64,000 nucleotides of DNA, from contig NZ_CP097800.1 of NCBI RefSeq assembly GCF_000612545.2, positions 4,340,501 to 4,404,500 of the forward strand. The letters run 5' to 3'. The first letter of the stretch is position 1, and the number at the start of each line of letters is the position of its first letter. Shown one piece after another: positions 1 through 64,000 of the stretch. A program made the position numbers and the translations under genes. The notes under the pieces are model-generated. The model was not told where the DNA came from and searched no databases. It was given only the letters and a program-made list of their open reading frames with translations. The stretch is from Streptomyces sp. PCS3-D2 (lineage in GTDB: Bacteria > Actinomycetota > Actinomycetes > Streptomycetales > Streptomycetaceae).

Positions 1-472
1 CGCCGGACTCGGTGACGAGCAGGCCCGGGGCGACGACCTTGCGCAGGCGGGAGGCGTAGGTGCGGATGGTGGCGAGGGCCTGCTGCGGCGGGTCCTCGCC
101 CCAGATGGCGTCGATCAGTTCGGGTGCGGTGGCGGTGCGGCCGTCGCGCAGCAGGAGTGCGGCGAGCAGGGCGCGTTGCTGGGGGGTGCCGGAGGGCAGG
201 GCCTCGCCGCCCCGCCAGGCGCGTACGGGCCCGAGGACGGCGAACCGCGACTCGCCCGCCGTGCCGCCTGCGACGGTCTCGGCGGTCTCGGCGGTCGGGG
301 CAGGCCCGGTGGTGCCGCTAGCGGTGGTGGCGTGCCTCTCGCCGGACGCGGCGGCGACCGTCGGCGGTACGGGACCGGCGGGGCGGGCGGCGGTGCCGGC
401 TTCGGACGCGGCGGCAGCCGCACGGGCCTCGGGGTGTTTGCGCGGGTGAGGGATGGCCGGTACGCCGTCCAT
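1..472 (-). CDS. AfsR/SARP-family transcriptional regulator, N-terminal part only
   Basis: The gene reads leftwards and its 3' part lies outside the window; about 157 N-terminal residues are visible. The first 75 or so residues are a low-complexity Ala/Pro/Thr-rich leader. Then comes the winged-helix DNA-binding domain of the OmpR/SARP type, recognised by FAVLGPVRAWRGGE, TPQQRALLAALLL, LIDAIWGEDPP and TIRTYASRLRKV, the classic order in AfsR, RedD and related activators. The bacterial transcriptional activation domain and any NB-ARC or TPR part would follow outside. The ATG at 472 is preceded by AGGGGGA on the minus strand. Such proteins activate secondary-metabolite or other operons. The gene is divergent from the amidohydrolase at 603, so it shares the intergenic region that holds the palindrome at 567-581. 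The family is secure; the target is unknown. Confidence 0.85.
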   Translation of the reverse strand, partial: MDGVPAIPHPRKHPEARAAAAASEAGTAARPAGPVPPTVAAASGERHATTASGTTGPAPTAETAETVAGGTAGESRFAVLGPVRAWRGGEALPSGTPQQRALLAALLLRDGRTATAPELIDAIWGEDPPQQALATIRTYASRLRKVVAPGLLVTESG

Positions 473-566
473 CTGTCGTCCCCCTGCCTTCCGTCGGTGT
501 AAGGGTCAGTCTGCCCTGTCTGCGCGCACACGTCAGCCCGTCCATGACCGATCCCGGACCAACTAG

Positions 567-581
567 CTGACGGTTCGTCAG
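567..581. promoter_or_regulatory. Perfect palindromic operator CTGACG-GTT-CGTCAG (site 1)
   Basis: Two perfect 6-bp arms flank a 3-bp spacer, 21 bp upstream of the amidohydrolase ATG. A TANNNT hexamer (TACCGT, 590-595) follows 7 nt before that ATG, so the palindrome would cover the promoter core, which suits repression. The same palindrome recurs at 7495, 9386, 32594 and (one mismatch) 35445. The spacing and size fit a TetR-type dimer site; that assignment is inference. Confidence 0.75.
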
Positions 582-602
582 ATCAGCGCTACCGTATGAG
601 CC

Positions 603-1835
603 ATGGAGACCTTCCCCAAGATCATCTCGGTGGACGACCACACGGTTGAACCTCCCCACGTCTGGAGGGACCGGCTCCCGTCCAGGTACCGCGACACCGG
701 CCCCCGCGTCGTCCGTGCCCCGCTGAAGGAAATGACCTTCCTCGGCGGCAAGTTCGCCCCGGTCATGGGGGCCGCGGGCGACGACGGCCCGATCGGCGAC
801 TGGTGGGTGTACGAGGACCTGCACCGGCCGCTCACCCGGCTCGACACCGCCGTCGGGTACGACCGCGACGAGATCACCCTGGAAGTCATCACCTACGAGC
901 AGATGCGCCCCGGCTCCTTCTCGGTTCCCGAGCGGCTCGCCGACATGGACGTCAACCATGTCCAGTCGGCCCTCTGCTTCCCGACCTTCCCCCGCTTCTG
1001 CGGCCAGACCTTCACCGAGGCCAAGGACCGTGAGCTGGGGCTCCTGTGCGTACGGGCCTACAACGACTGGATGGTGGAGGAGTGGTGCGGCCCCGACGCC
1101 CGGGGCCGGCTCATCCCGCTCACCCTCATCCCGCTCTGGGACGCCCGGCTGGCCGCCGAGGAGGTCCGCCGCAACGCGGCGCGCGGCGTGCGCGCGGTCG
1201 CCTTCTCGGAGATACCCCCGCACCTGGGCCTGCCGTCCGTGCACACCGACGAGTGGGATCCCTTCCTTCGGGCGTGCGACGAGACCGGCACGGTCATCGC
1301 CATGCACATCGGCTCCTCGTCCCGGATGCCGTCCACCTCCGCGGACGCCCCGCCCGCGGTCGGCTCCACCATCACCTTCGCCAACTGCTGTTTCTCCATG
1401 GTCGACTGGCTGATGAGCGGCAAGTTCGAGCGCTTCCCCCATCTGAAGATCATGTACGCGGAGGGCCAGATCGGCTGGATCCCGTACATCCTCGAACGCG
1501 CGGACGTGGTCTGGGAGGAGAACCGCGGCTGGGGCGGGGTCGCCGACAAGGTGCTCCGTCCGCCGTCCGAGCTCTTCGCGGGGCACGTCTTCGGCTGCTT
1601 CTTCGACGACGCCTTCGGTCTGCAGAACCTCGACGCGATCGGCGCCGGCAACGTCCTCTACGAGACGGACTACCCCCACTCCGACTCCACCTGGCCGAAG
1701 TCGCGCGAGGTCGGGGAGGCGCAGATGGGGCACCTGGCGCCGGACACGGTGGACCGCATCGTGCGCGGCAACGCGATCGACCTGCTCGGCCTGACCCCGG
1801 ACGGCCTGTGGGCGGGACCGGGTTCGGGCGGCTGA
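603..1835 (+). CDS. Amidohydrolase-2 family TIM-barrel metal hydrolase or decarboxylase
   Basis: A 410-residue cytosolic protein of the COG2159 amidohydrolase-2 family, which includes aminocarboxymuconate-semialdehyde decarboxylase and related metal-dependent decarboxylases and hydrolases. Visible marks are the N-terminal metal-site strand IISVDDHTVEPP, a histidine strand VIAMHIGSSSRM near residue 235 and the C-terminal ETDYPHSDSTWPKS near residue 355, where the conserved aspartate follows a typical TDYPH stretch. Length is normal for the family. The start at 603 has no clear Shine-Dalgarno sequence but lies 7 nt after a TACCGT hexamer, as in a leaderless mRNA. The operator at 567-581 puts it in the same putative regulon as the F420-type oxidoreductases at 7.6 and 9.4 kb. 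The substrate cannot be read from the sequence. Confidence 0.85.
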   Translation: METFPKIISVDDHTVEPPHVWRDRLPSRYRDTGPRVVRAPLKEMTFLGGKFAPVMGAAGDDGPIGDWWVYEDLHRPLTRLDTAVGYDRDEITLEVITYEQMRPGSFSVPERLADMDVNHVQSALCFPTFPRFCGQTFTEAKDRELGLLCVRAYNDWMVEEWCGPDARGRLIPLTLIPLWDARLAAEEVRRNAARGVRAVAFSEIPPHLGLPSVHTDEWDPFLRACDETGTVIAMHIGSSSRMPSTSADAPPAVGSTITFANCCFSMVDWLMSGKFERFPHLKIMYAEGQIGWIPYILERADVVWEENRGWGGVADKVLRPPSELFAGHVFGCFFDDAFGLQNLDAIGAGNVLYETDYPHSDSTWPKSREVGEAQMGHLAPDTVDRIVRGNAIDLLGLTPDGLWAGPGSGG

Positions 1836-1845
1836 CCCCGGTCGG

Positions 1846-3102
1846 TCAGGCCGGTGTCCGGCGGGCCGTGACCCCGCCCGTGCCCTCGCCCTCGCCCGCG
1901 TCCGTGTCCGTGTCCGCCGGCACGGTCACGAGCAGGAACGAGACGGCCAGGCCGGCCGCTGCGACGGCCGGCAGCAGCAGCGTGACGTCCACGAGGGCGA
2001 CGAGCCCGGCGCCCAGGGCCAGGGCCAGCGCGTTCGGTACGAAGACCAGGGTGTTGGCGGTGGCGGCGGTCCGGCCCACGGCGGAGTCCGGCACCTCGCG
2101 CTGCACGGCGGTCAGCACGGTGATCAGCACGCACGGCAGGCCCGCGCCGATCAGCGCGCTGCACACCAGGGCCGCGGCCTCGTACGGCAGCGCCCGCCCG
2201 CCGCACCCCAGCGCGAACAGGGCGGTGCCGGCCGCCGCGAACACGCGTGCCGGCAGGCGCCGCAGCAGCGGGCCCGCGACCAGCCCGCTCAGGACCGAAC
2301 CCGCACCCTGCACCGCGTACAGCACCCCCACGTGGGCGGGCGGCCGGCCGAGGACATCGTCGGCGACCGCGTAGACCAGCGCGCCGTTGATCCCGGCCAG
2401 GAACATCACGGCGGCGGCGGCCGACACCAGCGGGCGCAGCACCGGTGAACCCCACAGCTGCCGGCCGCCTTCCAGGGCCCGGGCGAAGCCGCCCGCCCGG
2501 GGCCCCGTGCGCTCGGGTGCGTCCCGGTCCACCCGCAGCAGCAGGAACAGGCCCGCCGCCAGTGCGAACGTCACCGCGTCGAGCAGGGCCACCGAGGCCC
2601 CGCCGAACCGGGTGAACAGGGCGGCGCCCGCCAGCGGCGCGAGGAGCTTCATGCTCTCGGCGGCCGTCATCCGCAACCCGTTGAAGTCGCCGAGGAGGCG
2701 GACGTCGACCGCCCTCGCCACCAGGGCGGCCTCGGCGGCCTCGTGGAGCGTGCCACAGAGCCCGTAGACGAGGAGCACGGCGAAGAGCAACCACACCCGG
2801 GAGGCCGAGTCGACGAGACACAGGGCGGGCAGCAGCGCGGCCATCACGAGGCAGGCGGCCACCAGCAGGGCCCGCCGCGGCAGCCGGTCGGCGAGCACTC
2901 CCAGCGCCGGCCCGGCGAGCACCGGCGCCCACAGGGCGAACACCGTCAGGGCCGCGAGGCTGTCCGATCCGGTGAGCGACTTCACCCAGACCCCGGCCAC
3001 CAGCCACATCGCCGTCGTGCCGAACCCGGACACCACCACCCCGAGCAGGTAGAGGCCCGCATTGCGGTCCCGCAGGACCCGTCCGCTTCCCCCATCGCGC
3101 AT
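1846..3102 (-). CDS. MFS transporter
   Basis: A 418-residue integral membrane protein with about twelve hydrophobic segments. It belongs to the major facilitator superfamily, closest in style to the MFS_3/EntS-like exporters. The loop after the second helix reads GVLADRLPRRALL, the usual MFS loop 2-3 signature. The acidic C-terminal tail after the last helix is low complexity. It starts at 3102, divergent from the secreted protease at 3283, and its stop lies 10 bp from the stop of the amidohydrolase, so the two genes converge. It is not preceded by the CTGACG palindrome and I see no link to that regulon. The transported compound is unknown; drug or metabolite efflux is the usual role. Confidence 0.85.
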   Translation of the reverse strand: MRDGGSGRVLRDRNAGLYLLGVVVSGFGTTAMWLVAGVWVKSLTGSDSLAALTVFALWAPVLAGPALGVLADRLPRRALLVAACLVMAALLPALCLVDSASRVWLLFAVLLVYGLCGTLHEAAEAALVARAVDVRLLGDFNGLRMTAAESMKLLAPLAGAALFTRFGGASVALLDAVTFALAAGLFLLLRVDRDAPERTGPRAGGFARALEGGRQLWGSPVLRPLVSAAAAVMFLAGINGALVYAVADDVLGRPPAHVGVLYAVQGAGSVLSGLVAGPLLRRLPARVFAAAGTALFALGCGGRALPYEAAALVCSALIGAGLPCVLITVLTAVQREVPDSAVGRTAATANTLVFVPNALALALGAGLVALVDVTLLLPAVAAAGLAVSFLLVTVPADTDTDAGEGEGTGGVTARRTPA

Positions 3103-3282
3103 GGTGCCAGCGTGCTTCTAAGGCATGCCCGCGCGGATCGGGCACCTGCCCTACACAGGCGGGCGCGGCGGAGCTGGCGCCGTGCGGGCGGTGACGGGCC
3201 GGTCACACAGGGGTCGTCGGGCGCCTTGCCGCCGGGCCCGCGGCCGGGGCATGCTTCGCCAGGGCACAGCGGAAGGATCATC

Positions 3283-4152
3283 ATGCCGGTGGACAGGCGG
3301 AACGTCGTGACGGCACTGCTGTGCGCGGTGGCGGCCCTGGGCGCCTCCGCCGCGGTGGCGAAGCTCGCGCCGCCCCCCGAGGCGTCCGCTCCGGCGCGGG
3401 CCGGGGCCGCGCAGTCCACTCCCTCGCCCACGGCCTCCTCGCGCTCGCACGTGCCGAAGCCGCAGCTGTCCGCCCAGCCCGGGACCACCCTGCCGCCGGC
3501 CGTCACGCCCCCGCCCGGCGGGCCCGCCGCCTTCACCGGCGCCCTGTTCACCAACGGCCTGGACAGCGACCACTTCTGCACCGCCACCGTGGTGCACAGC
3601 CCCGGACGCAACCTCATCGTCACCGCCGGGCACTGCCTGCTCGCCGGGCAGCAGGGCGACGGGACCGCGGTCTTCGCGCCGGCCTACGCCAACGACACCG
3701 CCCCGTACGGCACCTGGAAGATCGAGGAGGTCTTCGAGGACGACCGCTGGGCCGAGGGCACCGACGACGACTACGACCTCGCCTTCGCCACGCTCGCCCC
3801 CGACGCCCAGGGCCGTGAGATCGAGGACGTGACGGGCGCGGCCGTGCTGGACACCACCGGCCGGGCCGGTGAGGAGGTCACCGTCACCGGCTATCCCGCC
3901 GATCGCAAGATCCCCCGTACCTGCACGGCGACCGCCGTCCGCGAGAGCGCGACCCAGCAGCGCTTCGACTGCGCGGACTTCCCGGGTGGCACCAGCGGCA
4001 GCGCGTGGATCGCAGGCGACGGCCGGATCATCGGAATCCTCACGGGCGGGGATACCGACGACGTCTCGACCAGCACGGTGCTGGGGGAGTACGCGGCCTC
4101 CCTCTACGCCAAGGCCACATCCGGGGCGCCCGCCAACACGCCACGACACTAG
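3283..4152 (+). CDS. Secreted trypsin-like serine protease
   Basis: A 289-residue protein with an N-terminal signal peptide (hydrophobic core VVTALLCAVAALGASAAVA) and a Ser/Pro/Ala-rich linker to about residue 85. A chymotrypsin-fold domain follows. The catalytic triad is visible: His117 in TAGHC, Asp165 in DYDLAF and Ser238 in GGTSGSAW. The V8/glutamyl-endopeptidase-like GTSGS form replaces the GDSGG of true trypsins. The ATG at 3283 is preceded by GGAAGGA; longer in-frame extensions upstream lack coding character. It is divergent from the MFS gene. An IS701-family element is inserted in the CTAG that contains the stop codon: the TAG is kept at the left junction and duplicated at the right one, so the protein is intact but has lost its native downstream sequence and any terminator. 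Confidence 0.9.
   Translation: MPVDRRNVVTALLCAVAALGASAAVAKLAPPPEASAPARAGAAQSTPSPTASSRSHVPKPQLSAQPGTTLPPAVTPPPGGPAAFTGALFTNGLDSDHFCTATVVHSPGRNLIVTAGHCLLAGQQGDGTAVFAPAYANDTAPYGTWKIEEVFEDDRWAEGTDDDYDLAFATLAPDAQGREIEDVTGAAVLDTTGRAGEEVTVTGYPADRKIPRTCTATAVRESATQQRFDCADFPGGTSGSAWIAGDGRIIGILTGGDTDDVSTSTVLGEYAASLYAKATSGAPANTPRH
4149..4152. repeat. Target-site duplication CTAG, left copy
   Basis: CTAG here and at 5595-5598 flank the insertion sequence. A 4-bp CTAG duplication is the known target pattern of the IS701 family. The last three bases are the protease stop codon. Confidence 0.85.
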
Positions 4153-4170
4153 TAGGGCTTGGTCAGGTTC
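4153..4170 (+). repeat. Left terminal inverted repeat of the IS701-family element
   Basis: TAGGGCTTGGTCAGGTTC pairs with the right end, which read on the minus strand is TAGTGCTTGGTCAGGTCC; the mismatches are at positions 4 and 17. Confidence 0.85.
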
Positions 4171-4217
4171 AGTCTTTGGTGGCGTGTCCAGTTGAGTGGC
4201 TGTGTCGTTGATCGGGT

Positions 4218-5483
4218 GTGACGCCTGAGGACTTGGCCGCGGTGCGGTGTGATCTGGAGGATTTCGCGGCGGAGGTTTTCGAGCCGTTCGCGCGGAATGA
4301 TCAGCGTCGGTGGGGGCGGGTCTACCTGCGTGGGCTGCTGACCGACGGGCAGCGCAAGTCGGTCGAGCCGATGGCCGCCCGGCTGGGCGAGGACGGGAAC
4401 CGTCAGGCCCTGGCCCACTTCATCACCACCAGTCCGTGGGATCCGGCGCATGTGCGGGCCCGGCTGGCCTGGAGGATGGAAAGGGCGATCCGGCCCACCG
4501 TGCTGGTCTTCGACGACACCGGGTTCCTCAAGGACGGCAATGCCTCGGCGTGTGTGTCGCGGCAGTACACCGGCACCGCGGGCAAGGTCACCAACTGCCA
4601 GGTGGGCGTCTCCCTGCACATGGCTTCGGATCATGCCTCGGCGGCGGTCGACTGGCGGCTGTTCCTGCCCGAGACCTGGGCGCCCGGGTCGGTGAAGGCG
4701 GATCCGGACAAGGTCGCCCGCCGCACCGCCTGCGGTATCCCCGACGACATCGGGCATGTGGAGAAATGGCAGCTGGCCCTGGACATGCTGGATGAGACCC
4801 GCTCGTGGGGCATCGAGGTGCCGCTGGCCATTGCGGACGCCGGATACGGCGACGCCGCGGCCTTCCGGCACGGCCTGCAGGCCCGCGGCCTCAACTACGT
4901 CGTGGGCATCTCCACCACCCTCTCGGCCCAGCCCGGCCCCGCGGTGCCGGTCGCCGAGCCGTACTCCGGGACCGGGCGCCCGCCGGTGGCGAAGTACCCC
5001 GACAAGCCGCAGTCGGTGAAACAGCTGGTCATCGCGGCCGGCCGGAAGGCGGCGAAGCCGGTGCAGTGGCGTGAGGGATCCCGGCCCGGCACGGGCCGCA
5101 GCGGCTTCAAGCGGATGTACTCGCGGTTCGTGGCCTTGCGGATCCGGCCTGCCGGACGCGAGGTCCGCCAGACTGTTGACGGACCGGAACTGCCGGAGTG
5201 CTGGCTCCTGGCCGAGTGGCCAGCAGGCCAGGCCGAGCCGGTCCAGTTCTGGCTCTCCGACCTGCCCGCCGACACCCCGCTGACCACCCTGGTCCGCCTG
5301 GCCAAGCTCCGCTGGCGCATCGAACACGACTACCGCGAGATGAAGCAGGCCCTGGGCCTGGCCCACTTCGAGGGCCGCACCTGGAACGGCTGGCACCACC
5401 ACGTCACCCTCGTCTCCGTCGCGCACGCCTTCTGCACCCTGCAACGACTGGCCAGAGCCCCAAAAGACACGGCGCTGGCCTGA
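4218..5483 (+). CDS. IS701-family DDE transposase; C-terminal tail in the -1 frame
   Basis: A 421-residue transposase that cuts and joins the element ends. The DDE pattern is visible: Asp99/100 in LVFDDTGFLKDG, Asp207 in IADAGYGD and Glu369 in LRWRIEHDYREMKQ. The zero-frame product ends at the TGA at 5481-5483. Directly before it, the bases C-CCA-AAA (about 5459-5465) form a canonical X-XXY-YYZ slippery heptamer in the zero frame. A -1 slip there leads into a frame open to 5584 that encodes LTLYRIIRELQ and ACPTCHRDIPTP, which resembles the usual C-terminus of this family; the -1 stop lies inside the right inverted repeat. So this is either a programmed frameshift or a small deletion. The short form keeps the whole catalytic core. 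Confidence 0.88.
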   Translation: MTPEDLAAVRCDLEDFAAEVFEPFARNDQRRWGRVYLRGLLTDGQRKSVEPMAARLGEDGNRQALAHFITTSPWDPAHVRARLAWRMERAIRPTVLVFDDTGFLKDGNASACVSRQYTGTAGKVTNCQVGVSLHMASDHASAAVDWRLFLPETWAPGSVKADPDKVARRTACGIPDDIGHVEKWQLALDMLDETRSWGIEVPLAIADAGYGDAAAFRHGLQARGLNYVVGISTTLSAQPGPAVPVAEPYSGTGRPPVAKYPDKPQSVKQLVIAAGRKAAKPVQWREGSRPGTGRSGFKRMYSRFVALRIRPAGREVRQTVDGPELPECWLLAEWPAGQAEPVQFWLSDLPADTPLTTLVRLAKLRWRIEHDYREMKQALGLAHFEGRTWNGWHHHVTLVSVAHAFCTLQRLARAPKDTALA

Positions 5484-5576
5484 CCCTCTACCGGATCATC
5501 CGCGAGCTACAAACCCTTCTCGCGACATGGAACGGCGCCTGCCCCACCTGTCACCGCGACATACCCACCCCAATAC

Positions 5577-5594
5577 GGACCTGACCAAGCACTA
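5577..5594 (-). repeat. Right terminal inverted repeat of the IS701-family element
   Basis: It matches the left end at 16 of 18 positions and contains the TGA (5582-5584) that ends the -1 frame extension of the transposase. CTAG follows at 5595-5598 as the second target copy. Confidence 0.85.
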
Positions 5595-5606
5595 CTAGGG
5601 CGCGGG

Positions 5607-6050
5607 TCAGGCCAGCAGGCCCAGGTGGACCGGTTCGGGCGGGGTGTCCCTGAGCAGGTCCGACAGGCGGGGCGGCCAGACCGGTTCACCCAGGGTGGCC
5701 AGGCGCTGCGCGGAGAGCCACTGCCAGTGGATGCCGGGCTCCTCCAGGACCGGCTCCCGGTGCGGGCCCGTGGTGAGGTAGATGTGCTCGTGCTGGCGCA
5801 CCGGTACGCCCTGGTGGGTGAAGTCGTGCTCCCAGGTGCACAGCAGGCGCTCCGGCTCCAGGTCGGTCCACCCGGTCTCCTCGCGCAGCTCGCGCCGCAC
5901 GCACTCCTCGGGGCTCTCGCCGGGGTCGATACCGCCGCCGGGCGGCAGCCAGTGGATGCCCACCTCCACGTTGTCCTCGCGGAAGAGGAACACCGACCCG
6001 GTGGGGGACAGGATGACAACGCGCGCCGCGTGACGTGGAGTTCGCCTCAT
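5607..6050 (-). CDS. NUDIX hydrolase
   Basis: A 147-residue NUDIX-fold hydrolase, expected to cleave a nucleoside diphosphate linked to another moiety. The full NUDIX box spans residues 39-61 (G-x5-E-x7-R-E-L-x-E-E-x-G-W), with the core RRELREETGW. The length equals a stand-alone NUDIX domain. The frame is open further upstream to 6380, but that part is Ala/Arg-rich noise, so the ATG at 6050 (MRRTPRHAARVV) is chosen. Its 3' end lies 9 bp from the right copy of the IS target site; before the insertion it converged with the protease gene. The substrate is unknown. Confidence 0.88.
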   Translation of the reverse strand: MRRTPRHAARVVILSPTGSVFLFREDNVEVGIHWLPPGGGIDPGESPEECVRRELREETGWTDLEPERLLCTWEHDFTHQGVPVRQHEHIYLTTGPHREPVLEEPGIHWQWLSAQRLATLGEPVWPPRLSDLLRDTPPEPVHLGLLA

Positions 6051-6358
6051 CGATTCAGGGTACGTCGGTGATCGGCGCCGGGGGGCCGGCCCGCCGCTCC
6101 CCGTCCGCCCGCAGCCGCCCGCAGCCGACCGCTTCGCGGACACCGCCCGCGCTACTGCCCGCGCCCGCGCCCGCGCCACCGCCGGCGACCGGCGGGCCGC
6201 CCGGGCGGCCCGCCGGGCAGGTCCGCCGCCCGGGGCGCGGCGCCGAGCGGGCGTGGACCGCCGTGGCCGTGCCGCCGTGTCCGCTTCCCGGCGGGCCATA
6301 GGGCGCGCACATCGTGGACAAACCGGGTCTGAAGGTGCGTTGATGTACGGTCGGGTGA
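6051..6358. other. Divergent intergenic region, 308 bp, no gene
   Basis: It separates the NUDIX gene (minus) from the L,D-transpeptidase-like gene (plus). The middle is a GC-rich low-complexity stretch with repeats of CCGCGC. TACGGT at 6346-6351 lies 7 nt before the ATG at 6359, a plausible -10 element for a leaderless transcript. Confidence 0.5.
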
Positions 6359-7165
6359 ATGAGCAAGCACGCCCGAGCACGCTCCCGCCCCGTCCGTACG
6401 AACCGCCGTGCGGCCCGTCGCGTCGTCCTCGCCGCCACGCTCGGCCTGGTGGCCTTCACGGCCGGGTGGGTGTACGTGGCCCAGGATCCGGACCGGGCCG
6501 CGGGCGCGGCGGGGGCCACGGCGGACTCCCGTCCGCGGCCCGTGGACCGGGTGGTGCGCGACTCCCCGCGCTCGCCCCTGCAGGGCCTGACCGGTATCAG
6601 CGAGCAGACCCGGGCGCGGATCCCCGCCGAGTCCCGTCAGCTCATCCTGGTCACCGGCAGGGCGGCGGACTCCTCCGAGTCCACCGCCGCCCTGTACACC
6701 CGCCCCGAGGCCGGGGCGGACTGGGTCAAGGCCGCGAGCTGGCCGGCGCGCAACGGCGCCCGGGGCTGGTCGGCGGAGCGCACGTACGGCGACCTGACCT
6801 CGCCCCAGGGCGTCTTCGCGCTCACCGACGCGGGCGGCCTGCTGTCGCCGCCGCCGGGCACGCGGCTGCCGTACGACGAGGACCGGGCCTTCGTGGCCAC
6901 CGGCCGCGGTGTGAACGGGGAGTCCTTGGTGGGCTCCTTCGACTACGTCGTCGCCATCGACTTCAACCGCCGCCCGGGCCGCTCCCCGCTGGACCCGGTC
7001 AAGCCGGACGGCGAGGCCAAGGGCGGCAACATCTGGCTGCACGTGGACCACGACGGCCCCTCCCAGGGGTGCGTCGGCATCCCGAAGGAGGCCATGCGTA
7101 GGGTCCTGGAGACCCTGGACCCGGCGGCGAAGCCGGTCATCGTGATGGGTCCGGAAGGCTTCTGA
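6359..7165 (+). CDS. L,D-transpeptidase (YkuD-like) domain protein, membrane-anchored or secreted
   Basis: A 268-residue protein with a basic N-terminus, one hydrophobic segment (residues 20-42, RVVLAATLGLVAFTAGW) and an extracytoplasmic part. The C-terminus carries the YkuD/ErfK signature: His228 and His231 in WLHVDHDGPSQGCVGI, with the nucleophile Cys238. L,D-transpeptidases cross-link peptidoglycan stems or cleave and exchange D-amino acids. The N-terminal half of the mature region (residues 50-150) has no domain I can name. The start at 6359 is leaderless-like. It stands alone, divergent from the NUDIX gene. Confidence 0.82.
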   Translation: MSKHARARSRPVRTNRRAARRVVLAATLGLVAFTAGWVYVAQDPDRAAGAAGATADSRPRPVDRVVRDSPRSPLQGLTGISEQTRARIPAESRQLILVTGRAADSSESTAALYTRPEAGADWVKAASWPARNGARGWSAERTYGDLTSPQGVFALTDAGGLLSPPPGTRLPYDEDRAFVATGRGVNGESLVGSFDYVVAIDFNRRPGRSPLDPVKPDGEAKGGNIWLHVDHDGPSQGCVGIPKEAMRRVLETLDPAAKPVIVMGPEGF

Positions 7166-7190
7166 CGGGGCGACGGCGCAGCGCCGGCCG

Positions 7191-7448
7191 TCAGTCGCCG
7201 AGATCCAGGACGCCGACCGGCTCGCCCTCCCCGCGCTTGGGGAAGGTGGTGGCGACGATCGCCCCGTCGGGGCGTTCCGGCGGGGGTGGGTCGCGTGTCG
7301 GGCGTGTGTCGCGTCCCAGGTCTCGTGGCGCGCGAGGGTCGGTGCGGCGGGCGGGCGGGTCCAGGTCCACGTTGGTGATGCCTGGCAGGGAGGCCAGGTG
7401 CTCCGCCGGGCCGGGCCGGGCCTCGTGCCCGTAATCCGCGGACGCCGT
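7191..7448 (-). pseudogene. Possible remnant of an unidentified coding sequence
   Basis: On the minus strand about 85 codons ending at the TGA at 7191 have strongly G/C-biased third positions and a protein-like sequence (HLASLPGITNVDLDP, ending GEGEPVGVLDLGD). There is no ATG or GTG with a ribosome-binding site at a sensible place, and the 5' end dissolves into Pro-rich sequence next to the operator at 7495. I do not recognise a family. It could be the 3' remnant of a gene cut away by rearrangement, or chance coding bias. Confidence 0.25.
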
Positions 7449-7494
7449 GGGTCGGATTCGGTGGGGTGGGGGGCTGCGAGTCGCCTCCCTCTTG

Positions 7495-7511
7495 CCTGAC
7501 GATCCGTCAGG
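7495..7511. promoter_or_regulatory. Perfect palindromic operator CCTGACG-ATC-CGTCAGG (site 2)
   Basis: Perfect 7-bp arms with a 3-bp spacer, 60 bp upstream of the first LLM oxidoreductase. It is the same palindrome class as sites 1, 3, 4 and 5. Confidence 0.78.
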
Positions 7512-7571
7512 TACCACGATGGCCCGGCACCGGCAGGACGAATCGGCAGACGAAGGTGAGGCGGGTCCGCC

Positions 7572-8519
7572 ATGGCGCGCGTGTTTCCGGAAGGTCGGCT
7601 GGTCTACGGGATGCAGCTCCCGGTCCAGTCGCAGAGCACCCTCTACGCCGAACCCTGGGAGGCATCGGCCGGAGCCGCCGATCTCGCCGAGATCGCGCGG
7701 GCCGCCGACCGGTCCGGCTTCGGCTACCTGGCCACCTGCGACCACGTGGCGATCCCGCGGCGCCTCGCGGGAGCCATGAGTACCGTCTGGTACGACCCGG
7801 TGGCCACCCTCTCCTTCCTCGCCGGGGTCACCGAGCGGGTCCGGCTGCTGAGCCACGTGGCGATACTCGGCCTGCGCCACCCGCTGGTCAGCGCCAAGCA
7901 GTACGCCACCCTCGACCACCTCTCCGGCGGCCGGCTGATCCTCGGCGTCGGCGCCGGCCATGTGGCGGAGGAGTTCGAGGTCCTCGGCGCGGACTTCGCG
8001 CGCCGCGGCGCCGTGCTCGACGAGACCCTCGACGCGCTGCGGGTGGCGCTCGGGCCCGAGGAGTACCCGGAGTTCGAGGGCGGGCGGTTCTCCTTCCGGG
8101 ATCTCGGGCAGCGGCCCCGGCCCGCGCAGAAGCGGATCCCCGTCTGGGTGGGCGGCTCCTCGCCCGCCGCCGTCCGCCGGGCCGCCGTCCGCGGGGACGG
8201 CTGGCTCCCGCAGGGCGACCCGCGCGACCGGCTCCCGGAGCAGATCGCCCGTATCGCACGGCTGCGCGCGGAGGCCGGTGTCACCGGCCCCTTCGAGGTC
8301 GGCGCGATCACCGAGGCGCTGTACGTCGGCGAGCCCGGCTGGGACACCGGCCGCCGCACCCTCACCGGCAAGGCGGAGGCCCTCGCGGAGTCCCTGCGCG
8401 AGTACGGGGCGCTCGGCGTGGACCAGATCCAGGTCCGTTTCCGCAGCCGCGACCGCGCCGAGCTCGTCGATCAGATCGCCGCCTTCGGGGCCGAAGTGGC
8501 CCCGCACCTCAACGACTAG
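7572..8519 (+). CDS. LLM-class F420-dependent oxidoreductase
   Basis: A 315-residue luciferase-like monooxygenase-fold enzyme. The marks are the early strand and helix AAADLAEIARAADRSGFGYLAT, the LLSHVAILGLRHP strand, the YATLDHLSGGRLILGVGAGH signature and the late PVWVGGSSPAAVRRAA strand where phosphate groups bind. Proteins with this pattern in F420-producing actinobacteria are usually F420-dependent dehydrogenases or reductases; the cofactor is inferred, and supported by fbiC in the same window. The ATG at 7572 follows GAAGGTGAGG. Its stop overlaps the AGGAG of the SDR at 8530, so the two are one transcription unit behind the operator at 7495. Confidence 0.87.
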   Translation: MARVFPEGRLVYGMQLPVQSQSTLYAEPWEASAGAADLAEIARAADRSGFGYLATCDHVAIPRRLAGAMSTVWYDPVATLSFLAGVTERVRLLSHVAILGLRHPLVSAKQYATLDHLSGGRLILGVGAGHVAEEFEVLGADFARRGAVLDETLDALRVALGPEEYPEFEGGRFSFRDLGQRPRPAQKRIPVWVGGSSPAAVRRAAVRGDGWLPQGDPRDRLPEQIARIARLRAEAGVTGPFEVGAITEALYVGEPGWDTGRRTLTGKAEALAESLREYGALGVDQIQVRFRSRDRAELVDQIAAFGAEVAPHLND

Positions 8520-8529
8520 GAGCACGGGC

Positions 8530-9315
8530 ATGGGCAAGCTGGACGGGCGCGTCGTCGTCATCACCGGTGCGGCGCGCGGCCAGGGCGAGCAGGAGGCCCG
8601 GCTCTTCGCCGCCGAGGGTGCGAGGGTGCTCCTCGGGGACGTGCTGGACGAGCAGGGCGCGGCCGTGGCCCAGGAGATCGGCGAGGACCGGGCCCGGTAC
8701 GTGCGGATGGACGTGCGCCGGGAGGAGGACTGGGCGGCGGCCGTCGCCGCCGCGAAGGAGTCCTTCGGTCGGATCGACGGCCTGGTCAACAACGCGGGCA
8801 TCCTGCGCTTCAACGAGCTGGCCTCGACCCCGCTGGAGGAGTTCCGGCAGGTGGTCGAGGTCAACCAGGTGGGCGCCTTCCTCGGTATCAAGACCGTGGC
8901 GCCCGAGATCGAGGCGGCCGGCGGCGGCACCATCGTCAACACTTCCTCCTACACCGGCCTGACGGGCATGGCGTACGTCGGCGCCTATGCCGCGACCAAG
9001 GCGGCCGTCTTGGGTCTGACCCGGGTGGCCGCGTTGGAGCTGGCGGGCAGGGGGATCCGGGTCAACGCGATGTGCCCGGGCGCGGTGGACACCCCGATGG
9101 CCAATCCCGGCCTGCTGGACCCGGCGAACACCACCGACGAGGCCCGCGAGGCCATGGCGGAGCTCTACCGGCGGGTGGTCCCGATGGGGCGGGTGGGGCA
9201 GCCGGAGGAGATCGCCCGGCTGGCGCTCTTCCTGACCGGCGAGGACTCCTCGTACATCACCGGCCAGCCGTTCGTCATCGACGGCGGCTGGATGGCGGGG
9301 GTCAGCGTCCTGTAG
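8530..9315 (+). CDS. SDR-family oxidoreductase, 3alpha/20beta-hydroxysteroid-dehydrogenase-like
   Basis: A 261-residue classical short-chain dehydrogenase that uses NAD(P) to interconvert an alcohol and a ketone. Visible are the glycine motif TGAARGQG, the acidic end of beta-2 (LLGDVLDE), NNAG, and the catalytic Tyr153 and Lys157 in YAATK. The C-terminal VIDGGWMAG is typical. The overall pattern resembles the Streptomyces 3alpha,20beta-hydroxysteroid dehydrogenase, but the family is broad and a steroid substrate is only a guess. The ATG at 8530 uses an AGGAG at 8518-8522 that overlaps the stop of the upstream LLM gene, so translation is probably coupled. It likely works on the same pathway as the two LLM enzymes beside it. 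Confidence 0.9.
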   Translation: MGKLDGRVVVITGAARGQGEQEARLFAAEGARVLLGDVLDEQGAAVAQEIGEDRARYVRMDVRREEDWAAAVAAAKESFGRIDGLVNNAGILRFNELASTPLEEFRQVVEVNQVGAFLGIKTVAPEIEAAGGGTIVNTSSYTGLTGMAYVGAYAATKAAVLGLTRVAALELAGRGIRVNAMCPGAVDTPMANPGLLDPANTTDEAREAMAELYRRVVPMGRVGQPEEIARLALFLTGEDSSYITGQPFVIDGGWMAGVSVL

Positions 9316-9325
9316 CCGAGGTCGT

Positions 9326-9340
9326 CTGATGGGGCGTCAG
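9326..9340. promoter_or_regulatory. Degenerate palindrome CTGATG-GGG-CGTCAG
   Basis: One mismatch in one arm, 46 bp upstream of the perfect site 3. It may be a second, weaker site at the same promoter, giving a tandem operator in front of the LLM gene at 9415. Confidence 0.45.
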
Positions 9341-9385
9341 GTATTGACGCTCCGGGTCCCGCGGTGGAACAGTCGGGGCATCGAA

Positions 9386-9402
9386 TCTGACGCAACGTCA
9401 GA
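9386..9402. promoter_or_regulatory. Perfect palindromic operator TCTGACG-CAA-CGTCAGA (site 3)
   Basis: Perfect 7-bp arms and a 3-bp spacer, ending 12 bp before the GTG at 9415. A bound protein would block the promoter or initiation region directly. Confidence 0.78.
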
Positions 9403-9414
9403 AAACAGAGGACG

Positions 9415-10545
9415 GTGAACCCCTTGGAATTCGGGCTCTTCGTGCAGGGATACGTGCCTGAGGCGCGGTCCAAGGTCGACCCCGAGGCGGAGCACAAGGC
9501 GCTGGTCGAGGAGACCGAGTACGTCATCCAGGCCGACAAGTCCGGCTTCAAGTACGCCTGGGCCTCCGAGCACCACTTCCTGGAGGAGTACTCGCACCTG
9601 TCGGCGAACGAGGTGTTCCTCGGCTACCTCGCGCACGCCACCGAACGCATCCACCTCGGCTCCGGCATCTTCAACCCGCTCGCCCCGGTGAACCACCCGG
9701 TCAAGGTGGCCGAGAAGGTCACCATGCTCGACCACCTCTCCCGGGGCCGCTTCGAGTTCGGCACCGGCCGTGGCGCGGGCAGCCACGAGATCCTCGGCTT
9801 CCTGCCCGGTATCGAGGACATGGACGCCACCAAGGAGATCTGGGAGGAGACCATCGCGGAGTTCCCCAAGATGTTCCTCCAGGAGGAGTACGAGGGGTTC
9901 CAGGGCAAGCACTGGTCGCTGCCGCCGCGCAAGGTCTTCCCCAAGCCGTACGGCAAGGCCCACCCGGCCATGTGGTACGCCGCCGGGTCGCCCTCCTCCT
10001 ACGCGATGGCGGCCAGGAAGGGCCTCGGCGTGCTGGGCTTCAGCGTGCAGAAGGTCTCCGACATGGAATGGGTCCTCGACCAGTACAAGACGGCCATCAG
10101 GGAGGCGAAGGCGATCGGCGCCTTCGTCAACGACAACGTGATGGTCACTTCCACCGCGATCTGCGCCGAGACCCACGACAAGGCCGTGGAGATCGCCGTC
10201 AACGCCACCATGAACCGCTTCCAGTCGCTGGTCTTCCGCTACCACGACACCTTCCCGCGGCCCGAGGCGATCCCCCAGTGGCCCGAGACCCTGCCGGAGT
10301 ACAACGCGGAGATCATCGAGCTCCTGATTGCCGAGGAGCTCCTCATCTGCGGCGACCCGTCGGAGGTCAGGGCCCAGTGCGAGCGCTGGGAGCAGGCGGG
10401 CGCGGACCAGCTCTCCTTCGGCCTGCCGACCGGCGTCTCCTACGAGGACACGATGACCACGATCAAGCTGATCGGCGAGCACGTGATCCCGCACATCGAC
10501 ACCGACCCGGTCCACCGTACGACCCGCTTCCGGCAGTCCGCCTGA
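9415..10545 (+). CDS. LLM-class flavin/F420-dependent oxidoreductase
   Basis: A 376-residue luciferase-like enzyme, longer than the one at 7572 and of a different subgroup. Visible are EFGLFVQGYVPEA at the N-terminus, YAWASEHHFLEEYSHLS (the His-His pair typical of bacterial-luciferase-like folds), HLGSGIFNPLAPVNHPVK and MLDHLSRGRFEFGTGRGAG. It should oxidise or reduce a small organic substrate with F420 or flavin. The GTG at 9415 has AGAGG only 4 nt away; a TTG at 9424 (product starting MEFGLF) would have better spacing and may be the true start. It stands behind operators at 9326 and 9386. The gap to the deacylase-like gene is 172 bp with no obvious terminator, so readthrough is possible. 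Confidence 0.87.
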   Translation: MNPLEFGLFVQGYVPEARSKVDPEAEHKALVEETEYVIQADKSGFKYAWASEHHFLEEYSHLSANEVFLGYLAHATERIHLGSGIFNPLAPVNHPVKVAEKVTMLDHLSRGRFEFGTGRGAGSHEILGFLPGIEDMDATKEIWEETIAEFPKMFLQEEYEGFQGKHWSLPPRKVFPKPYGKAHPAMWYAAGSPSSYAMAARKGLGVLGFSVQKVSDMEWVLDQYKTAIREAKAIGAFVNDNVMVTSTAICAETHDKAVEIAVNATMNRFQSLVFRYHDTFPRPEAIPQWPETLPEYNAEIIELLIAEELLICGDPSEVRAQCERWEQAGADQLSFGLPTGVSYEDTMTTIKLIGEHVIPHIDTDPVHRTTRFRQSA

Positions 10546-10717
10546 CCCCTGCGGGGCGCACCAACGGGGACGGCGTCTTCCCGGACCGCCGTCCCGCACC
10601 GGGCCCCGGCCGGGCGGCCACCCGCCGGGGCCGTCCCCGGCCCTGCCGGCGTTCGACGCGCGGGCACCGGGGCTCCGGCAGGCCGACCGCACCGCGAACA
10701 CCGGCAGAAGGGACGTC

Positions 10718-12457
10718 ATGCTCGACCACCTGATCAAGGGCGCGACCGTCGTGGACGGCACCGGCGCCCCCGCCCGCGTCGCCGACCTCGGCATACGCGA
10801 CGGCCGCATCGCCGTCATCGCCGCGCCCGGCACCGTCACCGAAGGGGCCCGCACCAGCGAGGACGCCACCGGCCTCGTCCTGACCCCCGGCTTCGTCGAC
10901 CCGCACACGCACTACGACGCCCAGCTCTTCTGGGACCCCTACGCCACGCCCTCCATGAACCACGGCGTCACCACCGTCGCCGGCGGGAACTGCGGCTTCA
11001 CCCTGGCCCCGCTCAACCCGGCCCGCCCCGAGGACGCCGACTACACCCGCCGCATGATGAGCAAGGTCGAGGGCATGGCCCTCAAGGCCCTTGAGGAGGG
11101 CGTCGACTGGACCTGGTCCACCTTCGGCGAATACCTCGACGCCCTGGAGGGCCGGATCGCCGTGAACGCCGGGTTCATGGTCGGGCACTGCGCCCTGCGC
11201 CGCCACGTCATGGGCGAGGACGCCGTCGGCGGACAGCCCACCCCCGAGCAGATGCGGCAGATGCTCGACCTCTTCCACGACGCCATGAACGCCGGCGCCT
11301 GGGGCCTGTCCACCACCCAGTCCGCCACCCACTCCGACGGCGCGGGCGCGCCCGTCGCCTCCCGCCACGCCCGGCCCGCCGAACTCCTCGCCCTCTCCCG
11401 CGCCGTCGCCGAACACGAGGGCACCCAGCTCGAAGCGATCGTCGCCGGCTGCCTCGACCAGTTCTCCGACGAGGAGATCGACCTCTTCGTCGACATGAGC
11501 GCCGCCGCCGGACGGCCCCTGAACTGGAACGTCCTCACCATCGACGCCGCCGTCCCCGAACGGGTTCCGCGCCAGCTGATCCCCAGTGAGCGGGCCCGCA
11601 AGGCCGGCGGCCGCATCGTCGCACTCACCATGCCGATCCTCACCCCCATGAACATGTCGCTCGGCACCTTCTGCGCACTGAACCTCATCCCCGGCTGGGG
11701 CGAGGTCCTCGCCCGGCCCGTCCCCGAACGGATCGCCCGACTCCGCGACCCCGCCGTACGCGCCGAGATGCTGCGCCGCGCCGACAGCAAGGAGGCCGGC
11801 GTCTTCCGCCGCCTCGCAGACTTCGGCCGCTATGTCATCGGCGACACCTACAGCAAGGAGAACGAGGGCCTCTCCGGGCGGGTCGTGAACGACATCGCTG
11901 CCGAACGCGGCCAGGACCCCTTCCAGTGTCTGGTGGAGATCTGCGCCAACGACGACCTGCGCACCGTGCTCTGGCCGATGCCCACCGACAACGACCCGGC
12001 GAGCTGGGCCCTGCGCGCCGAGACCTGGCAGCACGAGGACGTCCTGCTCGGCGGCTCCGACGCCGGAGCCCACCTGGACCGGATGTGCGGCGCCCCGTAC
12101 ACGACCCGCTTCCTCGGCGACTGCCTGCGCGGCCGCAAGCTCGTGCCGCTGGAGGAGGCGGTACGGATGCTCACGGACGACCCGGCCCGGCTGTTCGGGC
12201 TGCGCGAGCGCGGCCGGCTCACCGAGGGCTACCACGCCGACCTGGTCCTCTTCGACCCCGAACGGATCGACGCGGGCCCGGCCACCCTCGTCCATGACCT
12301 GCCCGGCGACAGCCCCCGCCTCGACGCCCGGGCCGTCGGCATCGTCTCGGTGCGGGTCAACGGCGTGGAGACCGTCCGCGACGACGAGGTGACCGGGGCG
12401 GTCCCCGGCATCGTGCTCCGGTCGGGCCGGGACACGAGGACGGTGAGCACCCGATGA
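10718..12457 (+). CDS. N-acyl-D-amino-acid-deacylase-like amidohydrolase
   Basis: A 579-residue metal-dependent hydrolase of the urease/dihydroorotase superfamily, D-aminoacylase branch. Visible are the N-terminal beta-sandwich start (LIKGATVVDGTGAP), the metal motif PGFVDPHTHYDAQ, the GGNCGF stretch with the cysteine that bridges metals in D-aminoacylases, GHCALRRHVMG, and the late metal aspartate in GGSDAGAH. Related proteins act on N-acyl-D-amino acids, dihydropyrimidines or other cyclic and acyclic amides, so the substrate is open. The ATG at 10718 follows AGAAGGG. Its stop overlaps the ATG of the aldehyde dehydrogenase (ATGA), giving tight coupling. Context suggests an amide-cleavage step followed by aldehyde oxidation in the LLM/SDR pathway. 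Confidence 0.87.
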   Translation: MLDHLIKGATVVDGTGAPARVADLGIRDGRIAVIAAPGTVTEGARTSEDATGLVLTPGFVDPHTHYDAQLFWDPYATPSMNHGVTTVAGGNCGFTLAPLNPARPEDADYTRRMMSKVEGMALKALEEGVDWTWSTFGEYLDALEGRIAVNAGFMVGHCALRRHVMGEDAVGGQPTPEQMRQMLDLFHDAMNAGAWGLSTTQSATHSDGAGAPVASRHARPAELLALSRAVAEHEGTQLEAIVAGCLDQFSDEEIDLFVDMSAAAGRPLNWNVLTIDAAVPERVPRQLIPSERARKAGGRIVALTMPILTPMNMSLGTFCALNLIPGWGEVLARPVPERIARLRDPAVRAEMLRRADSKEAGVFRRLADFGRYVIGDTYSKENEGLSGRVVNDIAAERGQDPFQCLVEICANDDLRTVLWPMPTDNDPASWALRAETWQHEDVLLGGSDAGAHLDRMCGAPYTTRFLGDCLRGRKLVPLEEAVRMLTDDPARLFGLRERGRLTEGYHADLVLFDPERIDAGPATLVHDLPGDSPRLDARAVGIVSVRVNGVETVRDDEVTGAVPGIVLRSGRDTRTVSTR

Positions 12458-13917
12458 CCGCTCAACCCCTCTACATCGGCGGCGAGTGGGTGGAGCCGGC
12501 CGGCGGGCACTACGAGGTGGTCAACCCGGCCGACGCGTCGGTGGTCGGGCTCGCCCCCGAGGCCTCGCGCGCACAGGTCGCCGACGCGGCCCGCGCCGCA
12601 GCCGAGGCCTTCGACAGCTGGTCGCGCACGACACCGCAGGCCCGGGCGGCGATCCTCGACCGCGCGGCCGACATCATGCAGCGGGAGTTCGAGCCGTGGA
12701 CGGCCCTCGCGCAGGCGGAGACCGGCGCGCCGACCGGGATCGCACGCGGCATGCAGGTCGGCGTCGGCGTCGCCCGCTTCCGCAGGTACGCCAAGGGCGC
12801 CCTGGAGCCCGTCGAGAAGGGGCTGCCGCCCCAGGTCACCGAGGCCGGCCCGATGGGGCGGGCGGGCATCCTGGGCGCGCTGGAGGTCCGCCAGCCGGTC
12901 GGCGTGGTCACCTGCATCACCTCCTACAACAACCCGTGGGCGAACCCGGCAGGCAAGGTGGCGCCCGCCCTCGCCATGGGCAACACGGTCGTCGTCAAAC
13001 CGGCCCCGCAGGACCCGCTGTCCGTCTTCCGGATGGCGCAGGCGCTGCACGAGGCCGGGGTCCCGGCGGGCGTCGTCAACGTCGTGTCCGGTCAGTCGGT
13101 GGAGGTCGGCGAGGCCGCCGTGGACTCCCCGCACGTGGACATGGTGTCCTTCACCGGCTCCACCGGCGTCGGACAGCGCATCGCGGAGGTCTGCGGCCGC
13201 ACGATGAAGCGGCAGCTGATGGAACTCGGCGGCAAGGGCGCGGCCGTCGTCATGGACGACGCCGACCTGGACGCGGCGGTGAGGGGCATCGGCACCACCT
13301 TCTCCTTCTACTCCGGCCAGATCTGCACCGCCCCGACCCGGGTCATCGTCCACCGGTCGGTGTACGGGCAGCTCATCGAGAAGCTCACCGGATACCTGTC
13401 CTTCATGAAGGTCGGCGACCCGGCGGCGGCCGGGACGGTGGTCGGCCCGGTGATCTCGGCGGCGCACCGCGACCGGGTGGAGTCGTACGTCGAGCTGGGG
13501 AAGAAGGAGGGGGCGCGGATCGCGTACGGCGGCGAGCGTCCGGTGGTCGGGGACGGGAAGGGCTTCTACGTGGCCCCGACCCTGCTCGTGGACTGCACGA
13601 ACGACATGCGGGTGGTCCGCGAGGAGATCTTCGGCCCGGTCGTCGTGGTCGTCCCCTTCGACGGCGATGAGGACGAAGCGGTCCGACTGGCCAACGACAG
13701 CGACTTCGGCCTGCTCAGCTACGTGTGGTCCGGTGACGCGGCGCGCGCCTTCCGCATTGCGCGGCGGCTGCGCGCGGGCGGGGTCGGCGTGAACACCATC
13801 GGCCGCAACATGGAGGCCCCGTTCGGCGGCTTCAAGCGCAGCGGGGTCGGCCGGGACGTCGGCTCGTACGCCCTGCACGCCTACAGCGAGATCCAGTCGA
13901 TCGTCTGGACGACGTAG
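12454..13917 (+). CDS. NAD(P)-dependent aldehyde dehydrogenase
   Basis: A 487-residue enzyme of the aldehyde dehydrogenase superfamily, which oxidises an aldehyde to the acid. Visible are the asparagine region TSYNNPWANPAGK, the Rossmann motif FTGSTGVGQ, general-base Glu257 in MELGGKG, catalytic Cys291 in GQICTAP, and EEIFGPVVVV near residue 390. Length is normal. It overlaps the deacylase-like gene by 4 bp (ATGA) and ends the plus-strand cluster that starts at 7572; a hairpin at 13932-13959 follows. The specific aldehyde is unknown; it may be the product of the preceding amidohydrolase or oxidoreductases. Confidence 0.93.
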   Translation: MTAQPLYIGGEWVEPAGGHYEVVNPADASVVGLAPEASRAQVADAARAAAEAFDSWSRTTPQARAAILDRAADIMQREFEPWTALAQAETGAPTGIARGMQVGVGVARFRRYAKGALEPVEKGLPPQVTEAGPMGRAGILGALEVRQPVGVVTCITSYNNPWANPAGKVAPALAMGNTVVVKPAPQDPLSVFRMAQALHEAGVPAGVVNVVSGQSVEVGEAAVDSPHVDMVSFTGSTGVGQRIAEVCGRTMKRQLMELGGKGAAVVMDDADLDAAVRGIGTTFSFYSGQICTAPTRVIVHRSVYGQLIEKLTGYLSFMKVGDPAAAGTVVGPVISAAHRDRVESYVELGKKEGARIAYGGERPVVGDGKGFYVAPTLLVDCTNDMRVVREEIFGPVVVVVPFDGDEDEAVRLANDSDFGLLSYVWSGDAARAFRIARRLRAGGVGVNTIGRNMEAPFGGFKRSGVGRDVGSYALHAYSEIQSIVWTT

Positions 13918-13931
13918 CCCGCGGGCCGGAT

Positions 13932-13959
13932 CCGGCCGGGGGCAGGTGGCCCCGGCCGG
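13932..13959. terminator. Hairpin between convergent genes
   Basis: The 10-bp arms CCGGCCGGGG and CCCCGGCCGG flank an 8-nt loop, between the stop of the aldehyde dehydrogenase and the 3' end of the minus-strand gene at 13971. There is no T-run, as is common in Streptomyces. Confidence 0.55.
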
Positions 13960-13970
13960 GCACCGTGTTG

Positions 13971-14432
13971 CTACAGGTCCTGATCGTCCCCGTCGGCCCA
14001 CGTGGAGCCGAGGGCCGCAGCGAGTTCGCTGCTGCCCCTCTGGAGCCGGGCGAAGTCCTTCGGGTCGGACCGCTCGATCCGTTGCAGTGCTGCGGCAGCC
14101 CGCCGGAGGAGCGGGCTGCCGTCATCGGGCAGCCGCCAGTCGAAGTACAGCCGCAGCGGCCGCCCCTTCACGTCGACGCCGCGCCAGCCGCCCCACACCG
14201 CCTCGTCGCCGTCCCGGCGAATCGTCACGTACAGGGCGCCACAGCAGCCCTCCGTGCAGTACGCCTGGGCGAGCCGCACCTCCCGCGGCTGCGGTCCGGC
14301 ACGCAGGCCGAAGTGGTCGACCAGATACTCCGGGACCTGCCCGTCCGGCTCGATGCCGTGGCGGAACAGGGCGTAGTCGTGGAGGGAGGTCGTCCGGGAG
14401 GTGAGCGCCGGGCGCTCTGCGCGGGTGCTCAC
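13971..14432 (-). CDS. Conserved hypothetical protein with a CCG motif
   Basis: A 153-residue soluble protein without signal or membrane segment. The notable stretch is YCTEGCCGALYVTIRRDG near residue 60, with three cysteines in five positions, then VWGGWRGVDVKGRPLRLYFDW. The cysteine cluster could bind a metal or form a disulfide. I do not recognise a named family with certainty. It ends at the hairpin shared with the aldehyde dehydrogenase and lies 55 bp downstream of the DNA alkylation repair gene in the same direction, so the two may be co-transcribed. Confidence 0.65.
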   Translation of the reverse strand: MSTRAERPALTSRTTSLHDYALFRHGIEPDGQVPEYLVDHFGLRAGPQPREVRLAQAYCTEGCCGALYVTIRRDGDEAVWGGWRGVDVKGRPLRLYFDWRLPDDGSPLLRRAAAALQRIERSDPKDFARLQRGSSELAAALGSTWADGDDQDL

Positions 14433-14486
14433 CGGGCGGGGTGGGACTCGATTCCGTGGGTCATGCCCCGCAGCATGCCGCAGTGA

Positions 14487-15575
14487 TCATCCGGCATCCA
14501 GCGAGAAGGCCGCCTCGCCGCGCACACGGCCGTTGACCTGGAGCTGCACCAGGTGCTCACCGGAGTGGTAGCGGCGGGTGGTGATCGGCTTGAAGGAGTG
14601 CCGCTTGGTGCCGGCCAGGGTTGCGCCGGGGGCCAGCGGGCGGGTGACGAGCTTGAACACCTTGGGGGTGCGGGTGCCGTTCGCCTTGGTGTGGTGCACG
14701 ACGTAGTCGATCACCAGCTCGGCCGGGAGCTCGCCGGTGTTCGTGACCGCGTAGTCGAAGACGAGGTACTCCCCGACGGCGACCCGCGGGGTGGTCACCA
14801 CCGGCCCGTGCACGGTGACCGGTACGTCCGGGGCGTGGCCGAGGAGGGTCAGCGCCTCGGGCCGGCCGGCCTTGATCAGGGTGCGCAGGCCGTGCCGTAC
14901 GACGCGGTCCGTCGTGGCGGCGGGCTCGGCCAGCCAGCGGGCAGCCGTCTCGACGGCGAGGGCGGGGTGGTCCCGGCCGATGTCGTTGAGGTGGTTGGAG
15001 ACGGACCGGCGGACGTACTCGGACGCGTCGCGGTGGAGGGCGTCCAGTACCGGCAGGGCCGGGCGGGGGTCGGCGACGAACGCGGGCAGCTGCGGGGCCC
15101 ACGGGAGCCGGGGCCGGGTGCCCTCGCTGGCGAGGCGCCGTACGTGCGGATCCGGGTCCCCGGTCCACGTCCGTACGACGGCCAGCGCGCGGTCGGGGTC
15201 GGCGCGCAGGAAGGGCCGCACCGCGGATTCGGCGGTCAGTCGGGGGGTGAGGTCGTGCAGCAGCTCCAGACCGGGCTCGAACACCTCCAGCCCGCGGACG
15301 GCCACCGCCTCGTTGACGGGGAAGGTCATCCACCCCTCGAAGGCGGGCTCGGCGAGGGCCGTGCGCACGACGGCCTCGAAGCCGGGCCAGTCCTCGGGGA
15401 GGTCGGCGAGGACCGCGTCGCGGACCGCGGCGACCCGGCCGCTGTACGACAGCCCGTCGAGCGCGGTGGCGCAGGCGGTCAGGGCGGGCGCGGACCCGGC
15501 GGCGCCGGCCCGCGCCAGCAGGCCGGCCAGGGTGGTGACGGTGTCCGCGCTGAGGAGCTCATCGGCCGTGGGCAT
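14487..15575 (-). CDS. DNA alkylation repair protein (AlkC/AlkD-like HEAT-repeat fold)
   Basis: A 362-residue protein that should remove alkylated bases. The body is a superhelix of HEAT-like repeats (for example RPFLRADPDRALAVVRTW, DPDPHVRRLASEGTRPRLPW, SEYVRRSVSNHLNDIGRDHP). The stretch RRLASEGTRPRLPW is typical of AlkC-like glycosylases. The last 100 residues form an Ig-like beta domain (LVFDYAVTNTGELPAELVID, YHSGEHLVQLQVNG), as in AlkC homologues of actinobacteria. The ATG at 15575 (MPTADELL) is chosen; upstream in-frame sequence to 15710 is Gly/Arg-rich and non-coding in character. No strong ribosome-binding site is visible. Confidence 0.82.
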   Translation of the reverse strand: MPTADELLSADTVTTLAGLLARAGAAGSAPALTACATALDGLSYSGRVAAVRDAVLADLPEDWPGFEAVVRTALAEPAFEGWMTFPVNEAVAVRGLEVFEPGLELLHDLTPRLTAESAVRPFLRADPDRALAVVRTWTGDPDPHVRRLASEGTRPRLPWAPQLPAFVADPRPALPVLDALHRDASEYVRRSVSNHLNDIGRDHPALAVETAARWLAEPAATTDRVVRHGLRTLIKAGRPEALTLLGHAPDVPVTVHGPVVTTPRVAVGEYLVFDYAVTNTGELPAELVIDYVVHHTKANGTRTPKVFKLVTRPLAPGATLAGTKRHSFKPITTRRYHSGEHLVQLQVNGRVRGEAAFSLDAG

Positions 15576-15942
15576 GGGGACAGTCTCGCGGATCGCGCGC
15601 CCGGCCGAGGACTCCCCGACGGCTCGTCCGGGGCGGCCCGCCCCGGACCGGCCGGGCCGGTGAGCGGGCCCACGGCAAACCGGTCCGCATCCCGCGTTAC
15701 CGCTGGTCACCGCAAAGTCACGAGGGAAACTTTGGAAAAGTGCAAATCGGACATGCCTGCGGTTTCCGCATCATGAAAGACCCCAGGTCGGACCTGTTGA
15801 ATTACGGGGAGATGTTGGAGTGGGCCTTGCATTAAGCGATCGCAAATCGTCCCGGACTCAAGATTCCAAGGCGTAGAAGACTCTTTACATCCGGACTTCG
15901 ATCATCCACATGTGGAAAACGCACCATCTAACGTCCTGACTC
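15576..15942. other. Divergent intergenic region, 367 bp, comparatively low GC
   Basis: The part from 15700 to 15930 is clearly poorer in GC than the surroundings and contains several TTG and TA-rich hexamers, as expected for promoters of the permease (plus) and the repair gene (minus). It holds the palindrome at 15784. No gene is seen. Confidence 0.5.
15784..15796. promoter_or_regulatory. Perfect inverted repeat CAGGTC-G-GACCTG
   Basis: Two 6-bp arms around one base, in the promoter region 147 bp upstream of the amino acid permease. It is a candidate operator; no regulator gene lies next to it. Confidence 0.4.
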
Positions 15943-17493
15943 ATGACTCAGCTGGACGTTCGGCCTCAGGCCGGAGACACGGTAAGCGGCGTGGCCGGGG
16001 GCGTACGCGGCAAGGGACTCGGCGGCAATTCCGTCGGGCTCGTGGGCAACGCCGTCATCGGCGTATCGACGGTCGCCCCCGTCTACTGCCTGACGGCCAC
16101 CCTCGGTCCCACGGTCAGCGAGGTCGGCGTCCAGATGCCGGCCGTCTTCCTGGCCGGATTCATCCCCATGCTGCTGGTGGCCTTCGCCTACCGCGCCCTG
16201 AACAAAGCGGTCCCCGACTGCGGCACCTCCTTCACCTGGTCGGTGAAGGCCTTCGGCCCCCGCGTCGGCTGGATGTGCGGCTGGGGCCTGCTGGTCGCCA
16301 CGGTCGTCGTGCTCTCCAACCTCGCCGGCGTGGCCACCAACTTCTTCTACCTCCTCGTGGGCGAACTGAGCGGCAGCGCCGACCTCGCCGCGCTGGACGA
16401 CAACAAGTTCGTCCACATCCTCACCACCCTGGTCTTCATCGCGATCGCCACCGCGATCAGCTACCGCGGTATCACCGCCACCAAGTGGGTCCAGTACATC
16501 CTGGTCGGCCTCCAGCTCACGGTGCTGGCGCTGTTCGCCTACCTGGCCATCACCAAGTCCGACGAGGTCGCGGGCTCGCTCGCCTTCTCGTGGTCCTGGA
16601 TGAATCCCTTCGCCGTCGAGTCGCTCGCCGCCTTCACGGCCGGCCTCTCCCTCTCGATCTTCATCTACTGGGGCTGGGACGCCTGTCTGTCCGTCAACGA
16701 GGAGAGCGTCGGCAGCGCCAAGACGCCCGGCCGCGCGGCGATGCTCGCCATGGTCGTCATCGTCTCCTCGTACCTGGTCGTCGCCATCGCCGCCCAGATG
16801 TACGCCGGTGTCGGCACCGAGGGCAACGGCCTCGGCAACGAGCAGACCGCGGACAACGTCTTCGCCACCCTCGCCGAGCCGATCATGGGTTCCGGTCTCG
16901 GGGTGTTGCTCTTCGTCGCGGTCCTGGCCTCCGCCGCCGCGAGCCTGCAGACCACCTTCATCCCGGTGGCGCGCACGGTCCTGTCGATGAGCACCTACGA
17001 AGCCCTGCCGACCTCCTTCGCCAAGGTCCACCCCCGCTTCAAGACCCCGGGCCGCGCCACCGTCATGGCGGGCATCGCCACCGGCGTCTTCTACACGGTG
17101 ATGACGCTGGTCAGCGAGAACGTCCTGATCGACACGATCTACGCCCTCGGCCTCATGATCTGCTTCTACTACTCGATCACGGCCTTCGCCTGCGTCTGGT
17201 TCTTCCGCGCGGACCTGCGCTCCTCGGCCCGCGACCTCCTCGTGAAGGGCATCCTGCCGGGCATCGGCGGCCTCATGCTCGCCGCGGTCTTCTTCCAGAC
17301 GATGTACGACATGTGGGACCCGGCCTACGGCTCCGGCTCCTCGCTCTTCGGCGTGGGCAGCGTCTTCGTCATCGGAGTGGGCCTGCTCCTCCTGGGCGTG
17401 GTCGTCATGCTGATCACCCAGCGCCGCAGCCCGGCCTTCTTCCGCGGCGAGGTCCTGACGAAGTCCACCCCGGCCCTGGTGGTCGAGGACTGA
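15943..17493 (+). CDS. APC-superfamily amino acid permease
   Basis: A 516-residue membrane protein with about twelve hydrophobic segments, of the amino acid-polyamine-organocation family. The first helix region reads GNSVGLVGNAVIGVSTVAPVYCLT, the usual broken helix 1 of APC transporters, and helix 3 follows SFTWSVKAFGPRVGWMCGW. It imports or exchanges an amino acid or amine with protons or a counter-substrate. The ATG at 15943 lies 40 bp after a TTTACA-rich promoter-like stretch. A strong hairpin follows at 17529. It stands alone, so the substrate cannot be inferred from context. Confidence 0.9.
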   Translation: MTQLDVRPQAGDTVSGVAGGVRGKGLGGNSVGLVGNAVIGVSTVAPVYCLTATLGPTVSEVGVQMPAVFLAGFIPMLLVAFAYRALNKAVPDCGTSFTWSVKAFGPRVGWMCGWGLLVATVVVLSNLAGVATNFFYLLVGELSGSADLAALDDNKFVHILTTLVFIAIATAISYRGITATKWVQYILVGLQLTVLALFAYLAITKSDEVAGSLAFSWSWMNPFAVESLAAFTAGLSLSIFIYWGWDACLSVNEESVGSAKTPGRAAMLAMVVIVSSYLVVAIAAQMYAGVGTEGNGLGNEQTADNVFATLAEPIMGSGLGVLLFVAVLASAAASLQTTFIPVARTVLSMSTYEALPTSFAKVHPRFKTPGRATVMAGIATGVFYTVMTLVSENVLIDTIYALGLMICFYYSITAFACVWFFRADLRSSARDLLVKGILPGIGGLMLAAVFFQTMYDMWDPAYGSGSSLFGVGSVFVIGVGLLLLGVVVMLITQRRSPAFFRGEVLTKSTPALVVED

Positions 17494-17528
17494 CCCCCGC
17501 GCCGAACGCACCCGCCGAGTCATCCCCG

Positions 17529-17563
17529 CGGCCCCGGATCGATTCCCCCGATCCGGGGCCGCC
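17529..17563 (+). terminator. Rho-independent-type hairpin after the permease
   Basis: Perfect 14-bp arms (GCGGCCCCGGATCG and its complement) around a 7-nt loop, 36 bp after the permease stop. Confidence 0.75.
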
Positions 17564-17704
17564 GGCGTTCGCGGCGTTCCCGGCGTTCCCGGCGGCCGGT
17601 GCGGCCGGTGCGGCCGAACGGCAGGGGGCGGTGGACCGGCAGGAGCCACTCCAAAGGGGCGGGCCAGGTGGTGACTCCGGGGTGGCGGGGTCGTTGGGCC
17701 GGTC

Positions 17705-17995
17705 ATGACTGCCATGAAGCGCACCCTTGCCGCCCTGGTCCTGTCCGGCGGAGCCGCCCTCGCGCTGGTTCCCGGCGCCGCGCACGCCGCCGACGAGCCC
17801 TCCGGGGCGGCGCCGCTCGTCGGCCGTGTCGTCGACCTCGCCGACCACCCCGCGCAGACCGTCCAGGACGCCAAGACGGCGGTCGGTGTGACCAAGGGCG
17901 CGGTCGGCTCCGCCTCGAAGGCGACCGACAGCTCCCTCGCGGGCGCCGGCACGGCCCTCGACGCCGGGCTGCCGAAGGCCCCGAAGGCCGGCTGA
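17705..17995 (+). CDS. Small secreted protein of unknown function
   Basis: A 96-residue protein with a clear signal peptide (KRTLAALVLSGGAALALVPGAAHA, cleavage after AHA) and a mature part of about 68 residues rich in Ala, Val, Thr and Lys (HPAQTVQDAKTAVGVTKGAV). Neither ATG (17705 or 17714) has a good ribosome-binding site. It has no cysteines and no named domain. Small secreted proteins of this kind are frequent in Streptomyces and usually unassigned. The upstream 80 bp carry short GCGTTCCCG and GGTGCGGCC direct repeats. Confidence 0.65.
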   Translation: MTAMKRTLAALVLSGGAALALVPGAAHAADEPSGAAPLVGRVVDLADHPAQTVQDAKTAVGVTKGAVGSASKATDSSLAGAGTALDAGLPKAPKAG

Positions 17996-18311
17996 GCCCG
18001 GCCCGCGGCCCCGCAGGCGGCGCCGGCCCGATTCAGGCCAGGGGCGAATATCGGCCACATAGGTGCTGAGCTGGGTAAATGCGTTTTCCGGGGCGGGTGG
18101 TACGACCTAAGATCGATTCCGCTGACGGCCCCGGACCAGCCGCGCATGCCGCTGCTCGGGGGGAGCGACAGGCTTCGTCGCCGGTCCCGCAGGGCCGCTC
18201 AGCCCTTTCCGTCCTACCTACGCTTTCTGCGTGCTCTGCGTGCTCTGCGTGATCGAGAGCGGCCCGTCCGCCTGCGATCAGGCGGACGGGCCGGGGACGT
18301 TCTCCGACCTC
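17996..18311. other. Intergenic region, 316 bp, with short repeats and a terminator
   Basis: The left half is unremarkable GC-rich sequence with a lower-GC patch at about 18040-18120. GCGTGCTCT is repeated in tandem at about 18227-18252, and the hairpin at 18260 lies at the right end. No open frame with coding character is seen. Confidence 0.45.
18260..18293 (-). terminator. Strong hairpin after the hypothetical gene at 18312
   Basis: Perfect 15-bp arms (CGGCCCGTCCGCCTG and complement) with a 4-nt loop, starting 18 bp beyond the stop of the minus-strand gene. Confidence 0.75.
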
Positions 18312-18827
18312 TCAGGGGCGCCAGCGCGGGGCGTCGTAGCCCGGGTTCGAGGGCTCGGGGAAGTGGAACGGCACGCCGAGGTGGTCGGCCAGCGTGCGGC
18401 CCGCCTCGGCGGCGGCCTCGGCCCGGTCGCGGTCCCGGCGGCTGGGGACGGTGGCCAGGTGGTGCTCCCCGGCGGGGTCGTCGGTGATCGCCAGGAGTTT
18501 CACGAACCAGTCGTGGACGGTGTCCCCGTCCCAGACCGCCTCGATCGCCGCAACCCGCCCCGGCAGGCCGCTCGTCAGGGCGGACAGGGACTCCAGGTCC
18601 AGCGGACTCTCGGGAGTGCGGGCGATCCGGTCGCCGTGGAGGACGTACCGCTCGTGGACCAGCAGCTGGGCCTCGTGCAGACCGACGCCGCGGGCGCGTC
18701 CGGCGTCCCACACGAGCTTCACGGCCTGCATCAGGCGGTCCTGGAGGACGTAACCGTCGACCTGGGCGCGGATTCCCGCCGGGAGCGACTCCCAGTGATG
18801 CGCGTCCCGCGCCTGCGTGCCCGGCAT
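18312..18827 (-). CDS. Hypothetical protein
   Basis: A 171-residue soluble protein with no signal peptide or membrane segment. Sequence features are a helical N-terminus (LPAGIRAQVDGYVLQDRLMQAVKL), LHEAQLLVHERYVLHGD and a C-terminal stretch starting HHLATVPSRRDRDRAEA. It is divergent from the FMN reductase gene at 18956 and ends in a strong terminator. I recognise no family. Confidence 0.65.
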   Translation of the reverse strand: MPGTQARDAHHWESLPAGIRAQVDGYVLQDRLMQAVKLVWDAGRARGVGLHEAQLLVHERYVLHGDRIARTPESPLDLESLSALTSGLPGRVAAIEAVWDGDTVHDWFVKLLAITDDPAGEHHLATVPSRRDRDRAEAAAEAGRTLADHLGVPFHFPEPSNPGYDAPRWRP

Positions 18828-18955
18828 GTCCGTCCGCTCCCCTCGACAGGTGTCCGGCCGTCAGAATCCCCGGCGGAAGGGCCCGCCGTCGACTGGATTT
18901 CACCCCCGACGGGCCGGACGGAATGGCTCCGCGAGCAGCGGGAGTTGCACGGCGC

Positions 18956-19573
18956 ATGACGACCGACATACGTGACGACGCCGAGCGATCGTTCCTCTTC
19001 GTCCTCGGCAGCTCCCGCCCGGACGGCAACACCGAGATCCTCGCCCGGGCAGCGGCCGAACAACTGCCCACCGGCATCCCGCAGCGCTGGGTGGACCTCG
19101 CGAAGGACCCGCTGCCCGACTTCCAGGACGGCCGGCACGAGGACGGGACCTGGCCGGCGGGCGAGCGCGAGGAGGAGCTGCGCCGGCTCACCCTGGAGGC
19201 CACCGACATCGTCATCGCCTCGCCCCTGTACTGGTACACCGTCTCCGCGAACGCCAAGCGCTACCTCGACTACTGGTCGGGCTGGCTGGGAGTACCCGGC
19301 ATGGACTTCAAGAAGCGGATGGGCGGCCGCACGCTGTGGGGGGTCACGGCGATGTCCGAGGAGGACGAGCTCCGCGCCGACGGGCTGATCACCACCCTCA
19401 ACCACTCCGCCGCCTACCTGGGCATGCGCTTCGGCGGGGTCCTGCTCGGCAACGGCTCCCGGCCCGGCCAGGTGCGGGGCGACGAGCGCGCGATCACCCG
19501 CGCGAAGACCTTCTTCGCGCGCGAGGCCCCGCTCGCCCGGTTCCCCGGCGAGGAGGAGACCGGGGAGCGGTAG
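18956..19573 (+). CDS. NADPH-dependent FMN reductase / flavodoxin-fold oxidoreductase
   Basis: A 205-residue flavodoxin-like protein. Near the N-terminus FLFVLGSSRPDGNTEILARA is the phosphate-binding loop for FMN (GSSRPDGNT). The middle strand IVIASPLYWYTVSANAKRYLDYW is the second FMN-contact loop, as in NADPH:FMN and azo reductases of the NAD(P)H-dehydrogenase group. It probably reduces FMN or quinone-like compounds. The ATG at 18956 is chosen because GGGAG lies 11 nt upstream; the frame is open to 18923 without a better start. It ends 12 bp before the 3' end of the convergent DUF397 gene. Confidence 0.85.
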   Translation: MTTDIRDDAERSFLFVLGSSRPDGNTEILARAAAEQLPTGIPQRWVDLAKDPLPDFQDGRHEDGTWPAGEREEELRRLTLEATDIVIASPLYWYTVSANAKRYLDYWSGWLGVPGMDFKKRMGGRTLWGVTAMSEEDELRADGLITTLNHSAAYLGMRFGGVLLGNGSRPGQVRGDERAITRAKTFFAREAPLARFPGEEETGER

Positions 19574-19585
19574 CCGCGCCGCCGC

Positions 19586-19834
19586 TCAGCCGGTGGCGGT
19601 GACGCCGCCCAGGAAGGCGGTCCAGACGCCGGGGGTGACGGCCAGCTCGGGGCCGGCCGTCACCTTGGAGTCCCGGACGTGCACGGCGTCGGGGCAGGCG
19701 GCGACCTCGACGCAGTTGTCGCCGTCGCCGCTGCTGTACGTGGACTTGTGCCAGGAGAGGGCGACCTCGACGCAGCTGTCGCCCTGACTTCCGCTGTAGC
19801 TGCTCTTGAACCATCGCAAGTCGGAGCTGTTCAC
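19586..19834 (-). CDS. DUF397 protein with an internally duplicated core
   Basis: An 82-residue small protein of the DUF397 family, which in Streptomyces sits beside XRE/DUF5753 regulators and is thought to act with them. Here the N-terminal core is duplicated in tandem: LRWFKSSYSGSQGDSCVEVA is followed by LSWHKSTYSSGDGDNCVEVA, then the usual VHVRDSKV and VWTAFL ending. The duplication also shows in the DNA (GGCGACCTCGACGCAG occurs twice). The GTG start at 19834 overlaps the stop of the XRE gene by GTGA, so translation is coupled. The pair plus the divergent ATPase at 20804 matches the WhiJ-type regulator clusters of Streptomyces. Confidence 0.88.
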   Translation of the reverse strand: MNSSDLRWFKSSYSGSQGDSCVEVALSWHKSTYSSGDGDNCVEVAACPDAVHVRDSKVTAGPELAVTPGVWTAFLGGVTATG

Positions 19835-20676
19835 AGGGATCCTCGCATTCGCATCAACAGGCCAGCGCTGTCCGCCGGATTGAGGGCCTGGATGCGAAGT
19901 TTGGCATACCGCTGGTGGAGGAGGCTGACGTCCTTCGGGTCGGAGATGACCTGGCCCGTCTGCTGTCCTTCGGTGTAGCCCAGCCACTCGTGTTCATCGG
20001 TTTCCAGGAGTTGGAAGGGGCCGTCGGTGCCCGCGTGCACCGGCTGGACCAGCGGCATGACCTGGACGTCCACGTTGGGCAGCTCCCCGCACTCCAGGAG
20101 CCGGTCGACCAGCTCCCGCGTGACCTGCGGCCCGCCCGTCCGCCGCTCGATCAGCGCCTGCTCGATGACGAAGCTGAAGAGGGCGTAGGGGGTGCGGTGC
20201 AGCAGCTTCTGGCGTTCCAGCCGCACCGCGACACGGGCCTCCGCCTCCTCCGGGGTGGCCAGCGGCGGGACGTTGTCGATGAGGGCACGGGCGTACGACT
20301 CCGGCTGGAGGAGCCCCGGCACGGACCGGCACTCGTAGGTGTTGAGGATGACGGCGCCCTCCTCCAGCTCCGCCCACCGCCGGAACCACGTCGCCAGGCC
20401 GCGCCGCCGCGTCAGCTGCTTCGCGGCGATGTCGATGACGCCGAAGGTGTCCAGGACCGCCTCGGTCTTGGACACGAACTTCTGCGACGGGTGGCGGCGG
20501 CCCTGCTCCACCGAGCCGACGTACTGCACCGAGTACCCGATCAGCGGGGCCAGTTGCTCCTGGGTCAGGCCGGCGCGTTTGCGGGAGGCCTTGACCGTCT
20601 CGCCGAAGCTGCGCAGGTTGTCGTCCGGCTCGACCTCGCCGTCACCGCTGCCGTCGGCACTCACCATGGCGGTCAC
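19831..20676 (-). CDS. XRE-family HTH regulator with DUF5753 (WhiJ-like)
   Basis: A 281-residue regulator. Residues 25-80 form a lambda-repressor-like HTH (LTQEQLAPLIGYSVQYVGSVEQGRR), and the rest is the DUF5753 sensor-like domain (VPGLLQPESYARALI, VRLERQKLL, ERRTGGPQVTRELVDRLLE). Such proteins are paired with DUF397 proteins and control development or antibiotic genes in Streptomyces. The ATG at 20676 is chosen. It overlaps the DUF397 gene by 4 bp and is divergent from an anti-sigma-like ATPase, with a 23-bp palindrome between them that is its most likely binding site. Confidence 0.9.
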   Translation of the reverse strand: MTAMVSADGSGDGEVEPDDNLRSFGETVKASRKRAGLTQEQLAPLIGYSVQYVGSVEQGRRHPSQKFVSKTEAVLDTFGVIDIAAKQLTRRRGLATWFRRWAELEEGAVILNTYECRSVPGLLQPESYARALIDNVPPLATPEEAEARVAVRLERQKLLHRTPYALFSFVIEQALIERRTGGPQVTRELVDRLLECGELPNVDVQVMPLVQPVHAGTDGPFQLLETDEHEWLGYTEGQQTGQVISDPKDVSLLHQRYAKLRIQALNPADSAGLLMRMRGSL

Positions 20677-20735
20677 CTCCCCGATCCCCGACAGGCAGAT
20701 TCACGCACGGTGACCGCGCCTGTCCAGGGAGTGGA

Positions 20736-20758
20736 CTCGTACAGTTGGTTTGTACGAG
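20736..20758. promoter_or_regulatory. Perfect 8-7-8 inverted repeat CTCGTACA-N7-TGTACGAG
   Basis: It lies between the divergent XRE gene and the ATPase gene. The right half-site TTGTACGAGCC is echoed as TTGAACGAGCC 20 bp further on. It is a likely operator of the XRE regulator. The geometry equals that of the palindrome at 36721 beside the second XRE/DUF397 module. Confidence 0.65.
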
Positions 20759-20803
20759 CCCGAGTGGTGTTGAACGAGCCTGGTCGGGCGGGATGTTGGC
20801 GCC

Positions 20804-21250
20804 ATGACCGCACCCTCCGGCCGCGCCCGGACCCTCGTACGCGTGTTCACTCAGCGTTTCACCAGTACCCGCCGCGGGGCCCGGCTGGCCCGACAGCTGG
20901 CCCTCGTCGAGCTTCATGCCTGGGGCTTCCCCGAATCCACCGCGTTCTCCGCCGACGCCGGGCTCCTCGTGGCCGAGCTCGCCGCCAACGCCGTCCGGCA
21001 CGGGCGGGTCCCGGGGCGGGACTTCGAGCTGAAGCTGACGCTCCTGGAGGAACTCCTGCGCATCGAGGTCTCCGACGCCCGCCGCGACCGCCGCCCGGTG
21101 CTGCGGCCGCACGCCTACGAGGCGGAGGCCGGCTACGGCCTGCGCCTCGTGGACGCCGTCGCCGCCGACTGGGGCGTCACGGACCGCGTCATCGGCAAGA
21201 CGGTCTGGGCCGAGCTGCCGCGCCGCCGCCCCCCTGCGGGGTCCGTGTAG
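20804..21250 (+). CDS. ATP-binding protein, anti-sigma regulatory (RsbW/SpoIIAB-like) type
   Basis: A 148-residue GHKL-type ATPase domain. Visible are the N-box helix ADAGLLVAELAANAVRHG, the G1 region LRIEVSDARRDRRP and the G2 region YGLRLVDAVAADWGV. In Streptomyces such single-domain proteins are anti-sigma-like kinases and are the third member of WhiJ-type clusters beside an XRE regulator and a DUF397 protein, exactly as found here. It is divergent from the XRE gene, with the palindrome at 20736 in between. A phosphorylation or sequestration partner is not identified. Confidence 0.87.
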   Translation: MTAPSGRARTLVRVFTQRFTSTRRGARLARQLALVELHAWGFPESTAFSADAGLLVAELAANAVRHGRVPGRDFELKLTLLEELLRIEVSDARRDRRPVLRPHAYEAEAGYGLRLVDAVAADWGVTDRVIGKTVWAELPRRRPPAGSV

Positions 21251-21320
21251 GGGGCCGGTAAGCTCCGGCTGCCCGTCGTGTGAGGGACACAGGACGAGGG
21301 TCTGCTGAGCTGGGGGCTCC

Positions 21321-24300
21321 ATGAGATTGCTGCCTATGGGCAGAAGAGTGCGCGAAAGACCGGGGAGGGGCAGGGCCGCGGTCGCGTCCGGGGCCCTGCT
21401 GCTCTCCGTACTGGCATCGTTCACCGGCCAGACAAGCGCCGCCGCGGCGACGCAGCCGCCCGCCGCCACGGCCGCCACCGCCTCACCGCAGTCCGGCGCG
21501 TCCGTCGAGTCCGTCGCCACCGCCCCCGAGGCGGGCCCCACGGCCACCGCGCCGAAGAAGGATCCGGCGGCCGAGCGCGAGACCGTCCTGAGCTCGCTCC
21601 AGCAGAGCGGCCAGGCCGCCGGCGCCTGCCCGACGGCCCTGCAGCCGAGCACGATCGTCAACTGTGCGGTCGAGGCCAACACGACGGCGTCCTTCTCCTT
21701 CGCGGTGCCCGCACCGGACGTGGTCGTCCTGCAGCTCGCCACCTCGCCCGGCATCATCCGGCCCAAGCTGGTGTCGCCCACGGGCGCCACCGTGACCTGC
21801 GAGCACGTACGCGGCCCCGGGGACTACGCCTTCGGGGCGGTCCGCTGCCCCGCCGCCCAGGCGGGCACCTACACGATGAAGGTCGTGAACGGCACGGGTT
21901 CGCAGACCTCGATCTGGACCTCGTACCTGCCGCTGGCCTCGTCCACGACCTGCACCACCGTCGCTCCCGCCGACCGCAGGCTCGGCGCGCCCAAGGTGTT
22001 CCAGGGCTCGCTGCCGGCCGGTTCGGCGGGTGACTGCTACGCGCTGGACCTGGCCGCGAACGACGTACTGCGCAGCTACTCCTCCTCGAAGGAGGTCCAC
22101 CACAGCGTCTACGACGCGACCGGCAAGCAGATCTGCGCCACTGCCTACGACTGGCTGAACACCGAGAGCGTCGCGCTCGACTGCAAGCTCACCGGAACCG
22201 CGCCGTTCCGGATGATGACCGTCCGCTCGGACGGCGCGAGCCAGCCGTCCTACGACCTGACCCTGGCCCGCCTCTCCCGGCCCGAGGGCTGCGCGCTCGT
22301 GGAGCCGCAGGCGTTCGGGGTCTCCCCGGACCTGACCGGCACCGCACGCTGCCGGACCCTTCGGGTCGCCCAGCCCGCCTGGCACTCCTTCGGCCCCGTC
22401 GCCTCCGGTCCGGCCCCTGCCGGAACGCTGTACGACGCGGCCGGCGCCGCGATACCCGGAGTCTGCCAGTACGGCGCGTGCGACCTGCCCGCCGGGGACC
22501 ACACGTGGGCGGCCACCCCCCGGGCCGAGGCCCCCACCGCCTTCGGCATGGCCTTCCACTCCGCCAAGGAGACCCGGGGCTGCACCGCCACCCACGACAA
22601 CGGTCTCGTCGCCGGGGCGGCGACCGGCACCTTCGGCGGCCCCGGGCAGAAGCTGTGCCTGAGCCTGCCGACGGCCTCGGGCAAGGGCGTGTACCTGCTG
22701 GACCGGACGCCCGCCGGCGGGAAGACCGTCAGCGCGGTGGTGTACGACGCGGCCGGCCTCAAGCAGTGCGAGTACTCCGGCTACTACCCCGTCTGCAAGC
22801 TGACCGGTACCGCGCCCTTCCGGGCCGTCCTGACCGGCACTCCGGCACAGGCCTTCGGCCTGGCGGTCCACCGGACCGGTGAACCCGCGGGATGCGCGTC
22901 CTGGCCGCGCACCGGCTTCGACGGATCGGCCGGAGCGGAGGTCTCGCTGACCGCCGACAGCCGGCAGTCCTGCCTGAGCCTGCCCGCCGACCAGCACTCG
23001 CCCGCCGAGGTGCTGGCCTACTCCCAGCCCGTCGGCGGGGAGGGAGCGACCTTCTACGTCGCGGACCCCGCGGGCAACGTCGCGTGCCTCGGCGGCGCCG
23101 TCCTGCCGTGCCCCCTGACCGCCGGCACCCCGTACACCGTGATGCTGGTCGGCGGGGTCAGCACCTACAAGCTGGCACGGCGTGACGTCTCGGCGGCGGC
23201 GAACTGCACCGCCCCGGTCTCGACGAAGGTCGGCGGCCAGGCCGTGTCCTTCGACCTGACCTCGCCGCTCGACGCGCGCTGCGTGCGGATCACCGGCGCC
23301 ACCACCGACAAGTTCTGGCTGAGCGCCCGGACGGCCGGCGTCAGGGACGACCCCTCGGCGACGCTGCAGGTGGTCGACTCCGGCGGCAGGTTCCTGTGCC
23401 GGCAGTACGCCGTCGCCTGCCGGGTCACCGGATCCACGTCGTACGTCGCGATCGTCCACACCCAGAACCACGCGGGCAAGCCGGTCCACGCCGACGTGGA
23501 CACCTGGAAGGTCGGCACGTCCGCGGGCTGGGTGCCCGAGTGCACCGCGAACCGGATCTCGGCGGACGGCTTCCCCGAGCGCAGCGGAGTGCTGACGCAG
23601 GCCTCGACCGCCTACTGCGCGGTCGTCGACATGAAGCCCTCGCAGAGTTTCGGCGTGACCGGACACAGCATGTCCAACGACCTCGCCAGCCCCGCCACCC
23701 CCGAACTGAGCCTGCTCGGCGCCCAGGGATGGGAAGGCTCCGGTACCTCGTCCGGGTACCGGTGCGAGGGCGGGTTCAGCACCCGGTGCTCGGTCGAGAG
23801 CGGTGCGAAGGCGGGCCAGGCCGTACTGATGTTGAGCGCGGCCAGGACCGTCCTGCCGGTCGAGTTCACCATGCGGGGATCCTGCATCACGGTGTGCAGC
23901 GGGCCGCAGCAGCCGGCCCCGTGGGTGACCTCCATCAGCCCGGCGACCGGGCCCGCCGGGACGTGGAACCAGGCGGTCCTCCACGGAGTGGACCTCACCC
24001 TCACCTCCGACCTCATGCTGATGCCCGGCGGCTCGAAGTACGAGGTCGGTCCCTCCCTCAAGCCGCTCTCCGTCAGCCCGGACGGGACCTCGATGAAGGT
24101 GCTGGTCGACACGACCGGCCTGCAGCCCGGCCTGTACGACGTGGGCCTCTACATCGGGCACCGGATCACCAAGGCGTACACGGTGACGGCCCCGACGACC
24201 GCCACCGAGAGCCGGTTCGTGCCGCACGGCCCCGCGCGGTTCCTGGACACCCGTGACGGTACGGGTGCGAAGAAGGAGCGGGTCGGTCCGGGCGGGGTGG

Positions 24301-25322
24301 TCACCCTTCAGGTGGCCGGTGTGAAGGGCATCCCGGCGACGGGCGTGACGGCGGTCGTGATGAACGTGACCGCGGTCCAGCCGACCGAGGCGGGACACGT
24401 GATGGTCTACCCGAACGGGCAGCCCAGGCCCTCGGTGTCGAACCTCAACTTCTCGCCGGGGCAGATCGTGCCGAACCTGGTGACGGTGCCCGTGCTGAAC
24501 GGCAAGGTCGACCTGCGCAACAACGCGGGGTCGGTGGACCTGATCGCCGACGTCACCGGCTACTACACCGACAAGGCCGGGGCGGGCTCCGCACTGAACC
24601 CGGTCACGCCGTCGCGCTTCCTGGACACCCGTGACGGCACGGGTGCGAAGAAGGAGCGGGTCGGTCCCGGAGGGGTGGTCACCCTTCAGGTGGCCGGTGT
24701 GAAGGGTGTTCCCGCGAACGGGGTCACGGCCGTCGTCATGAACGTGACCGCCGTCCACCCGACCGAGGCCGGACACGTCACCGTTTACCCGAACGGCCAG
24801 GCCGCACCGGGTGTGTCGAACCTCAACTTCACGCCCGGACAGATCGTCCCCAACCTGGTGACGGTGCCGGTCGTGAACGGCAAGGTCGACCTGCGCAACA
24901 ACGCGGGGTCGGTGGACCTGATCGCCGACGTCACCGGCTACTACGCGGCCGAGGGGTCGACCTTCTCGGCCGGGGCGCCGATCCGGCTCCTGGACACCCG
25001 TGACGGGACCGGCGCCCGCGCCGGAGCCGTCCGCGGGGGCAGCATCGTCAGCCTGCAGGTCGCCGGGGTCGAGGGCGTGCCGCTCACCGGAGTGACGGCG
25101 GTGGTCCTGAACGTCACCGTCACCAACCCGTCCCAGGACGGCCACCTCATCGTGCACCCGCACGGCGCCGGGCGGCCGAACGTGTCGAATCTCAACTTCA
25201 CGGCCGGGCAGACCGTTTCCAACCTGGTGGTCGTGCCCGTCGTGGACGGGCGGGTGACGTTCTTCAACAACTCCGGCTCCACCGACGTGATCGCCGACCT
25301 GAACGGCTACTTCACGTCCTGA
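21321..25322 (+). CDS. Large secreted repeat protein (1333 residues)
   Basis: It starts with a signal peptide (GALLLSVLASFTGQTSAAAA) and a Thr/Ala/Pro-rich linker. Residues 100-850 are a series of roughly 100-150-residue beta-rich units, each with paired cysteines and recurring phrases such as CKLTGTAPFR and CLSLP. Around residues 870-960 lies an IPT/TIG-like domain (VTSISPATGPAGTWNQAVL). The last 360 residues are three repeats of 123-126 residues, each starting with FLDTRDGTG or LLDTRDGTG and containing VTAVVMNVTAV, VSNLNFSPGQ and DLIADVTGYY. It is probably extracellular or wall-associated, perhaps in adhesion or carbohydrate binding; no enzymatic motif is seen. The ATG at 21321 follows a GGGGG stretch. 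Confidence 0.85.
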   Translation: MRLLPMGRRVRERPGRGRAAVASGALLLSVLASFTGQTSAAAATQPPAATAATASPQSGASVESVATAPEAGPTATAPKKDPAAERETVLSSLQQSGQAAGACPTALQPSTIVNCAVEANTTASFSFAVPAPDVVVLQLATSPGIIRPKLVSPTGATVTCEHVRGPGDYAFGAVRCPAAQAGTYTMKVVNGTGSQTSIWTSYLPLASSTTCTTVAPADRRLGAPKVFQGSLPAGSAGDCYALDLAANDVLRSYSSSKEVHHSVYDATGKQICATAYDWLNTESVALDCKLTGTAPFRMMTVRSDGASQPSYDLTLARLSRPEGCALVEPQAFGVSPDLTGTARCRTLRVAQPAWHSFGPVASGPAPAGTLYDAAGAAIPGVCQYGACDLPAGDHTWAATPRAEAPTAFGMAFHSAKETRGCTATHDNGLVAGAATGTFGGPGQKLCLSLPTASGKGVYLLDRTPAGGKTVSAVVYDAAGLKQCEYSGYYPVCKLTGTAPFRAVLTGTPAQAFGLAVHRTGEPAGCASWPRTGFDGSAGAEVSLTADSRQSCLSLPADQHSPAEVLAYSQPVGGEGATFYVADPAGNVACLGGAVLPCPLTAGTPYTVMLVGGVSTYKLARRDVSAAANCTAPVSTKVGGQAVSFDLTSPLDARCVRITGATTDKFWLSARTAGVRDDPSATLQVVDSGGRFLCRQYAVACRVTGSTSYVAIVHTQNHAGKPVHADVDTWKVGTSAGWVPECTANRISADGFPERSGVLTQASTAYCAVVDMKPSQSFGVTGHSMSNDLASPATPELSLLGAQGWEGSGTSSGYRCEGGFSTRCSVESGAKAGQAVLMLSAARTVLPVEFTMRGSCITVCSGPQQPAPWVTSISPATGPAGTWNQAVLHGVDLTLTSDLMLMPGGSKYEVGPSLKPLSVSPDGTSMKVLVDTTGLQPGLYDVGLYIGHRITKAYTVTAPTTATESRFVPHGPARFLDTRDGTGAKKERVGPGGVVTLQVAGVKGIPATGVTAVVMNVTAVQPTEAGHVMVYPNGQPRPSVSNLNFSPGQIVPNLVTVPVLNGKVDLRNNAGSVDLIADVTGYYTDKAGAGSALNPVTPSRFLDTRDGTGAKKERVGPGGVVTLQVAGVKGVPANGVTAVVMNVTAVHPTEAGHVTVYPNGQAAPGVSNLNFTPGQIVPNLVTVPVVNGKVDLRNNAGSVDLIADVTGYYAAEGSTFSAGAPIRLLDTRDGTGARAGAVRGGSIVSLQVAGVEGVPLTGVTAVVLNVTVTNPSQDGHLIVHPHGAGRPNVSNLNFTAGQTVSNLVVVPVVDGRVTFFNNSGSTDVIADLNGYFTS
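24240..25319 (+). repeat. Three tandem coding repeats (period 378 then 369 bp)
   Basis: Units begin at about 24240, 24618 and 24987. The first two are close to identical over long stretches of DNA (for example the block encoding TRDGTGAKKERVGPGG); the third has diverged. This suggests a recent duplication of one unit, or gene conversion. Confidence 0.8.
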
Positions 25323-25342
25323 GGATCCGGCAGCGCTGAACC

Positions 25343-25376
25343 GGGGCCCGTCCGATCGCACGATCGGGCGGGCCCC
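25343..25376. terminator. Bidirectional hairpin between convergent genes
   Basis: The 16-bp arms (GGGGCCCGTCCGATCG with a single wobble) almost abut. It serves the secreted repeat protein (plus) and the LLM gene (minus). Confidence 0.7.
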
Positions 25377-25425
25377 GCTGCTGTCCGCGGGAACCGGGCG
25401 GGGCGGGGAGGGGAGGCCAGACCCA

Positions 25426-26286
25426 TTAGAGGTACTGGGCGAACCCGTCCAGGGCGCGCAGGGTCTCCGGCTCGGGGGCCGAGGGGAGCTGGAGGACGAC
25501 CTCCTCGATGCCGAGGTCGGCGTAGTGGGCGAGCTTGCCCGCACTGGGGTGGACGGCGTACGGGACCACCTGGAGGGACTTCGGGTCACGGCCGGCGGTC
25601 TCCCACACCTGGCGCAGCACCGGCAGGGACTCGGTCAGGCCGCCGCCGCCGATCGGCAGCCAGCCGTCGGCGTGGTCGGCGATCGCGGCGAAGAGCTTCG
25701 GGCCGGCCGCTCCGCCGATCAGGGTGCGGGGCCCGTGCAGGGCCGAGCCGGGGCCCAGTTCGCGCGGGGCCTGGACCGGCTTCGGGTGGGCGCTGCTGGC
25801 CCGGACGGAGCAGTACTGGCCCACGTACGCGGTCGGCTCGGGCGCCCACAGGGCGCGCATCAGGGCCATCCGGTCGCGGACCAGGTCGCGGCGGGTGCGC
25901 CACTCGACGCCGTGGTCGGCGGCCTCCTCGACGTTCCAGCCGTAGCCGATGCCCAGGGTGAAACGGCCGCCGGAGAGGTGGTCGAGGGTCGCGACCTGTT
26001 TCGCCAGGCCGATGCCGTCGTGCTGTGCCACCAGGGTGATGCCGGTGCCCAGGTGCAGCCGCTGGGTGACCGCGGCGGCCTGGCCGAGGGCGATGAAGGG
26101 GTCGAGGGTGCGCCCGTACATCTCGGGGAGTTCGCCGCCCATCGGGGCGGGGGTCTCGCGGGAGACCGGGATGTGGGTGTGCTCGGGGAGGTAGAGGCCC
26201 GAGAAGCCGCGTTCCTCCAGGCTGCGGGCGAGACGGGCGGGGGAGACGGTGCGGTCGGTGAGGAAGACGGTCGTGGCGATCCGCAT
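25426..26286 (-). CDS. LLM-class F420-dependent oxidoreductase
   Basis: A 286-residue luciferase-like enzyme. Visible are RIATTVFLTDRTVSP at the N-terminus, GLYLPEHTHIPVSRETP, RLHLGTGITLVAQHDGIGLAKQVATLDHL, and GGRFTLGIGYGWNVEEAADHG, the signature of the TIGR03619-like F420 group. The ATG at 26286 is chosen over the GTG at 26298 because GGAGGT lies 10 nt before it. A degenerate CTGACG-type site lies upstream at 26351, so it may belong to the same regulon as the enzymes at 7.6-9.4 kb. Cofactor F420 is inferred from the family and from fbiC at 29.2 kb. Confidence 0.86.
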   Translation of the reverse strand: MRIATTVFLTDRTVSPARLARSLEERGFSGLYLPEHTHIPVSRETPAPMGGELPEMYGRTLDPFIALGQAAAVTQRLHLGTGITLVAQHDGIGLAKQVATLDHLSGGRFTLGIGYGWNVEEAADHGVEWRTRRDLVRDRMALMRALWAPEPTAYVGQYCSVRASSAHPKPVQAPRELGPGSALHGPRTLIGGAAGPKLFAAIADHADGWLPIGGGGLTESLPVLRQVWETAGRDPKSLQVVPYAVHPSAGKLAHYADLGIEEVVLQLPSAPEPETLRALDGFAQYL

Positions 26287-26350
26287 GGGTGCTGGCACCT
26301 CCGGCAGCCGGGACGTGGGAACGCCACGGTACGGGCTGCCGACCCGCTTG

Positions 26351-26365
26351 TTGAGGGTGCGTCAG
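26351..26365. promoter_or_regulatory. Degenerate palindrome TTGAGG-GTG-CGTCAG
   Basis: The right arm is perfect and the left arm has two mismatches, 65 bp upstream of the LLM start. Weak on its own; its position before an LLM gene is what makes it worth noting. Confidence 0.3.
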
Positions 26366-26401
26366 GTCGCGAAGGCCCGTGTCAGCCGCGGACGGCCCGT
26401 G

Positions 26402-27799
26402 TCAGCCGCGGGGGTAGCGGGCCAGCCAGCCGGGGGAGGAGGCGGAGGGGCCGTGGAGGGCCGGGCCCTGGGTCATCTCCAGGGCGAAGTCGTCACACAG
26501 CTCCAGGAGGGTGGCACGGCCCTCCAGCTCCGCGAGCCAGGCGGGAGGCAGGGCGGTCTCTCCGTGGAGCGCGCCGAGCAGCGCCCCGCACAGGGTGCCG
26601 GAGGCGACGGAGTCGCCGCCGTGGTTGACGGCGAGGCGCAGGCCGTGGGCGACGTCCTCGGCGACCAGGGCGCAGTAGACGGCGACGGCGAGGGCGTCCG
26701 CGGCGTCGGGTACGGCGTCGGGCGCGGCCGTGCCGGGGGACAGCGCTTCGACGGCGTCGGGGCCGGGCGCGCCCTGGGTGACGGCCGCCGTGGCGCGTTG
26801 GAGGGCGTCGGTGACGGGCTGATGTCCGGGGCGGGCTCCCAACAGGCCCAGGGTGCGCTGGATGGCGGCGTCGAGGGAGTCGCCGCGGATGAGGCCGTGG
26901 ACGAGGACGGCGAGGGCGCCCGCGGCGAGGTGGGCGGTGGGATGGCCGTGGCTCTGGGCGGCGCACTCGACGGCGAGCTGGAGGACGAGGCCGGGCTCCC
27001 AGCCGACCAGCAGCCCGAAGGGGGCCGAGCGGACGGCGGCGGCCGGGCCGCGGGCGGCCGGGTTCTTGGGCTGGTCGAAGGGGGCGAGGACGTCGTCTCC
27101 GAAGCCGGTCAGGCAGTCGCGGTCGGGGTCGCGGCGGGCGTAGAGCCACTCCTCCTGCGCGAGCCAGCCGTTGTCCTCGCGGCGCTCGTCGGGGCCCCAG
27201 TCGTGCTGGGTCGCCGCCCAGCGGCGGTACGCGCGGTGCACGTCGGTGGGCGGGTGCCAGGTGCCGGTGTCCCGGCGGACGTGGGCCCGGATCAGGCCGT
27301 CCACGGTGAAGAGGGTGAGCTGGGTGGCGGCGGTCACCCGGCCGCGCCGGCCGTGGGCGACGGCGGGAGCGGTCAGGCCGTCCGGTCCGTGGGCGGTGCG
27401 GACGGCGTCGAGGGACAGGCCTGCGAGGGGCGCGCCGAAGGCATCGCCGAGGGCCGCGCCGAGGAGGGTGCCGCGGATGCGGCTGCGGAAGTCCTGCTGC
27501 TCGATCCGCCCCCAGAGCCCGGTGGCGATCCCCCGCCCGAGCGTCCGCTCGGCCCCTCCCACGCCGCCCCGTGCCAGGCCGCTGGCCGGGGCGGTGGCCG
27601 GGTCGGCGGTGCCGTGCGGGACGGCGTGGGAGGGGCTGCCCGCGGGATCCGGGGCGGGCTTCTCCGCGTCCGGGCCAGGGGTGTTCGTACCGCCCGACGG
27701 GGTGTCCGGGCCGGGGAGGGGGGTGCCGGTCGGTGGCGCCTGGTGGGCGTTCTGCCGCCGCTCGCCGTCCGTACCGACCACGTCGTCCACCCCCGGCAC
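26402..27799 (-). CDS. ADP-ribosylglycohydrolase family protein
   Basis: About 465 residues. After a Pro/Gly/Ala-rich N-terminal linker of roughly 95 residues comes the ADP-ribosyl-hydrolase (DraG/ARH) domain: FRSRIRGTLLGAALGDAFGAPLAG at its start, TAATQLTLFTVDGLI (the metal-binding T-x-x-T region), and the C-terminal VNHGGDSVASGTLCGALLGA with the metal aspartate. Such enzymes remove ADP-ribose from proteins or small molecules. The start is uncertain; the GTG at 27799, preceded by a GGGGGG stretch, is taken because longer extensions are non-coding in character. It is divergent from the secreted phosphatase at 28040. Confidence 0.82.
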   Translation of the reverse strand: MPGVDDVVGTDGERRQNAHQAPPTGTPLPGPDTPSGGTNTPGPDAEKPAPDPAGSPSHAVPHGTADPATAPASGLARGGVGGAERTLGRGIATGLWGRIEQQDFRSRIRGTLLGAALGDAFGAPLAGLSLDAVRTAHGPDGLTAPAVAHGRRGRVTAATQLTLFTVDGLIRAHVRRDTGTWHPPTDVHRAYRRWAATQHDWGPDERREDNGWLAQEEWLYARRDPDRDCLTGFGDDVLAPFDQPKNPAARGPAAAVRSAPFGLLVGWEPGLVLQLAVECAAQSHGHPTAHLAAGALAVLVHGLIRGDSLDAAIQRTLGLLGARPGHQPVTDALQRATAAVTQGAPGPDAVEALSPGTAAPDAVPDAADALAVAVYCALVAEDVAHGLRLAVNHGGDSVASGTLCGALLGALHGETALPPAWLAELEGRATLLELCDDFALEMTQGPALHGPSASSPGWLARYPRG

Positions 27800-27948
27800 C
27801 GCGCCCCCCGCTGACCTGTAATCGCCGCCCCTGCGAAATCCGCACTGTAGTGGACAGGTTCGATCGAAACCGGAAGTGGTACGCCAAGAGGTCCATAAGT
27901 GAGCAGAGATCGGCCGGAACGCGAACAGTTCCAGCCGCCGAACGATCA

Positions 27949-27965
27949 GTGGCACGTTTTGCCAC
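27949..27965. promoter_or_regulatory. Inverted repeat GTGGCA-CGTTT-TGCCAC
   Basis: Perfect 6-bp arms in the 240-bp region between the divergent ADP-ribosylglycohydrolase and phosphatase genes. A second short palindrome, TTCGATCGAA, lies at 27859-27868. Both are candidate operators without an assigned regulator. Confidence 0.35.
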
Positions 27966-28039
27966 TTGCCTTCGGTGCGGCCGGTTCCGGCCACGCCGCG
28001 TTCATCCGACGTTCTCCACGGCCGCCGAGCCTCGACGCC

Positions 28040-29095
28040 ATGAAGAAGGCTCTCCTCGCCGCGACCGTCGTCGCGTCCGCGCTCACCGCGGCCCTGATCA
28101 CCGCCCCCGCCGCCCACGCCGGCAACCGCTCGGCCATCCCCTTCACCGAGGCCACCGTCACCGCCGGAGCCGACGGCTCCTTCACGCTGGACTGGAAGGC
28201 CCCGGGCACCAGGCGGGTCGAGATCAAGGCGAACGGCAAGGTCGTCGCCAGGGGCGGCGCCCAGGGCCGGGCCGTGGTCACGGGCCTGCCCGCCGCCGAC
28301 CGCCAGTGGTTCGACTTCACACCGCAGCACGGCCACGGCCTGCGCCTCGCCGACCGCCTGATCCAGCTCGACGGCACCGCCAACTTCCGTGACGCCGGCG
28401 GCTACCGCACCAGCACCGGGCAGTGGGTGAAGATGGGCGAGGTCTACCGCTCCGACGCCCTCGGCGGGCTCACCGCGAACGACCTCGCCAAGCTCCGGCG
28501 CCTGCACATCAGGACCGTCTTCGACCTGCGCACGCAGGACGAGCGCAGCAAGGACGCCGACAAGGTCCCCGCGAGCGCCTCCTACGTCGTCGCCGACGTC
28601 TTCGCGGGCTCCGACTCCTTCCGGACCATGCCCCGCACTCCCGACGAGGCCGTCCGGGCCATGGTCGACGCCGAACGGGCGATGGTGTCCGGCGAGGGCG
28701 GCACGAAGGCGTACACGCGCGTCTTCGAAGGCATCGAGCACGATCGCGCCCGCGCCCGCTCCGTCCTCTTCCACTGCACCGCCGGTAAGGACCGCACCGG
28801 CTGGGCGGGCGCCGCCCTGCTGACCGCCCTCGGTGTGCCCCGCCAGACCGTCGAGGCCGACTACCTGGCCAGCAACGACTACCGCAAAGCCGCCAACGAG
28901 GCGATCCTCTCGCACCTGCCCGCCGAGCAGGCCGCCGTCTACAAGCCGCTGCTGGACGTGCGGCCCGAGTACCTGAACGCCGGCTACGACGAGGTCGAGG
29001 CCGCCTACGGCTCCTTCGACCGCTACCTCAAGGACGGACTCGGCATCGACGCCCGCGAGCTGAAGCAGCTCCGCAAGGACCTGCTCGTCGGCTGA
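28040..29095 (+). CDS. Secreted tyrosine-protein-phosphatase-like protein
   Basis: A 351-residue protein with a signal peptide (KKALLAATVVASALTAALITAPAAHA). A short fibronectin-like segment (residues 35-95) is followed by a Y_phosphatase3-type domain: LDGTANFRDAGGYRT, VYRSDALGGLT, RTVFDLRTQDERS and the P-loop HCTAGKDRTGW with Cys246 and Arg252 (CX5R). The family dephosphorylates phosphotyrosine, phosphoinositides or other phosphate esters. The ATG at 28040 is chosen because the signal peptide begins there; the frame is open upstream to 27899 without coding character. It is convergent with fbiC across a hairpin. Confidence 0.9.
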   Translation: MKKALLAATVVASALTAALITAPAAHAGNRSAIPFTEATVTAGADGSFTLDWKAPGTRRVEIKANGKVVARGGAQGRAVVTGLPAADRQWFDFTPQHGHGLRLADRLIQLDGTANFRDAGGYRTSTGQWVKMGEVYRSDALGGLTANDLAKLRRLHIRTVFDLRTQDERSKDADKVPASASYVVADVFAGSDSFRTMPRTPDEAVRAMVDAERAMVSGEGGTKAYTRVFEGIEHDRARARSVLFHCTAGKDRTGWAGAALLTALGVPRQTVEADYLASNDYRKAANEAILSHLPAEQAAVYKPLLDVRPEYLNAGYDEVEAAYGSFDRYLKDGLGIDARELKQLRKDLLVG

Positions 29096-29101
29096 CCGTC
29101 C

Positions 29102-29143
29102 GGCGGGGAGGAGAGCCCGCTTCTGCCGAACCCCCTCCCCGCC
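29102..29143. terminator. Hairpin between the phosphatase gene and fbiC
   Basis: The 10-bp arms GGCGGGGAGG and CCTCCCCGCC are separated by 22 nt, between two convergent stop codons. Confidence 0.5.
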
Positions 29144-29152
29144 CTGCCCCGC

Positions 29153-31741
29153 TCAGTCCAGTACGGGCAGCAGCTCCGGCAGGTGCCCGTCCGACGCGAG
29201 GGCCGCCCGCTGCCGCTCCTCGGGCACCTCCCCGTACAGCGTCGTACGGGGCTTCGCGGGACGGCCCGCCGCCGCCGCGACCGCCACCAGGTCCTTGACC
29301 GACTTGTACGAGCCGTAACCCGACCCGGCCATGCGGGAGATGGTCTCCTCCATCAGCGTCCCGCCCAGGTCGTTCGCCCCGGAGCGGAGCATCTCGGCCG
29401 CGCCCTCCGCCCCCAGCTTCACCCAGCTCGTCTGAATGTTGGGGATGTGCGGGTGCAGCAGGAGCCTGGCCATCGCCGTCACCGCGCGGTTGTCGCGGAC
29501 GGTGGGACCGGGCCGGGAGATGCCCGCCAGGTACACGGGGGCGTTGGTGTGGATGAACGGGAGCGTCACGAACTCCGTGAAACCGCCGGTCTCCTGCTGG
29601 ATCCGGGCCAGCGTGCGGAAGTGGCCGAGCCAGTGCCGGGGCTGGTCCACATGCCCGTACATCATCGTCGACGAGGAGCGGATCCCCAGCTCGTGCGCGG
29701 TGGTGACGACGTCGATCCAGTCCGCCGCCGGCAGCTTGCCCTTGGTCAGGACCCAGCGCACCTCGTCGTCCAGGATCTCCGCCGCCGTCCCCGGGATCGA
29801 GTCCAGCCCGGCCTCCTTGGCCGCCGTCAGCCAGTCCCGTACGGACATGCCCGTGCGGGTCGCGCCGTTGACGACCTCCATCGGGGAGAAGGCGTGCACG
29901 TGCATGCCCGGCACCCGCTGCCGGACGGCCCGCGCGATGTCGAAGTACGCCGTCCCCGGCAGGTCGGGGTGGATGCCGCCCTGCATGCACACCTCGACCG
30001 CGCCGACGTCCCAGGCCTGGGCGGCCCGGTCGGCGACCTGGTCGAGGGAGAGGGTGTAGGCGTCGGCGTCGGTGCGGCGCTGCGCGAAGGCGCAGAAACG
30101 GCAGCCGGTGTAGCAGACGTTGGTGAAGTTGATGTTCCGCGTGACGATGTAGGTGACGTCGTCGCCCACGACCGCCCGGCGCAGGTCGTCGGCGATCCGG
30201 CACAGTGCGTCGAGCGCGGGACCGTCCGCGTGCAACAGCGCCAGCGCCTGGGCGTCGGTCAGCCGTGTCGGGTCGTCGGCGGCCTGCGCCAGGGCGGCGC
30301 GTACGTCGGTGTCGATGCGCTCCGCCACCATGCCGGGGGCGGCGGCCTCGCGTAGGGCCTCCCAGTCGCCGTAGACGTGGTCGAAGTCCTCGCGCCGGTC
30401 GGCGGTGCGGCCCTCGGTGTCGATGGTGGCGTGCAGGTCCGTACGGCCGGTGCCGGCGCCGTACGCGGCGAAGCCCTCGTCGGGTTCCTGCCACGGCCGC
30501 CCCTCGACGACCGCCCGCTCGTCGGCGAGCCCGGTCTCCGCGTCGGCCAGGGCCCGCACGTGCGGCAGCAGGCGCGGGTCCAGCCAGGGCTCGCCGCGCT
30601 GGAGGAACTCCGGGTAGACGGTCAGGCGTTCGCGCAGCTGGAAGCCGGCGGCTGCGGTCCGGGCGGTCAGCTCCTCGATGTGCGGCCAGGGGCGCTCGGG
30701 GTTGACGTGGTCGGGGGTCAGCGGGGACACGCCGCCCCAGTCGTCGATGCCCGCACCGATGAGCAGGGCGTATTCGGCGTCCACCAGGTTCGGCGGGGCC
30801 TGGATGCGGGCGCTGGGGCCCAGGACGTGGCGGGCGACGGCGATCGCGGCGGCCAGCTCCTCCAGCTCCGCGTCCGGCATGCCGCGCATGGCGGTGTCCG
30901 GCTTGGCGCGGAAGTTCTGGACGATGACCTCCTGGATGCCGTGGTAGCTGCGCTGGATGCGGCGCAGTGCGAAGAAGGCCTCGGCCCGTTCCGCGTAGGA
31001 CTCGCCGATGCCGATCAGGACGCCGGTGGTGAAGGGGACGTTGGAGCGGCCCGCGTCCTCCAGCACCCGCAGCCGCACGGCCGGTTCCTTGTCGGGGGAG
31101 CCGTGGTGGGGACCGCCGGGCTCGGACCACAGGCGGGTGGCGGTGGTCTCCAGCATCATGCCCATGGACGGGGCGACCGGCTTGAGCCGTTGAAGGTCCG
31201 ACCACGACATGACGCCGGGATTGAGGTGCGGCAGCAGCCCGGTCTCCTCCAGCACCCGGATCGCCATGGCGCGGACGTAGGCGAGGGTGTCGTCGTAGCC
31301 GTGCGCGTCGAGCCACTCGCGGGCCTCGGGCCATCGGTCCTCGGGGCGGTCGCCGAGGGTGAAGAGGGCTTCCTTGCAGCCCATCGCCGCACCCCGGCGG
31401 GCGATGTCGAGGACCTCGTCGGGGGAGAGGTACATCCCGTGGCCGCTGCGGCGGAGCTTGCCGGGGACGGTGACGAAGGTGCAGTAGTGGCACGTGTCGC
31501 GGCAGAGCCGGGTGAGGGGGATGAACACCTTGCGCGAGTACGTGATGACGCCGGGCCGCCCGGCGGCGGTGAGCCCGGCGTCCCTGACGCGAGCGGCGGA
31601 GGCCGAGAGGTCCCGGAGGGCCTCGCCCCGCGCCTGGAGCAGCACGGCCGCTTCGGCCGCGTCGAGCGCGACACCGTCTCGGGCCCGTCGCAGCGCGCGG
31701 CGCATCGCGTTTTCGGTCGGAGCGTCACTCGGAGTGGTCAT
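29153..31741 (-). CDS. fbiC: FbiC: FO synthase (fused CofG-CofH), coenzyme F420 biosynthesis
   Basis: An 862-residue double radical-SAM enzyme that makes 7,8-didemethyl-8-hydroxy-5-deazariboflavin (FO), the chromophore of F420, from tyrosine and the flavin precursor. The N-terminal CofG half has the CX3CX2C cluster motif at Cys80, Cys84 and Cys87 ([11 protein letters not shown]). The CofH half has a second motif, [10 protein letters not shown], near residue 545. Length and domain order match actinobacterial FbiC. It lies 40 bp downstream of an SDR gene that carries a perfect CTGACG operator, so it can be read from that promoter. A TATGCT hexamer 6 nt before the ATG also suggests its own leaderless promoter. 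F420 made here would serve the LLM enzymes of this window. Confidence 0.96.
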
Positions 31742-31747
31742 GGGGCG

Positions 31748-31753
31748 AGCATA
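31748..31753 (-). promoter_or_regulatory. Possible -10 element (TATGCT) of a leaderless fbiC promoter
   Basis: TANNNT ending 6 nt before the fbiC ATG, within the 40-bp gap to the SDR gene; no Shine-Dalgarno sequence is present there. Confidence 0.35.
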
Positions 31754-31781
31754 CGATCCGACGTCCCGGTGGTGGAGAGCG

Positions 31782-32564
31782 TCATCTCATCAGCTCACCG
31801 GCATTGACCAGCAGTGATTGGCCGGTAATCGCCCGAGCGCGGTCGGAGGCGAGGAAGACGGCGGCGTCGGCGACGTCCCCGTCCGTGGCGAGGTCGGGCA
31901 ATGCCATGCGCGCGGTGAGACGGGCGCGCACCTCGGCCTCGGGCACGCCCTCGGCGTGGGCGGTGAAGGTGACGAAGGCCTGGACGGGAGGGCCCCACAT
32001 CCAGCCGGGCAGCACGGTGTTGACACGGATGCGGTGCGGGCCGAGCTCGCGGGCCATCGAGTACATGGCGGAGGTCAGGGCCCCCTTGGAGGCGGCGTAG
32101 GCGGCCTGCTGCACCTCGTTGGGCGCCGCGACGGCGGACTGCGTCCCGATGATGACCACGGATCCGCCGCCCTCCTTGAGGGCGGGCAGGCAGGCCCGGG
32201 TCATGCGCAGGGTGCCCAGCAGGTTGACGTCGATGATCTGCTGCCAGGTCCCGAAGTCGGCATCCTCCAGCCCACCGAAGTACGAGTCCCAGGCGGCGAC
32301 GTGCACGACGGCGTCGACGCCCCCGAACCGCTCCACGGCCAGGGCGGCGAGGGCCTCGCACTGCGCCTCGTCTCCGATGTCGGTCGGGCGGTGGGCGGTG
32401 TGGGCGCCGCCGGGGTCGATTTCGGCGGCGGACTTGGCCAGACGCGCGGGGGTCCGCGCCCCGAGGACGGCGTTTCCGCCGTCCCGCACCACGGCGGCGG
32501 CCACCTGATGTCCGAGCCCGGCCCCGACGCCGGAGACGATGACGGTTTTCCCTCGCAGCAGCAC
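31782..32564 (-). CDS. SDR-family oxidoreductase upstream of fbiC
   Basis: A 260-residue classical short-chain dehydrogenase. Visible are the glycine motif SGVGAGLG, catalytic Ser143, Tyr156 and Lys160 (YAASK), and the C-terminal [12 protein letters not shown]. The usual NNAG is replaced by VHVAAWDS, which places it in a divergent subgroup. The GTG start at 32564 follows GGAGGT with 6-nt spacing. A perfect CTGACG-ATC-CGTCAG operator lies 30 bp upstream of the start. The stop is 40 bp from the fbiC start in the same direction, so the two probably form an operon. The substrate is unknown; the regulon context suggests the same pathway as the SDR at 8530. Confidence 0.88.
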
Positions 32565-32593
32565 GGTGTACCTCCGGGCGGGCGCAGACGTAT

Positions 32594-32608
32594 CTGACGA
32601 TCCGTCAG
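32594..32608. promoter_or_regulatory. Perfect palindromic operator CTGACG-ATC-CGTCAG (site 4)
   Basis: It is identical in arms and spacer to site 2 and sits directly before the Shine-Dalgarno region of the SDR-fbiC unit. Confidence 0.78.
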
Positions 32609-32847
32609 GCTAGGGTGCCCGCGCCCCGGTGGGAAGGGGCGCGCACCGCCCGCGGGGTGCGGCGCGCATCGACGGGTGCCACAGCCGGCCGCCCCGCCCC
32701 TCCACCCTGCCGGTACGACTCCGACCGGCCCGCCGCCGGGCTTCGGCCGCGTCGACGGGGCCCGGCGTTGGGGGGATGATCGGAAGGGAACGCATTCCGG
32801 CGGGGACGACGCGCCGCGCCGGGCCCCGGTCGGAGGACGTGAGGACC

Positions 32848-34170
32848 ATGGCGCTCGCGCACCCTCCGGGCGCGCCCGCACGCGCCCGGCTGTTCGCGCT
32901 GCTGGCACTCCTGTGCGCGCTGGGCGCCGGGGTGGCGCTGGTGGCGGTCGGCGGCGGGCTGGTCGTCGTCGTGGTCGGGGCGGCCGGAGCGGCGCTCACC
33001 GCCGTGGGCACGTGGTGGGTGGTCGCCCACCGCGGGCCGGTCCGGCTGGCCGGGGGCGTGCTGGCCGTGGCCGCGCCGGTGGCCGTCCTCGTCATCTACG
33101 CCCGGGCCGACCTGTGGCCCACGGTGCTGGCCGCCATCGTGCTGTGGGTGGCCGCCGTCGCGTGCGCACGGACGGCGCTGCGCGCGGCGCGGCCACCCGC
33201 CGGCATGCGGGCCGTCGCCGCCGAGCGCCCCCGGCACCCGGTCCTGATCATGAACCCGAAGTCCGGCGGCGGGAAGGTCGGCCGCTTCGGCCTCGCCGAG
33301 AAGGGCGAGGCGCTCGGCGCCCGGGTGGTGCTACTGGACGGCGACGTCACCACGGACGTCGCCGCCGTCGCCCGCCGGGCGGTCGCCGAGGGGGCGGACC
33401 TGCTCGGGGTGGCCGGCGGCGACGGCACCCAGGCCCGGGTGGCCGAGGTGGCGGTCGAGTACGGCCTGCCGTTCCTGGTGATCTCCGCAGGGACCAGGAA
33501 CCACTTCGCCATGGACCTCGGGCTGGACCGCGAGGACCCGGTGCGGTGCCTGGACGCGCTGGCGGACGGCGAGGAGCTCAGCGTCGACCTGGGTTCCGTG
33601 GGCGGCCGCGCCTTCGTGAACACGGCCTCCTTCGGCGTCTACGCGGAGGTCGTCCAGCGCCCCGAGTACCGGGACGCCAAGGCGGACTCGGCCCTGAACG
33701 CCCTGCCCGACCTGCTCCGCGGCGACGCCGGCCGCACCCTCGACGCGACGGCCGACGGGAAGACCCGCCTGGAGGCCCAGCAGGCCCTGCTGATCAGCAA
33801 CAACCCCTACTCGTCGCCCGACCCGACGGCCGTGGGCGCCCGCCGGTCCCGCCTCGACCTCGGCGTGCTCGGGGTCGTGGGGCTCCGGGTGGACAACGCC
33901 GCCCAGGCGGCCCACATCGCGCTGCGGGGCGCACGGGGGACGGGCCTGCGCATCCTGACCTCCCGGCAGGTCGTCATCGGCTCGGAGGCGGAGAGCATCC
34001 CCGTGGCCGTGGACGGCGAGCCCCTGACCCTGCCCACGCCCGTCACCTGCTCCATCCGGCCGGGTGCCCTGCGCGTACGGGTGCCCAGGGACCGCCCCGG
34101 AGCTCCGACGGCCGGTCCGCCCATGGAGTGGCGCGACGTCCTCGCGCTGGCCCTCAACCGGCTGTGGTGA
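32848..34170 (+). CDS. Diacylglycerol-kinase-family lipid kinase
   Basis: A 440-residue protein. The first 125 residues hold four to five hydrophobic segments (LFALLALLCALGAGVALVAV and following). The catalytic domain then begins with HPVLIMNPKSGGGK, and the nucleotide-binding GVAGGDGTQ lies near residue 195. The later substrate-side sequence is NTASFGVYAEVV and LISNNPYSSPDP. The family phosphorylates diacylglycerol, sphingoid bases or related lipids; the membrane-anchored form is common in actinobacteria. The ATG at 32848 follows GGAGG at 32832; other in-frame starts upstream lack this. A 14-bp duplication surrounds the stop codon. Confidence 0.87.
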   Translation: MALAHPPGAPARARLFALLALLCALGAGVALVAVGGGLVVVVVGAAGAALTAVGTWWVVAHRGPVRLAGGVLAVAAPVAVLVIYARADLWPTVLAAIVLWVAAVACARTALRAARPPAGMRAVAAERPRHPVLIMNPKSGGGKVGRFGLAEKGEALGARVVLLDGDVTTDVAAVARRAVAEGADLLGVAGGDGTQARVAEVAVEYGLPFLVISAGTRNHFAMDLGLDREDPVRCLDALADGEELSVDLGSVGGRAFVNTASFGVYAEVVQRPEYRDAKADSALNALPDLLRGDAGRTLDATADGKTRLEAQQALLISNNPYSSPDPTAVGARRSRLDLGVLGVVGLRVDNAAQAAHIALRGARGTGLRILTSRQVVIGSEAESIPVAVDGEPLTLPTPVTCSIRPGALRVRVPRDRPGAPTAGPPMEWRDVLALALNRLW

Positions 34171-34199
34171 GGCAGCGGGACGCCGACCGGCTGTGGTGA
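34157..34199 (+). repeat. 14-bp direct repeat around the lipid kinase stop codon
   Basis: ACCGGCTGTGGTGA occurs at 34157-34170 and 34186-34199, a 29-bp period. The copy beyond the stop looks like a small tandem duplication of the gene end. Confidence 0.7.
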
Positions 34200-34355
34200 A
34201 GAGGACGGGACGGAGTCGCGGCGGACGCGGGGAGTACGCGTGGGCGATCGCCCCGGGATGCCCGGCCTCCGGGGCGGCGTCACAATGGGCCTGAGCCCGG
34301 GGAGCGCCTGGTGCGCACGCCGTTGCCGCCGGGCGTGCGCGGAGAGGAGACAGCC

Positions 34356-34532
34356 GTGGAGGACTTCGACTCCCGGCGGAGCAGCCCCCTTTCACGCCAC
34401 GAGGCCGCCGGTCGGCAGTCCGCGCCCGCCCGGCCGCCGCGCCACGGCGGCAGTGCCGTCGAACCGGAACCCGGCCCCGGGACGGCGGCCGAGCCCGAGC
34501 GGCCGACCACGTCGGCCGGGGCCGTGTCCTAG
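34356..34532 (+). CDS. Small Pro/Arg-rich protein coupled to the membrane protein gene
   Basis: A 58-residue open frame starting with GTG at 34356 after a good AGGAG (6-nt spacing). Its stop shares one base with the GTG of the next gene (TAGTG). The product (MEDFDSRRSSPLSRHEAAGR and on) is disordered in character, without cysteines or a hydrophobic segment. It may be a genuine small protein, or a leader frame that couples ribosomes into the membrane protein gene. No family is recognised. Confidence 0.45.
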   Translation: MEDFDSRRSSPLSRHEAAGRQSAPARPPRHGGSAVEPEPGPGTAAEPERPTTSAGAVS

Positions 34533-35155
34533 TGTCCCCGGCCGGCAGCCCGGAACCCCGCCGGGGTCCCGGGCGGGAGCCCTCCCCGGACCAGGCCTCG
34601 GGCGAGGCGTCGGAACGGACTTCGGAACAGCCTTCGGAGCGCACCGCGAAGGGTGCTCCGGACGGCGCTCCGGACGGCGCTCCGGAGAAGGTCCGCGGCG
34701 ACTACACGGGCGCCGTCTACGGCTCGCTGCTCGCCGCCTCCGTCGTCGTCGGCGCAGGGACCCTCGGCCCGTTCCCGCGGCTGCAGCTCGTCGTGCTGCT
34801 GCTGGGCACCGGCATCGTCTTCTGGGCCGCGCACGTCTTCGCCCGCCTCTTCGGCGCCCGCTTGGCGGGCCGACTGAGCTGGACCGTCATTCGCAGTACG
34901 GCCCGGGAGGAGCGCCCGATCATCGAGGCGGCCGTCCCGCCGGCCGCCGCCGCGGCCATCACGCCGCTGTTCGGCCTGGGGCCGCAGGGCATCGCATGGC
35001 TGGCACTCCTGGTCGCCCTCGCCGGTCAAGTCGGCTGGGCGACGGTGGCCGCCCGACGCGCCGGCGCCTCCCGTCGGCTGATGGTGATCGCCGGCGCCGT
35101 CAACCTCTTCCTCGGCCTGCTCATCGTGCTCCTCAAGGCCGGGCTCCAGCACTAG
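34532..35155 (+). CDS. Integral membrane protein of unknown function
   Basis: 207 residues: a 55-residue hydrophilic N-terminus rich in Ser, Glu and Pro (with a GAPDGAPDGAPE repeat), then five hydrophobic segments (YGSLLAASVVVGAGTLGPF, LQLVVLLLGTGIVFWAAHVF, PPAAAAAITPLFGLG, GIAWLALLVALAGQVGW, LMVIAGAVNLFLGLLIVLL). Between the second and third is REERPIIEAAVPP. No transport or enzyme motif is seen. The GTG start overlaps the stop of the small frame at 34356, so expression is coupled to it. Confidence 0.7.
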   Translation: MSPAGSPEPRRGPGREPSPDQASGEASERTSEQPSERTAKGAPDGAPDGAPEKVRGDYTGAVYGSLLAASVVVGAGTLGPFPRLQLVVLLLGTGIVFWAAHVFARLFGARLAGRLSWTVIRSTAREERPIIEAAVPPAAAAAITPLFGLGPQGIAWLALLVALAGQVGWATVAARRAGASRRLMVIAGAVNLFLGLLIVLLKAGLQH

Positions 35156-35381
35156 AGGTCCGCGGCCGCGGCGTCCCGCCGTACTCCGCCAGTGCCGACC
35201 CGAGGCGGCCGAGCCCCTCGGCGATCTCCCGCGGGGTGTGCGTCGTGAAGGACAGCCGCAGCGTGCGAGGGTCCGGGACGCCCGTGTGGAAGGGAGCGCC
35301 GGGGACGGATGGCAGCGGGCACGGAAGCTCCTCGGGGAGGCGGGTGCGCGCATCGTAGCGAGAGAAGCGTGTAGGTGGCAT
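35133..35381 (-). pseudogene. C-terminal remnant of a class I/II aminotransferase-like gene
   Basis: The minus-strand frame contains GVPDPRTLRLSFTTHTPREIAEGLGRLGSAL, shown here as TLRLSFTTHTPREIAEGLGR. That is the usual end of PLP-dependent aminotransferases of the 2-aminoadipate/MocR kind. The PLP lysine, the large domain and any start are missing, and the upstream residues do not continue the fold. It overlaps the end of the membrane protein gene by 23 bp. It is best read as a decayed fragment left by a deletion. Confidence 0.5.
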
Positions 35382-35444
35382 GAATAAATCGGGGGGTGGA
35401 CATCCGTGCTTCCTTTCCGCCGAATCCGGCCGCCCTCTCCCGAT

Positions 35445-35459
35445 CTGACGCTGTGTCAG
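35445..35459. promoter_or_regulatory. Palindromic operator CTGACG-CTG-TGTCAG (site 5, one mismatch)
   Basis: It has the same arm and spacer layout as sites 1-4, with T for C at one arm position. It ends 13 bp before the ATG of the EthD-like gene. Confidence 0.68.
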
Positions 35460-35472
35460 CTAGACCGTTCCC

Positions 35473-36330
35473 ATGACCACAGCAGAGCAGGACCCGCAGC
35501 AGGACACCCGTGCCGACGACTACGCCGCGCTGGCGGCCGTCGGCCCCTACGGGGTCCGCCCCGGCCACGCGCTGATCACCATGGTGGAACCGCACCCGGG
35601 CCACGAATACGCGTACAACCGCTGGTACGAGGACGACCACTACTACGCGGGCGCCATGGCCATGCCCTGGATGTACGCGGGCCGCCGCTGGGTGGCCACC
35701 CGCGAGCTGCAGGAGCTGCGCTACCCGGAGAAGTCGGCGGTCGCCCGGCCGGTGACCGCCGGCTGCTACCTGTCGACGTACTGGATCACCGCGGGCCGCT
35801 ACGACGAGCACATGAAGTGGACCGTCGCCATCAACAAGCGCCTGAACCGGGACGGCCGCGTCCACCACAACCGGACCCATGTCTTCACGGCCTTCCAGGA
35901 CCACGCGGCCACCGTCTACCGCGACGGCGCCGCCGGTCCGCGGGACCACCACGCGCTCGACCACCCGTACACCGGGCTGGTGGTGCAGGTCGTCGACGCC
36001 GACGGCCCGCAGGGGCGGGCCGAGCTGTTGGAGTGGCTCCGCTCGCGCGCCCTGCCCGAGCGGCTGCACGGCTCCCCGGCGGCGATGGTGACCGTCTTCC
36101 GGCCGACACCGCTGCCAGGGGACCGGATGACGTACGTCCAGCAGGTGGAGGGGGTCGACACGCGCCTCACGCTGCTGTGGTTCCTGGAGGAGGATCCCCG
36201 GAGCTGTTGGGACCGCTTCACGGGGCTGGACACGGAGGTCGCGGACGCCGGTCTGGGGCGGGTGGAGCTCGTGGCTCCGTTCATCCCGACGGTGCCGGGG
36301 ACGGATCGGTACGTCGATCAGCTGCGCTGA
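35473..36330 (+). CDS. EthD-like / dimeric alpha-beta barrel protein
   Basis: A 285-residue soluble protein built of two ferredoxin-like (dimeric alpha-beta barrel) halves. The first has HALITMVEPHPGHEYAYNR followed by WYEDDHYYAGAM, the motif style of EthD-type proteins (N-x-W-Y-x-x-x-H). The second has LTLLWFLEEDPRSCWDRFTG. EthD-like proteins accompany oxidative degradation enzymes, sometimes as small ring-modifying enzymes. No clear ribosome-binding site precedes the ATG at 35473, and the operator at 35445 ends 13 bp before it. That operator places the gene in the same putative regulon as the LLM, SDR and amidohydrolase genes, which fits a catabolic role. Function is otherwise unknown. Confidence 0.72.
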   Translation: MTTAEQDPQQDTRADDYAALAAVGPYGVRPGHALITMVEPHPGHEYAYNRWYEDDHYYAGAMAMPWMYAGRRWVATRELQELRYPEKSAVARPVTAGCYLSTYWITAGRYDEHMKWTVAINKRLNRDGRVHHNRTHVFTAFQDHAATVYRDGAAGPRDHHALDHPYTGLVVQVVDADGPQGRAELLEWLRSRALPERLHGSPAAMVTVFRPTPLPGDRMTYVQQVEGVDTRLTLLWFLEEDPRSCWDRFTGLDTEVADAGLGRVELVAPFIPTVPGTDRYVDQLR

Positions 36331-36428
36331 CGTACGCGGGCATGGCCGAGCCCCCTCGGCCAAGACGGCGGGTCGGTCGAGAGGGCTCAAGTCAGTTCCG
36401 GCGGGACGGTCGGGACGCGTCGTGTCCT

Positions 36429-36638
36429 TCAGACGAGGCGTCCCAGCCGGCCTTCGGTGACGTCGGCGACGAAGGAGGTCCACGAGGCGGGCGCGAAGGT
36501 GAGGGACGGGCCGTCCTGCGCCTTCGAGTCGCGTACGGCGATCGCCTCCATGACGGGGGACTTGACCTCGACGCACGCGCCGTTGGCGGAGTAGGAGGAC
36601 TTGACCCAGTTGTCGGTGGCGCCCTGGCGAATAGCCAT
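36429..36638 (-). CDS. DUF397 protein
   Basis: A 69-residue DUF397 protein: NWVKSSYSANGACVEVK, then IAVRDSKAQDGPSLTFAPASWTSFV. This is the normal single-core form, unlike the duplicated one at 19586. The ATG at 36638 follows GGAGAG. The matching XRE gene lies upstream in the same direction, but a 220-bp gap with a 23-bp palindrome (36721) separates them, so this gene probably has its own promoter rather than being translationally coupled. Confidence 0.88.
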   Translation of the reverse strand: MAIRQGATDNWVKSSYSANGACVEVKSPVMEAIAVRDSKAQDGPSLTFAPASWTSFVADVTEGRLGRLV

Positions 36639-36720
36639 GTTTCTCTCCGGTGAGCGAGTAGTTCCAGTGTCTTGTCGGCCATTTCCGGCTGACCTGATCG
36701 ACGCTACCGGCAGCCCCTGA

Positions 36721-36743
36721 CGGGTGAAGGGGGCATTCACCCG
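36721..36743. promoter_or_regulatory. Perfect 8-7-8 inverted repeat CGGGTGAA-N7-TTCACCCG
   Basis: It lies between the XRE gene and the DUF397 gene, 83 bp upstream of the latter. Arm length and spacer equal those of the palindrome at 20736 in the first XRE module, so it is probably an operator of the adjacent XRE protein. Confidence 0.6.
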
Positions 36744-36809
36744 ACCGGGTGGCATATTCCATTCAAGCCTTCTGTGGCCGGGGATCGACGGTGTACGGTG
36801 CCGACCTTT

Positions 36810-36846
36810 GCCCGCCCGCCGCCCGCCGCCCGCCGCCCGCCGCCCC
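36810..36846. repeat. Tandem 7-bp repeat (CCCGCCG)n
   Basis: About five copies of a 7-bp unit in the XRE-DUF397 gap, directly after the XRE stop region. It is a simple slippage repeat that may vary between strains. Confidence 0.7.
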
Positions 36847-36858
36847 CGTTCCGCGGGG

Positions 36859-37743
36859 CTATTCACCCATGTCGGCATATTCGTTGATGATCTGCGAGAT
36901 GAACTCCCTCGTCTTGTCGACCCCCAGTGCCTGGGCGCGCAGGTGCTCGTACATCACGCTGTACTTCTGGACGTCGTTGGCCTTCTCCAGGTACAGGTCG
37001 CTGGTCACGCCCTCGATGTAGACGACCGTCGAGTCGGACGCGTCCGGGAACTCCAGGATCGCGTACTGGCCGTTCACGCCGGGGTGCGCGCCCAGCTCGA
37101 AGGGCATCACCTGCACCGTGACGTGCGGCTGCTCCGACTGCTTTATCAAGTATTCAAGCTGTCGGACCATCAGCGGCACGTCGCCCACGTGGCGGCGGAG
37201 CGCGGCTTCGTCGATGACCGCCCACAGGCGCAGCGGCCCGAGTTCCGGGTTGTTGTTCTCCGTCTCGGAGAGCCGTTTCTGCCGGTGCATGCGGACCTGG
37301 ACGCGTTTCTCCACGTCGGCCGGGGCGGTCTCCGGCCATGCGCCGCGGACCAGGGCCTGCGCGTACTCGGTGGTCTGGAGCAGGCCCGGGATCACCAGGG
37401 GCTCGTACGTGCGCAGGCTGGCGGCGTCGGTCTCCAGCCCGATGTACACGCTGTACGGGATGTCGCCGAAGGCGTGCCACCAGCCCTGCTGGCGGGAGTC
37501 CTTCGCCATCTGCATGAGGGAGTCGATCAGTCGGCGGTCCTCGACCTCGTACACATCGCACAGGTCGCGGACGTCGCGCTGGCTGATGGAACGGCGGCCG
37601 TTCTCCAGCCGGCTGATCTTCGACTGGGAGACGAGGAGGCGCTCGGCGACCTGTTCGGCCGTCATGCCCTTGTCCTCGCGGAGCTTGCGCAGCTCCATGC
37701 CCAGTCGGCGGCGTCGGACGGTGGGGTTGACATTGGACGCCAC
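36859..37743 (-). CDS. XRE-family HTH regulator with DUF5753
   Basis: A 294-residue regulator. The HTH at residues 15-65 reads LGMELRKLREDKGMTAEQVA followed by LVSQSKISRLENGRRSIS, and is followed by the DUF5753 domain (VIPGLLQTTEYAQALVRG, VQVRMHRQKRL, IDEAALRRHVGDVPLMV). It works with DUF397 proteins; the one at 36429 lies just downstream. No ATP-binding partner is present beside it, in contrast to the module at 20 kb. The ATG at 37743 is chosen. The nearest upstream gene in the same direction, the GPP34 gene at 38073, is separated from it by a strong hairpin. Confidence 0.9.
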   Translation of the reverse strand: MASNVNPTVRRRRLGMELRKLREDKGMTAEQVAERLLVSQSKISRLENGRRSISQRDVRDLCDVYEVEDRRLIDSLMQMAKDSRQQGWWHAFGDIPYSVYIGLETDAASLRTYEPLVIPGLLQTTEYAQALVRGAWPETAPADVEKRVQVRMHRQKRLSETENNNPELGPLRLWAVIDEAALRRHVGDVPLMVRQLEYLIKQSEQPHVTVQVMPFELGAHPGVNGQYAILEFPDASDSTVVYIEGVTSDLYLEKANDVQKYSVMYEHLRAQALGVDKTREFISQIINEYADMGE

Positions 37744-37860
37744 GTGAACGGCGCCTCCGCCTTCTTCTGTCGTGCAGCTGTCTCTCTGCGTGTCTGGTGT
37801 TCAGCAGACTGCCACCGAAGCGGGCGGCGCCGCTGGGGAACGGCAGGGAAAAACACAGAC

Positions 37861-37904
37861 GCGCGGGGTGGCGGAGCCGGCGGTCCGGCTCCGCCACCCC
37901 GCGC
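37861..37904 (-). terminator. Very strong hairpin with a T-run, downstream of the GPP34 gene
   Basis: Perfect 20-bp arms (GCGCGGGGTGGCGGAGCCGG) around CGGT. On the minus strand TTTTT follows shortly after the stem. It ends transcription of the gene at 38073 and isolates the XRE gene. The rest of the 329-bp gap (37744-38072) shows only GTG-rich low-complexity sequence. Confidence 0.85.
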
Positions 37905-38072
37905 GCTGGCGGCCTCCGGACCGGATCCTCGCGGACGCCGGTCCCGGCGGTGGCGCTGCTGTGTGCGGTGGTGCGTTGTGCGTGCGTGGTGCGGTGGTGC
38001 GTCGTGCGGTGGTGGAGCTGTGCAGGGGTGGAGCGGGGGCCCGGGGCCTGCCCGGGCCACACCGGGGGTGGA

Positions 38073-38807
38073 TCAGTGCGCGGCCACGCGCGCCATCGCA
38101 CCCGTGCGGCGCGGCTGCATCGGGACGCCGCCCGCGGCGGGCCGGGCCTGCGGTGCCGGTGGGCGGTCCCGGCGCGGCTGGGCGGCCACACCGTTCTGGA
38201 CGTCCATCACGGCGTGCGCCACGAGTCCGCCCATGGGGTCGTGGCGGATCAGGTCCCGCAGCCGGGACCTGGACGAGCGCCCCTCGTTACCGGGGTACAG
38301 GTGCTTGCCGAGTCCGACCGCGTGGGCCAGCGCGGCGAGCGCCGCGGTCCGCGGGTCCGGCGGTACGCCGGTGCGGATCGCACTGTCGAGCCGGGCTCGG
38401 ATCTCCCGGCTGATCTCCGTGTCCGTCGCCTGGTAGCGAGTCGTCGGCAACACGCCGCACATCTGTCCCGCGACGGCGTGAACCATGCCGCAGCGCTCCA
38501 GGTGCGCGAGGTAAATCTGGCGCAGCCCCAGCCGGGGTCCGCCGATCCAGTGGACGGCCCGTACCGGGCTGCCGCGCCTGCGCAGCAGTTCCAGTGCGGA
38601 GTCCAGAGTCGGATCTCCTGTCGGCCGTGGCATCACCACGGCGATACGATCCCCATCAGGGGCTATCCGTCCTGCCAGAGCCAGCTCCACTAGCTGTGCC
38701 CCGGCCAGGCCGAGGTCGAGCGACTGCGGCTGCGCCGTGGTACCCGTGGCCGGGTCCAAGGCGAGCAGCAGAAGCTCCTCCGGAATTGTTCTGCGGCTCC
38801 TGCCCAT
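38073..38807 (-). CDS. GPP34/GOLPH3-like phosphoprotein family protein
   Basis: A 244-residue cytosolic protein. The start (RRTIPEELLLLALDPATG, LGLAGAQLVELALAGRIAPD) is the hallmark of the GOLPH3/VPS74-like fold, which in eukaryotes binds phosphoinositides. Bacterial members are common in actinobacteria and have no settled role. The C-terminal 45 residues are Pro/Arg-rich. The gene is divergent from the carboxypeptidase at 38993 and ends before a very strong terminator. Confidence 0.85.
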   Translation of the reverse strand: MGRSRRTIPEELLLLALDPATGTTAQPQSLDLGLAGAQLVELALAGRIAPDGDRIAVVMPRPTGDPTLDSALELLRRRGSPVRAVHWIGGPRLGLRQIYLAHLERCGMVHAVAGQMCGVLPTTRYQATDTEISREIRARLDSAIRTGVPPDPRTAALAALAHAVGLGKHLYPGNEGRSSRSRLRDLIRHDPMGGLVAHAVMDVQNGVAAQPRRDRPPAPQARPAAGGVPMQPRRTGAMARVAAH

Positions 38808-38992
38808 CCATGCCTCCCCGCGTGGATGAGTGACAGGGTGACGCCTCTCACATTCATCTGTCGAGAGCGCGTGGCCGCTTTGTGGGGGAACCCGCAGCTA
38901 TGTCGTTCTCGTCTGGCACGGGGGCGATGCCCCCGAGACGGGACACTGTTAGACATTCGGACAGCCGAACGTGGCGGCGATGAGGAGGAGCG

Positions 38993-41269
38993 GTGGCGGG
39001 CGAGTCCCCCGACAAGTCGGTAGATGAAGAAACGCCGGGGGCGGCGGAGCCGTCCGCGGACCGCGACCCGAGGCTGTCGGTGTTCCGGCCGAGGGAGTCC
39101 GAGGACGGTGCCGACGTCGCCCGTGCGGGCGACGGCGGTGCCGCGGGCAAGGCGGAGGCCGACGCCGAGGCGAAGGCCGAGTCCGGCGGGCGGGATGCGC
39201 TGCGTGAGGCGGTGGCGGCCTGGGTCGCCACGTCGGCCGAGGAGCCGGTCGATGCGGATACGGATGCGGAAGCCGATGCCGCATCGCGCGAAGCCGACCC
39301 GCCGGCGCGGGCGCGGGCTTCCGAGTCCGATTCCACTTCCGATTCGGCTTCCGATTCGGCTTCGGTCCCTGCCCCGGCTCCGGCTCGGGAGGCGAAGCCC
39401 GCGCCGGGCGACAGCGAGCGTACGGCCGTGTTCCGTGCGGTGCGGCCGGGGGCCGCTGGTGCGGTTTCGGGCGGGCGTCCGGCGGGTGGCGCGGAGGTCG
39501 GGGCCGCTGGTGAGCGCGGTGTGAAGCCGGGCTCTGCCGGGGCGGCCGCCGCGTCTGACGAGCCCGCGGACAGCGAGCGTACGGCCGTGTTCCGGGTGCC
39601 CAAGGTGGACGCGCGCAAGCCCGACGCCGGGCAGAAGCCGAAGCCCGCCGCCGTGAAGCCGCAACAGGCTTCCGCTCCCCCTTCCGTTTCGCCCCAGGCG
39701 CCGGCACCGGAGCCGGCACCGGAGCCGGCACCGGCACCGGCACCCGCCGAGGACAGCGAGAGCACCGCCGTCTTCCGTGCCCCGAAGGCCAGCACCTTCG
39801 TGCCGCTGCGCACCGACGGTGACGGCACGGCGGCGGCCAAGCCGAAGCCCGGGCCGAAGGACCCGGCCCCGTCGGCCCCGTCGGCCCCACAGGTCCCGTC
39901 GGTCTCCGCCGCCGCCTCCACCGCCACCGAGCGCCTGGATCGCGGTGACCGGAGCGAACGGACCACTCAGCAGCCGCTGCCGCCCAAGCCGCCGCTCGAC
40001 ATGCTGGCGGACCTCACGAACAACCCGCCCCCACCGCCGAGCCCGCTGCGCACCGCCGTCCGCCGGTTCAAGATCTACGCGCCGCTCGTCGTGCTCCTGG
40101 GGATCATCCTGGCCATCGTGCAGCTGGTGCGCCCGCTGCCCGAACCCAGGCTCGTGATGACCGCGAAGTCCTCGTACACCTTCGAGGGCGCCATGCCGCA
40201 GCTGCCCTGGCCCACCGAGGGACAGGCGTACATGGCGGCCGCCGGCCTCGGCACGCTCGGCCAGTCCGGCGAGCAGAAGCCGGTGCCGATCGCGAGCGTC
40301 ACCAAGTCGATGACGGCCTACATCATCCTGCGCGACCACCCCATCGAGAAGGGTGGGCAGGGCGCGATGATCGACGTGGACAAGACGGCCGAGACTGAGG
40401 GCAAGAGGAACGATTCAGTCAACAACGAGTCGACCCTCGACACGGTCAAGGAGGGCGACAAGATCTCCGAGTACGACGCGATCGCCGCCCTCATGATCCC
40501 ATCGGCCAACAACATCGCGCGGCTGCTCGCGCGCTGGGATGCCGGCTCCCAGGAGGCGTTCGTCAAGAAGATGAACGACACCGCCAAGGAACTCGGCATG
40601 ACCAACACCACGTACACGGACCCCTCGGGTCTGGACGCGACCACGGTCAGCACCGCCGAGGACCAGGTCAAGCTGGGTCTGAAGCTGGTCGAGATCGAGA
40701 CGCTGCTCGACATCACCAAGAAGCCGTACTGGGTCGATCCGTCCGGCAAGAGCTGGCGCAACTGGAACGGGCTGACCGGCTCCGGCGGCGCGCTCGGCAT
40801 CAAGACCGGTACGACGACGAAGGCGGGCGGAAACCTCCTCTTCGCCGCGCAGAAGAAGATCGGCAACACCAACCAGCTGATCGTCGGCGCCGTGCTCGGC
40901 CAGCACAAGCCGTCGATCATCGACACCGTGCTCGCCGCGAGCAAGCAGCTGATGAACGGTACGCAGAAGGCCCTCGAAGGTGCGACCGTCGTGAAGAAGG
41001 GCGACGTGGTGGGCTATGTCGACGACGGACTCGGCGGCCGGACTCCGGTCGTCGCCACCGCCGACGTGGAGGCCATCGGGTGGGCCTCGCTGAGCGTCAC
41101 CGTGAAGCTCGCGAACGGTGGCGGCCTGGTGCCGCAGACCGCGAAGGCGGGCACCGAGGTCGGCGTGCTGACCGTCGGCGAGGGCGCCAGCCAGGTCAAG
41201 GTGCCGGTGGCACTGAAGAGCGACCTGACCTCGCCGGGCATCGGCAGCAAGCTGACGCGCATCGGCTGA
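38993..41269 (+). CDS. D-alanyl-D-alanine carboxypeptidase (peptidase S11) with a long cytoplasmic tail
   Basis: 758 residues. The first 360 are a disordered Ala/Pro/Glu-rich cytoplasmic tail containing repeated motifs: DSERTAVFR twice (near residues 139 and 192) and DSESTAVFR once (near 253), plus RLSVFRP near 28. A transmembrane helix (PLVVLLGIILAIVQLV) follows at about 362-380, then the extracellular penicillin-binding domain: active SxxK in ASVTKSM (near 434), SxN in MIPSANN (near 503), KTG in IKTGTTTKAGG (near 603). It trims the terminal D-Ala of peptidoglycan stems. The GTG start at 38993 follows GAGGAGGAG. The repeated Thr in TAVF may be a target for Ser/Thr kinases and FHA binding; that is inference. 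Confidence 0.93.
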   Translation: MAGESPDKSVDEETPGAAEPSADRDPRLSVFRPRESEDGADVARAGDGGAAGKAEADAEAKAESGGRDALREAVAAWVATSAEEPVDADTDAEADAASREADPPARARASESDSTSDSASDSASVPAPAPAREAKPAPGDSERTAVFRAVRPGAAGAVSGGRPAGGAEVGAAGERGVKPGSAGAAAASDEPADSERTAVFRVPKVDARKPDAGQKPKPAAVKPQQASAPPSVSPQAPAPEPAPEPAPAPAPAEDSESTAVFRAPKASTFVPLRTDGDGTAAAKPKPGPKDPAPSAPSAPQVPSVSAAASTATERLDRGDRSERTTQQPLPPKPPLDMLADLTNNPPPPPSPLRTAVRRFKIYAPLVVLLGIILAIVQLVRPLPEPRLVMTAKSSYTFEGAMPQLPWPTEGQAYMAAAGLGTLGQSGEQKPVPIASVTKSMTAYIILRDHPIEKGGQGAMIDVDKTAETEGKRNDSVNNESTLDTVKEGDKISEYDAIAALMIPSANNIARLLARWDAGSQEAFVKKMNDTAKELGMTNTTYTDPSGLDATTVSTAEDQVKLGLKLVEIETLLDITKKPYWVDPSGKSWRNWNGLTGSGGALGIKTGTTTKAGGNLLFAAQKKIGNTNQLIVGAVLGQHKPSIIDTVLAASKQLMNGTQKALEGATVVKKGDVVGYVDDGLGGRTPVVATADVEAIGWASLSVTVKLANGGGLVPQTAKAGTEVGVLTVGEGASQVKVPVALKSDLTSPGIGSKLTRIG

Positions 41270-41365
41270 CGGCCGCCCGCGGCCGCCCGCGGCTGCGCGT
41301 GGCCGTGCGCGGCCACGCGTCGCCCTCCGCAGCCGTGCGCGGCCGTCGCGGGCACGCGCGCTGAT

Positions 41366-41395
41366 CCGGCGCCCCGGGCAACCCCGGGGCGCCGG
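41366..41395 (+). terminator. Hairpin after the carboxypeptidase
   Basis: Perfect 13-bp arms (CCGGCGCCCCGGG) with a 4-nt loop, about 100 bp past the stop. The preceding stretch 41270-41350 is a string of GCGGCCGCCC-type short repeats. Confidence 0.7.
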
Positions 41396-41508
41396 TGCGC
41401 GTCTAGCGAGTGTCCGCTCGGTCCCGCCGACCGGACGCGACCTGAGGCAGAGGGACCGGGACGCACGGACGCGTGCCGGTGGGGATCCACGTGTTGGGGA
41501 GTGCGGCA

Positions 41509-43398
41509 GTGACCACCGCTGAGCAGCAGGGCCGGCGCGGGGCCGTCATCGCGTCGGCACCCGGTGGCGGCCCGGGGCGCGGCGCCGTGCCGCCACGGCA
41601 GGAGCCGCCCGGGCGGCCGCGGCGGCGCACCCGCGCCCTCGATCCGCTGCGCCGCCACCCGGTGGCGGTCGCCACCCTGCTCGCCGCCGTGCTGCACGTC
41701 GTCTGGTTCTTCACCTTCGCCAGCAGCGGCGGCGACCTCGCCGCGCAGGACGCCTGGGCCGAGTTCGTGGGACGCCATCCGGACTCGGCGTACAACCTCG
41801 CCTGGTACGGCGGCATGCACCCCGTCTCGTACAGCGTGGTCTCGCCGTACCTCATGCACCTGCTCGGCGTGCGCACCACCATGATGATCGCGGGCACCGT
41901 CTCGGCCGGGCTGCTCGCGCTGATCCTGACCCGCTGCCGCGGGGCGGTGCGCGAGCCGCTGTGGCCCGCTCTGGCCGGGACGTACGGGCTGTTCTGCAAC
42001 GCCCTCTCGGGCCGCGTCACCTTCGGGTTGGGCGCGATGTTCGCCCTCGGCGCGGTCGCGGCGGTCTTCTGCTGGCCCCGCAAGTGGGCGCGGCGGCGCT
42101 GGGCCAAGGCCGCGGTCGCGGCCCCGCTGGCCGGGATCGCGACCGCCGCCAGTCCCGTCGCGGGCCTCTTCCTCGGGGTGATCGCGGCCGCGCTGTTCCT
42201 GAGCGGGCGGCGCCCGGGTGCGTACGCGCTCGGGCTGGCCCCGGTGGCCGTGGTCGGGCTGTCGGCCTGGCTCTTCCCGTTCTCCGGGACGCAGCCGATG
42301 AAGATCGGTTCGGCCGGGCTGCCGTTCCTGTTCGGGCTGCTGATCTTCTTCCTCGTGCCGCGCCGCTGGAAGACGGCCCGGATCGCCTCCGCGGTCTACG
42401 CCCTCGGGGTCTTCCTGACCTGGGCGATCGACTCCCAGATCGGCTCGAACGTCACCAGGCTGGTGATGCTGTTCGGCGGCGCCGTGCTGCTGGCGGCCCT
42501 CCCGTACGAGGTCCCGCGGTCGCGGCGCTGGTACGGCGTGCTGCTCGCGTTCGTCGGACTGAACGCCTGGATCACCACCAACAGCATCACGGACATCGTC
42601 CGCACCACGCCGGTCGCCGCCTGGAACCGGGAGCTGGCCCCGCTCGTGGACCAGCTCCGGAAGGAGGGCGCCGACCGCGGCCGGGTCGAGGTCGTCCCCG
42701 TCAGCAGCCACCGCGAGTCCTCCGCCTTCCCGTCGTACGTGAACCTCGCGCGCGGCTGGAACCGGCAGGCCGACCTGGAGCGCAACCCGCTCTTCTACGA
42801 CGACACCCTCACCGCCGACAGCTACCGGGCCTGGCTGGAGCGCTGGGCCGTGCACTACGTGGTGCTGCCGGCCGACAAGCCCGATTCGGGGGGCGAGGAC
42901 GAGGCGAAGCTGGTGCGCGCCGGGCTCCCGTACCTCCAGCAGGTGTGGGGCGACGCCAACTGGCAGCTCTTCAAGGTCGACCGGCCGACGGACCTGGTGA
43001 CGGGGCCCGCCAGCGTGGTGCGGGCGGGCGCCGACCAGCTGGTCCTCGACGTGAAGCAGGCCGGCCGGGTGCGGGTGCGGATCCCGCACTCGCCGTGGCT
43101 GGGGCTGGTGGACGGGGAGGGCCGGCCGGTGCCGCCGCCGCAGGAGACGGCGGACTCCAAGGCGCGGGGCGCCGTGCCGAAGGAGTTCGCGAACACGGCC
43201 GGCTGCCTGTTCAAGGCGCTCCCGGACGGCGAGGGCGACGTGTGGACGGAGCTGCTGGTCCCGACGCCGGGGGAGTACCGGGTGGCGGCGAAGTACCAGC
43301 TGCCGCGGGGCACGCCCTGCCCGGAGGAGGTCATCCCGGCGGCGCTGGGGACGCCCGAGCGCCCGGCTCCGGCTGCCCCGTCCCCCTCCGCTCCCTGA
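41509..43398 (+). CDS. Multi-pass membrane protein with a C-terminal extracytoplasmic domain
   Basis: 629 residues from the GTG at 41509, chosen because GGGGAG lies 7 nt upstream; an in-frame GTG at 41473 is possible. After an Arg/Pro-rich N-terminus there are about ten hydrophobic segments (for example VATLLAAVLHVVWFFTFAS, AVAAVFCW, GLFLGVIAAALFL). A soluble part of about 220 residues follows (ARGWNRQADLERNPLFYDD, WAVHYVVLPADKPDSGG). The layout, with an acidic early loop (DLAAQDAWAEFV) and a tyrosine/tryptophan-rich soluble domain, recalls polyprenyl-phosphate-dependent glycosyltransferases, but no catalytic motif is decisive; similar Streptomyces proteins are often called MFS transporters. 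Function is open. Confidence 0.75.
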   Translation: MTTAEQQGRRGAVIASAPGGGPGRGAVPPRQEPPGRPRRRTRALDPLRRHPVAVATLLAAVLHVVWFFTFASSGGDLAAQDAWAEFVGRHPDSAYNLAWYGGMHPVSYSVVSPYLMHLLGVRTTMMIAGTVSAGLLALILTRCRGAVREPLWPALAGTYGLFCNALSGRVTFGLGAMFALGAVAAVFCWPRKWARRRWAKAAVAAPLAGIATAASPVAGLFLGVIAAALFLSGRRPGAYALGLAPVAVVGLSAWLFPFSGTQPMKIGSAGLPFLFGLLIFFLVPRRWKTARIASAVYALGVFLTWAIDSQIGSNVTRLVMLFGGAVLLAALPYEVPRSRRWYGVLLAFVGLNAWITTNSITDIVRTTPVAAWNRELAPLVDQLRKEGADRGRVEVVPVSSHRESSAFPSYVNLARGWNRQADLERNPLFYDDTLTADSYRAWLERWAVHYVVLPADKPDSGGEDEAKLVRAGLPYLQQVWGDANWQLFKVDRPTDLVTGPASVVRAGADQLVLDVKQAGRVRVRIPHSPWLGLVDGEGRPVPPPQETADSKARGAVPKEFANTAGCLFKALPDGEGDVWTELLVPTPGEYRVAAKYQLPRGTPCPEEVIPAALGTPERPAPAAPSPSAP

Positions 43399-43506
43399 CA
43401 TCTCCGCGTTGATGTCTTTACGCTCCGGTCCGGGTGCGTTGCTCTGTATATCTGCATACGATCCCAGTAGTCCGATTGGGTGCTTCCTGAGGGAGTTGAC
43501 GACGGG

Positions 43507-43710
43507 ATGACCAAAGAACAGAAGCGGGACGTCCGGGCGGCCATCGCCAAGGCGCAGGAGGCCGCGCAGCCGCCGCGCCCCCCGGGCCACGGCTTCGACG
43601 GTCCTGTACGGAGCAAGGTCAAGGGCGGACTGCACACGAAGGCCGCGCTGAAGCGGGCCGGCACTCCGCAGGGCGACCGCATCGGCGAGCGCACCAGTGG
43701 CCTGAGCTGA
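43507..43710 (+). CDS. Small conserved basic protein
   Basis: A 67-residue hydrophilic protein (MTKEQKRDVRAAIAKAQEAA, then GHGFDGPVRSKVKGGLHTK). There is no cysteine, signal or membrane segment. The ATG at 43507 follows GAGGGAG with an 11-nt spacing; an upstream TTG or GTG would add only a few residues. A lower-GC promoter-like stretch lies at 43405-43480. It is unassigned; the helix-then-basic pattern would suit nucleic acid or ribosome binding, which is speculation. Confidence 0.65.
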   Translation: MTKEQKRDVRAAIAKAQEAAQPPRPPGHGFDGPVRSKVKGGLHTKAALKRAGTPQGDRIGERTSGLS

Positions 43711-43878
43711 CCCCTCGCGGGACGGCGCATCCGTGGTGGCGCAGCCCTTCCGGCAGCCCTTCCGGCTCCTGCCGGGAGGGCTTCGAACGTCCCGGGAGGC
43801 GATCTGGCCGGATCGCGCGGGATCAGGCCGGAACCCGCCGGTCGCCCGCCCGGGCGGGCGGATTACCGTGACCTGACC

Positions 43879-45243
43879 ATGAACGAGATGCAGCGCGGAG
43901 CGCGGCTGCGGCCGCACCTGCGGCTGCCCGCCTGGACGTCGACCCTGACCTGGAAGGCCACGGTCTTCATCACCCTGATGTGCTGCGGGCTCGCCGCGCT
44001 GCTCGGCTGCCTCGTGCACGGCGCCATGACCCGCCAGACGGTCGGCACGGCCCGCGAGAAAGCGATCTCCAAGCTGGAGCGGACCGTGCAGCTCTACGAG
44101 ACCGGTGCCCGCCTGCCCCGGGGCGAGGGCATCGACCCGCCCGGCCTGCCCCCGCGACTGCACGCCCTGGCGGCCGACGGGAAGCGCGGCACGGCGGTCG
44201 GCACGCACCGCGGGCGCCCGGTGATGTGGGCGGCCGCCCCCGCCGAGGACGGCGCCGCGATCGCCGTGTCCGTGGACTTCCGCGGAGCCGAGCGGACCAT
44301 CGCCAACCTCGACCGGGCCATCCTCGGCTCCTCGGGCCTGGCCATCGGAATCACCCTCCTCATCGGCGCGGCCGGGGTCGCGCGGATCACCCGGCGCCTG
44401 CACGTGACCGCGCAGGTGGCGCGCCGGATCAGCGCCGGCGACCTGGACGCCCGGGTCGGCGACAGGGCGCGCACCAAGGACGAGGTCGCCGCCGTCTCCC
44501 GGGCCCTGGACACGATGGCCTCGTCGCTCCAGCGCAAGCTGGAGGCGGAGCAACGGTTCACGGCGGACGTCGCCCACGAACTCCGCACCCCGCTGACCGG
44601 CCTGAACGCGGCCGCCGAGCTCCTGCCGCCGGGCCGCCCGGCCGAGCTCGTACGAGACCGGGTGCAGGCGATGCGCTCGCTGACCGAGGACCTGCTGGAG
44701 ATCTCCCGCCTGGACACGCGCAGCGAGCGCGTGGAGCTCGACTCGCACGACCTGGCCGACCTGGCGGCCCGCACGATCCTCGCGTCCGGCACGGACACGG
44801 CCCTGACGGTGCTGGCCTCCCCGCGGGTGGAGACGGACCGGCGCCGCCTGGAGCGGATCCTGGGCAACCTGGTGGCCAACGCGCACAGCCACGGCGCCGC
44901 CCCGGTGACGGTCACGGTGGACGGCCCGACCGTGACCGTCACCGACGCGGGGCCGGGCTATCCGGAGTACCTGATCATGACCGGCCCGCAGCGGTTCCGT
45001 ACGGAGGGCACGAGCAAGGGCCACGGGCTGGGCCTGACCATCGCCCTCGGCCAGGCACGGGTCCTCGGCGCCACCCTCGCCTTCCGCAACCGGGCGGAGG
45101 GCGGCGCCGAGGCGCGCGTCACCCTCCCGGAGCCCTCGGTACCCGAGACCTCTGCGGTACCCGAGACCCCTGCGGCACCTGAGCCGCTTCCCGGCCGGGA
45201 CGGCGACCCGGCTCCCGGCGCATGCGCCCGACGCGGCCGCTGA
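43879..45243 (+). CDS. Sensor histidine kinase without an adjacent response regulator
   Basis: 454 residues. Transmembrane helix 1 lies near residues 22-45 (ATVFITLMCCGLAALLGCLV), followed by a sensor loop of about 100 residues and helix 2 near 152-172 (LGSSGLAIGITLLIGAAGVA). A HAMP segment, a HisKA box with His233 in DVAHELRTPLTG, and an HATPase domain follow (NLVANAHSHG, VTDAGPGYP, GHGLGLTIALGQARVLG). The C-terminus is a Pro/Glu repeat (PETSAVPETPAAPEP). Upstream is the small basic protein and downstream a terminator and tRNA, so no partner regulator is in reach. The product phosphorylates an unknown regulator elsewhere. Confidence 0.9.
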   Translation: MNEMQRGARLRPHLRLPAWTSTLTWKATVFITLMCCGLAALLGCLVHGAMTRQTVGTAREKAISKLERTVQLYETGARLPRGEGIDPPGLPPRLHALAADGKRGTAVGTHRGRPVMWAAAPAEDGAAIAVSVDFRGAERTIANLDRAILGSSGLAIGITLLIGAAGVARITRRLHVTAQVARRISAGDLDARVGDRARTKDEVAAVSRALDTMASSLQRKLEAEQRFTADVAHELRTPLTGLNAAAELLPPGRPAELVRDRVQAMRSLTEDLLEISRLDTRSERVELDSHDLADLAARTILASGTDTALTVLASPRVETDRRRLERILGNLVANAHSHGAAPVTVTVDGPTVTVTDAGPGYPEYLIMTGPQRFRTEGTSKGHGLGLTIALGQARVLGATLAFRNRAEGGAEARVTLPEPSVPETSAVPETPAAPEPLPGRDGDPAPGACARRGR

Positions 45244-45279
45244 ACCGCCCCGCCCGTCGCCGTACGACCGCCACGCGAA

Positions 45280-45311
45280 GAGGACCCCCGCCGTTTCCGG
45301 CGGGGGTCCTC
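45280..45311. terminator. Bidirectional terminator between histidine kinase and tRNA-Arg
   Basis: Perfect 14-bp arms (GAGGACCCCCGCCG) around TTTC. It serves the kinase (plus) and the tRNA (minus), whose 3' end is 6 bp away. Confidence 0.8.
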
Positions 45312-45316
45312 GACTG

Positions 45317-45389
45317 TGCCCTCGGCAGGATTCGAACCTGCGACACCGGCTTTAGGAGAGCCGTGCTCTATCCCCTGAGCTACGAAGGC
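45317..45389 (-). tRNA. tRNA-Arg (anticodon CCT)
   Basis: On the minus strand a full cloverleaf can be folded: acceptor GCCTTCG with CGAGGGC, D arm GCTC-AGGGGATA-GAGC, anticodon stem CGGCT/AGCCG with loop CTCCTAA (anticodon CCT, reading AGG), and T arm GCAGG-TTCGAAT-CCTGC, discriminator A. CCA is not encoded. It reads a codon that is very rare in Streptomyces. The accessory region begins on its 5' side. Confidence 0.95.
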
Positions 45390-45740
45390 GGGGGCTTGTC
45401 GCGAACCTTGTCGGAAACCCCAGAGGGATCGCCCGAGCCGCTTCGGCAAGCGTGCTGGTCGGATGACGTGCGCCCGCCCGGGCGGAGCTGTCCTCGCGGA
45501 CACTTTCCCCGGCACACACCTGGTAGTCGTCTGACCGCTGACAGCCTAGCGGATCGTGCTGGGAGTGGTCGCACGGATTGCCGTGGGAGTGGGCTTGAGG
45601 TGAAGGCATCGTCGTGACCTGGGGTTTCTGAGCGTCTGGGGTGGTGGGTGGGGAGGCCGGGGGTGCTGCACGGGTGTGGGCAGGCTGCTGGAGCGTCCGT
45701 TCTGTTCCGCTTGCCATGGATGGGGCCTTTTCAACGGAGC
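45390..45740. other. Region without a recognised gene next to tRNA-Arg, 351 bp
   Basis: It holds the tRNA promoter side (45390-45560, with GC drop around CCGCTGACAGCCTAGCGG) and then a G-rich stretch (45600-45690). Open frames here have no start with a ribosome-binding site and no recognisable product. Confidence 0.4.
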
Positions 45741-45772
45741 GACGGCCGCGCCCTGGGGTGGGCGCGGCCGTC
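45741..45772 (-). terminator. Hairpin after the DDE-like gene
   Basis: Perfect 13-bp arms (GACGGCCGCGCCC) around a 6-nt loop, 17 bp past the stop at 45789. Confidence 0.78.
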
Positions 45773-45788
45773 GTGGGGTCGAGGGGTG

Positions 45789-47264
45789 TCAGGCGATGCG
45801 GAGGACCTGTTGGGCGTTGCTGCGGGCCTGGAGGTGGATCTGGTGGCTGGTGGCGTTCTGGGAGAGGGCGAAGCCGAGAACGAAGATCTTCTGGCGATCC
45901 ACGCCGTAGGCGATCATGCGGCGATTCCAGAGGCTCTGGTCGAATTGGCTGTGTACGGACTCGGAGTCGGCGCGGTAGGGGTAGAGGAGCTGGTGGGTGA
46001 GGCTGGCCTCGGGGATCTGCTGAAGGTATTCGGCTCGGTGGAAGCCGCGTTCGCTGTCGCTCTTGATGCGCTTGCCGGTGTCTGCGGAGCGCAGGGTCCG
46101 GTCGGCGGGGGTGGTGGTGATGCCGACGGGGACGCGGTAGTCGTGGTCGCCGTGGCGGCAGGGGATCTTGAGGACGTGGTACCAGCGGCTCTTGGCGGCT
46201 CCGGCACGGTGCTCGAGCTTGGTGATGGGGAGGGGTTCGAGGATGCGGGTGCCGTCGTCGATGCGGATGCTCTCGGCGATGCGGCCTTGGTCGCACCAGA
46301 GCTCGTGACCGCTTCGGCAGGGGCTGATGCGTTCGTAGAAGACGGGGGCGACGGATCCGTGCTGCTTGTTGATGGCCAATAGGCCGGCCCGGGCGAGGGC
46401 GTCGCGGTGGACACCGCGGAAGGCTCCGTCGTAGACGACGCCCATGCAGTGGGGCAGTGCGTCCTTCAGCATGCGGAACTGGCGTACGGCGATGGCTGCT
46501 TCGTCTTCGTACTCGCCGCCGGCGACGTGGGCGAAGCTGAGGATGACGCGGGTCCAGTAGCCGGTGTCGCGGCCGGAGGCGAAGAACCACTTGGTGCCGC
46601 GTACCCGCCGCTTCTCCTTCTCTCCGTTCTCGTAGTAGATGCGGGCGGCCGGGTCGACGCGGTGGTTTCGGATCAGGCCGGTGTCCTCGTCCGCGATCTC
46701 CACGGCGCGCGCTTTGGAGGGTGCCTTGGGGACGGTGGCGTCGCCGACGAGGAGCTGTCGGCGTTCGGGGCGGCTCCATACCTTGGGCGTGTCCGAGGGG
46801 AACAGCCCTTGGCTCAGGGCTTGCTGGGCGGCATACCTGCGGAACGCTTCCTCGAGTGCGTCAGTGGCCGGTACGAGGAGGTTGTTCAGGGCGTCCTGGT
46901 ACTGCCCGCGGGAAGGTGCGGTGAGGGGCAGGGCTGCCGCTGCCCTGCGGCCCAGGTGGCGGCGGATGCTCGCCCTTACGCTGCGCCAGTCCTGGGGAGA
47001 GGCGAGGAGTCCTGTGGTGGAACGCTTGGACTTCTTCACCGGGGTGAGGGCGGCCATGATCAGGTAGACGATGCCCGGGTACTCGCGGGGGCAGCCGACG
47101 ACGTTCGGCGGGGGTAGGAGTTCCGCCATCTCGTAGAGGAGCGGGTAGTCGAGGCAGTCGCGGACGCGCTCCGCGATGCTGCGCTGGTCCTGGTCGGTGA
47201 GCTGGCGTTTGCGGTTCGGGCGTTCGGGGTGAGACTTGGGGGTTCCGAAGACGTCGTCAGGCAC
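45789..47264 (-). CDS. Transposase-like protein with a possible DDE triad, island module
   Basis: A 491-residue soluble protein. Three acidic positions are spaced as in RNase-H-fold transposases: Asp in LLVGDATVPKAP (near 172), Asp in GVVYDGAFRGVH (near 276) and Glu in YRADSESVHSQFDQ (near 433). Between them are metal-ligand-like stretches (SPCRSGHELWCDQG, IPCRHGDHDY). The N-terminal 120 residues are helical (AERVRDCLDYPLLYEMAELL). I cannot place it in a named IS family, and no terminal inverted repeats are evident around it. The GTG start at 47264 overlaps the stop of the recombinase-like gene by 8 bp, so the two are made together. It may be a domesticated or novel DNA-processing enzyme. Confidence 0.7.
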   Translation of the reverse strand: MPDDVFGTPKSHPERPNRKRQLTDQDQRSIAERVRDCLDYPLLYEMAELLPPPNVVGCPREYPGIVYLIMAALTPVKKSKRSTTGLLASPQDWRSVRASIRRHLGRRAAAALPLTAPSRGQYQDALNNLLVPATDALEEAFRRYAAQQALSQGLFPSDTPKVWSRPERRQLLVGDATVPKAPSKARAVEIADEDTGLIRNHRVDPAARIYYENGEKEKRRVRGTKWFFASGRDTGYWTRVILSFAHVAGGEYEDEAAIAVRQFRMLKDALPHCMGVVYDGAFRGVHRDALARAGLLAINKQHGSVAPVFYERISPCRSGHELWCDQGRIAESIRIDDGTRILEPLPITKLEHRAGAAKSRWYHVLKIPCRHGDHDYRVPVGITTTPADRTLRSADTGKRIKSDSERGFHRAEYLQQIPEASLTHQLLYPYRADSESVHSQFDQSLWNRRMIAYGVDRQKIFVLGFALSQNATSHQIHLQARSNAQQVLRIA

Positions 47265-48195
47265 GGGCCGGGCCCCCGTCGGTGTAGGCGGGGTCGGTCT
47301 GCCAGTCGTAGCCGACGATGGAGGCGGCCCTGTCCAGGGATCGGAGCCCGAGCCTTCGGGCGGATTCCTCGATGCGGCCGGTCACCTCGAAGGTCTCGAC
47401 GGCGGCACGGGTGGTGACGGAAGCCGGGGTGACGTCGGGTTCCCCGTCAAGGCCGATCCTGCGCAGCAGATCGCGGAGCGCGACACACGTGCGCGATTGC
47501 AGGGCCGGATCGGGTGCCGGGGTACAGGACACTGCGAGGCGCGCGGTGGTCTTGTCCGGGTGCTGAGCGAGGACGTGGCGGGCTCGATCGGCCAGTACGT
47601 GGCGGCTCCAGGCGTCCAGCCGGCACCAGCGGGGGTCGTATTTGCGCGCTCCGTGCATCCAGACGCGGCTGTGCGGCAGGTCGAGGTCGGCCACGACGCT
47701 GTGCCCGATCTCGCCGCTGTGCCCGCCGGCCAGGGCGAGGGCGGCCGCGGCTGCGTGCCGGGTGGGCCGGGCCGCGTATGCGGCGTGGTGGCGCAGCAGT
47801 ACGGCCTCGTCTTCGGTGAGAGGGCGGGAACCTTCGTAGGTGCGGGCGGGCAGGACGATGTTGCGTGTCGGATCCTGGTCGCTCAGGCCGAGCTCGTGCA
47901 GGGTGCGGAAGGCGGTTCGCAAGACGCTTCGGCGGACTCGGCGGGTAGCCACCGCCGAGTCCGAGACGTGGCCGTGGCGGCTCCGGCCCTTGGCGTTCAC
48001 GAAGTCCTCGGCGATGCCATCGGTGACGTCCGAGATGAGCAGTACGCCTCGCGCAGTGGCGTTCCGTCCGAACCTCTTGATGAGGAGACCGAACTTGTCG
48101 AAGGTCTGCTCGGACATCTCGTCGAGGGCGGTCATCTCCCGCCATGCGTCGATGACGAGGTCGATGGCATGGATGAGAGACAGGTCGCTTCCCAT
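47257..48195 (-). CDS. Tyrosine-recombinase-like protein with degenerate catalytic residues
   Basis: 312 residues from the ATG at 48195, which has GGAGG 8 nt upstream; the frame is open to 48393 but that part covers the promoter and a hairpin. The N-terminal half resembles the helical core-binding domain of integrases (VRRSVLRTAFRTLHELGLSD and SRPLTEDEAVLLRHHA). The catalytic half has ALALAGGHSGEIGHSVVADL where integrases have GLRxSEL, so the first Arg is replaced, then VTTRAAVETFEVTG and LGLRSLDRAASIVGYDW where HxxR and the GHxS...Y box are expected. At most one Arg and the Tyr remain. It is probably a DNA-binding protein of recombinase descent. It overlaps the DDE-like gene by 8 bp. Confidence 0.62.
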   Translation of the reverse strand: MGSDLSLIHAIDLVIDAWREMTALDEMSEQTFDKFGLLIKRFGRNATARGVLLISDVTDGIAEDFVNAKGRSRHGHVSDSAVATRRVRRSVLRTAFRTLHELGLSDQDPTRNIVLPARTYEGSRPLTEDEAVLLRHHAAYAARPTRHAAAAALALAGGHSGEIGHSVVADLDLPHSRVWMHGARKYDPRWCRLDAWSRHVLADRARHVLAQHPDKTTARLAVSCTPAPDPALQSRTCVALRDLLRRIGLDGEPDVTPASVTTRAAVETFEVTGRIEESARRLGLRSLDRAASIVGYDWQTDPAYTDGGPARA

Positions 48196-48210
48196 GATGA
48201 CGGTCCTCCG

Positions 48211-48250
48211 GAGGGTCGGGGAGAGCAGTTCGACCCCTCCCCCGACCCTC
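48211..48250 (-). promoter_or_regulatory. Hairpin in the leader of the recombinase-like gene
   Basis: The 11-bp arms GAGGGTCGGGG (48211-48221) and CCCCGACCCTC (48240-48250) flank 18 nt, ending 16 bp upstream of the ATG and next to its Shine-Dalgarno sequence. It may act as a translation-controlling or attenuating structure. Confidence 0.5.
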
Positions 48251-48278
48251 TGAATGGGAAGATTCGAATGATTCATTG

Positions 48279-48293
48279 TGTTCCGTACTTGCA
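48279..48293. promoter_or_regulatory. 15-bp element TGTTCCGTACTTGCA, copy 1
   Basis: It is identical to 50248-50262. It lies 84 bp upstream of the recombinase-like gene start (minus strand), and the other copy lies 53 bp upstream of the XRE gene (plus strand). It is a shared regulatory site candidate for the island, plausibly bound by the XRE protein. Confidence 0.55.
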
Positions 48294-48420
48294 CCATTAC
48301 GGTGGGCATGTGTGATCTCCGCTGCAACCCGAGGTGGGCGAATGGATGAGGACGCGCCGAAGAGACCCCGGGCAGGACGGCCCGGGGCGTCACTCGGTGC
48401 GGCGGGGCGAGCCGGCCTGG

Positions 48421-49080
48421 CTAGGCGCGGGCCGCCGGCCCTCGGAGCGAGCTCACGAGGGTCCCGTAAGCCCGCATGGCCGCTACGAAGGTGTCGTCGG
48501 GTAGCGCCATGGTCTCTTCGACGGAGCTGAGGAACAGGCCTGATCCCGGAGCGGCGGGGGGCGGGGGTGTGGGGATGGAGCCCGGGAGGCGGACCAGTCC
48601 GTCCTTGGCGACGTGGACGATCAGGGCGTAGTCGAGCCAGTCCACCAGATAGAGCCCGCGTTCGGGCGCCGCTGCGGGCAGCCCTTGGCCGAGCTCTTCG
48701 GCGAGCGTGGTCCTCTGCCGCGGCCCTTGTCGCAGGAGGCGCTTGGCGGCCTTGGTGAACCAGGCGGACTGCCAGTGGTCATGCAGGAAGAGGCGAGCGC
48801 GGGCGGAGTCCTCCGCCCGGAGCCGCGTCAACTGAAAGCCGGCATCGGTGACCGAAAGGGCTCCGTGGTGCGTCTCCAGCAGGCCGGCTTGACGAAGAAA
48901 GCCCTGCGAGGAGGAGATGTTGGAGGCGCTGAGCCCCACCTTGGTGGCGATCTCCGAGACCGGGATGGCCAGGCGGTCGTCGCCGCCCAGTTCGGCGACG
49001 GCGTCGACCACCTTCAGCTGCCGCAGGGTGGCCATTCCGCCGGTGGGCATGATGATGCGGACTTTGTCTGCGGCACTCAT
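48421..49080 (-). CDS. Winged-helix DNA-binding protein of the island
   Basis: 219 residues. The N-terminal half is an HTH: LAIPVSEIATKVGLSASNIS, SQGFLRQAGLLETHHGALSV and TDAGFQLTRL (the wing). The C-terminal half looks like a second such domain (WFTKAAKRLLRQGPRQRTTL, LYLVDWLDYALIVHVAKDG), followed by a Pro-rich linker. It is not a member of a family I can name. It is the second of the four minus-strand island genes from the right and has its own upstream region with GTGCTGAATGCAC and TGCATGAATGCG elements. It is probably a regulator of the adjacent recombinase-like/DDE-like unit. Confidence 0.68.
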   Translation of the reverse strand: MSAADKVRIIMPTGGMATLRQLKVVDAVAELGGDDRLAIPVSEIATKVGLSASNISSSQGFLRQAGLLETHHGALSVTDAGFQLTRLRAEDSARARLFLHDHWQSAWFTKAAKRLLRQGPRQRTTLAEELGQGLPAAAPERGLYLVDWLDYALIVHVAKDGLVRLPGSIPTPPPPAAPGSGLFLSSVEETMALPDDTFVAAMRAYGTLVSSLRGPAARA

Positions 49081-49140
49081 CGAACACCCCCGTGGGGGTA
49101 CCGGGGCGTCAGACTGCTGCTGGCATGTAGGGGCCAGTGG

Positions 49141-49201
49141 TGCATGAATGCGTCAGATGGCATGGTGTGGGCCCTCATTTATGATCAAGTGCTGAATGCA
49201 C
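49141..49201. promoter_or_regulatory. TGCATGAATGCG and GTGCTGAATGCAC elements
   Basis: TGCATGAATGCG (49141-49152) recurs as TGCATAGATGCG at 49989-50000, upstream of the next minus-strand gene. GTGC-TGAAT-GCAC (49189-49201) is a perfect short palindrome. A CATAAA hexamer for minus-strand transcription lies between them. They are candidate operators of the island regulators. Confidence 0.38.
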
Positions 49202-49281
49202 AAAATTCCCGAGGGCCGGGTGGGCCGCTACTCCATGGCCTAGCCTGGAGGCGGCGCGTGGGCCCTCAGCTGACGTGTCAC

Positions 49282-49322
49282 GGCGTCGCCAGGGTCTTGA
49301 CCACCCAGGCGGCGCCTTTTTT
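49282..49322 (+). terminator. Intrinsic terminator with T6, plus strand, no coding gene before it
   Basis: The 9-bp arms GGCGTCGCC and GGCGGCGCC (one T-G pair) are followed by six T. It reads in the plus direction although both neighbouring genes are on the minus strand, which suggests a short plus-strand transcript from the 49100-49280 region. T-runs like this are rare in this window. Confidence 0.6.
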
Positions 49323-49343
49323 CTGTTTGGAAGATGGCGATCT

Positions 49344-49925
49344 CTACGTGCGCGGCTCCTTGCTGACCAGTCGGTAGAGTCCGCGGCCGACAATGAGGAC
49401 CTTCCCCTTGGCCCGCATGTGGCTCGCGCAGTTGGTGATCTGCCGAGGTGTCGCGTCCGGACGCTCCAGCTGGGCATGGGCGACGATCTTGGAGGTCGGT
49501 GTATCCAGGCCGTCCGCGAGCGCTTCGAGGACCAGCTCTGTGAGGGACTTCTGCTCCGTGTCGACGCCCGAGGCCGGCCGCCCCGCCGCCTGATGTGGCA
49601 CACCGGAGTCACGGGCGTCGGAGCCGGAGCTCTGCGGCTCCGCGGGATTCGGGCGATCACCTGGATCCGTCGGTGGATGTGAGGGCTGCTTCGCCCCCAA
49701 GAACTCCTCGGCCTGGCGAACCGTGTCGCTCACGGCCGACAGTCGTACGTCGGCCGCCAGGAGGGATCGCTCCGCTTCTTCGAAGCGACGTTGGAGGTCG
49801 GCCATCTCTTGTCGCACCTCGGCCAACACGCCAGTCGCGATGACCCATTTGGCGTGTTCCCCGGCCTGGATCTCGCGAAGGTGTTCAACGAGAGGGTGCG
49901 CGGACCCCGCTCCTGTTGTGGTCAT
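49344..49925 (-). CDS. Coiled-coil protein with a C-terminal winged-helix-like domain
   Basis: 193 residues from the ATG at 49925; the longer upstream frame to 50270 is non-coding in character. Residues 30-70 form a coiled coil (LAEVRQEMADLQRRFEEAER, SLLAADVRLSAVSDTVRQAE). Residues 75-125 are a Pro/Ser-rich linker. The last 65 residues (SLTELVLEALADGLDTPTSK, RPDATPRQITNCASHMRAKG, VLIVGRGLYRLVS) have the pattern of a small winged helix. It is the first of the four minus-strand island genes. It may be an accessory DNA-binding or oligomerisation factor; no family is recognised. Confidence 0.65.
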   Translation of the reverse strand: MTTTGAGSAHPLVEHLREIQAGEHAKWVIATGVLAEVRQEMADLQRRFEEAERSLLAADVRLSAVSDTVRQAEEFLGAKQPSHPPTDPGDRPNPAEPQSSGSDARDSGVPHQAAGRPASGVDTEQKSLTELVLEALADGLDTPTSKIVAHAQLERPDATPRQITNCASHMRAKGKVLIVGRGLYRLVSKEPRT

Positions 49926-50314
49926 GCTCCGCTCCCCTCGGATGATCCACCCACAAGCTAGCGAGCCTTCGCTCGCTCCGCAGGCAAATGCATAGATGCG
50001 AGCGTGCAGAGTCTCTGGGGTTGGGTGCAACTCCGCTGTAAGTGACTCGTGTTGGAGGCCATGTCTCTTATGACTTGCATGATTTCTCCGGTCTCGGTGC
50101 ATCTGAGAACGCTTGCCGGAGTGGCGCATCGGGCGCGCGTAGTAGTCGAGTGGCGCGCGAGGGGCCGGGTGGTGTCGTCGCCCGCCACCACGGAGCGCTG
50201 CCGAAACCCTGGAATGTGCCGCACCGACGGCTCGTGGACCCTTACGCTGTTCCGTACTTGCAACACACAAGAGGTCTCCGTTGCGGGATCCGAGACAATG
50301 GAAGGGTCGGCCCC
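49926..50314. other. Divergent regulatory region of the island, 389 bp
   Basis: It separates the coiled-coil gene (minus) from the XRE gene (plus) and is poorer in GC than its surroundings. It contains a GCGAGC-CTTC-GCTCGC hairpin (49961-49976), TGCATAGATGCG (49989-50000) and the second copy of the 15-bp element (50248-50262). No gene is seen. Confidence 0.5.
50248..50262. promoter_or_regulatory. 15-bp element TGTTCCGTACTTGCA, copy 2
   Basis: It is identical to 48279-48293, on the same strand, 53 bp upstream of the XRE start. It is a candidate site for autoregulation and for control of the recombinase-like unit. Confidence 0.55.
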
Positions 50315-50662
50315 ATGGGTACGTGGGATGATCTCGGCATGCCCCGGAGCAGCAACGACAAGCAGCCGCGCGACTACGTCGTGGACGGCGCTTGGCCCAA
50401 TGCCGCTCTCGCTCCTGATGCTCCGGTCAGTGCCTACTACGGCCAGTCCCTCTCCCGGAACCTCGCGCGGGCCATGTCCTCCACCGGACATACGCTGCGC
50501 AGCCTCGCGGCAGCGACCGGCCTGACCCATTCGACGATCAGCAGGGTGCTCAACGGCAGGGTCATGCCGGACTCGGGCACGCTCGCCCGCTTGGAAGCGT
50601 CCTTCGGTTTCCAGATCTGGCCCGGGCCGGCGGCGCTGCCGCCCGCGCCGCCCGAGTCCTGA
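50315..50662 (+). CDS. XRE-family HTH protein of the island
   Basis: A 115-residue protein. The N-terminal 45 residues are hydrophilic; the HTH follows (LSRNLARAMSSTGHTLRSLA, ATGLTHSTISRVLNGRVMPD, SGTLARLEASFGFQIWP). It is a lambda-repressor-like regulator without a sensor domain. The ATG at 50315 follows GGAAGGG with 8-nt spacing; ATG 50339 is a weaker alternative. It is divergent from the four minus-strand island genes and probably regulates them and itself through the shared 15-bp element. An intrinsic-type terminator follows at 50686. Confidence 0.82.
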   Translation: MGTWDDLGMPRSSNDKQPRDYVVDGAWPNAALAPDAPVSAYYGQSLSRNLARAMSSTGHTLRSLAAATGLTHSTISRVLNGRVMPDSGTLARLEASFGFQIWPGPAALPPAPPES

Positions 50663-50685
50663 GGTCGCCGACTACCCACCCGTTC

Positions 50686-50732
50686 GGTCCGCCCGGAGTG
50701 CGTCGCGCTCCCGACGGGCCATTCTTTTTCTT
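50686..50732 (+). terminator. Imperfect hairpin followed by a T-rich run after the XRE gene
   Basis: The arms GGTCCGCCCGGAG and CTCCCGACGGGCC pair at 10 of 13 positions and are followed by ATTCTTTTTCTT. Confidence 0.6.
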
Positions 50733-51161
50733 GTGGGTATGTATGCACCAGAGGTGCGGCGGCGTGTGGTGTATCTCGTGTGCTTCGACGACCTTCACCG
50801 GATGGGCCTTGTCCAGTACTCGCCGGGGCTCATGAGCCTCCCCATGGGCGCGTGTGCCCCGGGTGAGTCGTACAGAGCGGCTGCATGCCGACTCGCTGCC
50901 GGCTTGGCTTTCCGGTTCGGCGGCACGGTGGCCCGGCTGGATGGCGTGTCGCCCGGTGACGGCGCACATCGGAAGGCACGTCTGTTCACGATGCACGTCG
51001 AAGGCGGCCCCGGGCCATCACAGTTGTGGCTTCCGTGGCGCCAGGCGCTCGGGGAAGTGGCGCACCTCGGAATCCCGGAGCTCGAGCCGTTCCTGGAGGG
51101 CTACCTCGAAGGCTGGATCCCGGACGGCTGGATCACGCTCACCTCGGATCGGCGGAACTGA
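50733..51161 (+). CDS. NUDIX-like-fold hypothetical protein
   Basis: 142 residues from the GTG at 50733 (ATG 50739 is also possible); neither has a good ribosome-binding site. The order of elements is that of a NUDIX fold: VVYLVCFDDLHRMGLVQYSP as the first strands, LMSLPMGACAPGESYRAAAC then RLAAGLAFRFGGT where the NUDIX helix should be, and LFTMHVEGGPGPSQLWLPW. The catalytic REUxEExGU is absent, so it is either a binding protein or decayed. It lies in the degenerating middle of the island directly after the XRE terminator. Confidence 0.5.
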   Translation: MGMYAPEVRRRVVYLVCFDDLHRMGLVQYSPGLMSLPMGACAPGESYRAAACRLAAGLAFRFGGTVARLDGVSPGDGAHRKARLFTMHVEGGPGPSQLWLPWRQALGEVAHLGIPELEPFLEGYLEGWIPDGWITLTSDRRN

Positions 51162-51300
51162 CCGGGTGGGGCTTCCTCTCCGCTGATGCCACGGCGAGCA
51201 CCGTCGTGAGCAACGAAGTGGCGACGAGGGCTGCGAAGAGCGGGGAGTAACCGCCGAACTGCGTGGCGAAGGCGGCTCCGGCCCAGTTTCGCTGAGGCCC
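51150..51300 (-). pseudogene. Possible C-terminal fragment of a membrane transporter
   Basis: The minus strand encodes NWAGAAFATQFGGYSPLFAA followed by LVATSLLTTVLAVASAERKP, which looks like the last transmembrane helix of an MFS-type protein. Nothing upstream continues it. Low confidence; it fits the debris-like state of this part of the island. Confidence 0.3.
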
Positions 51301-51350
51301 ATCATGTGGGGTGGCCGCGATACTGGCCGCCCCACCCGCACCATCCGGAT

Positions 51351-52264
51351 CCCGAGGCAGTCTTCACAGGTCCGGAGATCGACGAGCTGCCCGCCGAGGG
51401 CATCTGGTGGCGTGCTCGAAGCAAGACCCCGGCCCGCACTTTCGACGCCGCGCGCGGCCGGAACGCTGGCCGCCCTCCTCTACGACTGGATCGGAACGCT
51501 TCCGTCTGCCGGTCGCCGACCTCCCCTCTCTCGGCAAGCCCGACCCTGAGACCGCGGCCGAGATGGTCCGCACGACGTGGGGGCTGGGGAACGCCCCGGC
51601 ACCGAACATGGTGCACCTACTGGAGGCGCACGGCGTCCGAGTCTTCCCGCTCGCGCCCGACTACGCGGAGGTCGACGTTTTCGCCGTCTGGCGCGGGAGA
51701 ACCCCGTTCGTCTTCCTGAACACGATGAAGTCCGCCGAGCGCAGCCGCTTCGACGCCGCCCACGAATTCGGGCACCTCGTTCTGCATGGCACCGACCGCG
51801 AGTGCGCCGGCCCCGAGGCCGAGCGGCAGGCGAATGACTTCGCCAGCGCCTTCCTCATGCCCGCTTCGAGCGTGCTGGGCCACATGCCGACCGGGGCACA
51901 CGTCGATCAGATCCTCAAGGGCAAGGCCATCTGGAACGTGTCCGCGATGGCCCTGACCTACCGCATGCACGACCTCGGACTACTCACCGACTGGCAGTAC
52001 CGTTCCGCCTGCACCGAGCTGAGCCAGCGGGGCTACCGCAAGGCGGAGCCCGAATGCATGAAGAAGCGGGAGACCTCTCAGGTGCTCACCAAGGTTTTCC
52101 AGGGCCTGCGGTTCACGGGAATGTAGCCGGCGGCGGTGGCAGCCGAGCTGGGCCTCACGTCGGACGAGATGAACAATGTGCTCTTCGGCCTGACGATGAC
52201 GATGGTCGGCGGCGAAGGCCAGCGAGCCGCATTGGAGCCTCGGCGCGCCTTGTCCCTGGTCTGA
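51351..52264 (+). pseudogene. ImmA/IrrE-family metallopeptidase, broken by two frameshifts and an in-frame TAG
   Basis: Three frames together spell one XRE-ImmA-type protein: TGPEIDELPAEGIWWRARSK (first frame), TLAALLYDWI (second, from about 51460), ERFRLPVADLPSLGKPDPET (third, from about 51493). The third continues through NMVHLLEAHGVRVFPLAPD and the zinc motif HEFGH in AAHEFGHLVLHG. The third frame is interrupted by TAG at 52124-52126 and resumes in frame with PAAVAAELGLTSDEMNNVLF and FGLTMTMVGG up to the TGA at 52262. The N-terminal HTH is missing. Intact relatives cleave or derepress XRE regulators of mobile elements. The catalytic domain frame from 51494 to 52126 is open, so a truncated active protein cannot be excluded. 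Confidence 0.75.
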
Positions 52265-52680
52265 ACGGCCGATGCTCATCCTCGCTTTTGCCCTTTGGCG
52301 CTCCGTTCCTGCAGGGGCTCCTGAGGACCGCAACGATGAGGTGGAAGGGATGACCGCCGAAGGTTCGAGCGCACCGGACGGCGCGGGATGAACGAGGTCG
52401 CCGGGCCTCGGGGCGACGACCGGACGCCGCGCGAACGCCCGAGGAATGGGGAAGCCGGCGGCCCGCGGCTCGAAGGCGGTCGTCGAGGAGCTGGACCCGG
52501 CGACCGGCACAGGGGGCAGAAGGGCCTCGATGCAGGGTGTGCGTGTTCCTGCCTCACAACCGGTGCAGCGAGGCTGGCGCGCTGTTTGATCACCCAGGCG
52601 ATGGCTCGTCCTGCGGCATCACGAGTAGCAGGTACGAAGATGTCGCCACTCCAGCCGAGCCTGCAAGGTGTACGAGCGGG
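52265..52680. other. Region without a recognised gene, 416 bp
   Basis: Short open frames exist on both strands, but none combines a start, a ribosome-binding site and family-like sequence. It lies between the broken metallopeptidase and the kinase gene and is probably decayed sequence. Confidence 0.45.
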
Positions 52681-54270
52681 TTACCCGACAGCGTCGCCGT
52701 CGAGGTCCAGGCGGATCAGAGCCAGCGCCGCGGCGATCTCGACGGTCATCTCGTCGTCGGAGCCGAACACCATGCACATGTCCTGATGGAGCGGTTCGAG
52801 GACCTGCCGGGCTTCGGCGGCTCGGCCCTGGGCGAGCAGCAGCATCCCAATGTTGTGCCGCAGCTCCACCGCTTCCTCGCTCACGTCACTGTCGACGGCC
52901 CGCACCACGTTCAGCACGCCCTGGAGCGCGGCGAGCGCGTCGGTGACCTGGCCTAGTTCGGCGCGGCACCGGGCCGCCTGGGCGCGGCAGGCGCGGGACT
53001 GCTCGCCAGTGGGCCCGGCGATGCGGGCGTAGGCGTCGGAGAGTGCCTCGAACTCGGGCAGGGCGGCCCGGTAGTCGCCGCCGAGGAGGCGGATGGCCGC
53101 TCGCTGGCGGCGCAGCGCCAGAACGGCCTTGCTCTCGGAGCCGAGGGCGAGGGCCGCGGGTTCGATGATCTCGCCGAGCACCTCGGCGGCCTGAGCGAAC
53201 CGCTCCTCCTCCAGCAGGGCGTCGGAATGGGCGTACGCCGCCTTGATGTCCTCACGCAGTTGGGCGGGAACGGGCACCGGCCGGGCCCCCGGGAGGACGG
53301 CCGTGGGCGGCACATCATCAGGTACGGGCGACTGGGCGCGGGCGCGGGGCGCGAAAGGACGACGGAAGACGCCCGTCGGGTCGGGCGCGCCGGCCGGCCC
53401 GGCGTCCGTCGTGCCGGGCTCCTGGCCCGGAGGCGGCAGGAACGGCAGCAGCCGCGCGTACACCTCCTGCGTGTCGGCGGGCCGCGCCTCGGGCGCCTTG
53501 CGCAGCAGGTGCAGGACCAGCTCCTCCAGCGCCTCGGGGACGTCGGGCCGCAGCTGCCGCAGCGGGGTGGGGGCGGCGTTGACGTGCTGGTACATCAGCA
53601 TGTACTCGCTGTCCGCCTCGAACGCGAGTCGTCCACTGAGGAGTTCGTGCAGCACGCAGCCCAGCGCGTACAGATCGGTCTGCGGGGTGATGCGTCCGCC
53701 ACGCACCTGCTCAGGCGACATGTACTGGTGGGTGCCGATGGGGCTGCCGGTGGCGGTCAGTTTGGTGACGTCGGTGCGCAGGATCGCGGCGATGCCGAAG
53801 TCGAGGACCTTCACGGTGCCGTCGCGCGCGACGAGGATGTTGCCCGGCTTGAGGTCGCGGTGGATCACCGGGACGTCGTGCGCGTATGACAGTACGGTCG
53901 CGACCTGCGCGGCGACGGCCGCCGCCCAGCTGACCGGCAGCGGCCGGCCGGGGTCCAGGTAGGCGGACAGCGGTACACCGTCGACGAGCTCCATCACCAG
54001 GAACAGCCGCTCGTACGATGCGTCGAGCACCGCGTCGTACACCTGCGGCACGCCGGGGTGCTGGATGCGCGCGGTGATGCGGGCCTCGCGGCGGAAGCGC
54101 TTGGCGAACTCCTCGGCCAGTTGCGGGGAGGTGACCGACGCCTGCCGGATGAGCTTCACGGCGACGGGCCGGTCGAGCACGGCGTCGTAGCCGCGCCACA
54201 CATCGCCCATGCCGCCGTGGCTGAGCTCCTCCAGGAGTTCGTAACGGTCGGAGATCGCCTCCTGCGGCAC
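52681..54270 (-). CDS. Cytosolic Ser/Thr protein kinase with C-terminal TPR-like repeats
   Basis: 529 residues. A PknB-type kinase domain fills 1-275: glycine loop LSHGGMGDVW, Lys in VAVKLI, catalytic HRDLKPGN, metal-binding DFGIA, activation segment GTHQYMSPEQV. A Pro-rich linker (280-340) follows, then helical repeats of TPR type (ERFAQAAEVLGEIIEPAALA, DYRAALPEFEALSDAYARI, VTDALAALQGVLNVVRAVDS, AEARQVLEPLHQDM). There is no transmembrane segment or PASTA domain, so it is not a cell-wall sensor kinase. Kinases of this architecture occur beside restriction systems and other defence genes, and this one lies 1.6 kb from hsdR. A signalling role in the island is inference. Confidence 0.88.
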   Translation of the reverse strand: MPQEAISDRYELLEELSHGGMGDVWRGYDAVLDRPVAVKLIRQASVTSPQLAEEFAKRFRREARITARIQHPGVPQVYDAVLDASYERLFLVMELVDGVPLSAYLDPGRPLPVSWAAAVAAQVATVLSYAHDVPVIHRDLKPGNILVARDGTVKVLDFGIAAILRTDVTKLTATGSPIGTHQYMSPEQVRGGRITPQTDLYALGCVLHELLSGRLAFEADSEYMLMYQHVNAAPTPLRQLRPDVPEALEELVLHLLRKAPEARPADTQEVYARLLPFLPPPGQEPGTTDAGPAGAPDPTGVFRRPFAPRARAQSPVPDDVPPTAVLPGARPVPVPAQLREDIKAAYAHSDALLEEERFAQAAEVLGEIIEPAALALGSESKAVLALRRQRAAIRLLGGDYRAALPEFEALSDAYARIAGPTGEQSRACRAQAARCRAELGQVTDALAALQGVLNVVRAVDSDVSEEAVELRHNIGMLLLAQGRAAEARQVLEPLHQDMCMVFGSDDEMTVEIAAALALIRLDLDGDAVG

Positions 54271-54470
54271 CTTGCCCCCGGTGTGCGTGATGAACGGTCA
54301 CGGTCAGGGGTCAAGTGTGGCCGCTGCGTCGATCTGCCGTCCAGCGATCACGGTGCGCAAAGGGCCACGGGGCCGCCGACCGCTGGGACCGGCACGCGCC
54401 TTCTGCACAGTGAGCCGAGTTGAAGAACGCCACCACTTCGGAGATCCGGAAGCCGACCGACGGATCAGGC

Positions 54471-55727
54471 TCAGCCTTCCTGGTCGAGATCCTCCTCGTT
54501 CCCGCGCCGACGGCGCGCCAGCTCGACGATCCCGCTGGTGACCTTCCCCGTCATCGAGCCGGCCCGGTCGAGGGTCTCGTTGCCGAGGCTTCTGGCGGCA
54601 CCGACGCCCTTTGCCCCTGTCTCGAGCGCCTTGTCCCTCGCCTCCGCGGCCGCGTGCACCCATCGTCTCGCATCCGATGATCGGCGGCCGGACTCAATTC
54701 CGAGCCGCCCGTGAAAGTCATGGACGCCGGTCGCGACATGGTTGCTCGACTGGACTATGGCCGGGGACTTGGTCGGGTGCAGCAGCACCTTCGCGTTGGC
54801 GGTGGCGGCAGCCGCATTCATCCGGGCCACCAGACGCTCGGTGCTCCGCGAGATGAGATCCAGCCTGTTCTGTCGGGCAACCCGAAGCCCGAGGCGATGC
54901 CGGTCCAGCTCCTCCGGAGCCGTGTCCAGCACTCGGTCGAGTTCGAGCACGGCGATCGCGTCCTGAAGCTGGAAACAACGAGCCAGAACGGCGAGCCACT
55001 CCTGAGCCTTGGACTCTGCTTCGGCGGCCGCCGTGGCGAGATCGGCAATTTTGGACTGGCTCTTGCGCTCCACCTTCTCCGCGAGTGCATCGAGTTGACC
55101 CAACGCGTACGCCTGGGTGTCTGCGATCGTCGCCGGCGCCGCCTGCACCTTTGACCACGTTACGTCGGAGACCCGGCCCACCTGCTCTCGGATGGTCATG
55201 GTCTCCTCGATCACGAGGTCCACGCCGATCATGCGGGCCAACGCAGCGTTCTTCTGGGCGCGGAGCACGTCGTCGACCTTCTCGTCGATCGCGGCGAGGT
55301 AGTCGGTGATCTCGTCCATGGTCTGCTGCATCGCGAGCTGCGCCATGATCCCCGCGGCACCAGCCAGACGCGCCGGGTTGGTCAGAAACGAGCCGGCCCC
55401 CTTCTCGATCTGGAGCCATGACTTGATCGAGCCGGGTTTGCCCAACATGGCATGGCTGACGCCTGGCGTCTTGGTTTCCATCAGCCCGAACTTCTTGAGA
55501 CGCTGCGCGGAGTCCGTGGTCAGCTTCACCCAGCGACCGGAGTTGGCGGCTATCTCTGAACCTGCCTGCGCGACGGCAGCCCCGGCGTCGAAGACGGACT
55601 TGAGCCGTCCTGCTCCGAGGTCCTTCGACGGCAGTCCCTCCGAGGCGAGGAAGCGTTCGACATCGGTCGGATTCCCGATGACCGCCAGTCCGTCACCGTC
55701 ACTGATCAGCTGAATCGCGTTGTCCAT
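54471..55727 (-). CDS. Alpha-helical protein of unknown function beside the type I RM operon
   Basis: 418 residues from the ATG at 55727, which has AGGAG with 7-nt spacing. After an N-terminal part (LISDGDGLAVIGNPTDVERF, LASEGLPSKDLGAGRLKSVF) a moderately hydrophobic stretch lies near 118-145 (LTNPARLAGAAGIMAQLAMQ). Long coiled-coil helices follow (ITDYLAAIDEKVDDVLRAQK, LGQLDALAEKVERKSQSKIA). The C-terminus is basic. The pattern recalls helical membrane-active or scaffold proteins, but no family is recognised. It lies between the kinase-TPR gene and hsdR, all on the minus strand, and could be a kinase substrate or effector; this is speculation from position. Confidence 0.65.
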   Translation of the reverse strand: MDNAIQLISDGDGLAVIGNPTDVERFLASEGLPSKDLGAGRLKSVFDAGAAVAQAGSEIAANSGRWVKLTTDSAQRLKKFGLMETKTPGVSHAMLGKPGSIKSWLQIEKGAGSFLTNPARLAGAAGIMAQLAMQQTMDEITDYLAAIDEKVDDVLRAQKNAALARMIGVDLVIEETMTIREQVGRVSDVTWSKVQAAPATIADTQAYALGQLDALAEKVERKSQSKIADLATAAAEAESKAQEWLAVLARCFQLQDAIAVLELDRVLDTAPEELDRHRLGLRVARQNRLDLISRSTERLVARMNAAAATANAKVLLHPTKSPAIVQSSNHVATGVHDFHGRLGIESGRRSSDARRWVHAAAEARDKALETGAKGVGAARSLGNETLDRAGSMTGKVTSGIVELARRRRGNEEDLDQEG

Positions 55728-55818
55728 TGCCCGCTCCTGAAGTGGCTTTTCGCAGTTGAGGGGTAGTGCGGTGAGCACGGCGGTCGCCGTGCAGGAGCCG
55801 AGGTCTTCCTCCAAAGGA

Positions 55819-55847
55819 CGCCCCGGCCGGCGCTTCCGGCCGGGGCG
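55819..55847 (-). terminator. Hairpin ending the hsd operon
   Basis: Perfect 12-bp arms (CGCCCCGGCCGG) around a 5-nt loop, 7 bp past the hsdR stop. Confidence 0.78.
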
Positions 55848-55853
55848 TACGCA

Positions 55854-58800
55854 TCAGAAGTCGTCGTCCAGGCCCTCTTCGCGGCGGATCATCCGCCAGG
55901 CGGCCTTGCGGGCACTGCGGTCCAGGCTGGACTTGAAGCCCTTGTCGGGGCCGAAGTACTGGCGGCCCATGCCCGCGATGGTGTCGATGTGGTCGGCCAT
56001 CTTGTCCGCGAAGACGTTGTCGAAGACGAGGCCGAAGTTCTCCTCGTCGTTGACGACGGCCGCTGCCCGCACCTTCGGGTCGGCCTTGGCCTCCTCGAAC
56101 GGGCGGATGACGTCCTGCTCGGTGAACTCGGTGCCGAAGCGTTCGTTGAACTTGTCGATCAACTGCGAAAGCAGCGACTTCTCCACTTCCTTGGCACCGC
56201 CCGAGCCGTCGCCGAAGCCCTGCATCGTCGTCGGCCCCTCGGAGGTGAGGGAGACGTCGTACTCGCCGGTCTTCTCCACCCGCATGTGGCTGAGGTCGAT
56301 CTCGCCGATGTCCACGCCGCCGTCCGCCCGGCGCGGCAGGCGGTTGAGGAGGTAGCGGCCGTAGAGGTGCAGCCGCTCCAACTCGGCGTCCTGGTAAGGA
56401 ACGATCTGTGCGAGGAAGCCGTACTTCCTGACGTAGTCGTTGAGGTCGGCACGGAAGCCTTCAGCGGTCTCCTGGTCCTCCGTGTCCTCGCTTTCGAGCA
56501 GGGGCGTGAAGCGGGCGACGGCGGGGGACAGTCGCCGGTACAGCTCGGCGTGCAGCTTCTCCCACTTGGACTGCGAGCCCGCGGCCTTCTCCTTGGCGGC
56601 GAAGTACGCGGCGGCGAACTCGTCCATCTCCTGCCCGGACAGGATCGCCGCCTGCATGACCCGGCTCTGCGCGGTGTAGAGCAGGTTGGGGTCGGAGGGG
56701 AGGGTGTTCGCCTCCTCGAAGTACGGGCGGAAGGAGTCCTGTATGTCGTTCGCGTCGTACGAAGTCCAGGACCGCCAGGTCCGCCTGGGTCTTGCGCTCG
56801 GCGGTCCGGTTCAGCCGGGACAGCGTCTGGACGGCGGAGATGCCGGTCAGCGACTTGTTGACGTACATCGTCGTCAGCAGCGGCTGGTCGAAACCGGTCT
56901 GGTACTTCTCCGCCACGACCAGGATCCGGTACTCCCGCTGGCCCGCACCGCCGGCCCGGGCGGCCTTGTCGTCGGCACGCGTGTACGCGAACGCCTTCGG
57001 CAGCGCGCTCTCCGACAGCCCGCCGTTCTCCTTCGGCTCGGTGGTCTCCTCGCCGTCGACCGTGAGCGAGCCGGAGAAGGCGACGAGGACCCCCAGGTCG
57101 GGGTACTTGGTGTCGTAGTCCCGGTCCTTGATGTAGCTCTTGATCGCGCGCGCCATCTGCACAGCGGACTGCCGGGAGGCGGTCACCACCATGGACTTGG
57201 CCCGCCCGCCGAGACGGCCCCGACTGTGCGCCACGAAGTGCTCCACGATCACCTGAGCGTGCTGGGCGACCGTCGAGTCATGGGTGAGCGCGTACCGGGC
57301 GAGCAGGCCGTTCGCCTTCGACGGGTCGACCTCCCGCTCGTCGGGGTTCTGGTTCACCAGCTTCCAGTACGTGTTGTACGTGACGTAGTTGCGCAGCGGG
57401 TCGAGGATGAAGCCCTCCTCGATCGCCTGCCGCATGGAGTACGTGTGGAAGGGCCGGTAGGCAGCCTTGCCGTCGATGTCCTGGAGCGTGCCGAAGAGTT
57501 CGAGGGTCTTGGCCTTCGGCGTGGCGGTGAACGCGAAGTAGGAGAGGTTCGCGGCGCGGGAACGCTGCTCGGCCCTCTTCTTGAGCTGCTCGTCGAGGGT
57601 GGCGGCGGCCTCGGCCTTGACCGTGGTCGCGCCCACGTCGTCCGAGTCGGAGTCCAGGCCGAGGTCGCGCAGGGCGGACCGTACGGCGGTGGCGGCGTCA
57701 CCGGACTGCGAGGAGTGCGCCTCGTCCACGATGATCGCGAAACTGCTGCCCTGGATCTCCGTGGGGTTGCGCTGCAGGTAGTCGAGCAGCGCCGGGAAGG
57801 AGTGCAGCGTGACGGTGACGATCTTCCCTGTGTCGCGGGAGAGCGCCTTGGCGAGCTGCTCGCCCTTCGCCCCGTACTTCTCGTCGATCTTCACGACGAG
57901 GCCCGCGGTCTGCTCGAAGTTGCCGACCGTTTCGCGGAGCTGGGCGTCCAGGTTGCGGCGGTCGGTGATGACGATGACCTTGTCGAACACCGGCACGCCC
58001 GGCTTGAGGCCCTTGGCGAGGGCTTCGGGGTCGAGCTCGCGCGGGTCGGTCGGGGTGTGCAGGTCGCTGAGGCGGTGCGCGAGCCAGCCGATGGTGTTCG
58101 ACTTGCCGGACCCGGCCGAGGCCATGACCAGGTAGTCGTGGCCGGCGCCGTGGGTGGCGGCGTGCGCGGTGAGCTTCTTGACGGCGTCCCACTGCTGGAA
58201 CCGGGGGAAGACCATCGTCTTCGTCGTGCCGCCGCCGGGCGTCTTGCTCTTGTGCAGGTGCACGAAACGCTGGAGCAGGTCCAGCCAGTTGTCCGGCCGC
58301 CAGACCTGCTCCCAGAGGTAGGAGGTCGCGTACGTGCCGTAGGTGGTGGGGGCCGGGTTGCCGGCGCCGCCGGGCTGGCCGGGGCCGTTGGAGCCGGTGT
58401 TGAACGGCAGGAAGCGGGTGTTCTTGCCCTTGAGCTGGGTGGCGACGAAGACCAGGTCCGGGTCGACGGCGAAGTTCGCGACGACGCGGCGCGTGAAGAT
58501 CAGCTCGGTGGGGTCCCGGTCGGTCCGGTACTGCTCCTTGGCCTGCTCCACCCCCTGCTTGGTCAGGGGGTTCTTCAGCTCGGCCGTGGCGACCGGTATT
58601 CCGTTGAGGAAGAGGGTGAGGTCGAGCCGGTTGCCCCAGTCGGCTTGCTTCGTCGCGTACTCCAGCTCGCGGACGACGGTGAGGCGGTTGGCCCGGTAGC
58701 CGTCGAGCACGGAGTCGTGGGCGACGAGGTTCGGCTTGAAGTACGCGACGCGGAGGAGAACGCCGCGGTCCTTGACGCCGTTGCGGAGGACATCGAGGAG

Positions 58801-59052
58801 CCCGTTGGTGGCGATGGCCTGGTCGAGGCGACCGGTGAACCCGCGCTGCGCCTCGTTCGGGTCCCCGCCGTAGACGGTGAGCAGCTCGCTCCACTCGTCG
58901 GGCTGGGTCGCCCCGATGAAGGTGAACAGTTCGTTGGTGTCCAGACCGAGGTCGGCCCGGTAGTCCTGCGGACGCGCCTCGCGCCAGCCGCGCTCGACCA
59001 TGGCGGCGACGATGGCCTCGCCGAAGGCGGACTCCGTGTGGATGGGGCTCAT
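55854..59052 (-). pseudogene. hsdR: Type I restriction enzyme R subunit, interrupted by one frameshift
   Basis: The motor and nuclease subunit of a type I restriction-modification system. The first frame (59052 down to about 56760) has the nuclease motif VATAELKNPL (near 161), Walker A ASAGSGKSNT (near 318), the DEAH box VDEAHSSQSG and helicase motifs YFAFTATPK and YQTGFDQP. At about 56757-56762 the reading shifts: after AVLDFV the codons GTA-C-GAC imply one extra base or two lost ones, and the other frame continues normally (ANDIQDSFRPYFEEANTL, then MQAAILSGQEMDEFAAAYFA) to 55854. Without the shift the protein would be about 1065 residues, normal for HsdR. The helicase part may still be made, but the C-terminal domain that docks to HsdM/S would be lost. 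A sequencing error is the alternative. Confidence 0.85.
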
Positions 59053-59054
59053 GG

Positions 59055-60218
59055 CTACGCGGTGACTCCGTCCGTTACGTTGCGCCCGCTGGCGGTGGAT
59101 ACGTCGAACTGACCGGTTACAGCAGCGGTGATCAAAGCTTGGCGACGCTCGCTCAATAGCGAGCCCTTACGCTTGACTCGATCAACGACTTGGTCAATCT
59201 CTCGGCAGCGTGCCGACATACGATCGACGCGACCTTCCTGCTCGTTCGGAGGCACATCAGGTACCCGAAGCTCCCTAATCACCCCTAGGGGGAGCCCCGG
59301 TTGAGCAGCCGCAGTGACCGAAATTCGCATCTGATCTTGCAGTCCGGTAGAGCGCAGGACAAAGGCGAGCCATTCACTGGAATACTCAGGAAGTGGGCGA
59401 AGAAGTGCCACATTTCGATCCAGCACAGATCGCGGGAATCCTGCTGGCGCTACAGCGCACGCGCCGATCGTCCCCTTGACCGAAAGAAGGACATCGCCAG
59501 CCATCATTCGAAGGGACTTCTCCAGAATTTTCGCATCGTCTTCGCTTACATGAGTGTCGAGCTCTGTGAGCCGAAGCTGTCCGCTGGACACGTTGCGCGC
59601 TGTAAGCAGCGGGACACCCAAGTCGACCCGTGGGGGCGGCTGATGCGTACCGTCCCGCAGAACTGAGAGATTCCAGAAGAGCTTGGTCGACGACCTGGAC
59701 GACGCATCGACCTCGTGATCAATGACCGCCTTGCGGCGCTCGCCGAGCAGCCCAAGAAGCTTCTGGTCGCGCCTGTCCAAATGGTCGATGCGGGCGGTCT
59801 CGGCGTCAAGGAAGTCGGCGATGCGGCGTTGCTCCTCTGCAGGCGGCGGGGCCGGAACTGAAACGCAGTAGGCTGCCTCTCGCGACAAACCGGGTACACC
59901 CACGTCCTGCGAGGAGCCGCGAAGGTCAACAGCCTGCAGCACGTAGTACAGCCATCGCAGATTTGATGAGGTGAGGTACTTGTCGATGTAGTAGGCCGTA
60001 TCGATCGCGAAGCCACCGGTAGGCACCCAATGGACGGATCCGTAACTACCCTTCCTGCCGACCACAATCCCAGGTGCCCCGAAATTATGCGCATTATGGC
60101 AGCCGGAAACTCCCCCCGACCCCACCACTGGATAGTCCCCATCGACTCTTGCCTCTGACGCCAGTGAGTCGCCATAGGCCATGCGCGTCACTCGACGCAG
60201 CGGCACCATGCCCTTCAT
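59055..60218 (-). CDS. hsdS: Type I restriction-modification specificity subunit
   Basis: A 387-residue DNA-recognition subunit. It has two target-recognition domains, each followed by a conserved helix: the first begins VPLRRVTRMAYGDS with helix PPPAEEQRRIADFLDAETAR then IDHLDRRDQKLLGLLGERRK; the second begins KLFWNLSVLRDGTHQPPPRV with helix PPNEQEGRVDRMSARCREID and LLSERRQALITAAVTGQFDV. Base composition is much lower in GC than its neighbours, especially in the recognition domains. This is the usual sign of domain shuffling by transfer. The ATG overlaps the hsdM stop (ATGA) and the stop lies 2 bp before the hsdR start, so this is one operon. The recognition sequence cannot be read off. Confidence 0.9.
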   Translation of the reverse strand: MKGMVPLRRVTRMAYGDSLASEARVDGDYPVVGSGGVSGCHNAHNFGAPGIVVGRKGSYGSVHWVPTGGFAIDTAYYIDKYLTSSNLRWLYYVLQAVDLRGSSQDVGVPGLSREAAYCVSVPAPPPAEEQRRIADFLDAETARIDHLDRRDQKLLGLLGERRKAVIDHEVDASSRSSTKLFWNLSVLRDGTHQPPPRVDLGVPLLTARNVSSGQLRLTELDTHVSEDDAKILEKSLRMMAGDVLLSVKGTIGACAVAPAGFPRSVLDRNVALLRPLPEYSSEWLAFVLRSTGLQDQMRISVTAAAQPGLPLGVIRELRVPDVPPNEQEGRVDRMSARCREIDQVVDRVKRKGSLLSERRQALITAAVTGQFDVSTASGRNVTDGVTA

Positions 60219-62269
60219 TCCGTCACCTCACTCAGCAAAACCTGAATCTCCGCCTCCAGCGACTTCAGTTCCGCGTCGATCTCCGCCAGCGGCCTCGGCG
60301 GCTGGTACACGTAGAAGTGCCGCGTGAAGGGGATCTCGTAGCCGATCTTTGTCTTCGTGTGGTCGATCCACGCGTCCGGCACGTGCGGCAGCACCTCGCG
60401 CCTGAGGTAGTCCTCGACGTCCTCGCCGAGCGGGACGTTCTCGTAGTCCCGCAGGTCCGTGTCCGGCTCGGTCGCACCCTTGACCTTCTGGACCTCGCCC
60501 TCCGGGTTCCGGACGCCGATCGTCTCCCGTACCGCCTTCACGAACGGCGCTCCCGTCGGCCACGTCAGGCCGGCCGCGACCACAGCATCCTTGAGCGCGA
60601 TGAACGACTCGGACTTCGTCTTCCAAGACGAGCCGAGCAGCGTACGCGCCGCCTCCACGAACTCCTCGCTCCGCTCCAGCCTCGCCACCGGCTTGGCCTC
60701 CGCCAGCGCGGACAGGGTCTCCTCCGTGACCTCGAAGCGCAGCTTCAGCGGCCGCTCCACGGTGATGCGCTGGAAGCCGAAGTCCTCGTTGGCGAAGACC
60801 TTGACCTTGCCGTGCAGAGCGTGCTCGGGGTCCTTGGCGACCTGCAGCGCCTCCGCGTACAGCCGGGTGATGTCGCCGATGTGGTCGGGGCGGCCGTTCG
60901 TCCCGTCGCCCAGTTCCTTGCGCTTGTCGCCGAGCGACTTGCGCATCTTTACCCACTGGTCGCGCGCGTCGAGCAGGACGACCTTGCCTTTGTGGTCGGC
61001 GTCCTTGCGGTTGGTGAGGATCCAGAAGTAGGTGGAGATGCCGGTGTTGTAGAAGAGCTGGTCCGGGAGGGCGACGATCGCCTCCAGCCAGTCGTTCTCC
61101 AGGATCCAGCGGCGGATCTTGGACTCGCCGGAGTCAGCTGCGCCCGTGAAGAGCGGGGAGCCGTTGAAGACGATGGCGATGCGGGAGCCGCCCCCGCCGT
61201 TGACGTCCACCGGCTTCATCTTCGAGATCATGTGCTGGAGGAAAAGCAGCGAGCCGTCGTTGATGCGCGGCAGGCCCGCGCCGAAGCGTCCGGCGTCGCC
61301 GAGCGACTGGTGCTCGTACTCGACGTCCTCCTTGACCTTCTTCCACTCCACGCCGAACGGCGGGTTGGCGAGGATGTAGTCGAACTTCCGGCGGGCGTGG
61401 CCGTCGTCGGAGAAGGAGTTGCCGAAGCGGATGTTCTCCGGGTCCTGGCCCTTGATCATGAGGTCGGAGCGGCAGATCGCCCAGGACTCGGGGTTGAGCT
61501 CCTGCCCGTACACCTCGACCGTCGCGTCCGGGTTGAGGGCGAGGATACGGTCGTCGGCGGCGCTGAGCATGCCGCCCGTGCCGCAGGCCGGGTCCATGAC
61601 GGTGCGGACGACACCCGGCAGGCTGAGGGCGTCCGCGTCGGGCGCCACCAGCAGGTTCACCATCAGCTTGATGACCTCGCGCGGGGTGAAGTGCTCACCC
61701 GCGGTCTCGTTCGACTGCTCGGCGAAGCGGCGGATCAGCTCCTCGAAGATGTAGCCCATGTTGTGGTTGGGCACGACGTCGGGGTGCAGGTCGAGGTCGG
61801 TGAACCTGCCGATGACCTGGTAGAGCAGGTTCGCGCCGTCGAGCTTCCTGACCTGCTGGTTGAACTCGTACTTGTCGAGGACCTCGCGGGCGTTGTCGGA
61901 GAAGGCGCCCACGTAGATCTGCAGGTTCTTCGCCGCGTTCTGCGGGTCCGCCGCGATCTTCTTGAGCGTGAGGTCGCTCCGGTTGTAGAAGGAGTGACCC
62001 GAGGCCCTGCGCAGGAAGTGGCCGGTGTCGATGTCCTGGCCGGCGAACCTGTCGACGGTCTCGACGACCTTCTCGCGCGTCGGCTCCAGGACGCACTCCA
62101 GGCGGCGCAGCACGGTGAACGGCAGGATGACCTTGCCGTAGTCGGACTGCTTGTAGTCACCGCGCAGGAGATCGGCGACGGACCAGAGCTCTGCGTCGAC
62201 CGGGTGGTGGGCGCCGTGATGCCTGGTCTGCCCCGCACCACGGGGCGCGCCAAGCTGCTCCTCCTGCAC
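60215..62269 (-). CDS. hsdM: Type I restriction-modification methyltransferase subunit, N-terminus altered
   Basis: About 684 residues from a GTG at 62269; the frame is open to 62485. From WSVADLLRGDYKQSDYGKVI onward it is a normal HsdM: helical N-domain, AdoMet motif TVMDPACGTGGMLSAADD, catalytic ANPPFG for N6-adenine methylation, and FYNTGISTYFWILTNRK. Family members begin about 10 residues before WSVADLLRG. Here that segment is replaced by sequence antisense to an unrelated plus-strand frame (ending at 62428), with no good start or ribosome-binding site. A recombination junction near 62200 has therefore removed the native start and promoter. Expression would need the weak GTG or a new promoter. 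Confidence 0.85.
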   Translation of the reverse strand: MQEEQLGAPRGAGQTRHHGAHHPVDAELWSVADLLRGDYKQSDYGKVILPFTVLRRLECVLEPTREKVVETVDRFAGQDIDTGHFLRRASGHSFYNRSDLTLKKIAADPQNAAKNLQIYVGAFSDNAREVLDKYEFNQQVRKLDGANLLYQVIGRFTDLDLHPDVVPNHNMGYIFEELIRRFAEQSNETAGEHFTPREVIKLMVNLLVAPDADALSLPGVVRTVMDPACGTGGMLSAADDRILALNPDATVEVYGQELNPESWAICRSDLMIKGQDPENIRFGNSFSDDGHARRKFDYILANPPFGVEWKKVKEDVEYEHQSLGDAGRFGAGLPRINDGSLLFLQHMISKMKPVDVNGGGGSRIAIVFNGSPLFTGAADSGESKIRRWILENDWLEAIVALPDQLFYNTGISTYFWILTNRKDADHKGKVVLLDARDQWVKMRKSLGDKRKELGDGTNGRPDHIGDITRLYAEALQVAKDPEHALHGKVKVFANEDFGFQRITVERPLKLRFEVTEETLSALAEAKPVARLERSEEFVEAARTLLGSSWKTKSESFIALKDAVVAAGLTWPTGAPFVKAVRETIGVRNPEGEVQKVKGATEPDTDLRDYENVPLGEDVEDYLRREVLPHVPDAWIDHTKTKIGYEIPFTRHFYVYQPPRPLAEIDAELKSLEAEIQVLLSEVTE

Positions 62270-62428
62270 TCCGTCGCGCCGGCCGAGACCGCCCGACGGG
62301 CGAAGGCCCTCTGGTCCCAGCTGAGTCTGGGATGCCACTACCACCTGTACGAGCTCGGACCCACGTGCGACCAAGTGCGGGCCTGGCGGTTCGAGGCCGA
62401 CGGCCTCGTCCGAGAACTGAGCCACTGA
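62218..62428 (+). pseudogene. C-terminal remnant of an unidentified plus-strand gene at the island edge
   Basis: About 70 codons ending at the TGA at 62426 read like a real protein end (AKLLLLHSVAPAETARRAKA, LWSQLSLGCHYHLYELGPTC, DQVRAWRFEADGLVRELSH) with coding-type third positions. The 5' part is missing: going left, the sequence becomes hsdM on the other strand at about 62200. It is the likely chromosomal side of the junction. Confidence 0.5.
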
Positions 62429-62585
62429 CCATTCGTCACCGTCCGGTTTCGAGGCGCATCGACACCTGGCGCTCGCCGGCGACATCTACCTTCGCCTTGT
62501 CCCACTCATCCCACACCATGGCGTTATGTGATCACGACGTGCCGGGACTTTCCCGGGCACCACCCCTCCCTTGTACAAGCTGATC

Positions 62586-62622
62586 GGCCCGCTGCCCCAG
62601 GTGAAACCGGAGACAGCGGGCC
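62586..62622 (-). terminator. Hairpin after the secreted FG-GAP/LamG protein gene
   Basis: The 9-bp arms GGCCCGCTG and CAGCGGGCC are separated by 19 nt, 19 bp past the stop at 62641. A second imperfect hairpin (GTGCCGGGA with TCCCGGGCAC) lies near 62540. Confidence 0.55.
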
Positions 62623-62640
62623 CAAGGCATCCGTCAGGGG

Positions 62641-64000
62641 TCAGCCGGCAGCTCCCAGGGGGGAGGCCAGACCGAAGGCATGCCAGCGCTGCGCGTTGGA
62701 GCCGTTGCAGTCGAACAACACGAGCTGGGTGCCGTTGTCGATCCGTGCGTTCGGCAGGTCGAGGCAGCGGCCGGACTGCGGGTTGTAGAAGCCGCTCGCA
62801 GCAGTGGGGAGCCATCGCTGGCCCCCGGTTCCGTCGCACCCCGCGAGCTGAGCGGGGGTTCCGTTCGCGACGCCACCGCCTGCGGCGGTCACACACTTGC
62901 CGACCACGCGCATCTCGCCGTTCTCGCGGATCTCGAAGAGCTGGGGGGCGCCTGGGTCGGCGTTGCAGTCCCAGATCTGGATGCGGTTGCCCTCAGCGGT
63001 GCTTCCGTGGTTGTCGTCGGCGCATTTGGTGGCGCTGACCGCGGAGACGAGGGTGGTGCTGGTGGCCGAGGGGACGGTGGAGTGGTTGAAGACCGTCACG
63101 TTGCTGATGCGTCCCTGAAAGAAGGACGAGGGCTGGCCGGCATTCTTGAAGCGGCCCAGGACCAGCGAGCCGGTGGCGTTCCAGGCATTGGCCTTGGCGT
63201 GGTGGCCCGTGCCGGCGAGGGTGCCGTTGACGTAGAGGGCGATCAGTCCCGTCCGGTCGTCGTAGGTGGCGGTGAGCTGGGTCCACTCGTTGACCCGGAC
63301 CTTGGCGGCGTCGTTGACGACGGCGGTCCGGTCGTAGTCCCAGTTGTCGTCGTCCTTCTTCGACAGCCCGAACTGCCACGTACCGTCCTGGTCGTGCCAG
63401 ATCGCGAAGCCGCTGGACCGCTGCCCGTCCTGGCTGAGGACGACAGACTTCTCCTTGGACTTGGCCCAGGCGGAGACGGTGAAGCTGCGGGACGTGTCGA
63501 CACCGGGGCCTGCAGCGGTGACGGTTCCGGACGCTGCGCCGTCGAGGGCGACGACCTGGGTGGCCGTGCCGGCGACGCTGTCCGCGGCCCAGGTGGCGCC
63601 AGTGGCGCTGAGTGTGGCGTTGTTCCTGCCGCGCAGGTCGGCGGCCGCAATTCCGGTGCCTTCGTTCAGCCTCCAGTGAGAGCTGGAGATACGGGCGTCG
63701 CCCATGGTGCGGCCGGTCTTGAATCCGGTGACCTTTCCGGAGGCCGCGGTGCCCTCCCAGGTACGCAGCCGGTGGAGGCTGTCCAGGGCCCAGAGGTCGG
63801 GAACGCCATCAGCACTGGTGTCGCCCGACGAGCCGATAACCGGATGGTCGGCTGCCTTGAGGCCGGAGCCGATCTTGATGCGTTTGGTGTGGTCGCCGAG
63901 GGCGGCAGGGTTCCCGGCGACGTTGGCGTACTGGTAGACGTCGCCGGTGATGTTGTCTCGGGCCCAGAGGTCGGGAAGCCCGTCGCCGGTGGCGTCGCCA
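62641..64000 (-). CDS. Secreted protein with FG-GAP-like, LamG and ricin-B domains, 5' end outside the window
   Basis: About 452 C-terminal residues are visible. From the window edge inwards there are two VCBS/FG-GAP-like units (ATGDGLPDLWARDNITGDVY and TSADGVPDLWALDSLHRL). Next is a LamG/concanavalin-like domain (HWRLNEGTGIAAADLRGRNN, FTVSAWAKSKEKSVVLSQDG, TQLTATYDDRTGLIALYVNG). The C-terminal ricin-B/CBM13 lectin domain has the repeated QxW-type ends GQRWLPT and NAQRWHAFG and a GRCLDLPN motif. The protein should be extracellular and bind glycans; a catalytic domain may lie outside. It lies beyond the island junction and belongs to the chromosome side. Confidence 0.85.
   Translation of the reverse strand, partial: GDATGDGLPDLWARDNITGDVYQYANVAGNPAALGDHTKRIKIGSGLKAADHPVIGSSGDTSADGVPDLWALDSLHRLRTWEGTAASGKVTGFKTGRTMGDARISSSHWRLNEGTGIAAADLRGRNNATLSATGATWAADSVAGTATQVVALDGAASGTVTAAGPGVDTSRSFTVSAWAKSKEKSVVLSQDGQRSSGFAIWHDQDGTWQFGLSKKDDDNWDYDRTAVVNDAAKVRVNEWTQLTATYDDRTGLIALYVNGTLAGTGHHAKANAWNATGSLVLGRFKNAGQPSSFFQGRISNVTVFNHSTVPSATSTTLVSAVSATKCADDNHGSTAEGNRIQIWDCNADPGAPQLFEIRENGEMRVVGKCVTAAGGGVANGTPAQLAGCDGTGGQRWLPTAASGFYNPQSGRCLDLPNARIDNGTQLVLFDCNGSNAQRWHAFGLASPLGAAG

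Follow-up and report, generated by a model that had tools for sequence, protein, structure and literature searches.

The 64,000-nucleotide window analyzed here (Streptomyces sp. PCS3-D2, genome positions 4340501–4404500) carries several copies of the palindrome CTGACG-N3-CGTCAG, which raises the question of what protein reads them and what the neighboring genes do. A pattern scan of the window located perfect copies at 567, 7496, 9387 and 32594 and one-mismatch copies at 9326 and 35445. The palindrome is genuine: four perfect copies compare with 0.015 expected under a first-order Markov model of the window, and the whole genome holds 15 perfect copies versus one for a reversed-pattern control. 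Allowing up to three mismatches gave no enrichment in the window (60 found versus 71 expected); thus, the signal resides only in near-perfect copies, and the three-mismatch counts were dropped as evidence.

An initial annotation had counted five good copies and noticed none inside a gene. The latter observation holds, as all six perfect or one-mismatch copies are intergenic in a window that is 80% coding, according to gene calls from a custom script, not a standard caller. Four of the five good copies are indeed perfect, but 35445 has one mismatch, and the starts given as 7495 and 9386 were each one base low. Identical 7-bp arms, claimed for three of the five, are seen in only two (7496 and 9387) when the flanks are read. 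Of two weaker copies, 9326 was retained; however, the copy at 26351 has two mismatches and a position weight matrix score of 6.6 bits, compared with 18.3 to 31.3 bits for 16 sites of the larger cluster described below, a matrix trained on sites chosen for having one core mismatch at most, which leaves the flanks and spacer as its only independent information. The 26351 copy was discarded as noise, and the orthologous LLM gene has no upstream site with at most one mismatch in any of six genomes.

The first predicted operator, CTGACGGTTCGTCAG (567..581, no mismatches, 28.9 bits), occupies the gap between an AfsR-like gene on the minus strand and a plus-strand gene for a 410-aa Amidohydro_2 protein (603..1835). 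The closest solved chain to this protein is 8uyr (DitZ); a literature search for DitZ returned no paper bearing this name. Orthologues of the amidohydrolase gene have a site upstream in all four genomes that hold the gene. The next operator, CTGACGATCCGTCAG (7496..7510, no mismatches, 23.3 bits), precedes a 315-aa F420-dependent LLM class oxidoreductase (TIGR03619; 7572..8519, plus strand) and a 261-aa SDR family oxidoreductase (8530..9315, plus strand) that is probably co-transcribed. This site is not conserved, since the orthologous LLM gene lacks an upstream site with at most one mismatch in 3/3 genomes. A pair of operators follows, the weaker upstream member being CTGATGGGGCGTCAG (9326..9340, one mismatch, 18.3 bits) and the other CTGACGCAACGTCAG (9387..9401, no mismatches, 30.2 bits); the pairing is kept in three of four genomes. 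Downstream on the plus strand are a 376-aa LLM (luciferase-like) oxidoreductase (9415..10545) with family matches below the NCBIfam cut-offs, a 579-aa amidohydrolase superfamily protein (10718..12457), also with matches below cut-offs and possibly in one transcription unit with the LLM gene, and a 487-aa aldehyde dehydrogenase (12454..13917).

Farther right, CTGACGATCCGTCAG recurs (32594..32608, no mismatches, 26.7 bits) upstream of a minus-strand gene for a 260-aa SDR of the PRK07890 subfamily (31782..32564), and is kept in three of the four genomes with an orthologue of this SDR. The last operator, CTGACGCTGTGTCAG (35445..35459, one mismatch, 23.2 bits), is kept in 3/3 genomes with an orthologue of the downstream gene, which encodes a 285-aa protein (35473..36330, plus strand). 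The amidohydrolase, LLM, SDR and 285-aa genes are thus located just downstream of sites as first described, but the EthD-like label given to the 285-aa protein found no support, with zero Pfam or NCBIfam matches.

The six window sites belong to a set of 16, eight perfect and eight with one mismatch, within 72 kb (genome positions 4303740–4375959). All 16 are intergenic, and the cluster reaches beyond the left edge of the window. These data support a single regulon. The proposed dispersed layout applies to some remote promoters, but the sites chiefly form this one cluster. Among remote one-mismatch sites, 22 of 53 are within genes. One perfect site is found at genome position 3494394.

The dyad has the size expected for a TetR dimer, as had been suggested, and the window is without a TetR gene: none of 85 TetR_N matches falls inside it (150 of 223 first-look candidates scored). 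The regulator would act from outside the window, but not from a distance. A TetR gene at C1:4325430–4326077 (minus strand), 14.4 kb to the left of the first base of the window and inside the cluster, very probably encodes it. Seven perfect and seven one-mismatch sites lie within 30 kb of this gene, compared with one and three for the next-best TetR, in a ranking of 84 TetR_N positions that leaves out one match on contig C2. The protein matches PF00440 (E 4.8e-6) and PF19352 (E 1.2e-73) and has no match to the NCBIfam KstR equivalog at E 0.001. A predicted model of a 99% identical orthologue is predominantly helical with a mean pLDDT of 84.6. In keeping with membership in the TetR family, the palindrome appears near putative promoters, that of the regulator apparently included. 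The initial annotation had proposed looking for a TetR gene whose own promoter carries the site, and a degenerate but strongly conserved copy is present here: among same-genus genomes, 58 of 59 have CTGACGNCATGACAG overlapping the start codon of the TetR gene, as do 80/80 named Streptomyces loci, the copy in the window genome having two mismatches and only 9.5 bits. The gene adjoins kbpA/afsK-like genes, the position of SCO4421 in Streptomyces coelicolor, and from this position the two are very probably orthologues.

The regulator is present in 37/37 same-genus genomes sampled and sites are found near it in seven of ten other genomes, the compared species being related so that genome counts are not independent events. 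Around the TetR gene in 80 named Streptomyces loci, there are 66 perfect and 242 one-mismatch sites versus 0 and 3 for the control; 302 of these 308 are intergenic, and the site flanks prefer A/T. Upstream sites accompany Ltp2 orthologues in 6/6 cases and acyl-CoA dehydrogenase orthologues in 5/5, an FMO-like gene has one in just 1/7 genomes, and two of the three LLM genes in the window are without a conserved site. In every genome read of families f3 (two), f16 (two), f14 (one) and f20 (two), a related copy is at or close to the start of the TetR gene. In f16 and f14, the TetR gene is next to genes of ipdA/ipdB type, and operator copies are found close by (by eye in f14). Copy number tracks the presence of the TetR within f16 and f20, four f20 genomes with weak TetR matches (34–37%) being counted as without it. 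Three genomes (G027, G010 and G031) keep the TetR while lacking every local site and the majority of the catabolic genes tested, and another sample has 7/28 same-genus genomes keeping it with 0–4 sites. Since it is retained where sites are few or absent, the TetR may have another role.

The target genes belong to CoA-linked catabolism of the steroid type. Those of the cluster include acyl-CoA synthetases, acyl-CoA dehydrogenases, hydratases and a retro-aldolase of the Ltp2/ChsH2 type, in addition to SDRs, LLM oxidoreductases and amidohydrolases; CYP125 and FadA5 are remote members, so that the lipid-transfer/Ltp2 type, ChsH2, CYP125 and FadA5 families are all represented. The gene classes first listed are therefore present, but the set is wider and suggests CoA-linked catabolism of a steroid-like kind. 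The window genome also has an IpdA homologue alongside those of CYP125, FadA5 and Ltp2/ChsH2. No match to KshA (3-ketosteroid 9-alpha-hydroxylase; PF19298 at E 0.001) was detected in it; as a result, the substrate is probably something other than a classical steroid. KshA is above cut-off in 9/37 same-genus genomes, with E < 1e-80 in G012 and G023 only. IpdA is absent in 5/5 same-genus genomes with at most five sites and present in 29/32 with at least nine. The ipd locus of the window genome has no site with at most one mismatch and has a TetR of its own that is KstR2-like by eye.

The best explanation, with a probability of roughly three in four, is that the TetR encoded at C1:4325430–4326077 reads CTGACG-N3-CGTCAG and represses about 20 catabolic units of steroid type until released by a CoA thioester. 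The TetR dimer would bind the palindrome, in its extended form ATCTGACG-N3-CGTCAGAT, shortly upstream of the start codons of these transcription units. The operator, its assignment to this regulator, its conservation and the target families come from computation; we infer in addition that the TetR would repress these units together with its own gene, and that a CoA-thioester intermediate of the pathway would release it. The controlled genes would then make up an oxidative, CoA-linked pathway of the steroid type, degrading a sterol-like compound or another polycyclic isoprenoid.

Another TetR might read the sites, above all a KstR-like protein (C1:5392537–5393160) in a steroid side-chain locus. 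It is the one TetR whose domain has a site within 1 kb when a single mismatch is allowed, a comparison in which the own-start site of the candidate goes uncounted for its two mismatches, and sites are present at the CYP125/FadA5, LLM and FadE34-like promoters near its gene. However, the site closest to the KstR-like protein lies within its own coding sequence and scores 1.6 bits. Its locus has three copies of TnnAACnnGTTnnA, which we take to be the KstR motif, one of them immediately adjacent to the CTGACG site at the FadE34-like promoter, whereas the 153-kb afsK region has zero exact copies. Among named solved proteins, those most closely related to the KstR-like protein are KstR. From the intragenic site and these motifs, the KstR-like protein was rejected as the reader, a role it is very unlikely to have. 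That the palindrome serves as a general sign on the chromosome (a repeat, nucleoid protein site or hairpin) with incidental promoter placement would suit family f15, where each of five genomes carries 109 to 218 perfect copies, 15 of the 30 copies read fall within called genes, several others are without a called gene start nearby, and nearly all copies in two genomes counted have the 3-base spacer. A giant f15 regulon was dropped as an interpretation because of the copies in called genes. Against a general sign, the Streptomyces copies near the TetR are overwhelmingly intergenic with A/T flanks, they precede orthologous genes, and their number follows the TetR in f16 and f20; this reading is scarcely credible.

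A further possibility is that the TetR mainly serves the AfsK-AfsR antibiotic cascade, with the catabolic genes coming second. Its gene adjoins the kbpA/afsK-like genes, afsR orthologues have a site within 350 bp upstream in 3/7 genomes (common to the amidohydrolase), and three genomes without most catabolic targets keep TetR, kbpA-, afsK- and afsR-like genes. The candidate gene is presumably orthologous to SAV3818. According to the available portion of one paper, SAV3818 is a TetR that positively regulates avermectin production (PMC3742746). Nonetheless, kbpA (0/7) and afsK (0/8) orthologues are not preceded by a site with at most one mismatch, and in f14 and f16 the TetR is among ipd-type genes with no afsK-like gene seen by eye in the 11–20 kb read. 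This alternative is unlikely, and repression of the catabolic units by the cluster TetR is preferred.

The earlier statement that no Streptomyces regulon with such a gene set is described agrees with the literature as far as it was available: neither the operator nor its regulon was found in the accessible parts of PMC3878966, PMC3742746, PMC3897704, PMC10972967, PMC3160421, PMC3511530, PMC4810484 and PMC5380842, the part of PMC3511530 being free of SCO44 gene numbers and of CTGAC. A TetR found in every same-genus genome sampled can be given an operator and some 20 target units; its probable S. coelicolor counterpart is described, in the portion of PMC3878966 at hand, only as a sporulation-expressed gene. 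The genus is mostly reported without steroid pathways, which the sections seen of one survey give as missing in 55/57 Streptomyces genomes (PMC4810484), and a steroid-like catabolic pathway is indicated here. A link from lipid or terpenoid catabolism to the AfsK-AfsR cascade is directly testable, as an SCO4421 deletion strain, K319, has already been made (PMC3878966, in part). Far more tentatively, and with a low probability, Streptomyces may widely conserve a KshA-independent degradation of a polycyclic isoprenoid in which one CoA-thioester signal both induces the pathway and tunes the antibiotic cascade. If so, the sensor would sit beside kbpA-afsK with an operator in the promoter gap common to afsR and the amidohydrolase.

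The proposed regulator may be compared with several known systems. SCO4421 is likewise a TetR gene close to afsK; in the available text, it is expressed during sporulation, its deletion gave no phenotype, and an operator or regulon goes unmentioned (PMC3878966). By sequence, EthR ranks with the closest solved chains, the match covering the DNA-binding domain only (E ~1e-5). The KstR regulon (sterol side chain, rings A-B) has targets in common, with CTGACG sites at the CYP125/FadA5 and FadE34-like promoters; however, KstR has another operator and is a separate protein, and a KstR-like protein is encoded separately in the window genome, scoring 196 of 280 bits against the NCBIfam KstR equivalog, below the cut-off. 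The KstR2 operator is AnCAAGnnCTTGnT, which differs from CTGACG-N3-CGTCAG and has no match in the ipd and KstR loci, the regions scanned for it. The Streptomyces ipd loci read carry their own TetR (KstR2-like by eye), none near the proposed regulator. The KstR2 regulon of mycobacteria and rhodococci (HIP / steroid ring C-D degradation) nevertheless offers a likeness: there, as proposed here, a TetR presides over CoA-linked genes of steroid type, and the TetR described here is itself beside ipdA/ipdB-type genes in f16 and f14.

A pattern scan of the window for the palindrome CTGACGNNNCGTCAG identified copies without mismatches at positions 567, 7496, 9387 and 32594 and copies with one mismatch each at 9326 and 35445. 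From the seven copies listed in the initial annotation (567, 7495, 9386, 32594, 35445, 9326 and 26351), six were recovered, four as perfect and two as one-mismatch copies; that at 26351 has two mismatches and falls away. The four perfect copies compare with 0.015 expected, and with up to three mismatches the palindrome has no excess in the window (60 found, 71 expected). Across the 7.63-Mb genome there are 15 perfect copies versus 1 of the reversed pattern, which served as control, and 78 versus 27 when one mismatch is allowed. In genome coordinates the window is C1:4340501-4404500. Eight of the 15 lie within 4314210-4373108, of which four precede the window's left edge, and perfect and one-mismatch copies together number 16 in the 72-kb cluster at 4303740-4375959. 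All 16 are intergenic in a region that is 88% coding. A 21-bp matrix trained on sites near the proposed TetR gene in other Streptomyces returned, over 153 kb, exactly these 16 sites at 17 bits or more, and the reversed matrix gave no hits in the loci scanned from this genome. The extended operator consensus is ATCTGACG-N3-CGTCAGAT, position -2 being A in 78% and position -1 being T in 51%. Outside the cluster, 31 of the 53 one-mismatch sites are intergenic and 22 are inside genes; at 17 bits or more, 9 of 11 are intergenic. Two of the seven remote perfect sites (2240422 and 4501995) score below 12 bits, the latter being inside a gene.

Two strong remote sites (29.4 and 24.1 bits) stand 4.5 kb apart at C1:3494394 and 3498865 (locus L023), where few genes are called and the second site is near a long open frame; this region is possibly a mobile element. 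Within the cluster, a 413-aa open frame at window positions 4242-5483 resembles an IS transposase by eye; the amidohydrolase lies on one side of it and the LLM operon on the other.

The window was said to encode no TetR protein, and indeed there are no TetR_N matches in it. One match falls inside the cluster, at 4325430-4326077 on the minus strand (PF19352, E 1.2e-73). Within 30 kb of this gene are 7 perfect and 7 one-mismatch sites, the runner-up among the 84 TetR_N positions compared having 1 and 3 (an 85th, on contig C2, was left out). The initial annotation proposed looking for a TetR gene with the site in its own promoter, and here a degenerate copy, CTGACGNCATGACAG, overlaps the start codon. 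This holds for all 80 named Streptomyces loci and for 58 of 59 genomes of the same genus; in the exception (L147) the spacer is longer by one base. In other families, related copies are CTGACGCCATGACAG (G038) and the poorer CTGACGGTATGACAC (G045) in f3, CTGACGCCCCGTCAC and CTGACGCCTCGTCAA in f16, CTGATGCCGCGTCAG in f14 and, in both f20 genomes read, CTGACGCCCCGTCGG, which in G161 is 37 bp before the called gene, all at or near the TetR start; f15 has a half-site. In same-genus loci, including L118, L121 and L126, the upstream DNA is strongly conserved and has TAAGCT six bases before the ATG, with no ribosome site apparent to the eye, which suggests that the TetR transcript is leaderless and starts within the operator.

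A search of named genomes for the TetR returned only Streptomyces loci (80/80, the best 99% identical), the basis for placing the window genome in that genus. Orthologues are present in 37/37 same-genus and 14/14 f3 genomes, and none was found at E 1e-20 in the ten other sampled genomes; perfect palindromes number 2 to 32 per genome in the former and 0 to 2 in the latter. In a class-wide sample of 296 genomes, seven f16 genomes with the TetR have 6 to 14 copies and five without it have 0, 0, 0, 1 and 10; six f20 genomes with it have 1 to 9, and 20 with none or a weak match have 0 to 5 (P 0.008 and 0.003, respectively, by one-sided Mann-Whitney test). Against this relationship, the TetR is accompanied by no more than 0 to 4 copies in 7 of 28 same-genus genomes in the sample, and more than 100 copies are present in each of five f15 genomes.

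The f15 genomes G063, G085, G103, G119 and G135 have 109 to 218 copies each versus 0 to 1 for the control. The 3-base spacer is nearly universal (218/220 in G135 and 135/145 in G063, counting spacers of 0 to 8). Among 30 copies read in G063 (L156-L185), 15 are inside called genes, and the A/T flanks are mostly absent by eye.

The 80 named loci (1.37 Mb) contain 66 perfect and 242 one-mismatch sites versus 0 and 3 for the control; 302 of the 308 are intergenic, and 76 loci have at least one. In 80 kb around the TetR in ten other genomes, sites were present in seven and absent in three; two of the five in G045 are inside genes. Counting sites with up to one mismatch, and only where an orthologue was found in these stretches, a site precedes Ltp2 in 6/6, the adjacent acyl-CoA synthetase in 5/6, the acyl-CoA dehydrogenase in 5/5, the thiolase, the 744-aa CoA ligase and the amidohydrolase in 4/4 each, the flavin reductase in 4/5, the DoxX-like gene and the 285-aa gene (35473..36330) in 3/3 each, and the SDR at 31782 and LLM at 9415 in 3/4 each. 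The corresponding counts are 0/3 for the LLM at 7572, 0/6 for that at 25426, 1/7 for the FMO-like, 3/7 for the afsR-like, 0/7 for the kbpA-like and 0/8 for the afsK-like gene. Genomes G027, G010 and G031 lack most of the catabolic targets and all local sites; they retain the TetR and the kbpA-, afsK-, afsR- and FMO-like genes, two also retaining the LLM at 25426.

Site-adjacent genes of the cluster encode two AMP-binding ligases, a CoA ligase of the ATP-grasp/CoA-binding type, thiolases, Amidohydro_2 proteins, a cyclase-type hydrolase, a flavin reductase, SDRs, an F420H2 quinone reductase family protein and LLM oxidoreductases; the cluster's acyl-CoA dehydrogenases and hydratases were recognised by eye. 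The solved structure matched by the thiolase at 4332748 is the lipid-transfer protein 6ok1 (E 6e-100), which we take to be Ltp2; the thiolase adjoins a ChsH2-type protein. For the amidohydrolase at 603, matches are DitZ (E 4e-55) and PtmU3. Outside the cluster, sites precede CYP125 (E 2.5e-152 for the best match in the PDB), FadA5 (692 bits, cut-off 515), a gene of the Rv3169 family (428 bits, cut-off 150) and a gene resembling acyl-CoA dehydrogenases. Further remote sites precede genes recognised by eye as LLM genes, and the gene of an acyl-CoA dehydrogenase with two domains that looks FadE34-like by eye. In the FadE34-like promoter (L024, C1:5404490-5404520), a CTGACG-type site of 24.5 bits is directly beside the KstR motif TGCAACGTGTTCTA, which suggests that steroid side-chain genes are under dual control. 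The TetR orthologues of f16 and f14 have SDR, hydratase and IpdA/IpdB-type genes as neighbours (6co6_A E 5e-93 and 6co6_B E 5e-69 in f16, by eye in f14), with operator copies nearby. IpdAB act in steroid ring C/D degradation (PMC5380842).

Several observations bear on, and limit, a steroid reading of the pathway. The window genome encodes an IpdA homologue (62% identity), and with G029's weak 32% match scored absent and G001 79% complete, IpdA is present in 29/32 same-genus genomes with at least 9 sites and absent in 5/5 with 5 or fewer (Fisher P 1.3e-4, ignoring phylogeny). The ring C/D locus of this genome (L295, C1:5723155-5736573) encodes a separate TetR that looks KstR2-like by eye, and 40 kb there held no CTGACG site with up to one mismatch. 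A profile search gave no KshA match in this genome; 9 of 37 same-genus genomes exceed the Pfam cut-off, and only G012 and G023 fall below 1e-80. Steroid pathways are reported to be absent from 55 of 57 Streptomyces (PMC4810484). The pathway thus has side-chain and ring C/D type enzymes in common with steroid degradation, here without the classical ring-opening oxygenase. Our best guess for the substrate is a different polycyclic isoprenoid.

Since the sites are just upstream of start codons, they likely act by repression. The gap between the afsR-like gene and the amidohydrolase holds a perfect site, an arrangement that allows a link between the regulon and the AfsK-AfsR-AfsS cascade (PMC10972967); AfsR-, AfsK- and KbpA-like labels derive from domains and position, and AfsS-like was assigned by eye. 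No description of the operator or regulon was found in the open-access literature searched, which is weak evidence of absence given that it leaves out most subscription journals. By position, the TetR corresponds to SCO4421, which is expressed in spore chains and less so in a whiA mutant, and whose deletion had no detected phenotype in that study (PMC3878966). KstR2 responds to a CoA thioester, HIP-CoA (PMC5380842), and by analogy a CoA thioester may likewise release the TetR from its sites.
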